The notes under the pieces were generated by a model, which saw only the letters and a list, made by a program, of their open reading frames with translations, was not told the DNA's origin and searched no databases. The position numbers and the translations under genes are program-made. A stretch of DNA of 64,000 nucleotides from Rhynchonema sp. JSB1_4 (taxonomy: Eukaryota; Nematoda; Chromadorea; Monhysterida; Xyalidae), in NCBI GenBank assembly GCA_030248065.1, contig JASAMV010003771.1, positions 34,060-98,059 on the forward strand, given 5' to 3'. The stretch's first letter is position 1; every line of letters starts with the position of its first letter. Shown piece after piece: positions 1-64,000 of the stretch.

Positions 1-1232
1 TCATTCTGCGATGGTTTGGTGCACGAAATCACCGGGCGTTCGGAGCGAACAGGGAATGACGGAACCTGAAAATGATTTACATCGGAAATACAATGAATAA
101 ATGAACTGATTTCTAGCAAATATCGGCTCGGCGGGCGCCATCTTTATTACCAAGAAAAGCAGATTTTGATTTTGGCCTAATCGAGCCAAACAAGGTTGAG
201 TGATGGATGCAGAAAAATAGGACAGGACCACTTACCTCATGCGGAAAGTGCACCGGCTCGACTTGGCGCACGTAATCCGATATTTCTCGCACGGAAACAT
301 GTCGTTTTTGGAACACCATCCCCAAATCGTCCAGGATTGGGCGTGTACGTTGATCTGAATAGAAAACATACAATTGAGGTCTGAGGAGAATGCGAGCGAG
401 CGAGCGAGCAAGTCAGCCAGAGCACCATACCGTAAAGGACACTCCTTCCTGAAGTAACGGGACCTGGCAGAAAAATTGGCAAAACATCTGGATATGCCAT
501 AAAAACACCTCCTAGGGTTTTCAGGGTCACTGAAATCGAATTTGGCATCCATTATAAGCCTCAGTTTAAGCCTGAGTACCTAAAACGACAGTATGCCTGA
601 AGTCGCCCAAGACCGCCAAGCAACCTGGTGTGCCGCAGCCGCTACGTGCGTGTGTGAGCACAGAACTAACACACAGCAGGTCTGTTTGTTACTGAAACAA
701 GGGCGCGCTGGATGAATTCGACGGTAATTCTTTATTTTTTGTTGACAAACTTTTTTTTTAGAAAGAACCGCCTTTTTAAATATTTTCCCAGTAGTTAAGG
801 TAGTCTTGTCCGGTCGAAGAAAATATGATGCTTGTGCCACAAAAACATGTGCATGTGCACTTGACAAAACTCATCGGTTTTGCATTACAATTTTTGGAAA
901 AATAAAAATTTACAAATCGATAAAAAAGCCTTCGAATAATGTATGAAAAAGAACTCGGGCCACGGACAGAAACGTTTTATTTCGTGAAAAAACGGTTTTA
1001 TCCAAGCGCCAGTATAAGAGCACCGGCCCAACAAAAGCGATTTGGCCGGCCCTGAAAAAAACTAACTGTGCTCCGTGGCATCGTGCAGATCTTCGCACAT
1101 GGTGCGCAAATAACGCCGAAAGACGTCCAGAAGAACATCGAGGGAAATGTTTGTTGCTGAATTGAATCCGTGATTGTGGCAGATTTGCGCCATTGCGATC
1201 CGTAACAGATCCGTCGCGTATGATTCAGCCAT
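1..1232 (-). CDS. taf-3: TAF3, transcription initiation factor TFIID subunit 3 (5' part, runs out of window)
   Basis: TAF3 is a histone-fold subunit of TFIID that pairs with TAF10 in the nucleus; its C-terminal PHD finger, which reads H3K4 methylation, would lie outside this window. Visible exons on the minus strand: 1232-1067, 354-236 and 65-1 (continuing left). The first exon starts MAESYATDLLRIAMAQIC, like the vertebrate start MCESYSRSLLRVSVAQIC. Exon 2 carries RPILDDLGMVFQ and VEPVHFPHE, matching the conserved TAF3 segments PILDDVGEAFQ and IEPVTFPH. Exon 3 begins VPSFPV, as expected after FPH. The first two exons total 95 codons, so the reading frame is kept, with GTTAGT and GTAAGT donors. 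The ATG at 1232 is chosen by alignment to the family start. The identification rests on the histone-fold part only. Confidence 0.88.
376..418. repeat. short (GCGA)n simple repeat
   Basis: A short GCGAGCGAGCGAGCGAGCAAG tract lies in intron 1 of TAF3. It is a simple tetranucleotide repeat with no coding signal. Confidence 0.7.
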
Positions 1233-1690
1233 ATTTTAATTTATTACGTCCCTCTACCGCGCCGTGCCGCTGGCGCAACAATTCTGAATGAATGACTCGT
1301 ATTTACTGCTGCAAATGCAAACTTACAGTATGGTAGTACTTGGGGGGTCCCCCGAATCAGTGGTGTGGCTACCCAGGCGGGGTATCCCCCCTCTCCGAGC
1401 GCGGTACAGTAGGTATCTCCCCTCCAGAGTACCTCCAACACTGCACCAGGACCCAAATTTGAAGAAAAGTCATTTTTGAGGTTGAAAATTTGACCCATTT
1501 TTGCCACATTTTAGAAAAAGATCTCAATGAAAAGGGTAGTTTGGCGGTTTTTGACAACATTGACCTAAAAATCACTCATTTTATGACCAAAAGGCAAAAA
1601 TGCCTATTTTAGGCCTAAATTTGCCTATTTTAGGCAAAAATTGGGGGAGCAGACGTACGGAGGGGGAACAGTGGGGCAGGCGTACCATGG
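1233..1690. other. TAF3 upstream region grading into transposon sequence
   Basis: This stretch holds no exon I can support. From about 1326 it carries G-tracts, GGTACAGTAGGTA words and the AT-rich 'GAGGTTGAAAATTTGACC' type interior that recurs at 10.4, 26.9, 27.2 and 39.1 kb. It is therefore the remnant of the element into which the nested insertions at 1699-3426 landed. Its own left terminus could not be fixed because no matching target duplication was found. Confidence 0.6.
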
Positions 1691-1698
1691 AGGCAGGG

Positions 1699-2168
1699 CA
1701 GGGTAGTACTTGGGGGGGGGGGGGGGGGCGCGGGGGGCCCCCCCCCCCCAAATTCACCTATCTATCGTCAACACTTTTTGATTTCATCTATCTATCGTAA
1801 ACACATATGGGCAAATCTATCTATCGTCAACAAATTTTGGGAACAATCTATCTATCGTCAACACATTTCGAACCCAAAATTGACATTTTTGCCTCAAAAT
1901 CGGTATTTTTCACCACAAATAGGCAAAAATCGCGCGCTACGCGCGGATTTAGTACATCTACACACATTTTCATTAATATTTACACGTTATTACCTACTTA
2001 ATGCACTATACTATACCTTGATTTTTGGCGACCCCCCCCACCATCTATCTATCGTCAACAAGTTTGGGTCGACCCCCCCAGATTTCGGACTTGGGTCATC
2101 TACCTATCGTCAACACATTTCGGGTCCCAATCTATCTATCGTCAACACCTTGACCAAGTACTACACTG
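1699..2168. mobile_element. hAT-type MITE A (TATC-word family), nested in element B
   Basis: The ends are CAGGGTAGTACTTGG and CCAAGTACTACACTG, imperfect inverted repeats. The element is flanked by identical 8-bp duplications AGGCAGGG (1691-1698 and 2169-2176), the signature of hAT transposases. There is no transposase, so it must be moved in trans. Subterminal regions repeat the word TCTATCTATCGTCAACA. The centre carries the GC hairpin at 1926-1945. It inserted across the left terminus of element B, so its right target duplication includes the first bases of B. Confidence 0.92.
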
Positions 2169-2551
2169 AGGCAGGGTAGTACTTGGGGGGGGGGGGGTGG
2201 GGGGGTCCCCCCCAAATTAATCTATCTATCGTCAACACTTTTTGATTTCATCTATCTATCGTCAACACTTATGGGCAAATCTATCTATCGTCAACAAATT
2301 CTGGGAACAATCTATCTATCGTCAACACATTTCGACCCCAAAATGGGTATTTTTGCCTCAAAATGGCTCAAAATCGGTATTTTTTGTCCCAAATAGGCAA
2401 AAAATCGCGCGCTACGCGCGGATTTAGTGCATCTTAGTACATTTTCATTAATATTTACACATTATTACCAACTTAGTACACTATACTATACCTTGATTTT
2501 TGGCGACCCCCCCCACCATCTATCTATCGTCAACACATTTCGGGTCCCATC

Positions 2552-3376
2552 CAGAGGTCGCAATCGGGCCGGGTTTGGCCGGCCCGGCCCGGCCCGAGCC
2601 CCCAAATCTCCGGCCCGGCCCGGCCCGGCCCGACCCGTACCCCCAAACCTCCGGCCCGGCCCGGCCCGAACCCCCAAATCTCCGGCCCGGCCCGGCCCGG
2701 CCCGGCCCGATTTTTTGGCTCAGATTTTAACCCAATTTTTGTCATAATTTTTGCGATTTTTTTGAACCTATTTTTTGGTTGAAAACAACGGTGTTGCAGG
2801 GGTTGGGGGTCCCCCCTAGGTACAGTAGGTAGGTAGGTTGACGCTCCATCCTGGTACACTATGTAGGTCGCCGCCCGGCGGCTAGTACAGTAAGTTGCGA
2901 TTTTTGGCTCAAAATGGTATATAAAATCGGTACTTTTCACTCCAAATTGGCGATAAATCGCCGCGCTACGCGCGAAATTAGGGTTTTAGAGCACATTTTC
3001 TTCAAAATTTCGACCGAAAAAATTTTGTTCCCCCTTAGCCCGGCCGGTACAGTAGGTAGGTTGCCGTCCCACATTTTTGGTGGTACTGTAGGTTGCCGCC
3101 CCGCCTGGGTAGCCACACCACTGGTTGAAAATACATTGTTTTCCATGAAATGGTCGTCAGATAGAGACAATACTGATCACTTACTTGCCGAATCCGTCAG
3201 AAATTTTAGTATTTTTGACAAAAAAATCCCTACATTTTCAGTAAAATAAGTCACTTCAGAAGCTTCGGGCCGGGGTGCCCGGCCCGGCCCGGCCCGGCCC
3301 GACCCAAAAGCCCAAAATCGCGGCCCGGCCCGGCCCGGCCCGGCCCGAGGTCGGGCCGGCCCGATTGCGACCTCTG
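2552..3376. mobile_element. hAT-type MITE C1 (CCGGCC-rich family) inside B
   Basis: Ends CAGAGGTCGCAATCGGGCC and its reverse complement form a near-perfect 19-bp inverted repeat. The 8-bp target duplication GTCCCATC is exact at 2544-2551 and 3377-3384. Both subterminal regions are arrays of CCGGCCCGGCCCGA words, about 150 bp on the left and 90 bp on the right, so the ends can pair with each other. Element D1 lies inside. A second copy of this family is at 28514-30351. Confidence 0.92.
2786..3123. mobile_element. hAT-type MITE D1 (GTACAGTAGGTAGGTTGCCG family) inside C1
   Basis: Starts CAACGGTGTTGCAGG and ends GGGTAGCCACACCACTG. The target duplication GTTGAAAA is exact at 2778-2785 and 3124-3131. 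The subterminal word is GGTACAGTAGGTAGGTTGCCG, and the central GC hairpin is at 2955-2974. It is the innermost layer of the 1.7-3.4 kb nest. The related intact copy D3 is at 27747-28163. Confidence 0.9.
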
Positions 3377-3466
3377 GTCCCATCCCAATCTATCTATCGT
3401 CAACACCCTGACCAAGTACTACACTGCATGGAGGGGGAACAGACGTGCCCGAGGGGGACCCCCAGG

Positions 3467-3884
3467 CAGTGTGGTGGCAGGCCAATCGACCCAAGATACC
3501 CTAGGGGGGGATGGTTTCGGAGTTACTCGAGATACCCCCCAGAGGCTACCCAAGATACCCCTATGGTCCGTCAAAAGGCGAAAAAAGGCCGTTTTTTGCA
3601 TGCAATTTTACTGCAAAATTGGCCTAAAAAATGGGTACCTTTTAACATTTTTGCCGAAAATTAGCCTAAAATGACCATTTTTGGGTGTTTGCGCGCGGAG
3701 CGCGCGATTTTAGGGGTTCCGAGGTCGAAAAACACCTATTTTTGCCTTTGCAAAGCATAAATCGACTTACTCGAGATACCCTTTGGGGTCGGCTCGAGAT
3801 AGATACCCTTCCCCCCTAAGGGTTGACTGGAGATAGATACCCCTTAGGGGGGAATCCCCCCATCCCCCCCCAGCCACTACAGTG
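3467..3884. mobile_element. hAT-like MITE F1 (CTCGAGATA family), carries an empty site for element Q
   Basis: Terminal sequences CAGTGTGGTGGCAGG and CCAGCCACTACAGTG are imperfect inverted repeats. Both sides carry ACTCGAGATACCC subterminal words, and the centre has the hairpin at 3691-3707. The flanks agree at only 5 of 8 positions, so the target duplication is eroded or the element is rearranged. The sequence around 3493-3510 is the unoccupied version of the site in which element Q sits at 29263-30299. Confidence 0.7.
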
Positions 3885-3952
3885 CCCCTGCCCACAGGAA
3901 CTACAGTGATGGCGTGGATGAATTTCTAAAGATTTTTCACTCCTCTGTCCTC

Positions 3953-4080
3953 CAGTGTAGTACTTGGTCAGGGTGTTGACGATAGATAGATTGGGTGGGA
4001 CCCGAAATGTGTTGACGATAGATAGATGACCCAAGTCCGAAATCTGGGGGGGGGGGTCGACCCAAACAAGTACTACCCTG
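3953..4080. mobile_element. 128-bp hAT-type MITE, internally deleted A/B family member
   Basis: Ends CAGTGTAGTACTTGG and CAAGTACTACCCTG. The target duplication CTGTCCTC is exact at 3945-3952 and 4081-4088. It holds little more than the two ends with GTTGACGATAGATAGA words and a G-tract, and it lacks the central hairpin of the longer family members. Confidence 0.9.
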
Positions 4081-4197
4081 CTGTCCTCTCTCTTTGGAAT
4101 TAGACGGTTGCACAAGAGGAGTTAAAAATCTTTGGAAAATCATCCACGCCTATAAAAGGCAGAAACGGCGTTTTGAGGCCAGCCGCTTCAGATTACG

Positions 4198-4306
4198 TTT
4201 AAGCCCAAGCCCAAGAAGCCTAGGTGTAGGCCTAAGCCTAAGCCTAAGCCTAGGCCTAAGCCTAAGCCAAAGCCTAAGCCCAAGCCTAAGGCTAAGCTCA
4301 AGAAAA
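4198..4306 (-). repeat. interstitial TTAGGC telomere-like tract
   Basis: About 100 bp are built from AAGCCTAAGCCTAAGCC units and one- or two-base variants, that is degenerate TTAGGC on the minus strand. TTAGGC is the telomere repeat known from nematodes. The tract is internal and degenerate, so it is not a chromosome end here. Confidence 0.75.
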
Positions 4307-4445
4307 CAAACAAAAAATGATGGCTATGTTTTGACATCCCAACCCCGATTTCACTGTTATAAACACTATTTCTCATCATTTTGTGCATGTATAAACTAGT
4401 TTTAACCAAAAAAGCCAAAAAAACAAAAAATTTCACCGGCGCCGG

Positions 4446-4515
4446 CGGGACTCGAACCAGCGGTCCCACAGGCACGAGTCCAACGCTTTCACCGCTGAGC
4501 TAGCGAACCGACACA
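4446..4515 (-). ncRNA. tRNA-derived sequence (tRNA pseudogene or SINE head)
   Basis: On the minus strand an A-box-like TAGCTCAGCGG (4492-4502) and a perfect B box GGTTCGAGTCC (4448-4458) have tRNA-like spacing, with TTGGACTCGTG, resembling a tRNA-Thr(CGT) anticodon arm, between them. The anticodon and acceptor stems do not pair properly when folded by eye, and a T-run follows downstream. This favours a tRNA-derived retroelement head or decayed tRNA over a working tRNA gene. Confidence 0.55.
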
Positions 4516-4812
4516 CACTGCCGTCTAGCCGCTGCTACTTATATCTAGCGCTGCTGCTGTCTAATACACACACGTGTATTAATTAATGCACACACAGCCA
4601 GCTGCGTGTAACGGTTAAACCTGATGATCAAGGGCACCTGGATGATTTTCCAAAGATTTTTATCTCCTAATCGGTTGCACGAATTAGACAAGTCGATTCT
4701 TTTTCATTGATTTTTTCAACAAAGCGGAGGAGTTAGTCAACCAAACGAAAGTGAGGGCACGGTTGATGGAAGACTGCTTACTATTGTAATCACTGCACCC
4801 TGCAGAGGCTCT

Positions 4813-5194
4813 GGCGGGAAGACTGATTATGAATTTGAAAATAAAACGGATTAAACGGAATCCGCATAATCAGCATTCCCCCCAGGGCCGTTTCCCAGGA
4901 AGACTGATTACGAGTGCTATGCATGCCACGCATGTATTCAGCCTAAGCCCAAGCCTAAGTTTAAGCCTGGGTCAAGGCCCAAGCCTAAATATGTGCGCTA
5001 ACGTGAGCCTAAGCCTAAGCCTAAGCCTGAACTCAAACCTAAGCCCAAGCCTTGGTTCAGGACTAAGCTACAGCTGGATTCCGTTTAATCCGTTTTATTT
5101 TCCAGTCCATAAGCAGTCTTCCCCCCAGCACGCAAAAATCCGTTTAATCCGGAAAATCCGTTTAATCCGTTTTATTTATAATCAGTCTTCCCGG
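4813..5194. mobile_element. inverted-repeat element carrying TTAGGC-like tract
   Basis: The outer ends GGGAAGACTGATTAT (4818) and ATAATCAGTCTTCCC (5180s) are inverted repeats. They are followed inward by AAAACGGATTAAACGGA and its complement. The interior (4943-5060) is again degenerate GCCTAA units. The flanking 8-mers do not match well, so the transposon class is not assigned. Confidence 0.6.
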
Positions 5195-6071
5195 CACGGC
5201 GGGCGCATGTATAACCCATGCAAGCTCAGCAACACCAAACACTCCTCACCGTCACCACCGTGGGAATTCAAAGGACCTGAGACGACAAAAGATCTTCAGA
5301 CTTTTTTTTTATTTCTGAGCTCCATCAGCATAGGTTTGCTACAAAGGAGGGATCACAGCATACAGTAATCCAAATGACTGACAATTTAGTGCTCAGCGAT
5401 TTCTCCTAAGTTACCCTAGAGTCCAAAGGACTTATCACCGTCAGCAACAGAATCGCAGTCAATCTCAGGAAGACATGGCTATGGCTCTATTTAAGTGCGC
5501 TCCTGTCGCTCCACATTCAAATTGCTTTGAAGCTTCGGTTCGGGCCACGAAGGGTCCGGTGCGGCAGGCAACCATGTTTGCGCGGCGAGGCGGTCACTGT
5601 TTGCTGCGATTTTTCTCAGAGTTATCTGTTGTTCGGCTGCGTGGGAGGCTGTTGTTCTATTTTTTGTAGTTTGTAGGCCATCGGTTTTGTGAAGTCACGT
5701 CCGCCAATGGAGCGCTTGTGCTCTTGTTGTTGAGTCAAGACATAATAATTTTTCTTGGTTTGCTGTTGTTTTGAAAGTGGAATGGTCAAATCCGGATCAG
5801 TTTGGGATTGCGTATGGTGATGCTGACTAGTGAAAGCAAATAAAGTTGGCAAAATCAAGAGTTTTTCGTCAGTGCAAAACCAGAATCCATCTTCAGACTT
5901 CAGACGTGATTTCAGACTTTTTTACACATACGTGCAGCATACACAACAGAAGTTCTGTAAAAATTCACGCCGTTTGCTTCTATTGAACAGGACATTTTGC
6001 ATAAACCATCAACTGAGACTTTTGATCCTCAAAAATCCTCTTATCCCTTTACAATCATCACGACCACAACG
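5195..6071. other. intergenic, no supported gene
   Basis: No conserved coding segment, RNA or well-bounded repeat was recognised here. It probably contains the promoter and 5' untranslated region of the membrane-protein gene beginning at 6072. Confidence 0.5.
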
Positions 6072-7431
6072 ATGGGTTTTCTGTCGCCAATTTTGATGTT
6101 GCTGTTGGTGATTATTGAAAGTTGGTAACTATAATTCCAGTTTTAGTCTCCCGGCAGCGATCAACAAAGACTAATGTTTTTCCATCTTTCAGTGTCCATG
6201 GCAGCAAGTGGCACTGTTTCGTGCACGGGCAGTCTGAACATCGTCGTTTGGGCTGTGGTGTTCACCATTGAGGTTGGCACCACTGAGTCAACCCCGCTCA
6301 GGCCTTTGCTTGGGACTGAAATAAATCAAGGCGCAAACCTACATACATGTCAGGTCTAACAGGCTTCACAGTTAATGTAACAGGTGATGTTTCAGATCGT
6401 GACGATCATCTGCGCGCCAATGCTGTGGATTTTCTGGAAAAACGCACGCGCGGATCGTAAACGCACCGAAAGGATTAGGCAAATGGCACAAAAGGACGAC
6501 GTGAAATCGGAAGTTGGTGATGTGATTTTAAATGATGTTTCGCTCAGTTGTCAATCAATACAGTATGTGTGCAGTATTGATATTGATAACCCGGTAGGCA
6601 TTGGATCAATGTGAACTGTGCAGCGTACTTTTTTGATGGCTCGTTTCGACCTGCTTTCACAGGCTCCCGGTGCACCACTAGGTCATCCTCAGTAGAATTC
6701 GTCAGATAGGGACGTAGACTACAAGCACACAAAAAATACACAAGTTAGTGTTTGCGTTGAAAATGGATGGAAACATTTTTTGAGAAAAAATAGCGATATT
6801 TTGCGCGGGCATAATCCCATAGGCTTGGTTGGATGCGGTCACTTGGGCACCTGGCATGCATTCTCCGTGATGTTCACCTGGCACAACGTCCAAAAGAATG
6901 CTCTTCTGGTTCTTTACAGTCGAAGAGCCGTTCCCATTCCCACAGCCACAACCGCAAGTCACGATTCGGTTTCAAAAAGAGTCAAAGGGCTGGAGGATTG
7001 AATGAAGTGGAACCGTCTGATCTGGGTTAGTATGAAGATCTGAAATAACTCAACTGGTGTAATTTTCGAAACGCTGTTTCACGATCACACTAACTTTACA
7101 CCGATCACCGACCGAGCGTGCACCGACATTCACACCCAACGAGTTTGGCGTTAATTTAATTATTGCCCAATTATTTTCCAGTTGCCGGTACCGTGAGTGC
7201 ACCAGGGCGTCGTGAATCAGAGTCTCAAACAGGTTGGTTCACTCGCAGTTGTGACAGATTCAGAACGTTTTGTCACTTGGCTCTGTGGCTGTTTTTAATC
7301 GTATTTTTTCAGGGGGTACAGCAGCAAAGGGCGACTCCGCGAACAGCCCCAAACCAAGTTCGAACTACATGGGTGGTGATCAACAACAGGTGGCAAAAGA
7401 GTCTCATTACATTCCGATGCTGCACTCCTAG
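6072..7431 (+). CDS. predicted small type I membrane protein, unknown family
   Basis: No family was recognised. A seven-exon model (6072-6124, 6193-6259, 6384-6516, 6663-6691, 6920-7025, 7182-7232, 7313-7431) gives 185 codons with consistent GT-AG junctions and one open frame. It starts with MGFLSPILMLLLVII, a signal-peptide-like segment. A short cysteine-containing stretch follows (WHCFVHGQSEHRRLGCG). The membrane segment is VMFQIVTIICAPMLWIFW, followed by a basic stop-transfer KNARADRKR. The tail is rich in Ser, Arg and His (SKSRSHSHSHNRKSR) and ends IPMLHS. The short ectodomain vaguely resembles nematode ET or Ly6-like cysteine patterns, but this is not established. The junction between exons 2 and 3 is the least certain part; an extra micro-exon is possible. 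Confidence 0.45.
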
Positions 7432-7703
7432 GATGAAACATTATGAAACACAGTTGTGACGACCTGGTGCTGATTCAAATGCTCATCTGCCAAAGTTTTC
7501 GATTTCGTGAATGCCTTTCGTTTCAATTTTAAGTTGTGTTGCGGATTTGAGCTTCACGTAGTTATGCCTATTTTTGATCTGCTGTCCAGGTTTGAGATTC
7601 AGAAGTATCAAATGACTTAAAAACAGATGTCTTGAGAATAGCTCTCTCGTGTAAGATTTCTGCTCATATGAGCTCATTTATTCGTCAAGATTAGGAAGTG
7701 AAA

Positions 7704-8034
7704 TATAGTCCGTCCACCAGCTCATGGCACTTTGTGTTGCTGCTGGCTGGTTTGGTCCCTTCCTCCACGTTCTAATGAAAGAGAAATTGAATGTGAGCGA
7801 TTTTGCAAAAAACTTAAAAAAATAATAAAATGTGTCGAAAACGATTGAATTCGATCAAATTTAAAATTAAATTAAATTAAAATCTATAAAACACGTCGAT
7901 TTCATAAAGACAGCAATTTAGGAGCAAAAATATTTTTTTTCGGAAACTCAATTTCTCTTTCATAAGAACGTGGAGGAATGGAACAAGTCGGCCAGCAGCA
8001 ACACAAAGTGCCATGAGCTGGTGGAAGGACTATA
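7704..8034. mobile_element. 331-bp foldback MITE (TATAGTCC family), copy 1
   Basis: The two ends are long inverted repeats starting TATAGTCCGTCCACCAGCTC, with the arms extending through the GAACGTGGAGGAAGG and CAATTTCTCTTTC words. The AT-rich centre gives an almost complete hairpin. It has no coding capacity. The second copy lies inside the hAT element at 35038-35370, and a diverged relative is at 14125-14411. Confidence 0.85.
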
Positions 8035-8102
8035 CATGCCAATACCATACCATGTTGCTTTTGCTCAGAGAAAAAGGTTCCAGATCATGTACCGCAGAGA
8101 AC

Positions 8103-8483
8103 CAGTGCTCAAACGAGATTGTTTATCGGGATCGGGATCGGGATTACAGTAGTTGGCACCATAAGTAACCTTGCTGATTATTTTTCATTTTGGACCTCGC
8201 AGTCGGGCTACAAATCATCCTCAGCAAAAACGACGCCAAAATGTGCAAAAGGATGCAAAAGTGCCCATTTTTCTTTCACATTTTTGTTGTCCTACTCAGT
8301 TTTATGTATATCATACAAAAGCGATATCAATACGACTCTCACTTTCAGCAGCTCTGTAAGCCCGATAAAAATCCCGATGAGAATCCCGAATCGCGATCCG
8401 GAGAATTAATCGGGATCGGGCTTTCGGGATTTTATCGGGATTGAAAGTCTCCAGATCGGGATTGGGATCCCGTTCGAGCACTG
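8103..8483. mobile_element. hAT-type MITE with ATCGGG words
   Basis: Ends CAGTGCTCAAACGAG and CCCGTTCGAGCACTG are imperfect inverted repeats. The target duplication CAGAGAAC is exact at 8095-8102 and 8484-8491. Both sides carry GGGATCGGGATCGGGAT-type words in opposite orientation. It inserted 68 bp from the foldback element at 7704-8034. Confidence 0.92.
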
Positions 8484-8767
8484 CAGAGAACAAACTATGT
8501 ACAGAGTTCATTTGACCGATAACTGAGATTTGTTTTTCGTCACGTGATCAGAATATTGCTGCCCTCGACTGGTTCAAGTGAAATGATGTTGGAGAGGAGA
8601 TGTTACCACTTGTGCTTTGTGGTATGAGTTGGGAATGCTACACTTAATTAATACCTATTCAACAATACGCTTTCGAATTGTGACTCTATCATTGCACCCT
8701 TGCCCAAGCCACCGACGGACTTGTCGAGTTTGTGGGAGATATGGGCTTACTCTTATGTAGTTAGGGC

Positions 8768-9025
8768 GCGGCCATGCAAACGCGGGCGCGGGTCGCGGGT
8801 CAGAAAAATATTCTATGTTTTAGACCCGCTCCGCGTTTGCATGGCCGCACTTGCGGGCGCGGGTCGCGGGCCAGAAAAATATTCTATGTCCCAGACCCGC
8901 GCCCGCGTTTGCATGGCCGCACCTGCGGGCGCGGGTCGCGGGTCAGAAAAATATTCTATGTCCCAGACCCGCGCCCGCGTTTGCATGGCCGCACTTGCGG
9001 GCGCGGGTCGCGGGTCACTCGAAAC
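8768..9025. repeat. minisatellite, about 74-bp unit, 3.5 copies
   Basis: Each unit contains CGCGGGTCGCGGGTCAGAAA, AATATTCTATGT and CCCAGACCCGCGCCCGC followed by GTTTGCATGGCCGCAC. Units are nearly identical and partly self-complementary, with GCGGGTC against GACCCGC. Open frames across it on both strands are repeat artefacts. A diverged half-unit recurs near 9150-9200. Confidence 0.85.
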
Positions 9026-9060
9026 ATTTCTTTGGCTGGGCTTGTAGCGCGCGAAAACCA

Positions 9061-10162
9061 CAGTTTTAAAGAAGACGAACTGTTTAGTCTGGTCGCCACA
9101 ATTTTTTCTGTTCTTTAGTGCTTCCTCCACCAAAAGTCTTAGGGTTTCCCGCCATGCAGACAGACCGGGCCGGGCTCGGACTCGAACGGGACTCCCGGCC
9201 AGAAAAAATAGAGAAACTGTGATTGTGAAGGTGAAGCGGAAATCCACCCGTTTTGTGTGTGCTAAACCCCCCAAATTGACCCCAGTGAAAAAATAGAACC
9301 CCGTATCCCGTAATCTTCCCCCTCCACTCTCTTCCACCCAGGTCCAGGTGCTGGTGCGGTGCAGAGATAAGGAAAAATTTTTTCGTTTTTTCCTTTTTTC
9401 CTCGAAAAAAAAGGTACCCAAAGAAAAGGAAAAAATATAGGAAAAAATGAAGCAATAGGGAAAAAACGTTATTTTTTAGGGAAAAAAACGAAAAACCGAA
9501 AGGAAAAAAACGTCTCTGTCCAGCTACCTTTTTGGCTTGACCTGTGCACAAGTGAGGAATCATTATGCATCAAAACACCAAAATTACCGCAATCGGTGAG
9601 AAATCAACGTATTATGCACGCCACTCGTGGTTTTGTGTTTTGGTGGTAAATTGGCCAAATTTTGGCATTTTGGGAGCTGAAAAGTCGAAAATATCCCATG
9701 CCAGTGCTGTGGCTGGGGGGGGGGGGGGGGGGGGGGGGGCGTCCCCCAGGGTTTTTTTTTCAAAATTCACCAGGTGCAACTTAGGTGCAACCCCCCAATT
9801 TTTAGGTGCAAGCTGGCCAAAGTAGGTGCAACCCCTATTTTGGACAAAAAACGCCAATTTTAGGCTTTTTTGCCAGGTTGTGTGTTCAATGCTATTTGCG
9901 TGCTTTTAGAAGTTCAATAAAGTTGTAACGCAATGAATGCCTTTTCCTTTAGCAAAAGCAAACTTTTCAGGGAAAGTTCAACATTTTGTAGCACATTTTG
10001 TACCAGTTTCATTATTGAGAACCGATTGAGAAGAAAACGAAACAGTGAAATTTTCATGTCACCATATCCACATTTGGGGGTCACATACGAATCAATTACT
10101 TTCGCTGTTCATTTACTGTGTGGGTATCTAATACTGTTGTCATGCTCTGCTCTAGTTCTGGT
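9061..10162. other. repeat-rich intergenic stretch
   Basis: No gene was recognised. The segment holds AT-rich poly-T/GAAAAAA sequence (9360-9520) and a fragment resembling the AATAGAACCC/TTCACTGGGG family (9250-9320). A poly-G run follows at 9717-9740 with AGGTGCAA words (9770-9830). The AGGTGCAA words recur at 10780-10850 on the far side of the element at 10163, suggesting one larger interrupted element with undefined ends. Confidence 0.5.
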
Positions 10163-10546
10163 CAGTGTAGTTCTTGGGGGGAGGGGGTCCCCTCCTAAGG
10201 TACACTAACCGCCGCGACCAAGGTACACTAGTGCACTAACCGCCGCACCAGGTACACTAACCGCCGCAATTTTTGCCTAAAATAGGCATTTTTAGCCCAT
10301 GATGGGCATTTTAGGCCTAAAATGGGTAATTTTCAGGTCAATGTTGTCAAAAGTCGCCAATATACTCTATTTATGGAGAATTTTTTCCAAAAAAGGGCAA
10401 AAATAGGTCAAATTTTTTACCTCAAAGAAGGACTTTTTCCTGAATTTTGGTCTTCCCCTCCTTCCCCCCACAGGGAGGTGCACTAATCGCCGCACCGACA
10501 AAGTGGGTAGGTTCACTAACCGCCTCGCCGGACCAGGAACTACACT
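10163..10546. mobile_element. hAT-like MITE (ACACTAACCGCCGC family)
   Basis: Ends CAGTGTAGTTCTTGG and CCAGGAACTACACTG are inverted repeats identical in design to the element at 38545-39363. The subterminal word is GTACACTAACCGCCGC. The interior has GCCTAAAATGGGTAATTTT and similar AT words. The flanking 8-mers differ, so the duplication is eroded. Confidence 0.75.
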
Positions 10547-11184
10547 GATCCTAGTACAGCATGTATTTGTTTTGAATCTTATCACCAGCACACCAGGTAC
10601 TAACTGTGTACGAAATCAATCAATCAGATCAATATTTTTTGTCGATGTTGACCAAATGCTTCGATGGAATTTATTGGAAGGAATGAAAAGCCGCGCAGCG
10701 CATTTTTTTTGTTTCTAAGCTTTCCAACCTTAAAAGATGCTGTATAAATGCTAAATTAAGCAAATAAGGGCCCAAAATTCTAGGTGCAACCTTGCACCTA
10801 ACCCTGAATTTTTAGGTGCAATTCTGATTTTTTAGGTGCAATAAAAAAAACTATGGCGTCCCCCCAATGGTACCCTACCCGCCCCGGCCTGGTACGCTAC
10901 CCTATACTTGCGGGCTGAAAAAAAACGGTTTTTTATTCCAAAAATATATTTTGCGGAAAAATACGCAAGTATACGCTACCTACCCCCCTACCCGCCCCGC
11001 CAGTGTGGTCCGGAGGGGGAACATGACTCTTGCAAATGAACTAGGTACTAAACCAACTAACCAACAGATAAGGAGAAGCTCATTCCACTCATATACCAAT
11101 AACGGATTCAAACCAGCCGAACCCACGAAAACATCAACCAATTCAGAAAAAAATGTATGTAATATATATAATCAGCAAACGTAC
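10547..11184. other. repeat remnants downstream of the truncated glycogen synthase gene
   Basis: This contains AGGTGCAA and CTACCCGCCCCG words of an undelimited repeat and a possible decayed central hairpin near 10690. The part from 11050 to 11184 is AT-rich. I searched it for the next glycogen synthase exon and found none. Confidence 0.5.
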
Positions 11185-13496
11185 TTTGCCCAATTGATTG
11201 TACAGGTCAGCGTTGCCGGCACACAAATACCGACCGAGCAGCGTGGCGTGTGTTGTGAACACCGTGCCGACGTCCACTTTCCACAATCTCACAAATTATT
11301 ATCAAATTTATTTTTTCAACGCAAGAGGTTAGTAAAATCAAGCCTACTAACATAATAATGCGGAAACCAGTAAATAACGAGATCCAAAAACAAAAACTGA
11401 CCAACCGACACATCATAAGTCCCACCCCGGCCTGCCATTCGTGGAACTGCGCTGTGATCAGGGGCTGATAGTCGGTGATGGCTGCTCGGAACTGAAATCG
11501 AGAATATTTTTGGTTCCTTGTTTGCTGAATTTTTGGTTTCGTTTTACATTTCTATGCCGACTGCACTGACACTGCGGCAGTGAAACAACGGGTAATCTAT
11601 CATGCGTGAACCATCAGATCTAGAAACAGGCACAGTCAAATTTCAGCTTAGTGCAAAAAAAAATCCAGAGCATAACAACATTTATTGAAAGTTGACCTAT
11701 TCTCCGAATTCATTCATCTGGGATGTGAATAAACCTCTCTAAACAAGTTTCAAGTGTCAATCCCAACACCCCAAACCGACCGCTTGTATGAACTGTGCCA
11801 CCATCACACCCAATATGACAGCGTCGTTCGCTTCCCTATCGTGCCACGGTATGCCGATATGCGTGTCACGCCACAGCTGCAGAATTACTCTTTGTTTTTA
11901 TACACATAATGTATCGGAAGAGGAAATCATAATATCAAAACACCTCATGCTTCCATTGGTCCAATTTCCAGGCAGCTGAGCCGATATCGAATAGCACCAC
12001 TTTGGGATAGCCGTCGATCAGCCAACGTCCGTAGGTCACCTGCATCAAATTGGTTGATGTTTCAAAATGTTACGATTGCAAGACAAATTGAGAGGGCTTA
12101 TACTCGTGGTGGAAATAAGAAACCCACGACCAACCAGGAATCCCTGATCCCTCAAATGATGTAGTGCATGTCGCATCGGCGGATGTTCGGGTTCCAACAC
12201 TTCGACTTCGAGTCTGACCCTGTCCTCAACGTATGGCCCCATCATACAATATCGATCACCCAATTCGTCTGTGCTCACGGGCGCTTTTGTGCGCAACACG
12301 GTGTAGATACCGCCAACTGAAACATGTCTGCCGTATTTCCTTTAAACGGTGTGTATGACGTCTCAGGTCCTATGATTTTTTTGGTGTCAAAATAAAACGA
12401 AAATCGCGCAAAAGAAGAAAGATTTTTCAAAAAACAAATAGTCAGATTTTTGTTTGATATCAATAGTAGGGGAGCTCGGACCCGTCAGTCACAGCGTTCA
12501 ATAGAATTGATGGGTTTCGGGTTTTCAAGCGTCGGCTGAAACCTTCTTGAGCTTGTTCACGTGTGTTTGAAGAACAGATAACCTTGTTGCTTGCCAAAAT
12601 AGAATACTGAACAAGTGCAGTGACAATGAAGTAGTGTTCTGTAAACAGTGCCAAATTACCTAAATAAATGCCACAGAAGCTGAGCATTTACAATCAAATG
12701 TGTGCATGCACGTGCTGCAGAAAAAGACATCAAACATCCTGAGAGGGCAGCTCAATTAGGAGGAGACTTCTACTGTGCATTACTGTATTTGGAATTTGAA
12801 GGCTGGCTTCTATTGGACGCCATGCTATGCGGTAACTAGACATCAATAATTGTTAGGGAATTTTTTTGTTCTCATGTCGTGATAACTAATTCGAGCAGCT
12901 TGACCAATCACACAACACTGAACCGTACCATGATCTTCCATAGCCAGGACAGCGCAACAAGCGCAGTCAAAAAAGATAAAATATTCATTTTCAAATGATC
13001 ATCCCCAGTTACCACCAAATAACAACTATATGTTCTGGCACCAAAATCAGATTGCGTGTAGGCCTTGCTGCCGAATAAAACATACCACCCGATGTGCGTG
13101 TACAGATAAACCCGAAACCACATTGAAAGAGACGAATATCAATGATGTTTCACCTCCTCAGTTTTCGGACGGCTGTCTGCGCCGTTATTGTGAAAAGTTA
13201 ATTCTACAGGTATCGCAACTGCGTGCTGCGACGGCAAGTCACCAGGCCAAACCAAATGATAGCCAGAGTTAATTTTCATTCACAAAACCTTTATTGGCTA
13301 CTTCCCAGCTGCATTCGAATACGTATCTGCCCTCTTTCTTGGCAGTGACACCCTTGTCCATGGCAGCCATTGACGCCATCGGGTCCATAGTCGACACATC
13401 CAGTGTCTTACGACGTCGGGCCATTGCGGCCAGGTTTGTCATCGACATCCTGCTCGTCAGCTTGTCTGCAAGCATCCGGGCTTGGAATCGGTGCAT
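11185..13496 (-). CDS. gsy-1: glycogen synthase, N-terminal 257 codons (remaining exons not found)
   Basis: Glycogen synthase (GT3 family) transfers glucose from UDP-glucose to growing glycogen in the cytosol. Exons on the minus strand: 13496-13289, 12316-12135, 12039-11944, 11876-11781, 11491-11406 and 11287-11185, together 257 codons in frame. Diagnostic stretches are [10 protein letters not shown] then [59 protein letters not shown] and [17 protein letters not shown]. These cover the family's N-terminal Rossmann domain, including the UDP-glucose contact region. The last exon ends at a good GTACGT donor, but the expected continuation (FNVD, IYHRYC, TPNGLNV, YEPWGYTPAECT) was not seen in the 10 kb before TAF3. 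The ATG at 13496 is the first in frame after a stop; later Met codons are possible. Confidence 0.85.
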
Positions 13497-13732
13497 CGGG
13501 CATCATTGATGAGAACGAAGATATGACCGTCAGTTGGCTGCAACCGACAATCGTATGGAATGAAACCACAACAAGTTCAACACCATTCAACTACAATGTT
13601 CACCAAAACAAATTTTTATGCAAATAAGTCAGAAAACCCTGGTCAAACTTGATGACCACACGCAGAAAACAAAACGACAAGATGGACTACGATACAGCAG
13701 ACAGAAAAATAAATACAAATCTTGCTGGAGTA

Positions 13733-13738
13733 TTTATT
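13733..13738 (-). terminator. possible poly(A) signal for IDE
   Basis: AATAAA on the minus strand, about 270 bp downstream of the IDE stop codon and before the glycogen synthase start at 13496. Placement fits a 3' end, but the hexamer is common by chance in AT-rich sequence. Confidence 0.35.
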
Positions 13739-14005
13739 AGTTAAATATATTGTCAAAGACGTCACAGTACGCATTTCACAATAGAAGGTAAAGGCAGCGA
13801 AACAGACCACAGAAGTGCAGAATAGAGCAGGTTACAGTAAATCACAGAACACAGCAGCATCATTGGATACGGACAGAAAAAGGGAGTTGACCAAACAAAA
13901 ACTAAAAACGCAGGCCGTGTTGCAGAAAGTCAAATAAAGTATACCTACCTACCTATAAAAACTACAAACCTGATTAAAAACGCGGAATTTCAACAGTAAT
14001 CATAT

Positions 14006-17000
14006 TCACAGCTTTGATTCGTCATCCGGTTTCGGTATGGTAATGTAGGGCTCGGCCAGGGGCCACAACGGCAGACGCTTTTTGAACATGCACGGGTCGT
14101 CGATTTTGCAGGCCTGGAAACTTGTATAGGCAATCCATCGGCTCATGGCACTTTATACGCACAGGGCGCATGCAGCAGCACACGCCATTTTTTAAACAAA
14201 ATGTCCACTTTGGGCGAGTGTCATACCTAGATGGCCGCCTTTTAATTTATTCGGTTTTCATTTGCTGCTTGATATAACACTTCTATGCACTGTTGCAAAA
14301 TTTGGAGATGTTTCAATTCATAACTGCAGAGAATAGAGGCATTCATTTATGGCAGTAATGTAGCGTGCAGCCTGTGTGTGTTGAGTGCCATGAGCTGGCG
14401 GATTGCCTATACAAAATACATTTCTTGTGGACATCCCGCCAAAAAAACCAACAAAAAGTCACAAAAAAGTTATTTACAACCTTGGCGTCATCAACGGGCG
14501 TGTCCTCTTTGTTCCTCTTGCCCTCCAATTGGGTCGAGTAGACGCGCACAGACATTTTACGTCGATCAGCACTATCGGCCGAGATGTATTTGTCGAAATA
14601 CGACAATAATTGCGATTTCTCAAGTTTATCCAACGCTTTGATTTCGATTTCACCTGAACATTGAACGAAATATAAAAGAATCTTGCATTTCTGAGATAAC
14701 AAAATCGCTTACATCGATCAAAACAGTACTGTTGCGAGCTGATTTCGCCCCAGAAACGTCCGGCCAACGCCGATAGCTGTTTGGGCCGCTCCTTGCGTTT
14801 CGCTTTCAGTGCTTCTTTGTGTCTGAAGTAAAAAATGAAAGCTCACACATCGGATTCGAAAATACAAACGCGGCGTCTGAGACTGATTGCTTGCCTATTG
14901 AATTCCTCCTGACTCATATCCTGAATGGTGTCCCTGATTTGCTGCAAGAACGCTTCGATCCTGGTCTCCACATGTCGCGGGTCACGGTCACCTTGCACGA
15001 TCAGGCGGAATCCCTCAGTGCCGTGTGCACGACGAGCACCAGAGAATACGATGTAACCTGAATGAAAGCCAAGCGGTTGTGTGTGACACGCACACGGAGA
15101 AACCAGAATAGACAGTGATTGACGTCATCTTCAGTAAATACGTGTTATCACGTCATCTCGTGTTTGTGCGTTCCTGCGAATAAAACTGACCGGTTGTCTA
15201 CAGTCCAAAGTGAAAAAAACAACATTTGCACCCAATATGTGCAGTATATAAACTGAGTCAATTGAAGTTAACCCGATGTGGAACCAATACCATGTTTATG
15301 TGTAAACTTCGAACATTTTCAGTTTCAACTTCTGCATTTCGACAATTTTTGGATTCGATCACTAAGCTGGGAAACGTAATTTGACCTGGGGTAGCTTATC
15401 TAGCGTGAAAATGCTCCATTGAGGTTCGACGAAAAAAAGCACCAAATTAAAGAGAAACAACCGTATTCAATGAACGCATATAGGCAAACTACGCCAACAC
15501 GAGCCCGATTTCGGAGGTGGTGAACTTGCAAAACGTAAAGAAAGAGAAATCATCATGCTCCATGTTGTATGCCACAACGTGTAACGTTTCCCAAATCAGC
15601 AGCCACGCATAATCTCCCCCTTTTTCCTGCCCCCAAACGGGGGTGGTGGTTTTACTTTATCACTTCATCAACAATTTGCAAACATTTCCGAACCGAGTTG
15701 TTCCTTGGTCCTCAACGTATCGAACGCCGGTTCAGCCATAATCTGACACAACAGATCCAATCGGACATCGCCGATTGTCGCCTCCCCAATCTGCAACATC
15801 ATCTCGATGGCACTGTTGGAATGTGTGTCGTTCTGACGCTCGTACACCATCGACTCGCCTGCAGTTATGCTGGTTGTTTATTTTGCTGTACGGCTGCTTA
15901 ATGGTTGACGTGATTGTGACGCATGATTAACCGATCCAAAATAATTTCAAAACTGCAACAAGATTTAAGTAACAGTAACGAACGTAGGATGAACGCGATG
16001 GTTTCGCCATGCACAGTTGTGAAAGTTTCGGCTTTTACAGCTTCACGCTTGAGGTCGTTTATTTTGTTTTTATTGTAAAAGCCAATATTTTAGAAGTCGC
16101 ACGCGCTACAAGCTAGTCTATAAAAGTTGAACATAAGCAAAGCTTCGGAATACGTTGATTACAACATGTAGGCAAAAAACCTTTCCTCGAAGTTCTTCGA
16201 GACGAACACCAAAAATAAAGCGATGAATAACTCTGCCTACCAACCGACCAGCTTTCAATTGATGTTCCCTGTCCCTGTAGACCACCTGCGACTGTGGCAG
16301 GATGTGCACCTTCTTGCCTGGTCGTGCCTCAATGGTCAACGCCGACCAAACTGTATCGGCCAAGTCGATGGCAACCTGCGGTGCATCATAAGTCGATCAA
16401 CAAGACATGCCGTTTTTATTCGCTGTTTATTTTTTCAAAACAATTTTTTGTGGTTGTGCTTGGGGGATTTGTTCAGTGTCCCTTTGTATCATAGTCATTC
16501 ACTCAAGAGTGAAACATCAAGGACAATCAAAAGACGAGAATGATCAATGTGCTAAAAATATGACGTCGACTCACCTTTTCGGTGGCATTTCCATGCACCA
16601 ACATTTCCAAATAGACATTTGAGAATAATTCAGGAACAAATTCAATCAAATCATCAACAGTCAGATCTGAAATAAAATACAAATTTTATCATTCCTGTGC
16701 ATTTTATGTTGTACTTCAAGAAAAAGCTTATCCAAGAACCAACCTTGAGCGCTCTCCAACAGTTCATCTTTGGTCCAGACCCGTTGCGACAACAAACAAC
16801 TGCCGTGGTACACTGCATGCGAATACGGCTGCTCTTGTTCAAAGTTGCGCAGCTGTCGCACGTACAGCTGAAAAATTGGAAAGTTACTCAAATAACGCCT
16901 GCATTTTTCTAACTGATTTATCCATGTTCTGACCTCTTTCAGTGCCTCAAATCGCTGAGGGTCCGGTTTGAAGGCTTTCCACTTTTCGATCAAACGTTGC

Positions 17001-20000
17001 GCGAAAACAGCCAGCTTGTCGTTGTAACCTTTCACTGAAAAAATCCAGCACGAATTTGAATCATTTCTTATCAGAAAATGAGCACCAAATTAACCTGTCA
17101 TGCGCACACCATACTTTTCATTGCTGAACCCGGCGCTGAGACCAGCCAGCGTCGCGTTGTACGTGTATTCGGTGAGTGAATCCTGGGTGATATCATTTCA
17201 TTTTTAAATTATTCTCCTACGTTCAGTCCCAAAGAAACAAGTCGAGGAATAGCAACAAGAAATTCCTCTTATGCCAAATAATGAAAGCAAAACATGTTTC
17301 ACGGGTTCTCATATTTTGGATTGCAGGGCCCTGATTTCTCCACTGAATGAATGCAATTTGAGTCCAAAAATAACGTTTGTGATGCGACTAAAATGCACAT
17401 AAACTACCAGTTTTACAGCGGACGCGCTAAGATGCACTGTTTAATGTGAGTATAATACGACCAGCCAACCTGCAAGCAATCAGCCAACAATGCAGCCAAG
17501 TTGGCTTTCACCGGATCAGCGTACACGACAGGCGTGGTAATGTGAGCGTGTAGTACACATTTGGGCAGGTGGAACTCGTCGTCCTGATAAATCACGGCCG
17601 ACATTGTACATTTTTATTGAATGATTTGTGTAAAACGAGAACCCAGACAGAAAAACAGTTCTGTGCTTCCATCCAACCTGCTTGAACCAGACTCGCATTG
17701 CACGCGTGTTGCGTATGAGACGTGGCACACCGAATTTGCTGTAACAAATTTTTGAGACAGTCTTATTTGTTTTGTATACATATGAGTTCTCACCACCGGC
17801 GGAGCATCATCCGACATCGACATGATATTACACCAATTCAGGAACGAACGAACGACACCATGTATGGCATTCACTCAAAACACTTTCTTCAGCGAGACCA
17901 CGACAATTGAGAACCTTCATGAGCGAAGCTACAACGTGATAAACGAATACACAGAAACTGTTTACCCGAGATCGTAAGTCTGCTCTTCTGCAGGCATCGC
18001 TTCGAAATTGGTTGGTATGAACTCGTTTGGTTCGGGTAGACGGAACACATTCGAATGCGAGCTCTCAAATGCTTTCTTGCATCGAGACAGGAAACTCTGA
18101 GAAAATGTAAGATAATTATGTAGAACATGGCTATCAAAATGAAAATAAGATAAAAACGACAAAAAGTAGTCACTTTATCCAAATCTTTGATCGCATACTC
18201 AGTGCCATACCACTGTTCGTTCTTGTTGCCGACACGCTGTGCGAACGCCTGCGACAACACTGTGCACGAGAACTTGTCGGGCGTCAAATGATCCAGTACC
18301 TGAACAGAAATAAAGTTTTTATGCTTTCGAATAAGAAAACGTGGCGCTAGATCTCAAGACCGACCATATGAATCAATTCCGGCTTGTATTCGTCCATAAT
18401 GAACGGGCCAACTCGGACCTCGTGCAGCGGATAATGGTGTAGAGCCGTTGACGCGGCTGTTGCCAGCGACAGCGGCTGCTCCTTATCCTAAAAACGGGAT
18501 TTTAAACTTGTGCGGGTGACAAATTTTGGAAAAACCAATATTTACAAAACTGCCGCAAAAAAACACGAAAATGAGCCGTTTTTTCAAAATTTATATCAAG
18601 TTCTCCCAAACTTCGAAACCGGCGTAAAAACGCCAAATCCTCAAGTGAGTAAAACAAAAATCAACCTTAAATCTGAATCCAATATTATTGATTTGTTCGC
18701 ACTCTTTGAATATCCACTCCTGCACACCGATGCGTTTGATCATTCCCAAGTACTCAAACACGAGCAAGATTATGTCATCAACGTGCTGGATGCCTTCTGT
18801 AATTATGTATTTTTCTTTTTTCCCGTGTTAATGCGTTTATAATTGATCCAAAAATAAAATTCGACCTTCACTCAAGTCCAAATCGACACTAAAGAACCCG
18901 AAACCCTTGGCACATGGTCTCGGCCCGGCACTGAGTCCGTTTGTCCAGCCTCGACGCTTCAGTTCGGATAAAAGCGATCCTTCACCTTCGTGACCGAGCA
19001 GATGAGCTGAAAATTTAGTGCATTTTCTTTTTAATTTACATTTGAATAAAAACGAAGAGAAAAAGAGCACAATACTCACCAATGTAATTACCGGGTTGAG
19101 TGCGGTAATGTTCATCAAGGTCGGGAATCGGGAACGAGATGTGCAGACTGCGCAGATCTTTGACTGGCACGACCTTTCAAAATAAATCCACTAAGAAATA
19201 AAGCAAGACAATGAAGAGAGGAAGCCAGTCGAACCTCAACACGCTTTCCGATCTGTTTCGGCCCATATGGTGATTCATTCCACTGCTTTTGAGGCACGTT
19301 TTTATTCTCCACCCTGGCGAACAGCGGCAGTACCAGAGACTGTTCCATTTCATCAAGGCTTTGTTTGCCGACAATACAAAGTGCCATACTGAAGAAACAA
19401 AATTTAGTTCCATTTCCATTTAGTTCTTTGTGCAAGCTAAAACACAAAAAAGAGAACAAACAGATTTGATGAGTACCACTTCTTGTGGAACTCCAGCAGC
19501 GCGGCACGCGTGTCGATATTCTTCGTTTTTGGTATGTCCATCAGAGTTTGTCGGTTACCCGTTCCAAACTTGGAGTAGTCGTGCTCGGCGTCGGACAGTG
19601 ACCTGCATGATTGGAAATACTGTTAACTTTTGCTGTTCTTGAGTTCCTGCGCGATTTTGGCTGAACATCGTCAAATGATTCTAGCGGTCAGTCCAGAAAT
19701 GCTACAGATTCTACAGCACATAAAATTGTCTCTAAACATTTGCAGTTCAAGCCGACATCAAATTTTGTGATCGACAAAAATTGGTGATCGAAAACGATGC
19801 AAAGCAACTTCTAATCGTGTTACAGCAAGCAACCCAACCCACCGTTCCAACTGTATGCATCTCCACGAGTCGTGTTTCAAATTGTTGGAGTTCTCTGAAT
19901 CCACAGCGTTCACTTCGCGATCGGTCGCAGACGCAGTGAACAATGGCCGATGGAAGAATTGAGCGAAACGGTCGATGGCACCCTGATAATTCAGGCAAGT

Positions 20001-23000
20001 GATAGCACTCGGAATTAACGCTAGATCCACGGACCAGTTTGGAAATTGTCACGGATTGTGAAACATGACCTGCCTGGCCCGGTATCAAGCCTAGTGATCG
20101 GAGCCGTTTTTTCACCTTGGTTTGGGCAGATTTTCTGTCGATTAGGGTTAGAGAGATGTCGGGTGTCGGGTGCCAAAAAAGTGTAGGTGTCGGGTACCTC
20201 TAGATGTCGGGTGTCGGGTTTTTTTGGACCCGACACCCGACACTTAGGGTTCAAAACATAAGTTTTGATGAGAGAAGAATTTTGAGAGTAAATTTTCTTC
20301 GAACCAAATGTTTCCGAAGACGCAGAATGTGACATTTTGGTGTTTATTTCGTGTGAAAATACTTGAATTCAGTAATTTGAGCCAAAAAATTGCACTAACG
20401 ATGCAAATGAGCAAAAATTTGCCTGTTTTTGGTGTCGGGTTTTTTTTCAAAAACTAGATGTCGGGTGTCGGTTTTTTTGCAACTGTCGGGTGTCGGTTTT
20501 TTTCTCAGATGTCGGGTGTCGGGTACTTCCAGATGTCGGGTGTCGGCTACCCCCCCCCCCCCCCCGACCTCTAGCCCTGCTGTCGATTAGACATGCCACC
20601 AACATCGACCAGCTTCACGTGTCAAGCATACCTCCAGAGTAGACAAAGCCCAAACCCAACCCACATTCAAATGTTCAGGCGCACAATCAAAGTGATAATT
20701 TGTGTGATCAGTGCTGGTGTAGGCATTCGAATGTCCGCCGTGTTCCGTCACAAACTTGAAATACTCATTTTCGGACGGATACTTTTCGGTGCCCAAGAAC
20801 AGCATGTGCTCACAGAAATGCGCCAAACCCGGCAGCTCGCGTGGGTCCATTAGGTGACCTTGAAACAAACAAAACATGCCAGAAAGTCATGGAAACGCGA
20901 ATAATCTTTAGTTTTGAACAAATGTTTTAATATCATGTCTTGGTCACCTGCCTGAATCTGAAAGTACAATGCCACATGTTGTTCAACATCTTTCACAGAA
21001 AATGTTTCGCTGACTTTGTGACACGCATCTCAAAATGACGTGGTGGCATTAATATACAACCGCTTACAGCGCGAGCGAGCGATTATGCAACAAATTTGGC
21101 TTGATAATAAAGGGAAAGGACTGCAAATGGGAATTACAGAACAAATGGGCTGGCTGTCATCAGAGACTTGCTGTTGATTTCCGCCATCCTGCCTGCTGAT
21201 CAGACAATCAAAAATGCATGCTTGCTTTTTATCTCGTCTTCGCGCCGACATTCAGACGTGGCATTTTGTAGATTTTAGACTCATTATTATTTTTTGTGTT
21301 TTGAATTCGCGACATGGCTTGCTTAGGGTTTCAATTCAAATTTACTTGTCTCTTTATTCCGAATCGATTTGGATGCCTTCAGAGCTCATCCACAAATTGA
21401 ACAAGTAAATCGCACACCGAATCAATCACAAAAATGCAACAGATCGAACAGCCCGACCCGAAGCGTATTCAGCGCTTGGAGGAGAAAAAGAAAGAGGCTC
21501 AAGCTCGAATCGGCAAGCCGGAAGAGGCAAGCATGCGAGAACATTCACATTTTCCATACCTATTCTTTTCAAGTTTCCTTCTCCTATCCAGCGACTGAAA
21601 ACCGCCAAAAAGGAATTGGATTTGATCGACAAGGCGATCAACTGCGAGAAAGAAGGCCAGGCGAACATCGCAACGGCCGTCGACAAGACGAAGAAATCTA
21701 AAGAGCTCGAAGAGCAGGCCGATGCCCTGGCGCCACCAGGTTGGCAAAATTGGAGACCATTTACACGATAATTACTGAGTATGTCCCGGTGCGCCGGTCA
21801 AGCACAAAAGCATAAACGTCCAGATGTGCAACGCAAACGCTCGGAGGATTCGAGATTGACGATGAGCAAATCGGAGCACGCCAACGCCAGTGCGGTCAGT
21901 GGACGCTCGAAGTCCTAGTCACAATCTGCTGAAGGAAAAACCAATATCAACCTGCGATTCGAAGCACATACAAGTTGTCAGTTTTCTCAATTTCCAGCTG
22001 GAACAACAAATCGATCCGGAGCGTCTGCCGCGACTGGCCGAAAAACGCAAGGAAACGATGACTCGACTCGCCAAGCACGAAGAGGTCGGTCATGAGCAAC
22101 TCGTCGAAAATTCTGTCGAAAAAAACGCCAAATTTCAACCCCACCTATCAAACAGGACTTGAAGAACGCGAAAAGGGAGGTTGAGTTGTTGGACAAAGCG
22201 ATCGCAGCGCACAAGGAGGCGATTGCGTCGTACGCGAAAGCCGTGGAGAACATGTTGAAATCAACGACGTATGAAAGCGAGGCCGATGCCCTGACGCCAG
22301 GAGGTTTGCACACATTTGAACGTGAACGTTTTTTAATTGAAAAACAATGGGAGGAACTTAGGCCGAATTTTTCTCATAGTTTTAGGTGTGCAACGCAAAC
22401 GCTCTCGATCGAAGGAATCAAAAACGAACGTGAACAAATCAGAAAATCGCGACGCTGCTGTAAGTTGGACAAAGTTACAACAGTTCGGTCTTGCTTCATC
22501 AAGTGCAATCATTTTTCATTCAAAAACCTTTGTGTATTCCAGGAGGCATTGGCCAGTGGACGCTGATTACCAAGCGACGCAAAACTAGAATTACTGTTTC
22601 TCCTAAACGTTTGATTCTTTTTATTGGAGTGTAAAGCTATTGCGTTTGTGGATCGCTGTTTTTAATCGTTTACGAAATGAAATTCAAAGCACGATGCGTA
22701 AATGTAAAAAAATTATTTGTTTGAACGGAACAACCTTCCTTGACAGAAAGCACATTGGTATGCCTACCCATTTTTACCGCTGTTGTTCTGGTGCTTGCAT
22801 TTGTATTGATTTTTAGAAAGATTTTTGGAATTTGGATGAACAAAGCGCGGCCCAGCTGTGCCAAACCAGAGAAATTATTTTTACAATTATTTAGGTCAAA
22901 TACGTGTGAATGCTGGTCTTTTACGATATGCTGTTGGTAAAAAGAATTCTGAATTTCGGTCTTGGTTTATTTATAAACCTTCCTTGATGTTTTGCACTGC

Positions 23001-25921
23001 AATGCGGTTGAGTTGTTTTTGGTGTGACAGAAATACGATTTGTGATCCGCCACTAACTGAATTGAATTGAAAGAAAGGCATAAAATTCTATATTTGTCGC
23101 GAATTGTTATGAAATTTCACAGCACGTTACTTTCATAATTCCAACTTGGATCCATCAAACCAACCAGCATTGACATCGAGGGCAGCGGCGGCCTTATCAG
23201 TCTGTGGGTCGCTAACAAGCAGCACCCGTAGTCCGTTCGATAGCTGAAGACATCGATACTCGCGATGGTCTTCGGACGATTTGACCACGTTGTCGATGCG
23301 ATTCAGCACTTGCATGCCTGAATTGACAAGGAGAAAACTTAGATTTCAGGAATTTTTTTGGCAAAACATGGCAGGCAAAAACACAAAATGATAAGAAATA
23401 CAAACCTAAATTATTTCCAGTTGTGTGCTCAGTTGTGGCGGCGACCGTTGCGGTCGCTGGATTGGTCGATGCGCTACTGTTGCTTGTGTGCACGAAACGA
23501 CGAGGAAATCTGGAAATAAGTCAAGAGAAAAATTGCAAAATGGGAAATTTCAACCCACCCAATTCTTAAACGGCTCGGCTCGGCCAGATAGATCGAAACC
23601 GAATATACTAACTTTTTCTATGGCCGGTAACGGTGGAGTGGAGAATTGAGCGAAAAGTTGAGCGCAAGGTGTGCAACGTCTTACCGCTACCGTATCCATT
23701 CCACTGAACTTTCCACTGCACTTTCGGCTCAACTCTCCACTCCACCCCTTCGTGAATACCACCCCGTTTCGGGTTTTGAAAAAAACGTGCTTCGTGTCTT
23801 GAAAAAAGGAAACACAAAAAATGATATTCGTGTTTCGGGTTTTGAAAAAAAACGAAACACACAGAATAATGTTCGAAAATGTTTTGGCTGACAATATGAT
23901 TGTCGGCGCAACTATTGGTAGCATAACCGAAACATTTTCGAACATCATGCTTCGTGCTTTTTTTAAAACCTAGGAATGAACGAAGCGCTGGTGTACCTGA
24001 ACTGCAATCTGACTCAGGCAACACAAAAATATACAACACAGTTGATAAACAGCTAACATGACGAAATATAAAATGAAACAGACTTCGCTATACCCAGACT
24101 TTGGGACCTTTTTAGTGAAGTGCGGACAGATGACGAATAAGGGACTTAACAGGCAGACTTGATAGACTCCAGCTATACCAGTGCTACTGAGTAATCATAG
24201 TATTTTTGCCCAAATGCTATTCTTCTCGCCGACAACCGAGCATTGCTCCTCGTAAAGTCTGCTGCGTTACAAAGTCTTTCGAAAGCCCTGCTCAAATCCG
24301 CTGTGCGATACACAACGATTTTCAGGCGGTGAATCAGTCACTCGTCTTCTGGTTAACCTCATCTTCTTTCTGGCATGGTAAAATTAGGCAGGATATTTTT
24401 ATTATGATTGCCATCAATCTTCACCACACGTGAAAATCACAAAATTTCCAGATATACTTTTGCTACCTTGTAACTGGCAGAAAACTCGTTTTTTATAATG
24501 CGTGAAAAACTCGAGAAAAACCAATAAAGAACCGCAGCGTACAAGGATAGGGGAAGCCTAAATACAAGGAATCTTTGAGACATAGTAATGTTAGCACAGG
24601 TACTACAGTGGTGCGTTTATAATTGCAATTTTTCCGGAAAAATACATTCACTGAAAAAAAGGTTTTTTTTCCGAAAAAAACGTTTTTTTCGATATTTTTT
24701 AGGCCAAAAGTTGGTCGCCTGTTCAAATGGGGAACATATGGACAAAGTGTGGCCTAACACTGCTTCGTGAGGAAAGGCAGGCAAGCACTAGATGAAATTG
24801 ACTTTTCAAAAAATGGAACAAGCGCTGGATAAAAATGACTTTTGGATTTGGCCCCTCCCTTGGCCAAAAGCTGGATCCGTCACTGAAGAACATGCTGGAC
24901 AAGTCAACCGGAACACAAAATGGTTTTGCACGATTTGAGAAGCTGACCTCGCTACTTGCGAGGTCAATTTCTCCGCGACTCTCCAAGTTGTTTTGGAAAA
25001 TTTGGAAATTTTTCCGAAAATTTCCGATACTGTATTTTTCCAGCACCCGGAAAAATATCGGTTGGTTATTTTGGCCTCCGAAAAAAACGTTTTTTTTCGT
25101 TTTTTTCTGGAAAAAACGGTTTTTTCCACCTACAACTATAGTGTCTATGGGTGTATTGTGGTGACTAAAATTTTTGAAACAAGCCCCATTGACACCGTCC
25201 GCGCTTGAACTTCTGAAGAAAATTTTTCCCAACCTCTGTCAGGAAGTGGAAAATTTCGCGAAAAAAGACCTACGCATGCTCCCTGGATGCTGTGGCTTTT
25301 TTCAGTTTTTTACGTCCCAGATGGACTCGGTTTTCGTGAAAAGAAATGGTTTTTTCCATGCGCCAGTACACAGCTTAGCTTGCACTTGTTCTGTCTGCAG
25401 GACATTCCGGGAGTAACACCCTGATGGTGCAGTTGCACTTGAAAAAATGAAATGTAAACCCCGCTTGCTGCCGTGGCGGTGGGTGAGTGACTAAAACTGT
25501 GCAAACACAAAGGCAGAAAACGAACATTGAAAAGGACAGGAGTGACAGAAACGATAAAAACAAGCAAAGTAAGAATCACCGCAGCAACACAGACAAACAA
25601 CAGTGCAATGTAACGCAATAAATAAAATAAAATGATAGAACAAACCAGAGCAGCAGGGTACAAAATCGGAAACAGAGAAAAGATGACTAACATGGACGTT
25701 TTGCCACCACCGCCAAGACTCCAGAATTGTGGACGATAGAGTGCGGTCACAGAAACGTTGTGACGAGTGAATGTGATATGTGTCGGTTTGGCTGCGCTGA
25801 ACAAGTTCCATAGACAGAAACGCAAAGCGCGACCCATGCGTTGCGTTTGCTTGACGAACTTCACCAGACGACAACCACTCCGTGTCCGTGAAGTAATTTG
25901 TGATTGGTAGATCAGGGACAC
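14006..25921 (-). CDS. ide: insulin-degrading enzyme (insulysin), M16 zinc metallopeptidase, complete, 25 exons
   Basis: IDE degrades insulin, amyloid-type and other short peptides in the cytosol and mitochondria. Twenty-five exons (first 25921-25692, then 23509-23406, 23317-23165, 20858-20665, 19982-19843 and on to 14113-14006) sum to 1095 residues; human IDE has 1019. The inverted zinc motif is HFCEH in [13 protein letters not shown]. The third zinc ligand lies in [11 protein letters not shown]. The late catalytic RTKEQLG joins to [10 protein letters not shown] across an intron, and the C-terminus is KL. The first exon is free of Asp/Glu and rich in Arg, like a mitochondrial presequence; Met codons at 25921 and 25837 are both possible starts. 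The intron after exon 22 uses a GC donor (GCAAGC). Introns hold a hAT MITE, a foldback element and, antisense in intron 3, a duplicated coiled-coil gene. Confidence 0.95.
14125..14411. mobile_element. foldback MITE related to the TATAGTCC family, in the last IDE intron
   Basis: The ends are inverted repeats: TATAGGCAATCCATCGGCTC, then ATGGCACT, on the left and AGTGCCATGAGCTGGCGGAT on the right. The order and words match the outer arms of the copies at 7704 and 35038, but the interior has diverged. It fills most of the intron between the last two IDE exons (14114-14480). Confidence 0.75.
20143..20579. mobile_element. hAT-type MITE with GTGTCGGGT words, in IDE intron 4, copy 1
   Basis: Left end TAGGGTTAGAG, right end CTCTAGCCCTG. 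The target duplication CTGTCGAT is exact at 20135-20142 and 20580-20587. Clusters of ATGTCGGGTGTCGGGT flank an AT-rich centre with a small palindrome (TTGCACTAACGATGCAA, about 20391). The sister copy with a different target duplication is at 63361-63767. Confidence 0.95.
21434..21918 (+). CDS. small coiled-coil protein, copy 1, nested antisense in IDE intron 3
   Basis: The family was not recognised. Exons 21434-21526, 21592-21739 and 21824-21918 give 111 residues. The protein is charged and helical throughout, with coiled-coil-like heptads: [18 protein letters not shown], then [16 protein letters not shown] and [17 protein letters not shown]. It ends with a basic serine-rich tail, [17 protein letters not shown], and SGRSKS. 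The first intron has a GC donor (GAG then GCAAGC) that aligns exactly with the GT donor of copy 2. The gene lies wholly inside the 2.3-kb IDE intron 3 (20859-23164) on the other strand. The start ATG at 21434 fits the copy-2 alignment. It could be an adaptor or cytoskeletal protein, but nothing fixes the role. Confidence 0.65.
21998..22566 (+). CDS. small coiled-coil protein, copy 2, tandem duplicate of copy 1 (5' end unclear)
   Basis: Exons 21998-22084, 22156-22303, 22386-22459 and 22543-22566 give an open frame of 110 residues with the same plan as copy 1: [17 protein letters not shown], then [42 protein letters not shown] and a terminal SGR. Exon boundaries 1 and 2 are at the same codons as copy 1. 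Copy 2 has one extra intron near the C-terminus, after NRDAA. No ATG was found in its first exon. Either an upstream start exon lies near 21.93 kb, or it is spliced from copy 1 as an alternative end, or it is a pseudogene. Frame preservation argues against a pseudogene. Confidence 0.55.
22567..23164. other. rest of IDE intron 3, no supported feature
   Basis: AT-rich sequence with short open frames of no recognised similarity. It may hold the 3' untranslated region of coiled-coil copy 2. Confidence 0.4.
23510..25691. other. IDE intron 1 with several small inverted-repeat sequences
   Basis: No coding exon was recognised. Visible structures: an inverted pair GGAGTGGAGAATTGAGC near 23634 and GGCTCAACTCTCCACTCC near 23728; an inverted pair TTCGAAAATGTTT near 23872 and AAACATTTTCGAAC near 23930; and an AT-rich stretch at 24600-25140 with CCGAAAAAAACG words resembling the one in mortalin intron 5 at 41820-42240. 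None shows a clear target duplication. Confidence 0.5.
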
Positions 25922-26076
25922 AGTTGAAGTGGAACGACGACGACGGCCTCAGAGCTCGAACGAATTTACGATTTTTTTACCCAAACGCAGGCACTTTCGC
26001 ACGTAAATTTTTGCTTGGTTCTTCAGCGAATGCCTGCTGTAAAAATGCAAAAAGAGTCCTTCAGTACAGCCCAGGG
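25922..26076. promoter_or_regulatory. upstream region of IDE
   Basis: This short single-copy stretch separates the IDE start from the transposon nest. No TATA-like box could be assigned with confidence. Confidence 0.25.
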
Positions 26077-27481
26077 CAGTGTAGTTCCTGGGGGAGGGGG
26101 TCCCCCCAAAGGTACACTAACCGCCGCGACCAAGGTACACTAACCGCCGTGCCAGCAGTGATGTGGTTGGGGGGGGGGGGTATTACCCCCAACTGTTAGG
26201 TAGCTTTCTTGCTCCGAAACCCATACCCCCCAAACTGGCTAGCTGGCTTTCTTGCTCCGGTCACCAAGTAAGAAAAGTGTTGATTTTAGTGCCAAAATGA
26301 CTATTTTATGGGCCAAAATGGTCAAATTCGTTCAAATTTTCTCACACGTGCACAAACAGGCATTTACATTACAGCAGCATAAGAGTTCGAACACTTTTGG
26401 CCGCCACTGTATGGGCAAATCTATCTATTGTCAACAAATTCTGGGAACAATCTATCTATCGTCAACACATTTCGACCCCGAAATGGGTATTTTTGCCTCA
26501 AAATGGCTCAAAATCGGTATTTTTTGTCCCAAATAGGCAAAAAATCGCGCGTTAGTACATCTAAGTGCATTTTCATTAATATTTACACATTATTACCTAC
26601 TTAGTACACTATACTATACCTTAATTTTTGGCGACCCCCCCCACCATCTATCTATCGTCAACAAGTTTGGGTCGACCCCCCCCCCCAGATTTCGGACTTG
26701 GGTCATCTATCTCTCGTCAACAGTGTAGTTCCTGGTCCGGAGGGGGAGATAGCGGACCCCCCGTTTTTTCAGAGGGGGAGATAGTGTACCCCCGAGGGGG
26801 GGAAGGGGGGGAGGGGGGGGGAGGAAGACCAAATTCGGGAAAAAGTCACTTTTTGAGGTCGAAAATTTGACCTATTTTTGCCCCTTTTTGGAAAAAAATC
26901 TTCATAAAAAGGGTATTTTGGCGACTTTTGAGAACATTGACCTGAAAATCACACATTTTAGGCCTAAAAATGCCCATTTTAGGCCTAAAAATGGCCATTT
27001 TAGGCAAAAATTGGGGGAGATAGTGTACCCAGAGGGGGAGATAGGGGATGGTGTACCACCCGAGGGGGAGATAGCCTACCCGAGGGGGGACCCCCTCCCC
27101 CCCAGGAACTACACTGCTCGTCAACACATTTCGGGTCCCAATCTATCTATCGTCAACACCCTGACCAAGTACTACATTGGGGGGAAGACCCAAATCCAGG
27201 AAAAAGTCACTTTTTGAGGTTGAAAATTTGACCGCTTTTTGCCCCTTTTTGGAAAAAATTCTCCATAAAAAGGGTATTTTGGCAACTTTTGACATCATTG
27301 ACCTAAAAATCACCCATTTTATGCCTAAAAATGCCCATTTTAGGCCTAAAAATGCCGATTTTAGGCAAAAATTGAGGCGGTTAGTGTACCTGGCGCGGCG
27401 GTTAGTGTACTAGTGCACCTTGGTCGCGGCGGTTAGTGTACCTTCGGGGGGGGGGGGCCCTCCACCCCAGGAACTACACTG
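26077..27481. mobile_element. composite of hAT-like MITEs (outer ACACTAACCGCCG family)
   Basis: The outer termini are CAGTGTAGTTCCTGG and CCAGGAACTACACTG with GGTACACTAACCGCCG words at both ends, as in the elements at 10163 and 38545. The interior contains a truncated A/B-family element (TCTATCTATCGTCAACA words, 26415-27179) and the intact insertion at 26721-27116. The outer flanks do not match, so internal rearrangement has occurred. Confidence 0.6.
26721..27116. mobile_element. hAT-type MITE (GGGGGAGATAG family) inserted in an A/B element
   Basis: Ends CAGTGTAGTTCCTGG and CCCAGGAACTACACTG. The target duplication CTCGTCAA is exact at 26713-26720 and 27117-27124. The subterminal word is GAGGGGGAGATAGTGTACCC. 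The target falls inside a TCTATCTCTCGTCAACA word of the older A/B-family element. Confidence 0.92.
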
Positions 27482-27652
27482 CACAGCACTGACACTGGCT
27501 CTATTAATTCACTTCACCAGTTCACTGACCCCTTTTTGGGGGGGCTGTATTACGGGGGGCTGTATTTAGGTTTTTACGGCATGCATATGCACATTTTCTG
27601 TGGGACCCAAATGGACCCGGTTCACAGAAACCGAATCACAAAAACATACCTA

Positions 27653-28210
27653 CCACCGTATTGTCGGAAATAGAACCCGGGGGTCTATTTTTTCACTGGG
27701 GTCATTTTGGGGGGTTCAATTTATGGGGGGGGTCAATTATTGGGGGCAATGGTGTAGCTGGGGGGGGGGGGAGTGGGGGGGTCCCCCCCTAGGTACAGTA
27801 GGTAGGTTGCCGCCGCCCCTCACCTGGTACAGTAGGTAGGTTGCCGCCCCTCCCCTGGTACAGTAGGTAGGTTGCCGCCCCACCTAACTTTTCACCCAAA
27901 ACATTCATTTTTGGCTTAAAATTGCATAAAATTAGCATATTTGTCTGCAAATAGGCGAAAATCGCGCGCTGCGCGCGAAATTAGTGTTTTAGGCCACATT
28001 TTCTTCAGTATTTAGACATAAAAAATTTCGGTTTCCAGATGACCCCCCCCAAAGTGGTACGACCCCCCCCCTAGCTCGGCTGGTACAGTAGGTAGGTTGC
28101 CTGCCGCCCCGCATTTTGGGTGGTACAGTAGGTTGCCGCCCCGCCTGGGTAGCTACACCACTGATTGGGGGGGGTTATATTTTTCATTTGGCCCCCCGAC
28201 GAAAAACAAA
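27653..28210. mobile_element. partial element of the Q family, host of MITE D3
   Basis: It starts CCGTATTGTCGGAAATAGAACCC and continues with TTCACTGGGGTCATTTTGGGG words and TATATTTTTCATTTGGCCCCC. The same order occurs at 29263-29390. It is interrupted by D3. The right terminus of the Q family is not present. Confidence 0.65.
27747..28163. mobile_element. hAT-type MITE D3, with matching empty site at 29349
   Basis: Ends CAATGGTGTAGCTGG and GGTAGCTACACCACTG. The target duplication ATTGGGGG is exact at 27739-27746 and 28164-28171. The GGTACAGTAGGTAGGTTGCCG word is repeated at both ends and the central hairpin is at 27961-27977. The uninterrupted paralogue of the host at 29340-29385 reads straight through the target, confirming the boundaries. 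Confidence 0.95.
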
Positions 28211-28371
28211 AACAAAAAACTGGTTCTTCGTGATTCTGTTGATTATGGTCGAGCTGTTATCGTTGAAAAGAAAAGTGTCAATAACCGTATTTCACATGAA
28301 TTCTATTATTGCGTGCGATCCATTTGATTTGAATGTGCTCACCGATCTTGATTTATTGAGTGTGTTGAACG

Positions 28372-28513
28372 ATGCAAACTCTAACAAGTCTAAGAAATAG
28401 GAAAGCAGCGACACAGCGAGGCGGGGGAGCAGCAACGGCGACAAATATAAAAATAAAAATAATTTCAATTCTCCCCAAATTTTCAGGCCTGAAAGTCCAG
28501 GCACGAACGGAAC
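28372..28513. other. single-copy island between transposons
   Basis: Short non-repetitive sequence with no supported gene. The last 8 bases, AACGGAAC, are the left target duplication of element C2. Confidence 0.4.
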
Positions 28514-29262
28514 CAGAGGTCGCGATCGGGCCGGGTTTGGCCGGCCCGGCCCGGCCCGAGCCCCCAAATCTCCGGCCCGGCCCGACCCGTACCCCCAAAT
28601 CTCCGGCCCGGCCCGGCCCGAACCCCCAAATCTCCGGCCCGGCCCGGCCCGAATTTTTGGCTCAGATTTTAACCCAATTTTTGTCATAATTTTTGCGATT
28701 TTTGAATCAATGTTTTTGTTGAAATTTCATTGTTTTCCATGAAAAAGTCGCCAGATAGACAATACCAATGGTGTGGCTGGGGGGTCCCCCCTAGGTACAG
28801 TAGGTAGATGACGCGCCATCCTGGTACAGTAGTAGGTAGGTCGCCGCCCCCCGGCTCACTGTAGTGGCTGGGGGGGGATTGGGGGGGATTCCCCCCCCTA
28901 AGGTGTATCTATCTCGAGTCAACCCTTAGGGGGGGGATGGGGGGGGAAGGGTATCTATCTCGAGCCGACCCCAAATGGTATCTCGAGTAAGTAGATTTAT
29001 GGTTTTCAAAGGCAAAAATAGGTGTTTTTCGACCTCGGGACCCCCAAAAATCGCGCGCTCCGCGCGCAGACACCCAAAAATGGTCATTTTAGGCCAATTT
29101 TCGGCAAAAATGTCAAAAAATACCCATTTTTAGGCCAATTTTGCAGTAAAATTGCATGCAAAAAACGGCCTTTTTTCGCCTTTTGACGGACCATAGGGGT
29201 ATCTTGGGTAGCCTCTGGGGGGTATCTCGAGTAAGTCCGAAACCTTCCCCCCCCCTAGGGTA

Positions 29263-30299
29263 CCGTATTGTCGGAAATAGAACCCGGGGGGTCTATTTTT
29301 TCACTGGGGTCATTTTGGGGGGGTTCAATTTATGGGGGGGGTCAATTATTGGGGGGGTTATATTTTTCATTTGGCCCCCCAACGAAAAAAATCATTGTTA
29401 ATAATGCCCCTAAAAATGGCTTGTTTTCGGTATTTTCTAACTTTAACACCTGCAATTATGCTTAAAAAGCTGTGTTCTGTTGTGTATATGGGTGGGCACA
29501 ATACCCAATACCCAATACCAATACCACCCAATACCAATACCAATACCAGTGTTTGGTATTGGTATTGGGTCTAATTCTGGTATTGGGTATTGGGTATTGG
29601 TATTGAAGCTGGCCTGGTATTGGTATTGGGTATTGGGTTTGCCCAGGTATTGGGTCAAAACCAATACCCAATACTGACCCAGAAAAACCCAATACCAAAC
29701 CAATACCAAACCCAATACCTGACTCAAAACCCAATACCAAACCAATACCAAACCCAATACCAACCCAATACCAGACCAAAAACCCAATACCAGACCAATA
29801 CTAAGACCAATACCCAATACCCAATACCAATACCAACCCAATACCCAATACTCAATACCAATACCGACCCAATACCAAACCCAATACCAGGCACAGGCAC
29901 TTCAGTAGTATTGATTTGGTATTGGGTATTGGTATTGGTATTGGGTCTCGCCCGGTATTGGTATTGGGTATTGGTATTGGGTCCTCAATTCGGTATTGGT
30001 ATTGGGTATTGGGTATTGGTACAGGGCCGGTATTGGTATTGGGTATTGGTATTGGGTGTCAAAAGTGGTATTGTGCCCAGGCCTAGTTGTGTACGCAAGT
30101 TTAAACAACGTTTGACACAACAACACAGCCTTATCATACCACTAATCTGTGGTACGGTGAAGGTTGGGGGTGGGGTTCTATTAATGGGGGGGGGGGTCAA
30201 TTAATGGGGGGGTTCTATTTGTGATTTCGAGCCATTTAGGGGGGTTCAATTAATGGGGGGTGGTCAATTAATGGGGGGGTTCTATTTCCGACAATACGG
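29263..30299. mobile_element. TA-flanked element Q carrying a CCAATA/TATTGG minisatellite
   Basis: The termini CCGTATTGTCGGAAATAGAAC and their reverse complement are perfect over more than 20 bp. The element is flanked by TA (29261-29262 and 30300-30301), as for Tc1/mariner-type or similar transposases. The interior has TCAATTAATGGGGGG words and the minisatellite listed separately. Comparison with F1 shows the site before insertion. Confidence 0.88.
29495..30060. repeat. CCAATACC / GGTATTGG minisatellite with strand switches
   Basis: About 560 bp are built almost only of CCAATACCCAATACCAATA units or their complement. The orientation switches several times (about 29555, 29660, 29915), so segments can pair as long hairpins. 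Open frames in all phases (IGIGYWVLVLG type) are products of the repeat, not genes. Confidence 0.9.
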
Positions 30300-30422
30300 T
30301 ATCTTGGGTCGATTGGCCTGCCACCACACTGCCCGATTGCGGCGACCTCTGAACGGAACGGATACGGAATCCAACTGACGCGAAACTGCCGTATCCTAAT
30401 TGTGTTGAGGTCACGTTCAGGC

Positions 30423-31467
30423 TTTAAAGTGCAAGGGACATAATTCATACGTGGAAAATGGGACCATTTTTTATTGCTGGAAGTGAAAGCCGCAATCAAG
30501 GTGACCATCCTTCAAAAAGAAGTACCGTCGAAAAGTGTCAAATGAACTGTCAAAAAGGGTGCCAAAGCCCAAAGGTGCACCTCCGGGAGTATAAGCACCA
30601 ACTGATCTAGCCGCCCCCCGAGCGTGATTTTCAGGCATCGTACGGAAGCAGCACATCACCGAACGAACGAAGTTGGAAAATCGATGTTGCACGATATGAT
30701 CGCCACAGCGACGGAGTAAGTTGAAAAATCATAAGTCCTTCAAAAAGGTTTATTTCGCGATTCTGAAACCGGTTCTGGAACCGGTCAAATTTGCCGTATT
30801 GGTTTATGTTTCATTGAAGGGAACCAGTATCAGTGTCCACTCATAGAGGTCGATACCTTTGGTGGACCACCTCCTGTTGCGTCCCCAATGTACATAGTCT
30901 TATATATGTAATCATCGAAACATTTTTAGTTCGATGTGTGAACAAAAGTGTCAACGGATCGGAAGTCAAATGAAAATGTTTCGGTGATTGCATATATAAG
31001 ACTATGTACATTGTAGACGCAATAAAAGGTGGTCCACCAAAGGTATCGACCTGCGAGTGGACACCGATGCTGGTGCACTTTAATGAAGCATAAACCAATA
31101 CGGCAAATTAGACCGGTTCCAGAACCGGTTTCAGAATCGCGAAATAAGTCTTTTTGAAGGACTTATGATTTTTCAACTTACTTCGTCGGTGTGACGATCA
31201 TATCTTGCAAGATCGATTTTCCAACTTCGTTCGTTCGGTGATGTGCTGCTTCCGTACGATGCCTGAAAATCACGCTCGGGGGGCGGCTAGATCAGTTGGT
31301 GCTTATACCCCCGGAGGTGCACCTTTGGCACACTTTTTGACAGTTCATTTGACACTGTTCGACGGAACTTCTTTTTGAAGGATGGTCACCTTGATTGCGG
31401 CTTTCACTTCCAGCAATAAAAAATGGTCCCATTTTCCAAATATGAATTATGTCCCTTGCACTTTAAA
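30423..31467. mobile_element. 1,045-bp near-perfect palindrome (foldback element)
   Basis: The left arm starts TTTAAAGTGCAAGGGACAT and the right arm ends with its complement. The arms are about 500 bp each and nearly continuous, with matching words such as GAACCGGTTTCAGAATCGCG and GGTGGTCCACC. The turn lies near 30945. Transcription on either strand would give a roughly 500-bp hairpin RNA. No coding capacity was found, and the target duplication is unclear. Confidence 0.9.
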
Positions 31468-31691
31468 TTAGGCGTGGACATGAGGAATGTGCACAGGTCT
31501 TCCTGGCTGGGGCCCAAGCCTGAATCGAAGCCTGAGCCAAAAGTTGAACGAAAGAGAAATCCAGAGTTGGATTCCGTTTATGTGAATTCTGTCTCCCGAT
31601 GCCCGATCCTAATCTAGCACCCGACATTCAATTTGACTGTGACTGTTTCATTAACTGACGTATAAAATGTTTCGACGTCCGATTCCCACTA

Positions 31692-32406
31692 CCGTAAAAA
31701 CCTAAATAGAAGGGGGCTCTATTAATTCACCAACCCCATTTTGGGGGCTCTATTCCGGGGGGCTCTATTAAGGGGGGCCTCTTAATTCACTGACCCAAAT
31801 CTGAAAAATTGTTCCCAGAAATACCCCCAAAAACCCCCCAAAAAAGAGTTTGAAAGGACGTTTTTTGCTTGTGATCGCATTTATTTGTGTCTATTCGTCA
31901 ATAAGAGGCGTATTATGTGCTCTGAACGAACAACAAACGCGCATAAATGTACCTCTGCACCACTATCAAGCTTTAATATGTTAGAATACCCAATTCGATT
32001 GATTGATAAATTTATTAATTGACCTCAAGTATATGGGTAAAAACCGATTATTAATCTTGGGTGATGTTTCATACAATAATACAATAAAGGAGAACACAGA
32101 GAAAGCATTAATTTACTTAGGCGCGCGTGCGCAGCATAGTGCATGCTGACTGACTGCGTCAGAGTGACCAGTCAGTCAGGCCAAACGTGCGGTGTAATGC
32201 AGTGTGCATGTGTGTGTGCGCGCTGCGTTGTTGGCGGCTGATACAATAATAATGATACAATAAATACAAGATTGGTACATTCCTCACAAATACACTACTG
32301 TCCGGGCGGGCTCTATTCCGGGATGCTCTATTTATTCACTGACCCATTTTTGGGGGCTGTATTACGGGGGGCTCTATTCCGGGGGGCTGTATTTAGGTTT
32401 TTACGG
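31692..32406. mobile_element. TA-flanked element P (CCGTAAAAACC termini)
   Basis: The termini CCGTAAAAACCTAAATA and ATTTAGGTTTTTACGG are inverted repeats flanked by TA (31690-31691 and 32407-32408). Both ends carry GGGGGCTCTATT words. A right-end fragment of the same family is at 27520-27580. No transposase gene was seen. Confidence 0.85.
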
Positions 32407-33140
32407 TAGTCGGTATTCAAATGCAATGATCCGAATTTTATTTCCCCAATTTTGATCACTGAATTTGGACTTCTAATACTTTGAAATTCATCCTGTTTCT
32501 GTGTGCGGCTATCAAGGAGTCATGCTTCTGATGACTGGTCCCGACCCAACATGATAGTCGGAATTAGACTGTCAAGCACTAAAGGGGACCGAAACAGTCT
32601 GTTTCCCATCCTAAATTTTGTGCATCATCTTCAGTGTAATACTTCGACCATTCTACCGAAACGTCAATAAAAACGCGCTCTTCTACTGCCACGGACAGTG
32701 ACAACAAAGGAACCGACTCCACAAATCATCGCTTTCAGTCGACTAAAAAGGTTCGCAAGATTTATCGCCATATAATTAGGCTTGGGCTTAGGCTCCAGTC
32801 ATTAAGGCCTGTCCATAAAATTCAAAGGGTTCAACTTTAGACTTCGAGGTCACTTTGGGGTTCTAACCCGCCCTGCATCCAGGGTTGGGCTAAAAAAAAG
32901 TAAAAAATTTTTATAAAAAAAGTTTTTTTTGTTCAAAAAAGTTCGCCACTTTTTCGGTTTTTAAAAATTAGAAAAGTAAGTTCACTTTTTTATTATTTCA
33001 CAACTTTTTTTTATTATTTTCCCCCTTTTTTGCTGTGAAATGTTTTTTTTGCTTGTTGTTTCTTAAAAATCGCCTGCGGCGCTTGTATTTCGCATCGGTT
33101 CAATGTCATTACAACGTTAGACAGTCCGTGGGTCTACTAA

Positions 33141-33422
33141 ACTATTGGTCGCACAATGACCATATAAGAATTGGTCAAATTTTTTTCCTGAATCGTAAAG
33201 AGGGAAAGTGACGGGGTGGTGACGTTGCGTTGCGTGATCGCACACAAAGCATGTAGTAAAGAGAATGTTTCAGACCTGCGGCAACGTGGTTGATCTGCTG
33301 GATTATTTTCAAGTGAAAATGTTTTGTGAGAATCACAAATAGCACAGTGGTTAAGAGTGACTGAACGTGAAAATCAGGATTGATTTGATGAATTCTTATA
33401 TAGTCATTGTGCGACCAATACC
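33141..33422. mobile_element. 282-bp MITE with TAA flanks (PIF/Harbinger-like), nested
   Basis: Inverted ends ACTATTGGTCGCACAATGAC and GTCATTGTGCGACCAATACC, flanked by TAA on both sides (33138-33140 and 33423-33425). A 3-bp TWA duplication is typical of PIF/Harbinger elements. It is inserted inside the hAT element at 32880-34137. Confidence 0.75.
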
Positions 33423-33607
33423 TAAGCAGCCGTCATTATGTGCGCATTCAGTTCTTCCAGCAAGTCAAACCTGCTTGAAGTCTAAAATTATCGTTCCAAA
33501 ACTGCGGGTTATGCTGCTGTTTTCATGTAACTTTGCTTAAAAATGTGCCAATCATTTACCTTTCCCGTGACACGCCTTCACTTTTTATACTACAATCTAC
33601 ATACGTA

Positions 33608-33862
33608 GGTATAGTAAATTTCCAAATTCGCTGCCGCACAGTGAAATACGCCCCATAGTTAATGTCAAGTTATAAATCCGACGCTAACCATGCGCGGCCC
33701 TGAAACATTGCGCGCAGCTGCCTGGCTGGCTGGCAAGCTGCGTGTGGATTGGTTGTTCGAATGTTTCAGAAGTTGATTTTCGGGTTTAGAACGTGACATT
33801 AACTATGGGGCGTACTTTACTGTGCGGCAGCGAATTTGGAAATTTACTATACATATGGTGGA
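33608..33862. mobile_element. nested inverted-repeat MITE
   Basis: The arms begin TATAGTAAATTTCCAAATTC, then GCTGCCGCACAGT, and end with their complement; they pair for roughly 60 bp around a short single-copy loop. Exact ends and class are not fixed. Confidence 0.65.
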
Positions 33863-34590
33863 CAGACTATCCCCAACGCAACTTGTCACGTTATCTGGCT
33901 CATCGTAAAAAACTCACCTCGCTACTGCCCGTTTGTGAACACAGCTGGTCGCTGTCAACTATTCTTATGTTCTCAAGTACAATCAAATATACTTTCAAAA
34001 AATTTCGACAATTTTTCACATTGAGAACCGAAATTTTTGTGGTCCGGAATAAAAAAAAGTAAATCTAAATTTTTTTTAAAAAATTCAAAAAAGTTAAAAA
34101 AAAGTTCGATAATAAAAATTTTTTTAATCCAACCCTGCCTGCATCGTAGAGATTTGTATCCGATTTTCTAAGTTTGGGCAAACTAAACTCGTTGCACGGA
34201 CATGCTGGCAACCATTCCCGCTTCACACTGAGGTTTTGGCCCGGTTAGGTACTCGAGCTTTTCCCACATTCCCTGAAAGAGCCTTTTTTCAAAATCTGCT
34301 TCTGCCATTCAGGGTGATAACAACATGTTCTTTTCAACACCAACATGCAGCCAAAAGTCATCAGTGTGGACATAGAGTTTATTTATTTGCGCAATCAGTT
34401 TGTCTGTTGGGACTGGCGAAAATTACACATGATGTAGATTCGAATGAAATTAGTAAATGATGGTTTCCCCACAATTACAGAGCAACTTTAGAGTTGAAGT
34501 TTTGCAAGCCGCTTCGGAAAATATACGACCGAAGGATTTACTTGAAATGAGCTTTGTTTCCATTATCAGAGCCAATTTCACTGTTGTATT

Positions 34591-37500
34591 CTATGTTTCG
34601 AAATATGTTTCGTCAGTCACACCCAAATGTTGCAAATCTGTTCGCAAAGCGTTCAACGTCTTTTCGTAATCTGGTCGTTGATAGTGCGTCGTTTGCAACA
34701 GTGTGTTGTAGATCGTGTCCAACGCGGGACGATGGTGCACCTGAATTGACTATGGTCACGGTCAGGGTTGTTTCAAAAAAAGTGGTTAATTAAAAAAATT
34801 TAAAAAAAAATTTTTTTTTTTGAAACTCAGATTTTGCTTTTTTTTAATAAAAAAAAGTTGCCCAAAATGGGCTGAAATGTCCAAAAATGGCCTTTTTCGA
34901 GGCAAAAAATTAGCACTTTTTTTCTGTGGACGGGACAATTTTTCCAAAATCGCGCCGCTGCGGCGCCCTGTATTGTCCCCAAATCCGTACAGGGATGCGC
35001 GGGGATGGTCTTTTATAGTGATGTGGCACCGATAATGTATAGTCCGTCCATCAGCTCATGTCACTTTGTGATGCTGCTGGCCAACTTGTTCCCTTCCTCC
35101 ACGTTCTAATGAAAGAGAAATTGAGTTTCCGAAAAAAAAATATTTTTGCTCCTAGATTGTGGTTTTTATGAAATCGACGTGTTTTATCGATTTTAATTTA
35201 ACTTAATTTTAGATTTGATCGAATTCAATCTTTTTCGACACATGTTGTTATTTTTCCTGTTTTTTTTGCAAAATCGGTCACACTCAATTTCTCTTTCATT
35301 AGAACGTGGAGGAAGGGAACAAACCAGCCAGCAGCAACACAAAGTGCCATGAGCTGGTGGACGGACTATACTACTGCATGCTACTACACATGTATATACA
35401 TAGGTCTGGTGCAAAACCGGGCGCGCAAAGTCGATCCCACACGCAAGATTTGGGCTGTAATCGATATTTTGATGGTCGTATATCAGATACACGGCATTAG
35501 ATGCATTAAAATACGTTGTACGGCATGCTACAATACATTAGAGTAACATCGTTAGTCAACATCAACCTCAGACTGGTAGGATTCCATAGAATCTGCACAA
35601 TACTACCGGGTGTTACCACACAAGTTGGGTCTCAGGCGAAATTTTTTCAATTTTTGAAAAATATGTTGCATCGATTTCATTCATCCTGAAACGTCGTTTG
35701 CAACACTTTTTTCTAATAAAAAAAATTTTCGTCAAAAAAAAAATCAAAAAAAAATTTTTTAAAAAAAAGCTCGTTAATAAAAAAATTTTTTTTCAACCCT
35801 GGTCACGGTATGTGACGGTGACATCCGTAATGTCACATGATGAGCGTAATAACACGAAGGAAGATTGGTGTTCTGACCGACAAGACCATACCTAGCCTCG
35901 GCACTGACGATGTCTTGTCGAGATTGAGACCTAGGAAAACATTTCGACCAGGCGCAAAGGTTGCATAAACGAGCTGTCTGAAAACGACTTTTACGCAGGT
36001 CAAAATTACTGGCAGCAACCCTCTGGTCTTCAGTACAAAAAGGCAAAAGTGACTTGTCCGGATTTTATCCAATCCTACCAGATGGCTAATAGTTTGTTGT
36101 CGGACGGTAGTGTGGTAATCTCAGGTCCAATAATTGCCACACTCACCAAATATGGCATTGTGTCTCGTTTGACGGGTTCTATTTGTTTTATGTCGCTCAA
36201 ATGCGACCAGGGCAACACATTCGTGTGTTCGATCATCACGTATAACGCTGACCACACGTCATCACGTCGTGAAACATCAACCAACGCGTGCGCAGACAGG
36301 GACGCCCAACGTGGCGCGCCGTGGAAGCCAACCTGGAAAATGCTTCCGTAGTTCAATACACTGCATTTGTATCGTTTTTGTATCTATATTAGCCCATCGT
36401 CCATTGGATGTGCTTTTGCTTGAGACCTACACGTTTCCACCGGTGGGTTGAACTTACTCGATCGCGTTTGGGCACATGCGTGCCATCAGGCCGTAAGAAC
36501 GGTGCCGACAGACCAAAATCGATCAGATACAGATGGAGTTTGCCTGAATCATCAAGGATCGTGGCTCATATCATTGGCTCACACAATGAAAGGTCCAACC
36601 TTGCTCGAACAGGAGTGGATGCAGCACAAAATTGGCAGGCTTAATGTCACGATGTAGCCAGCCGAGCTCGTGCACACTGCGAATGGCCGACAACTCCTGA
36701 AAAAACACCACAATTTTGATACAAAAAATTTGCGAAATTATAAAATTTTTCTTAAATTACCTGAATAGCCAATCGATAGGCAGTTGCGCGCGAGAACACG
36801 CCGTGTTCAGTGCTTCGTTGCAGTTGCTCCAGGTCTGGTCCGGCACGTGGCATCACAACGTAGGCGATTCGACTTAGAAGGACATTATTTCTTCAACAAG
36901 TTATTCCAAAATGATATTTCACAGAAGTGAACCAACCGCAAAGTCGACTGCACGATTCCATCAGCGAGCAGTGGCAGCACGTGTTTGGCTTGTTGTTGAT
37001 TCAAATGGTATAGTGTTTCCTTTTTATGCAAGTCAAAGGAAACAAGCTACCCCACGTTATAACTCAACTCCAGTTTGGGGTCGAGATTTCAGAAACCAAT
37101 GAAAGAGATTAAGAATGTGTCCTTGTTAATCCAAGCACGACACTCAGCAGCAAACATGGTGAAATGTTTCATTGACATGCTGGCAGCACACACGCACAAA
37201 GCTCACAGCGAGCATGTGAAACATTGTTGTTGTTAGATTCCACAGGCAAACTTTGACACGTTTTTGCCAGCTGCTTGATTGAATCGAAATTGTAATCTCG
37301 ACCTCAACTAGAAGTTCAGTTATAACATGGGCCCGCGCGTTTCCTTGGACCAATAAAAACAGGAAACACTATACAATGCGGCAGCTTCGATGGGCAATGT
37401 TTGTAGATCGGGGGCCGGATCACTGACTTCTGTTTTGATGATCACTTCTTGGTCCTGCAGCAAATCATATCTGACTGGCTGGCTGATGTTTCATGAGAGC

Positions 37501-37805
37501 GTTGAACGAACTAACCTTAGATGCCAGGTCAGCGCCCAGCCAGATTTGGCCAAATCCATTTCCGGTGATGTATTGTGTTTCAGCCCTGAATCGGCCGGCA
37601 TGCAACAATTGGCCTTTGTGCAGCAGGGGCTGTTCGTCACGCTGTTGTTGAGTTGCTTCGATTGCATTGGGGGTATCGTTCATTTTTGGATCAAAAAATT
37701 GTGACTGCAATTGAGTACAATAAATGTGGATGTTTTTGGCGCTTTAGTGCTCACAAACCAGCAGCTGATGTTCACCTGAATTTGACGTTGATCAGTTGCA
37801 GCCAT
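34591..37805 (-). CDS. casein-kinase-1 / tau-tubulin-kinase-like protein kinase, complete, 9 exons
   Basis: This is a Ser/Thr kinase of the CK1/TTBK group, which is greatly expanded in nematodes. Exons 37805-37776, 37704-37516, 37454-37368, 37019-36937, 36872-36761, 36696-36600, 36543-36458, 36332-36147 and 34740-34591 give 339 residues in frame. Motifs in order: glycine loop GNGFGQIW, catalytic lysine in EVIIKTEV, HRDIKPANF (catalytic loop), DFG in YLIDFGLSAPF, SRRDDVWSALYVMIE (helix F) and YQRPDYEKTLNAL. All catalytic residues are present, so it should be active. It is little more than the catalytic domain. Intron 3 is bounded by long inverted repeats, which makes the exon 3/4 junction uncertain by a few residues. 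Intron 8 is inflated by a hAT element. It is divergent from mortalin. Confidence 0.88.
34763..35801. mobile_element. hAT-type element inserted in kinase intron 8
   Basis: Ends CAGGGTTGTTTC and TTTTCAACCCTG. The target duplication GTCACGGT is exact at 34755-34762 and 35802-35809. It is the same family as 32880-34137 (AAAAAATTTTTTT subterminal, GC hairpin at 34946-34967). It contains foldback MITE copy 2. Removing it leaves an intron of about 360 bp between the last two kinase exons. Confidence 0.94.
35038..35370. mobile_element. 333-bp foldback MITE (TATAGTCC family), copy 2
   Basis: The inverted arms TATAGTCCGTCCATCAGCTC to GAGCTGGTGGACGGACTATA are the same words as copy 1 at 7704-8034, at a nearly identical length. 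It lies inside the hAT element at 34763-35801, so the fold-back unit arrived after or travelled with the hAT element. Confidence 0.88.
37008..37374 (-). mobile_element. terminal-inverted-repeat element forming intron 3 of the kinase (introner-like)
   Basis: The 367-bp segment starts GTATAGTGTTTCC and ends with its exact complement. The similarity continues as imperfect inverted repeats for about 90 bp (GTTATAACT and GGTCGAGATT words on both sides). The flanks share AATG, a possible 4-bp duplication. The segment coincides with intron 3: the splice sites fall inside or beside the repeats, so element ends contribute a few codons. This matches the published idea of introner-type DNA transposons. 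Confidence 0.7.
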
Positions 37806-38294
37806 GATGCGCTTAGTTACTACCGAACTGTTTACAGGGTCTTATAGTCGAAAATGGAGCAAAATACAACTGGAAAAGAAAATTAATGTTTTTGTTATTC
37901 AATTCAGTTTATTGAGTGAAAATACAGCAAAAAGAGCAAAAAGAGACGAGAGTGTGACAAGTCGTAAGCCCTCAGTTGCGGTTCCACAAGCTTCATTCGT
38001 TCATTCAGCCAATTCCAGTTCCTCAAAAAGAAAAGAAAATTTCATTTTTTTCTGACGCAATTTGCTGTTGTTTATTTTATTTATTGTCATTGTTGTTTCT
38101 CTTTCGTTCGACAAGTTTCCACACATACTACTCTGTTCATTCAGATATAAAAGCCTGCATCGGTGGTGGTGACGACAGTTGTTTATTCACCGTGCGGTTG
38201 CGTTTCCCTTGCGATTCAGCATCAGCGAAAAACGATTGCTACCTTGGCACTTGTGGTCCAGCACATAAATCCAATCGCGAAAGCAAAGCAGATC
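37806..38294. promoter_or_regulatory. divergent promoter region, kinase (-) and mortalin (+)
   Basis: A 489-bp stretch separates the two start codons. TATAAAAG lies at 38146-38153, 142 bp upstream of the mortalin ATG, correctly oriented for it. No repeat element interrupts the region. I did not find a convincing array of heat-shock elements (inverted NGAAN units). Confidence 0.5.
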
Positions 38295-45282
<6,988 letters not shown>

Positions 45283-45683
45283 AATTTCGGACTGTCATGA
45301 AGCTTGATAACCAATTGTGATGAACGTGTCTGCTTTGCGCAATTGTGACCGTAGATTTTTGAGAACATTTTTGAGACTAAGTCACGTTCATTATGCGTCA
45401 CGTTTCTCCTGTTTGCTTTTTTATTGTGCTCGAAACATTGAAAAATACTGTTTTTGTTATCAAATTCTTATCCGGCCACCACGAGTATATTTAGTCCCCA
45501 TGTTATGCTGTTGATTGCGAATTTAGTCAATTTTGCGTATTCTTTTTGTTTCTAGTTGTTTGCCGATTATCTTCAGACTTCTTATACTTGTTTGTTCGCG
45601 CTGTTTTTGGTTACTTTCTCATTAGATTGTTGTGAGCTGATATAATGCAAAAGCGTCTTCGTTTTTCCCAGATTCATTGAAAT

Positions 45684-45689
45684 AATAAA
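45684..45689 (+). terminator. poly(A) signal of mortalin
   Basis: AATAAA lies 402 bp downstream of the mortalin stop in AT-rich sequence, before the palindromic element at 45971. It is the clearest hexamer in the interval. Confidence 0.45.
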
Positions 45690-45970
45690 AATGATTTTAG
45701 TGTCAAAGTTTTACAGTGGTGTTGTTGTGCGTGCACTGCCCTTTCATGGCTTGCGATGTGGTTAACACATCGTCTTTCCTATGTCTCACTCACTCACGTT
45801 GTTTGTCCTGATATTTTCCTGCACCTTGCACTGTGCTGTCAAATGCGCGCCAAGTTTTTCTTGTTTGAACGTGTGCTGCTGCGTTTTGTCAGGCACCGGT
45901 CGGTCTGTTGTGATTGGCTTGACTGTCTCATTAATCCTGTTTCACAATTTCCATTTCAGTTTATCGCTAA

Positions 45971-46320
45971 GGGCGCCCTTAGTCATAGTGGAAAATGGAA
46001 ATGGAAATGCAAAAAATATTCTATGTCCAAGTTTTCCATTTCCATTTCCAATATGACTAAGGGCATACTGGAAATGGAAAGTGGAAATGAAACAAAACAT
46101 TTTCTGTGTGAAATTTGACCAATCAGCGGCCGAGAATTGAGTGGAACAGAAAATGTTTTTGTCACATATCAAAACATGGCTGCTGCAGTAAATGTTTTAT
46201 TTCATTTCCATTTCCATTTCCAGTATGCCCTTAGTCATATTGGAAATGGAAATGGAAAACTTGGACATAGATTATTTTTTGCATTTCCATTTCCATTTTC
46301 CACTATGACTAAGGGCGCCC
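45971..46320. mobile_element. palindromic MITE between mortalin and TACC
   Basis: The arms are long inverted repeats made of TTTCCATTTCCATTTCC. Each end is itself a perfect 16-bp palindrome, CTAAGGGCGCCCTTAG (45967-45982 and 46309-46324). TAA flanks the left side and TTA the right. The size and 3-bp flanks suggest a PIF/Harbinger-like MITE, but the duplication is not exact. It ends 136 bp before the TACC start codon and may overlap its promoter. Confidence 0.8.
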
Positions 46321-46455
46321 TTAGCACTGCGCCAACGAAAAAGAGGCTTCACATTATTTTTCCGAAATTTTCGTGTCCATTTTATGCTGTTCGCGCCGCT
46401 TTGGCTGCCAGTGCTGTTGACCAAATCTCGAAATAACAACGACCAGATCACAAAT

Positions 46456-49400
46456 ATGGCGGCCAGTGAGAATGTGCCACCAACACAAATGCGTCAGGCG
46501 CGACCGCCGTTACCCAAAGCAGCACAAAGATTGGAACAGCATCAGCGACGCACTATGTTGAATACGATGGGTGGGTTTGGCATTGATGTATTTAGTTTTT
46601 AGTTTGGAATAAACAATTGACTTGTCCGGTTTCCAGTTGATCGTCGGAACGGTCGCGTGTTAGTCACGTAACTGGCGTAGAATTATAATGCGACTAGGTT
46701 CGACCGTCATCAATTTTGTTAGGTGTTCTCCGCTGGGAACAACTTGGTACGGCTAGATATCGAAATAAATTCTCATGTTATGTTACAAAGGCGAGAGAGA
46801 CCTGGTCAAAAATTGGATAATTGGTATAAAACAATGTATCAGGAAATTGATTCGCATCTTAAACTTCCATTGCAGTATTTCGTGATTTGAACGATCCCCA
46901 AACGCGATCGCTGTACGCCTCCAAATCGGCCGATCCGAATGGCGAGGACAAGAAACGCTCATCATCGCCAGCAACCTCTCTGTCGTCGTTGCTGCCACGA
47001 GCCAGAAGTGTGTCCACTGGTATACCACGCAAACGAAGTTGGTTCACGTCATGTAATATATTCGCGCTTTATTTTCCTTCTGAACTCTCCAATCGGCACC
47101 GACAGGCCCTTCCACTGACGCTATGGGCACTAAACGTTCACCAACCAATATCCCGGGTGCGCTTGTCAAACGATCACCAAGTTTGCCACGCCCGATCGGG
47201 ACCAAGGTGGGTTCGAATTTATTGCTGTGTTCTGTGGGCGCCCTTTTGTGCTGCTTTAGTGTGCTGTGTGCATGGCTTCTGGTCCTGTTTCAAACCAAAC
47301 CAACTAAGTGCGCCATATTTTGACAACTTTGGATTTTCGATCTCTGTGCCGTCGCTTGTGCTCGTCACTGTGATGTGCGACAGTGCGAGACCACTTGATG
47401 CAATTTGAGCTCAATTTTGTGTTATTGTTTGAGGCGGAAGTCCCAAACCATCAAAGTGACGCGACGCTTGCTGGTGAAAGTGTTCTTTCCAGTTTTAGAT
47501 ATCATTTCGGGAAGTCAATTTTAGTCGCCGTGCGCGTTATTTAGCGAGTCACAAGGTCTTACGCACTTTACGGTTTGCCAGTGTTATTCTGGCTGGAAGT
47601 GCACTGGTACGGAGCAGCCGGGCTTGCATATTTTATTCAATGTGTTTCTGTTGAACTACATAATTGCCGGCCGAATGTTTCCATTTTGAACACAGTTTGT
47701 CCTGATTTCTAGTTTGTAACTGGATAGCAACTTTTAGTCTCGTTGCTTTGTATGTAATCACTGCACGCCTCATTTAGTGGCTGGAACGCGCACAAAGCGA
47801 CCTTATTTCGCTGCCAGATTGTGAGTCGCACTGGATAGGCTCCCAATTGATTGCCTAAATCTTTGTTGTGGTTGCTGTTGTGAAATTGTCCATCTCAAAT
47901 TAACTTGTGTGCGCAATTTACTACATAATCCTTGTTATAGCAATTGTTGTTACAACAACACGACATACGATACGAGTAAGAATCGAAAATCTCAGTGACA
48001 CCTATTTTTGTACCTATCAAAGATTTTTCTGTTTTTCTGGTGCATTTACGATACTATTGTAGTAGGTGGGACGTGGGAGGAATTTCATCGCCTTCCTTGC
48101 ATTTATGTCCTTCTCGTGTTTTTGTGTAATGTCTTTTGGTCTGTGAAAGATAGTCTAAACGTCCCACAGTTTTGGTTTGTGAATGGCTACCGGACCACAT
48201 TAACCTATCCCAGTCAGGATCCTTCGGTCGGTGGCAATAAAATTTGAGCACAGTTTTAGGTTTCTTTTTGCCAAAGTGTTTTTCAAAAAACAGAAGGTGG
48301 TTTTACGAAATGTCATTTATGTTTTTGCTAAGTGCTGCGCTCCTCAGACGACGTCGTCTTCGTCTCGTGTGCCTTAAGGTCCGATAGGTCGCGGGCGTTT
48401 TTAGGTTTGTTTCGTTTTGTTTTTAAGCAATTTGTAACAACCAGTGAAATTTGAGGCTGTAAACTGTAGCGAAGTTGTTCACGTGTTTTACTCTGGAGCT
48501 GGACGAGCCGTGCCACCATTTTTAGATAAGCAGATTGTTTTTTCACCGTAGAAGAGATAAAATGTGTTTGCGGTGCCGTACCGGTACTTGCACAGCTGTC
48601 GATTCAGGTTGAATTTGATATTCGCACTGGGTTTTCCAGCTTGTCGTTTTGACTTCAGTAAACTTTTGAAATGAAATCATAAACGTTAATTCCATTTTAA
48701 TTGTGAACTCGTGTTCAGGCACCAACTTGAATAAAGCTTGGAGTCAAAGTCGTCATGAAGGCGCAACTCAAGAAATTATTGCAATCGCCGAAGAAACGCA
48801 AACGCTCGCGCACTCCAGGCAGTCATAGGGAATCGACGTCCACTGAGGTGTCAACCTTGCGCCATTTTCTGCACCAAATTTGGGTGTATTGCACGAAACG
48901 CATGCGCGCTTGGTGGTCAACTCTGGTATCTGCGCTCTTTACTAACAGGGTCTGTCACTATCACTTGAGTTACGTATGTAATATCTATTTTTATCTATCT
49001 GCATGGCACTGTTTGGCGTGAAACATCAGGACGTTGTGATCTGGCAGTGAGTCGTATCAATTTTGAGAGCAAGCACCGACTGCGGCATGCAGGTTTTTTC
49101 AACATCTTCAGGCGCAAATTGCACTCAAATGCCTTAATTGTATGTGGAAATTGACTGAGTTCAGAAGCTGGGTGAGAAGCTGGCCTTAGTTTGTGTTGAT
49201 GCTTACGCTTTACCTTCCCCTTTGCCGTATATTTGCGAGTTGGACACCTGACCAAGTGATTGATTGTGCCTAATCTATGGTCTGTTGGCAGTCGGCTTTC
49301 TGCTGAACGGAGCAGCTGTGAGATTGCGTCTTGCTCACTGGCTGCAGGCAAGTGTTCGCTATTTGTCATCCGCTGTCCAGCTTGCCTTTAATGCCTGTTT

Positions 49401-52400
49401 GTTCCGTTCACTCAACTGTTGTCCTTGTCGGAGTGTTCATTCTTGATTGAGTGTGTTTTGCCCGAATATTGACTACGCAGTTTGTGATATCATAAGTTTG
49501 GTGTGGATGCAGGTCCAGAGCCAACAAAACAACCTGTTTGTTCACTTTGAAGGTTGGAAAGAAGTATTCCTTATCATACACAGATATGTAATTCCGTTCC
49601 GCTTGCCATGGGTTAACTTTGGTGTTCAGTCGGTGAGTCACCAGCCAGGTCAGCAATCAGTCAAATTCTCTGACGGCATGCACAAAACAAGCGGTGCACT
49701 TTTACTTTTATGAGGCTGATTATGCACGCCTTTTCTGTATGTGTACACGCCCGTGCGCACGTAATTTCTGGGTGTTATGATTGCGGGCAGATATGATACG
49801 GTTTGACTGGCTGGCCAAGTTTGTCTGACCTTGATCATTTGCCGATACTTTCGCGTGGTGCAACAGCTTTGTATACCTATGTATGCTCGTATAGTTGCCA
49901 AGACCAACCACCCACCCACCGTTCCTGTGATATATTATATAATGTAATCACATTACCGTTTGGCAGCCCAATACGTGATCTTTTCGTTTACTCTTTATTC
50001 TATGTGTTTCTTGCTGCCGTAACAAACCTTCAAAAACTGCTGCTGTTCAAAAAAAACCTTCATGGGTACATGTACAGTAGGTTAACCACCTGGTTGGTTT
50101 AACATCAACATTATTGCTTGTTTCTTATGCTCGTTTATGGCGGTAAAGAAAGACGGGCATTTCAAGTTAGGTACAATTATCGAGGCATTTTGACTTCAAT
50201 ACGAACCCATGTCCAGTCGAGCTGCATAGTGCTCATCCTTGTAGATGGTGCACACACAGTCACATAATTGATTAGTGTAAGCTCTTGTAAAATGCAGAAG
50301 TTTCCACAGTTTTGATACTTCTACCTGCGCGCGTTCATAGGTTTTTCTCAGGATGATCAATACGCAAGTGCGGTGGTGTTTGGTACGAAACAGTCATCTG
50401 GCAGAATAAGCGCAGGCAACAGCCACAGGAAGTTTTGAAGTGCTTAGCCTGCGTGGTTATTGTATCATCGGATCTGGTTTTGCCGTTTGGAGTGTTCAGA
50501 GGCAGACTTTCCAATACCCAGATCTAGTATACACGTTTACTGTACGTACCGTACAACTGAAAAGACCGCATCTTGAGTATGTTTGGAATGTTTTGCCTGC
50601 TCATTCTTGCACCTTGACACAGATTCAACCGAAAAAGCCTGAAGCGTTTGGTCGGAAGAAATTTGTGGCTGAATTAATTTTGGCCCAATATACGAACCGT
50701 AGTAATGTCGTTTTTTGGCGATTTTTTCGACTATTTCAAGGTGAGGTGGTCTGATGTGTTGTCTCTGCACTTTCGTTTTCTTCACTAATTGGTCATTTCA
50801 TCTTGTGGACCCTTGTTTTACGGCAACAGCACGCATGCGGCATCACTGCATTTGCTGCACTTTCGTATCTTTACAAGTGCATATCTATCGTGTCGTATCT
50901 TTTTTCTTGGTGCATATTTTCGCACTGTCCTATGTCTTTTGTTTCATTATGACAACGCACTGTGGTGGTGTTAGCGTCTTTTTGCTTGCATGTACTGATC
51001 TTTGATCGATAATAATATTGCACGGAGAATAATAGTAATAATATCGGCTGTTGTTTTTGTGAAAACTTGGTTGTGCTGTGCCAATAACACGTGTACTGTG
51101 CACTTCTGTGTAATGCGCAATAACTGTCACGTGTCACCTCTGTTTTAACTTTCAAGTGCTCTTGATGTGTTTTTCTTTGCGTCTGCGGGCTAAATTTGAA
51201 TCGATCTCGTTTGAACTTTAGGCCAAATGAGCTAACCAAAACTTCACTGTGAAACATCAGACCCTTGTTTTTGCCACTAATGGTGGGTCACTGTGCCACT
51301 AAGAATTTTGAATGAGCCACAAGATTTTGGCAAATGAGCCACTAGAATTTCAGGGACCTAGTACTGAAGTAAGAATGAGCCACTAAATTTTTGGCAAATG
51401 AGCCACCAATGGGCCACTGGCCCATTTTGAAAAGACCTGCATCAGACCATAGTTTTTAGACACCTTTTAGGTATAATTGCAATCTAAAGTTTCAGAATTC
51501 TACCCCAAAAATTGAATGCCTAAGTGCAAGTTTCATCTACAGTTTTTGAACACGACCGTGCCCCATATTTGTGCTTATCAGCCGTGTTCTGGCCCTTAAC
51601 GCCTAAAAACTTGCAAAAATTTTGCTGCGCCGCTTGTTCGTATTTTCCCAAGCCCCTGTAAACTACATAAAAGCACGATACTAAGCAGAAACAACGAAAT
51701 TGTGTTTTATTGGCAAAAAAAATTGTGCATGCACCTATAATTTCGTGCTTGCGCATAAAATCAGGGAGCTAGGTACAAGTTGCACCTTCTAAATTTTGAA
51801 AAATTAAGCCCTGCATGCAATCAGATTTGCCTCGTTCTTTCAAACACTGCCTGATGTTTCTCAGGGCAGTTGAAGGCGAAGAAATTCATGCAATGTAAAG
51901 TAATTATTCGTTTTAGCTAATTGTCAGATTGCAGGTGCCCGCGCCAGCTTCTTCAACCACCACGACCAACCTGGTGAACAACGTGCCAATGGCTGACCAT
52001 GCAGTGGGGGCACACAAGTTGACTGACACCGACATTGGCCTGAATGACAACAACAACATCAAATCGATCGATGCCGAATCTGTTGGGGAACCGGAAATAA
52101 ACAGTGAGCTGACTGGCTGATGTTTCATACGAATTTTTGTAGAGTTTAGATTGGACAGCCGTCATTTTTTAGCTGTGACCACCACCAAAAATCCAATTAG
52201 TTCGATGATGGCACCGGAGAAATCTGCGGATGGGCCCGTATCAAAAGAACTGGAACTGGTGGCGAAGGAATTGACTGATAAAGGTTGAAATATATGAGCT
52301 CGAGTTTAGAACATCCGGAAGTGTAAAACTTGACTTCAGATCTGGTTCAAGACAAGAATATTGGTGTCATGAAGGCTGACGAGCCAGTGGTGCCGTTAGT

Positions 52401-55400
52401 ACATGAAGAGGACATGGATGAGGATATAATGGCTTCACCAATCGGTTTGACCAATATTGAGGGTCGAGTGTTCTGTGGTGGATTTGTCTTGAATATTTTC
52501 GTTCTCAAGATTCAGACAATATTCGTCCACCGACACCGACCGAAATTGATGATCGAACCGTGCCGATACCGACACCGATGATGATGCAGGCTGAAATGAA
52601 AGTGCTGGAACCCAGTGAGCATGAAGTTGGACTAAGTTACATACGTTGCTTTACTTGCTTTCTGTTTCTTTACTTCTGAATTATTATTTCTTTCTTTAGA
52701 TGCCCAACATTCTGGTCAGCAGTCCTCCAGCGTCCAATGAAGTGGTGCCGCTGCCACAACCAGATGTGAAAACCATAGATGGAAATAAGAGCGGGTTCGT
52801 TATTATGTTTGCTTTCTTGTCTCGGGGTTTCAATCCAGTCAGTAACATGGATGCCAAAAGAACCACAGTTAGGTCAGTTTAGATACTTCTTGTGTATTCC
52901 AAACTCATATACGAGTTTCGCACAACTGATTGTATCATGTATGTTGCATTTACAGTATGTTTGATGCAAATAACGTCATTGTAAGCAAGCAAGCCTACCC
53001 AATCAATGCTAATGTAGTTGTACTATGAGAATCCGCAAAGTGTGGCAGTGGTGTCGTTGGGGGGGGGGAAGGGGGGGTTACCCCCTAGTATCCGGTATCC
53101 GGTATCTTGACTTTTTCACCCAGGGGTATCCGGTATCCTGACTTTTTGTCCAAGGGTATCCTACCCTAAAAATTTTTCGAAAACCGTAAAAATCGCCCAT
53201 TTTTACCTCCAAAATGCTCAAAATCGCTTGCTAGCGCAAGCATAACCCCCAAAATGACCATTTTTGCGCTTTCAACACCGACTTTGCTCCGTTTTCCTCT
53301 TAAAAATTGACTTTTTGAACAACCCCCCTGGGTATCCGAGAATTTTCATTTTGGGTATCCCGTATCCTGACTTTTTGATTTCCCAACGACACCACTGAAG
53401 TGTGGTGCTCATATGACAGAGAGGGCATAACAATGCAGCTGCTGTCTCTTTGCATTCGTTCATATAAACACGCGGTATCATGCAGCTGCTTGCTTACTCT
53501 CACTGGCTGTATGTATCTGTTGAAAAGATCAGACTACTTGCCATGACGTCTGCCTGTTTCATCCCACCGCTCTTGATCTGTTATGTATAAGTTTTCTGGA
53601 GTGAGTGTCCTCCTGGTTCTTATCTCGTACGATTTTCAGCTCCAACGCACTCACCACATCTTGGGTTATTTGGCATTTTGCAACATTTAGGCGCCACTAA
53701 GCGAGCACCGCACCGGAAACGTAGTTTTTTCATAAGTAGTATTGTTGAGAGCACTTCAAGCATAAATGAATGTCGCTCAAACAGCGTGTACCGAACTTTA
53801 GTGGCATATGTTCTGTTCTCTCCTGAATGCAGGCTTTCTGTCAGTTGACCGGTCCTGCTCAGCATTTAGATGGACAATTTCTGTTTGTTTGTTTCACCTT
53901 CATAGGAACATAACTTGGTATACTGTATGTACGTACATCATTTTCTCTGTTCCTGTTTGCTAAAGTCTACGGGGTGCTGAGAGGGTAGGAACGTAGTAGT
54001 GTTATTATGAGAAATATTATTCTCTTTCGGCTGTTTTTTCACACCCGCGGCCGCGTTATGAACGTGCGTGTGAGGTTTCGTACCAACCGACTGACTTTCT
54101 TCAATATGTATACGTATTGCTACATTAACCTGGTAACGCTGACCTGTTGGGGCGGCAACCAACCAAACTGAGGTTGAGGTATGATATGTACACACCGACA
54201 CGTTTCGACGTGCTTTTTTGTGCGCGTCCGGTGTATAAGTACGTGTTGAAACGTTTGTTCGCCATGTACCAGAAATTGTAGTATCCCGTGTTTTGCAGCA
54301 ATTCCCAGTAATTTGTAACGGTATACGTTATAACTCATATCAAACTAATTATTCACTCATTTTCTCTGCCTTGCGTGAGGCCTGTCCGTGCATTCCCATT
54401 CCAAACTAAACTGGCGCGCATTCAATGTTTCACGATCAAGTGCACTCACGAAAAGGTCGGTCAGTCATCCTGCGCCATGCATTGCCGTAATAAACGCATG
54501 TGACGCGTCGCTTTTATGTGCAATTTGTGGCTCTGTGCCTGTCTGTCTGTGGCTAGGCTTTGTATGTACGGGCAGCTAACAGAACAAGCTGCTGTAGCTT
54601 ACCAGCTTAGAATATAGGGCCGTGGCGGTGCCACCACTAGAGCAGTGTTGCGTTGTTTAGTGATTAGCCATATGCCGCATATAACAGTGCTCTGCTGCAC
54701 CTCAGTTGCTCCCTATCGATTGGCATATTTCGCTGCTCTGGCCCGCTGTTTTTGGTGCTATTTTTTTGACAGACACTTCAATTTTTCTGTTGTCTTTTGG
54801 CTTTGGAAAGACCGAATGCATAAAATACGTCCAGAATGCATCAAAACACGTGTGTGTGGGCGCGACCAAGCCAGCGCAGAAAATGTTTGATGGTTTTTCT
54901 CAGCGTTCATTTATTTTCGTGTGTCCTAGGTGTTTGGTGATGTGTTAGTCATTTCGGTTTTTTCTTATCAATGTTTTGCACGACCAATTTCAGTGAGTCA
55001 GTGAGCCCGCCAGAGTCAGATCGCGGCACCGGCACACCCGACGACGAACTATTCCGCGACGCTGGCAGCGAATTCGATCTTCAGGTGGGAGCTTGGTGAT
55101 AAAATTTCGATTATTTGCTTGAAGTTCAATTTTTGATTATTCTAATTGCAGTCTCAGCCAGCCTCCCTCAACACCACAGCCACCGAGTATTTCCCGACCG
55201 ACAGTCCATCGCCCGATCCCGGATTTGCCGACGACGAGCCGACGTTGTTGGAGAATAATTTCCGCGCCAAAATCAACTCAGCAGAGAGTGTGGGATCGAC
55301 GAATTTAAACGAAAGTGTGCCCCTGACAGACGACAGCAGTTTGGGCGCTTTGAATTTGACCGATCATTCGGACAGTGCTGGACTGACTGATTTGTTGGCC

Positions 55401-58400
55401 GGATTGAAGCTCGCGACGCCACAGAAAGTGACGCAACAGATCGAGCACGATTTTGCAATGAATACCGGGTTTGTTTGTGATGCTGTTGTGTCGTTGTTAT
55501 TGGTTTTGTAATTATTTGTGGCTGATTTGCTTGTTGCTCTGATTAGCCGTAGAGTGCGCGAGTTTGTTGGAGGCTCAAGTCCAATGCATCTTTGTTGTGA
55601 AAGCAACCTGCTAAAATTGTCGAATTCTCCCTTTAATGGGGGATGCCGGGTGATTGACCGACTGTGCTGGATCGCACATGATTTCATCGCTACTGCGCTG
55701 CGACGTTGTCTTGTTCTGATCGCGATAGTCTTCGATGGATTCAATCAATCGACCGATTGCATTTAGGCTTGCTCAAACGCCATTCGCGTTTTCAGTACAT
55801 TCACCAAATCGCAAGCAGCCGCAGCACGGTCGGCAGTGTCCCGTCAGTCGGCCACCGTCAGTCCGTTGGTCACGTCGCAGTCGAGTGCAGGTCAGATTTT
55901 ATCTTCTGTTGCGTTTTTCGGAAGCTGTGATCAGATAGTTGCGGAATGCGGAAAGTTGTGATCACATAAACGCAGAACGATTCATTTCTGCCTTCCGCAT
56001 TTCGTGTTTTTCTGATGACCTTTGCGGAAAGTCGTTTTTTGAAACTGATTCGGAACGTTTGGCTAAACGCCGTAGCTGTTGTTTGCGTCAACATGCGACA
56101 ATGGAGGTTAGTACAGCAATGTACGCTAGAAGTTGTCGTGATCAGTCCACAGCGACCGTCGCCGCAAAGATGATAAGATAAACGCGGAAGTCGGTATGCA
56201 GAAATTTGACTTTCCGCAAAAGTGATTAGATAAACGCGGAATGCGGAACGCATAAACTTACCGTTCCGCATTTATCTGATCACAGCCGAAGAGAGAGATT
56301 TGATTGTTCGATTGTTGGATTTGATTTGAGAATGGTGTTCAAAATTATTTTTTCATCGTTTTCGATTTCACATAAAATCCGAAAGTGCCCATTAATCCAC
56401 GGAAGGATTCCCGATAATACCTCGGAGTTAAAATATTCAGGTGGTCCCGGCATGGTTGAATCAACAATCAACGTCGAGCAAATGATCGGTAATTTGGCGG
56501 ATGAGCATTGTTTGGTGGCGACAACAGCGGCCAATAGTGATGATTTGCCAACGCCCACCGCTGAACAACCGCCCGAAATGCCCGGCAAAAATAACGAGTT
56601 CGTTGTTCAGATTGAGAAATCGCATTTCATGTCACTCAGACCGTACGAAGAGCAAACATCAGAACAGAGACACAACCTAACAGACGCTATTATGACCGTG
56701 TACTTGAGTTTTATGTGCAAATTTTCTGCAAACAAAACGTAACATCCACTTTTTGTTCAATGGCGCTGCCGCTATTACTACCTAGTTGTTAGTCGAAATC
56801 AAGATCTTCCGTCTTATCAAAGGCTATAATTTCATTTGTTGTCGCGCGTTCAACATTTTCTCACGTTCGATATTTCATTTGGCGCGTACTTATCATCTGT
56901 TAGGCTCAATCGAACCTGGACAACGTATGTGACACTCTTAGTTTTTGTTCGTGTGGTCTGTTGCACTTTAGAAACAATTTGTAGCCCCCCTTCGGCCTTG
57001 CTGATTGCACTTTGGTCGAAGCAATAGCCCCATTTCAACCCAAGTGCCCGAAATCAATCAGTGCCAACGATATTGGCCTCGTCGTTTTCGGCCTATCTGC
57101 CAAGCTGAAAGTTAGAAGTTTGCTGTAACACAAGGATTTGATAGAACACTACTCAGTTCTTTTTTGTGTGCCAATACTTGGGCGCTTGTGTGCATCACGA
57201 ACTCATCAGTCGCAGTCATTTTGCCTACATTTAGGCTTTGTTTCGCAACTTATGCCCGTCTGGCTGTTCGAACGACCTAAATTTGACAGAAATGCTGAAG
57301 CGCACAAACACTCACGTTTTTAGCACCAGTACCTGTTGCACTACGCACTTGCTTGTATACTATAGGAACACCGAGACGAAGCTTGTTAGCACGCGTCAAT
57401 TGTAACGTAAACAATGTCTGGTGCGCCTGTCTATCGGTATGGTGGTTGCCGAAGTTAAGCTGTTTAGTCGCAGCTTACTCTTTGCACTCTGCTCTCTCAC
57501 AAATGCGTTTCGGCACACGCAAAACAATGGACCACGTTTCTCAACTATTGATTTATTTTTAGTTTCCTTTGGCCAACTTTGCACCTGATGCACAGTCGCA
57601 CATACGCTGTTTGTTTCACTGAATGTCTCGTTGATCCAATCTCGCCTTCAACTTTATTTATTAAGCGATTTTATAATCTCCAGAATCCCATGCGCTAAAC
57701 GTCACGGAAAAGTGTCAGTTCCTAATAATAAAATGGCAAGAAAGTAAGTTACATTTCGAGAGTGAAAGCTCTTTTTTTGCCCAAGTGAGTGTGTGTGTGT
57801 GCGGCCCTAAAAACCGAGGAGAGCTTCAAACCTGTGTTGCACTTGTGAGACTGTTCTCCATGCATTTTGAATGATCCTGCGGTAAAATGTGTTATGGATG
57901 AAGTTTGTCCGTCTAACAATTAGGCCTCTTGTTACAGCTGGTCTGACTTACTGACTGCAGTCCCTGTTTCAACATTTTACTGCTCGTTGTTTAATTTTAT
58001 GTTTCGATCCGCAATGTATTTCAGTTCATATATCCTGATTTTATCGTGACGTGACCCAAGTTCCTGAAGTGAGAGTGAGGACATGTGTGGCCAAATGTTT
58101 CCATAAAGTGGACCTCTAAAGATCTGAAAGTATTTTGACGTGCGCTTTACATTCGGTTACAGTGACTGCTCTAATGCAACTCATAAATATGTTGTGTTCT
58201 CTATTTTCAGACCTGACGCACGTTCCAGTCCCGGCTCGACCATGTTGATGAGCACGCCAACAACGAAGAAAGGTCGCTTGGATGGTTTTTCTCTTTCTTT
58301 TTATTTAGCTTGTAGCTGTGCTGGATGTGCGTAAATGTCTCCCTAAATTAACCAACGAAGAAGCTTTATCACAAGAGTTGATCGCAGTTTCATGTCTAGT

Positions 58401-60767
58401 CTTACCAGCACATATGTTTGCGACCATGTTTGAAGACGGAGGTTGCCAACACGTGTGCCGCGCCACGACTTCAAATCTTGGGAGAATTTCGTTCATAAAT
58501 TTGAATACATGACAGCTTTCTAAATCTTAGGCGGTTCGCTAACAAATTCTGATACAATTGTGATGGACAAGGGCAAAAAACAACGTGCAACTGTTGTTCC
58601 CAAGTCCGGTGACATGGCGGGTGCTCCGGTGGGACAAGGCGGCCAGTTTGAGGACACGGTCGCTGATCTGGATGTTGATAATTTGTTGAAAACAGCCACT
58701 GTTACTGGGGTGAGTGAATTTGTGTTCGTTGTTTGTGCTTTGTAGTACGTTTAGTTTTGGGGCTTGATACGGATTTTTCGAGTTGCTCACAAAATCTTAA
58801 TGCGCAACACTCGAGAATTCCTGCTGTCACAACCACGTGTAGCACATGTTGCATCCACCGCTATAAGTTCGATAGTGTGCTTGCTGCAAGAGTGCCTTTG
58901 TGCCCAGAATGTCACCATTTGATGCCCCCACCTGCTCATTCAGTGCTTGCTTTCTGTTAATTTGCTCGAGCCACACACACTGGAGGTAAACACGCAGTTT
59001 CTTTGTTCAGTTTTCTACTATCCGTTACATACGCAGCGTCACTCTTGTATTATTTCTTGTTGACCTCATTGTCATGCACGCAGCATTCCATTGCATTGGT
59101 TTCTGTATTCAGTGCTGCATTGTGCATTATCTCACGTGCCCGTTTTTTCTGGTCTCCACCCTTCACCTTGACCAATCAGGCAACAGTCGCCGATGATTTG
59201 CTGCTCGATGCAGTCAATGAACAGACGTTAATGACGAATGGACACGAGTCGGCCGCAGACCAGGACCTGAATTTCGTGTCCGAACCGTGCGCCGCCGATG
59301 CGTTACAGACAGTCGATGATATGCTGCAGACCAAATTAGCGACGATGGTTTGTTATGGTGTTCGGTGTGGTGCTCGCTTGCCTATTTATGATGACCACGC
59401 TCAGCAGCTACTTTGGGTTCAGTTCTTGGTGTATTCTTAGTGGCATTTCCTTTCTGGGTGGTTTTATTATGGTTGCATTTCTTGCGCTGTGCACGTTACG
59501 TCGCTGATCGCTGATGTACCGTAGGAACAAGCACGCTTTCAAGACGCACTCCATCACAGATGCAACAGAAAGCTTGTAGTGAGCACAGACCAAGAGAAAG
59601 GCTTTATGATGTCATAATGTTTCATTTGCTAGGCCCTCGATGGCTCGACCGGTGGCTCAGTGGATGAAGTGGTGCAAAAATTGAAGGTGCAGTTCCAGGC
59701 CGTGCTATTGGCCAAAGAAAGGGAATGGTCGACCAGATTGCAAAAGGTCCGGTGATTTTGTTGTCATTATTTTTCGGACATAATAAATTTTGTGAGAATC
59801 ATGCAATTTTTATGCTATAGGAGCATCGAAAAGCCGAACGGTTGCTCGAGGACACACGAGCGTTGCGCAAAGAGAATGAATCGTTGAAAACTGAAGCCGA
59901 CCAGCACAAGTTCGTTGGGTCATTTCGTTACTTTGGTGATCATATTGGTTTATTTCTTGCGTTGCAGGAACTACGGTGATAACTGTCGGAAGGCACTGCA
60001 GGAGGCTTCCAGTAAGTAGACTTCATATTTTTTTCGTTAATTTTTGCAACAGCTAATGACTTCAACACATTGACCTTGTTGGTTCAGGCGAACTAATGAA
60101 CATCAAACAACAACGAGGCGGTGACGATATTGAGGGTCTGGTTCGTGAACGTGACGCAGCGGTGGAGGACCTTCAACTGATCGATAATTCGTTCTCGGAT
60201 TTGCATCGACGATACGAGAAAATGCGGGCGGCCGTGGAGGAGTACAAAAAGGTGCGATTTTTTATTGTTTTGTTTTCCTTTTTTGTATGTTAAACCTTGA
60301 AACTTTTGTTTGTGTTTGCAGAACGAGGACTTCCTGAAAGAACAAAATGCTCAACTGAAATCGCGCACGAACAAAATGGACGAGCGATACAACAAACTGC
60401 GCGAATACGCCGAGGGCAAATTGGAAAAGTGAGCATTTTATTATTTTCTACGTTTGCGAAGTTTATATTTTTGTGTATTTTTCTCAGAGCCAACGCCGAA
60501 ATCGAACGATTGTCTCGGGCTCGCGAGACGGACACGCTGTCGCTCAGGGCACAGTTGAAGAAACGAGAGTTGCAGGTGGAAACGTTGGAGAAGAATTTGG
60601 AGAACAAGGTTGGATCTGGCTCTTAGCTTGACGCTTTATGTGCGCTAGATCAGAGGGTATTTATTTTTGTAATTTCACTCTAAAATTTTCAGTCGAAGGA
60701 AGTGTCCGAGCTGACGAGCATATGTGATGAACTGATCAGAAACACCGCCCCGGCACCACTCTCTTAA
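46456..60767 (+). CDS. tac-1: TACC, transforming acidic coiled-coil protein, complete, 22 exons
   Basis: TACC proteins bind ch-TOG/XMAP215 and stabilise microtubules at centrosomes and the spindle. Twenty-two exons (46456-46570, 46876-47019, 47106-47206, 51935-52103 and on to 60693-60767) give 931 residues in frame. The N-terminal two thirds are low-complexity and Ser/Thr/Pro/Asp-rich. The TACC coiled-coil domain occupies about the last 290 residues, from VDEVVQKLKVQFQAVLLAKE on. It includes the heptad stretch NKLREYAEGKLEKANAEIER and ends SKEVSELTSICDELI, matching the family's invariant C-terminus. Caenorhabditis TAC-1 is only about 260 residues, so this longer form resembles insect and vertebrate TACCs. 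The start codon follows a short untranslated stretch and the MITE at 45971. Intron 3 is 4.7 kb with a possible alternative first exon. Confidence 0.92.
48755..48925 (+). CDS. possible alternative first exon of TACC
   Basis: Open frame MKAQLKKLLQSPKKRKRSRT, then PGSHRE and so on, 57 codons ending at a GTATCT donor in phase 0, the phase needed to join TACC exon 4 at 51935. The PKKRKR stretch resembles a nuclear localisation signal. The position in the middle of the 4.7-kb intron 3 is typical of an internal promoter. There is no conservation or transcript evidence, and the donor is weak. Confidence 0.35.
48926..51934. other. remainder of TACC intron 3
   Basis: No conserved exon was recognised. 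At 51280-51440 there is a cluster of GAGCCACTA words (AATGAGCCACTAAATTTTTG) without clear ends. The rest is AT-rich single-copy sequence. Confidence 0.45.
53046..53397. mobile_element. hAT-type MITE (GTATCCGGTATC family) in TACC intron 8
   Basis: Ends CAGTGGTGTCGTTGGG and CCCAACGACACCACTG are perfect 16-bp inverted repeats. The target duplication AAGTGTGG is exact at 53038-53045 and 53398-53405. The subterminal word is GGTATCCTGACTTTTT, and the central hairpin AAATCGCTTGCTAGCGCAAG is at 53221-53240. Confidence 0.95.
53406..54993. other. remainder of TACC intron 8
   Basis: No coding exon or bounded repeat was recognised apart from the MITE at its left side. The whole intron runs 52795-54993. 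Confidence 0.4.
55918..56290. mobile_element. inverted-repeat MITE in TACC intron 11
   Basis: The ends TTCGGAAGCTGTGATCAGAT and ATCTGATCACAGCCGAA are inverted repeats followed inward by GCGGAATGCGGAA words in both orientations. The interior holds ACGCGGAAGTCGG-type words. The target duplication is not clear. Confidence 0.7.
56631..58210. other. TACC intron 12, no supported feature
   Basis: A 1.6-kb intron. Several short open frames show no recognisable similarity, and no bounded repeat was seen. Confidence 0.4.
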
Positions 60768-61442
60768 ATTTTTTATTTGTTTGTAGGTAAGTGTTTCTGC
60801 ATTCACTGATGTACAATGCTTTCTTCCGTTTCATCAGGTCTCAAGGCTGTTTGTGTTGTGTGCTGCATTTCAGTCCAAACCCAAGCAAGAGTTATGCGGT
60901 CGTTTTGACATTGATTATTGTATCGCGCCCATCTGCAGATTATATTTTTCAATTTTTAAAATTTTTGTTCTTCCGAACGTTTTGTCTATCACAACGATAT
61001 TGAAATTCGACTTTTTTGACAGAAGCAGACTTATTAGCTGCGTTCTACTGGCCGTTTGCGTCCGTTTGTGATATCGTACATCTTTATTATCAACGCATGT
61101 TTGAACTTTTTATGAAAACGGCAAAATATACCTGAATTTGGTAGCTTTCAATTGATCTGGTTTCAAGTGATTTCAACCATTGTGAGACTTGGAGTATTTT
61201 TTGTACTGTTGATTTTTATTGTAATGAGTTTTTCTTATGTTCCATTCACTGAGGTGTCCTTATTATCATGACGGGGTATGCAAAAACAAATTGAGTTAAA
61301 CAAAACTATTTACGTAAAAAAACTGATGAAAATTATGTGAAGCACTTTTTGTTTTCTTAGTTTATTTCCTCACGGCTGCTGGCGACGGTTTTGCATAATG
61401 ATACTTCATCTCAGCTTCTCTCTATTGCGTTCGTAAATGTAA
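60768..61442. other. 3' flank of TACC
   Basis: Presumed 3' untranslated and intergenic sequence, AT-rich, without a supported gene. Confidence 0.4.
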
Positions 61443-62493
61443 GGCCGCGTACAGATAGAGCTGGTTCTGGTTCTGGTTTTAGTAAAAAATTTCTATGTCC
61501 GAAAACCAGAACCAGAGCCAGCTCTATCTGTACGCAAAACTGGAAATATTTCTGGCGCAATATTTTTTTATTCCATGTCAGAGAACCAGAAATATCTCCA
61601 GCTCTATCTGTACGCAAAACTGGAAATATTTCTGGCGCTGTTCTAAACATTTATGTCCCTGGGTTATTTATGAAAAAAACGTGGTGTGTGCTTGCAACAT
61701 TTTGCTTGATTACAGGGTGTGCCGAAATACATACACCTGGTATGAATTATTGTTTGTGCAGTAATTGTTTCTATTTGTGATAAACTTTGGCTAATTGTTT
61801 TTGGTCTGCTGTGAGCGCTTTGCCAGCGGTTCAAGTGGTTTATTTGCTGATTGGTCGGACTTTTACACTTAAGAATTTCCGTTGAGCACCTTGTGCTTGA
61901 ACCAGTATTTTGGAAAATGTACCTCAAACACCGTAGTGAAAATCCTCCCGGCGGTGTCTCTCTGCTTTCCTCAGCATTGATGAGAACATCAACAAACTGT
62001 ATCAAAGTGGAAAGTTTAGTTCTGATAGCGCAGCAGACTAGGGGCCTTGTTCAGCAATCTAAGGTACCTGAAAACATCATACCTGAAAATATGTTTGCAA
62101 ACGATGGATGGCAAAGCGCCCACAGCATACCAAAACAATTAGCCAAAGTTTATCACAAGTCGAAACAATTACTGCACAAACACTAATTCATACCAGGTAT
62201 ACGTATTTCGACACACCCTGTAATCAAACAAAATGTTGCAAGCACACACGCATCACGTTTTTTTTCAAATAACATAGTGACATAAATGTTTCGAACTGCG
62301 CCAGAAATATTTCCAGTTTTGCGTACAGATAGAGCTGGAGATATTTCTGGTTCTCTGACATAGAATAAAAAATATTGCGCCAGAAATATTTCCAGTTTTG
62401 CGTACAGATAGAGCTGGCTCTGGTTCTGGTTTTCGGACATAGAAATTTTTTTACTAAAACCAGAACCAGAACCAGCTCTATCTGTACGCGGCC
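61443..62493. mobile_element. 1,051-bp inverted-repeat element with TAA flanks (PIF/Harbinger-like)
   Basis: Ends GGCCGCGTACAGATAGAGCT and AGCTCTATCTGTACGCGGCC are exact complements, flanked by TAA on both sides (61440-61442 and 62494-62496). The left arm repeats the unit CTCTATCTGTACGCAAAACT, then GGAAATATTTCTGGCG, twice and the right arm repeats its complement, so each arm is about 300 bp. The centre is single-copy without a transposase. Confidence 0.9.
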
Positions 62494-62496
62494 TAA

Positions 62497-63047
62497 AGAA
62501 ATTAGGGTTGAATCCTTGAAGTATTCTTTCAATTTTTTTCAGTCTTGTAACACTGTCGGAGCTTTTGTATACAGACGTGTGTGCATTCCATCGGTTTTGG
62601 TTTATTTGAATTTAGTGATCAAGATTGTAACTGTTTTATCAATATCTTTTCATGATTTGTCTTCGTTTCTGATCCCTGAACCCATGTTCAACTAATGCTG
62701 TTCCATTGCACCCCGCACTTTTTTCAAACATTTGATTTGAGTAATGAGTTCGTTCGAAAGGTTATGTATCATACCGACACACCCACGCACACGCAATCAT
62801 CACTACCAGAATTTGCTATGATAAAAAGTTTGTATGAAGTCTGTTGCGAATTGGTTTTGGTTGAGAATGCGTGTATGACGCTTCGCTAATATTTCATTCG
62901 TATGTTTGGGTGTTCAACTTGGTTGACAGTTACTCGCTGATGTACCATCAACCAAATGCAGTGCTGTTTAGTGTGAGCCTGGTTGTCTGATATTTCAGGA
63001 TAATAACGAAGATTGATGAACTGTTCGAAACTGGTTTCACTTTCGTT
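62497..63047. other. upstream region of syntaxin-18
   Basis: No supported gene was found. It should hold the syntaxin-18 promoter and 5' untranslated region; no TATA box was convincing. Confidence 0.35.
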
Positions 63048-64000
63048 ATGGACCAAACAGCGCTGTTCAAGGCGTGCGTGAAAGCGATGAAGATCAGGAA
63101 GAAACATCTGGTCACGCAAAAGCCTCAAAAAGCATCGACACCACAAGTTGAGTTGGAGTTCACTGATAACGCGAAGAAATTGGTTGGCTCGCTTCATTTT
63201 GTTCATATTGTTTTGGGATCAAACGAACGGACCGTTTTCAGACATCGTTTATCACCGAGCTGCGTGCGTTTCTGGTTTCACACCGGAAGGACTACATAAA
63301 CAGCTGGTGGGGTTCAATAGTTTGCAGTCAAAATAATTTCCTAGCCTTGTCATTTGCGATTAGGGTTAGAGGTCGGGGGGGGGGGTACCCGACATCTGAG
63401 AAAAAAGCCGACACCCGACAGTTCCAAAAAACCGACATCTAGTTTTTGAAAAAAAAATCCGACACCTAGTTTTGGACCAAAAACGGGCAAATTTTTGCTC
63501 ATTTGCATCATTAGCGCAATGTTTTTGGCTCAGGTTACTAAATTCCAGTTTTTTTCACGCGAAATAAACACCAAAATGTCACATTCTGCGCCACCAGAAA
63601 CATTTGGTTCGAAAAAAATTTCTAAATTCTCTCAGCAAAACTGATGTTTTGAACCGTAAGTGTCGGCTGTGGGGTGTCGGGTTCCAAAAAGCACGACACC
63701 CGACATCTGGAGGCACCCGACACCTACACTTTTTTGGCACCCGACACTCGACATCTCTCTAACTCTGTTTGCGATCAAGACTATTCTTGCTGTCACCTGA
63801 TGAACACTCACTTTTTGCAGTCACGTGGTCAACACGAACAGCCGGCTGACCGATTTCGATCGAGATAAAATTGATTCGGACGCTGAGGCGACCATAAAGA
63901 AATGCAACCAGCTGTTGAAACATCTGGTCAAACTGGGTGAGCGATGCTTCGGGCACCTTGTCATCTTGTCAACCTGATTTTTGTCTGCTTCTTTTTGGTC
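63048..64000 (+). CDS. syx-18: syntaxin-18 (ER t-SNARE, Ufe1-like), N-terminal part, runs out of window
   Basis: Syntaxin-18 is the ER Qa-SNARE for Golgi-to-ER retrograde vesicles, acting with the Dsl1/NRZ tethering complex. Visible exons: 63048-63182, 63242-63306 and 63821-63936 (phase kept, then GTGAGC donor). The start MDQTALFKACVKAMKIRKK matches the conserved N-terminal binding segment of the family (LLFRASVKTVKTRNK in vertebrates). The next exon has ELRAFLVSHRKDYIN, matching FLLEHRKDYIN, and the third has RLTDFDRDKIDSDAEATIKK, matching MTDTERDQIDQDAQ. The SNARE motif and tail anchor would lie beyond the right edge. Intron 2 contains a hAT MITE. Confidence 0.9.
63361..63767. mobile_element. 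hAT-type MITE with GTGTCGGGT words, in syntaxin-18 intron 2, copy 2
   Basis: Left end TAGGGTTAGAG, right end CTCTAACTCTG. The target duplication TTTGCGAT is exact at 63353-63360 and 63768-63775. It is the same family as 20143-20579, with the interior in the opposite orientation relative to the termini's order of words. It fills most of intron 2 (63307-63820). Confidence 0.95.

What the first reader, a model, noticed from the sequence alone, without database searches (positions are those of the whole stretch)
1926..53240. Different hAT-type MITE families share one central GC hairpin
Elements with different termini and subterminal words carry, near their middle, a self-complementary motif of the form AAAATCGCGCGCTNCGCGCG. 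Positions: 1926-1945, 2401-2420, 2955-2974, 3691-3707, 27957-27977, 29046-29067, 38785-38806, 34946-34967 and 33065-33082, and in altered but still palindromic form at 40632-40650 and 53221-53240. In most families the flanks are AT-rich with CCNAAAATGG-type words. Retention of the hairpin while ends diverge suggests a selected function such as a replication or nicking structure, a transposition enhancer or a transcription block, or a common ancestral core with exchanged ends. I know of no described MITE superfamily defined this way.
Basis: partly seen in the sequence, partly recalled or inferred. Interest (0 to 1): 0.78.

Follow-up and report, generated by a model that had tools for sequence, protein, structure and literature searches.

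The report
Mini-transposon clade sharing a hairpin core
Thousands of short parasitic DNA elements in this animal genome belong to several families with different ends but the same small hairpin in the middle; single copies often lose it while most families keep it, hinting that it helps the elements spread.

Summary
AAAATCGCGCGCTNCGCGCG has 4500 exact copies in this 204-Mb genome; the pattern read backwards has none. In the window 6 of 11 listed sites match exactly, 2955 and 53221 are variants, 40632 is a decayed variant, and 33065 (chance level) and 34946 lie in other hAT families. The carriers are hAT MITEs; 8-bp duplications were found for most. In eight TIR families the hairpin sits at 47-54% of the length.

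They are one clade: TIRs are related and the interior left of the hairpin is alignable across families; the right interior mostly is not across two groups. The core is 84% identical between families, its flanks 55% and 50%. Within families the core mutates as fast as its flanks and is deleted more often. Retention therefore looks like selection among transposing lineages, not passive inheritance.

Against an essential role: family E (3204 exact copies of its site) carries what looks like a collapsed hairpin and thrives. No compensated change was seen among 100 C1 copies; family D has two compensated pairs. No autonomous partner was found. Coral CMITEs (piggyBac type) are a precedent for a conserved middle with variable ends.

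The parts
1699..2168 (+). Family A MITE (470 bp), TIR CAGGGTAGTACTTGG/CAGTGTAGTACTTGG, TSD AGGCAGGG
   Evidence: exact 8-bp TSD and TIR
1926..1945 (+). Core hairpin of A, loop CTA
   Evidence: exact match; fold -9.5 kcal/mol, z -2.59
2172..3426 (+). Second family A copy, split by element J 2552-3376; TSD not established
   Evidence: ends read; core 2401-2420 exact
2401..2420 (+). Core hairpin of the second A copy
   Evidence: exact match
2552..3376 (.). Host hAT element J (TIR CAGAGGTCGCAA, TSD GTCCCATC) carrying a nested B-type MITE
2786..3123 (+). B-type MITE (338 bp) nested in J, TSD GTTGAAAA
2955..2974 (+). Core variant AAATCGCCGCGCTACGCGCG, 5-bp arms
3467..3884 (-). Family C3 MITE (418 bp); matching TSD not found
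   Evidence: TIRs read
3692..3711 (-). Core hairpin of C3, loop CTC
   Evidence: exact match
26541..26562 (+). Family A copy with hairpin partly deleted (AAAATCGCGCGTTAGTACATC)
26721..27116 (-). Family E MITE (396 bp), TSD CTCGTCAA, no GC core found
27747..28163 (+). Family B MITE (417 bp), TSD ATTGGGGG
27958..27977 (+). Core hairpin of B, loop CTG
   Evidence: exact match; fold -9.6, z -1.22
29047..29066 (+). Core hairpin of a C3 copy that starts at 28857; its right end was not delimited
   Evidence: fold z -3.24
38468..39692 (+). C1 copy (TSD ACCTCGGC) interrupted by E 38545-39363 (TSD GTTGGGGG), itself interrupted by C1 38592-39010; the outer copy has a hairpin deletion at 39478
38592..39010 (+). 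Family C1 MITE (419 bp), TSD CACCTACC
38786..38805 (+). Core hairpin of C1, loop CTC
   Evidence: exact match; fold z -5.58
40467..40872 (+). D-like MITE (406 bp), TSD CCGTCCAG, decayed core at 40632 (0.43 of length)
53046..53397 (+). Family D MITE (352 bp), TIR CAGTGGTGTCGTTGG, TSD AAGTGTGG
53221..53240 (+). Core hairpin of D, arms GCTTGC/GCAAGC: two pairs changed on both sides against GCGCGC/GCGCGC
   Evidence: fold -6.2, z -2.98

Best explanation
One diversified clade of hAT MITEs. Each core family has related TIRs (mostly CAGTGnnGTnnC), a G/C hairpin beside the left TIR, its own direct subterminal repeats at both ends, an AT-rich interior, and an inherited GC hairpin at the centre. The subterminal words change fast, probably because they follow the DNA-binding specificity of different hAT transposases (inferred; Herves transposase binds subterminal motifs, PMC3143072). 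The central hairpin is kept by weak selection among the lineages that go on transposing. The mechanism I think most likely is a DNA structure acting in cis: the hairpin or cruciform extrudes in the middle and helps transposition, for example by folding the element so that its ends meet. Shown: relationship, central place, conservation between families, no protection inside families, deletion hotspot. Inferred: selection among master copies, extrusion, and the transposition step (which alone I would put near 0.25).
For: Core 84% identical between families against 55% left and 50% right flank (25 of 28 pairs, the 3 C-C pairs left out). Left interior alignable across groups, mean z 2.5-2.8 over 16 pairs. 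Midpoint 0.466-0.544 in eight families. Within families substitutions are 9 of 323 core and 72 of 2259 flank sites, p 0.86; deletions of 5 nt or more in 5 of 24 cores and 0 of 24 flanks, p 0.0496. In C1 22 of 100 listed copies have a shortened core. D keeps pairing with different arms. Loops vary while arms stay. 8-bp TSDs.
Against: Family E lacks the GC hairpin and has 3204 exact copies of its site; a hairpin-less B-type form recurs too (4 of the 161 sites listed read AAAATTTTGAGSG). No compensated change among 100 C1 copies. Arms CGCGCG are both self-complementary and direct repeats, so their constancy does not prove pairing. The test rests on 24 copies, the deletion p is borderline, and 3 of its 9 core changes are in G, whose reference is a single copy. 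No autonomous element was found.
Confidence: 0.55

Rival explanations
1. Passive inheritance: the clade is young and the hairpin is simply an ancestral piece that has not yet diverged.
For: Homologous left interior; very similar A copies, 40 scored matches at 98-100% identity to one 100-nt query (best candidates only).
Against: Flanks between families have diverged to about 50-55% identity while the core stays at 84%, although the core is not slower inside families.
Confidence: 0.2
2. The hairpin is a polymerase-stalling, template-switching joint. During gap repair after excision it causes slippage deletions and joins left halves to other right halves; it is found in new families because new families are born there, not because it is selected.
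For: Deletion hotspot. Right interior unrelated across groups {A,B,F,G} and {C,D} on average (mean z -0.3 to 0.2) while the left is related.
Against: Subterminal words differ at both ends between families, which a single switch does not give. The group pattern has exceptions: right z of B-C3 is 4.1 and B-C2 2.4, while A-F and A-G are 0.2. Slippage between direct repeats also explains the deletions.
Confidence: 0.13
3. A sequence-level or RNA-level role: Z-DNA, a protein site, a transcription block or a small-RNA precursor.
For: The lead AAAATCG is nearly as constant as the arms. CG runs can adopt Z-DNA (recalled).
Against: D keeps pairing with arms that are not alternating CG. No Rfam family reached its threshold in the window. 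No expression data at hand.
Confidence: 0.08
4. Replicative amplification through a hairpin intermediate, as was proposed for fish Angel elements (recalled; no paper holding it was read).
For: Stable central hairpin and very high copy number.
Against: TIRs with 8-bp duplications fit ordinary hAT cut-and-paste; hairpin-less E amplified as well.
Confidence: 0.04

Closest known systems
CMITE of Acropora corals (PMC2872659; outline with abstract, passages and section 15 seen)
   Same: MITE families with different TIRs share an internal region more conserved than the TIRs; a role of the interior in transposition is suggested there
   Different: piggyBac-type with TTAA duplications and about 100 bp long; no hairpin described (0 occurrences of the word)
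hAT MITEs in general
   Same: 8-bp duplications, CA-NG termini, subterminal repeats, short, many copies
   Different: A central GC hairpin shared between TIR families; none found in the searches (listings)
Herves, hAT element of Anopheles gambiae (PMC3143072, passages seen)
   Same: Transposase binds a short motif in both subterminal regions, a model for the subterminal words here
   Different: An intact element; a central hairpin was not mentioned in the passages seen

Membership tests
hAT superfamily (as non-autonomous elements) | 8-bp target site duplication | tested here: met
   Exact for window elements 1699-2168, 27747-28163, 38592-39010, 53046-53397, 40467-40872 and 2786-3123; not found for 3467-3884, not established for 2172-3426
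hAT superfamily (as non-autonomous elements) | Short TIR of the form C/T A A/G N G (recalled) | tested here: met
   Required in the search; most ends CAGTG or CAGGG. Some left ends (CATAG, CACTG) depart from it
hAT superfamily (as non-autonomous elements) | Mobilised by a hAT transposase with the same ends | tested here: inconclusive
   At least 150 PF05699 matches in the genome; the six loci fetched, L077 and L078 belong to other hAT families or showed no ends
MITE | Under about 600 bp, uniform in size, high copy number | tested here: met
   Consensus lengths 360-476 bp; 4500 exact cores
MITE | No transposase coding | not tested
   Implied by length only; element translations were not scanned against Pfam
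CMITE | Interior more conserved between families than TIRs | tested here: met
   Core 84% against TIR 66-71%, but the interior beside the core is only 50-55%
CMITE | TTAA duplication, piggyBac termini | tested here: not met
   8-bp duplications and CAGTG-type ends
Helitron | Hairpin close to a CTRR 3' end, no TIR, no TSD (recalled) | tested here: not met
   Hairpin central; TIRs and TSDs present

The most novel reading that the evidence does not exclude
A hAT MITE clade carries a selected central cruciform that works whichever transposase reads its ends: a portable cis module in the middle of the element, kept while TIRs and subterminal repeats are replaced, and at which left and right halves can be exchanged.
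Probability: 0.2. Interest if true: 0.75.

Novelty: new variant of a known kind. Interest (0 to 1): 0.5.

Why it matters
MITEs are usually seen as two ends with filler between. A middle that mutates freely in copies but is conserved between families would mean that the centre of a hAT MITE matters for its spread. The natural hairpin-plus and hairpin-minus forms (intact C1 against its deletion derivatives, and family E) make this directly testable.

Tried and rejected
Helitron 3' hairpin: rejected, the hairpin is central and elements have TIRs and TSDs. Z-DNA: disfavoured by family D. Chance GC repeats: rejected by 4500 against 0. Sites 33065 and 34946 as members: 33065 is at chance level, 34946 is left open. 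Known RNA family: none over threshold in the window. The same motif in IMG/VR contigs: none. Autonomous partner through PF05699, PF14291, PF04937 and PF02892: 150, 0, 1 and 32 matches; the loci looked at are other hAT families. The PF14291 search also rang in no control genome, so it shows nothing about absence. Compensation inside families: none in C1; comparable samples for A, B and D were not obtained. The count of structure pairs was not used, because MAFFT set the D arms out of register. A fold scan timed out and was repeated with a coarser step. Literature searches; of PMC2997013 only passages were seen. The species was not identified.

Full report
The window is part of a 204-Mb assembly in 5747 contigs. 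A translated stretch near 43.7 kb matches PDB chain 3dqg_A, 'Heat shock 70 kDa protein F', best (E 5.4e-13 over 32 residues). I recall that entry as Caenorhabditis elegans, so the genome may be a nematode's; the species was not established.

Observation. The motif occurs exactly at six window sites against 0.01 expected for up to three mismatches. A scan for AA[AG]TCG plus a GC hairpin finds 10 sites against a mean of 1.03 in 60 shuffles. It adds 2955 and 53221, and also 34947 (6-bp arms, 0.07 expected) and 33067 (4-bp arms, 0.92 expected). 40632 lies in a D-like element with a decayed stem. Genome-wide there are 4500 exact copies and none for the pattern read backwards.

Anatomy. TIR pairs with 8-bp repeats were sought in the window and the loci held then (71 sources, 325 kb with overlaps, mostly chosen around exact cores). 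This gave 122 candidates, of which 74 are innermost and at most 700 bp. Copies used for consensus (under 520 bp): A 9, B 15, C1 9, C2 4, C3 3, D 3, E 18, F 1, H 1, I 2; G was read from one copy. Eight families (A, B, C1, C2, C3, D, F, G) have the core at 0.466-0.544 of a 360-476 bp consensus. H and I have no GC core that I saw. Each core family has its own direct subterminal repeat at both ends, for example ATCTATCTATCGTCAACA in A, GGTACAGTAGGTAGGTTGCC in B, GGGTACCTTGCAACC in C2 and GGTACCCTACCCGCCCCG in G (read by eye). In the eight core families and in E a G/C hairpin lies beside the left TIR, and in the consensus sequences the core has the same orientation relative to it.

Relationship. 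Between families (25 of 28 pairs; the three C-C pairs left out) the core is 84% identical, the 60 bp to its left 55% (mean z 2.0), the 60 bp to its right 50% (mean z 0.1), the left and right TIRs 71% and 66%. With a score-based z at windows of 45, 60 and 80 bp, the left interior is related across the groups {A,B,F,G} and {C,D} (mean z 2.5-2.8, 16 pairs) and the right is not on average (-0.3 to 0.2); within groups the right mean is 1.4-1.9 for A, B, F, G and 2.8-3.1 for C-D. The grouping is not clean: at 60 bp the right z is 4.1 for B-C3 and 2.4 for B-C2, but 0.2 for A-F and A-G.

Selection test. I took copies found roughly independently of their own core: window, L071-L077, and non-anchor copies in L001-L030, from 161 candidate core sites (some rows misplaced). 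That gave 34; 10 diverged or truncated ones were dropped. In the other 24, substitutions are 9 of 323 core sites (cores with large deletions left out) and 72 of 2259 flank sites (2.8% and 3.2%, p 0.86); deletions of 5 nt or more hit 5 cores and 0 flanks (p 0.0496). Removing duplicate places may have cost some intact neighbours, so the deletion share may be high. For C1 an anchored pattern gave 481 copies; of the 100 listed I count 60 intact, 22 shortened and 18 with substitutions only. Of these 18, 8 have one arm change, 5 one loop change (arm against loop rate p 0.15) and 5 have more; none of the 5 is a compensated pair, though one (C60) keeps pairing in the CGCGCG register. So copies are not protected while families are. 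Selection on lineages that keep transposing explains this best, on a small sample.

Structure or sequence. CGCGCG is its own reverse complement and a direct repeat, so constant arms do not show pairing by themselves. For structure speak D, with two pairs changed on both sides, loops that vary while arms do not, and stem extensions in A, B and G. As single-stranded DNA eight representative cores fold at -2.4 (decayed D2) to -14.3 kcal/mol; z runs from -0.66 (D2) to -5.58 (C1), and is only -1.22 for B and -1.51 for F.

Against a needed function. E has CAAAARTCGCCAAAATACCC at the homologous place, 3204 exact copies. Among 31 copies in hand with a relaxed form of this site, 21 read CAAAAGTCGCC and 6 CAAAAATCGCC. 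It resembles collapse products of C1 such as AAAAATCGCAAACCC, and E aligns with C on both sides (mean z 2.3-4.0). E is most simply a hairpin-less descendant that spread. A weaker AT-rich stem CCCTTTTT..AAAAAGGGG lies beside the site and may or may not stand in.

Partner. The genome has at least 150 PF05699 matches. Of six fetched loci, five have the match inside an element of 1160-1547 bp with TIR CAGTGTTCGAACGGGAT, and in L074 no pair was found. A BED domain lies in a 900-bp element with TIR TAGGGATCGGCGTCGGT (L077), and the same end is seen downstream of the C1196 match (L078, by eye). None of these has the ends of the present clade.

Comparison. CMITEs of corals are a precedent for a conserved middle with variable TIRs (PMC2872659: outline with abstract, passages, section 15). 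They are piggyBac-type with TTAA duplications, so the present clade works like them without belonging to them. Binding of subterminal motifs is reported for the hAT transposase Herves (PMC3143072, passages). Full-text searches: hAT + MITE + central hairpin, 0 papers; five terms with hairpin and subterminal, 1 paper, on DINE-1 (listing only). Verdict: a new variant of a known kind.

Noticed in passing
left ends of families A, B, C, D, E, F, G; e.g. window 27775-27789 and 38614-38634: A run of G followed by a run of C forms a second strong hairpin just inside the left TIR, at one end only.
   Followed up: partly
L071, L072, L073, L075, L076: hAT elements of 1160-1547 bp (TIR CAGTGTTCGAACGGGAT) whose PF05699 match covers only the dimerisation domain.
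   Followed up: partly
L077:653-1552 and L078: A 900-bp element (TIR TAGGGATCGGCGTCGGT, TSD GTTGTTGT) holds a BED zinc finger; most of the 32 genome matches to BED have the same score and span. The same end lies downstream of a PF05699 match.
   Followed up: partly
window 2552-3376 and 28514-30351; L030, L032, L044, L065: B-type MITEs sit inside J elements (TIR CAGAGGTCGC). The TSD GACAATAC recurs in L030 and precedes the B start at window 28766, which suggests that J and B moved together as composites.
   Followed up: partly
window 38468-39692: Nested insertions: C1 holding E holding C1, each with its own 8-bp duplication.
   Followed up: yes
L012:1831-2235, L023:1225-1639, L061:2064-2512: Three elements have the TSD GGTATTGG, as if inserted into a GGTATTGG minisatellite like that near window 29500-30070.
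   Followed up: no
L007:2243-2257: A J-like element (TIR CAGAGATCGGAA) has its own hairpin TTGCGCTTCGCGCAA, about 215 bp from its left end.
   Followed up: no
window about 42475-44256: Exons of a mitochondrial HSP70-like gene.
   Followed up: partly
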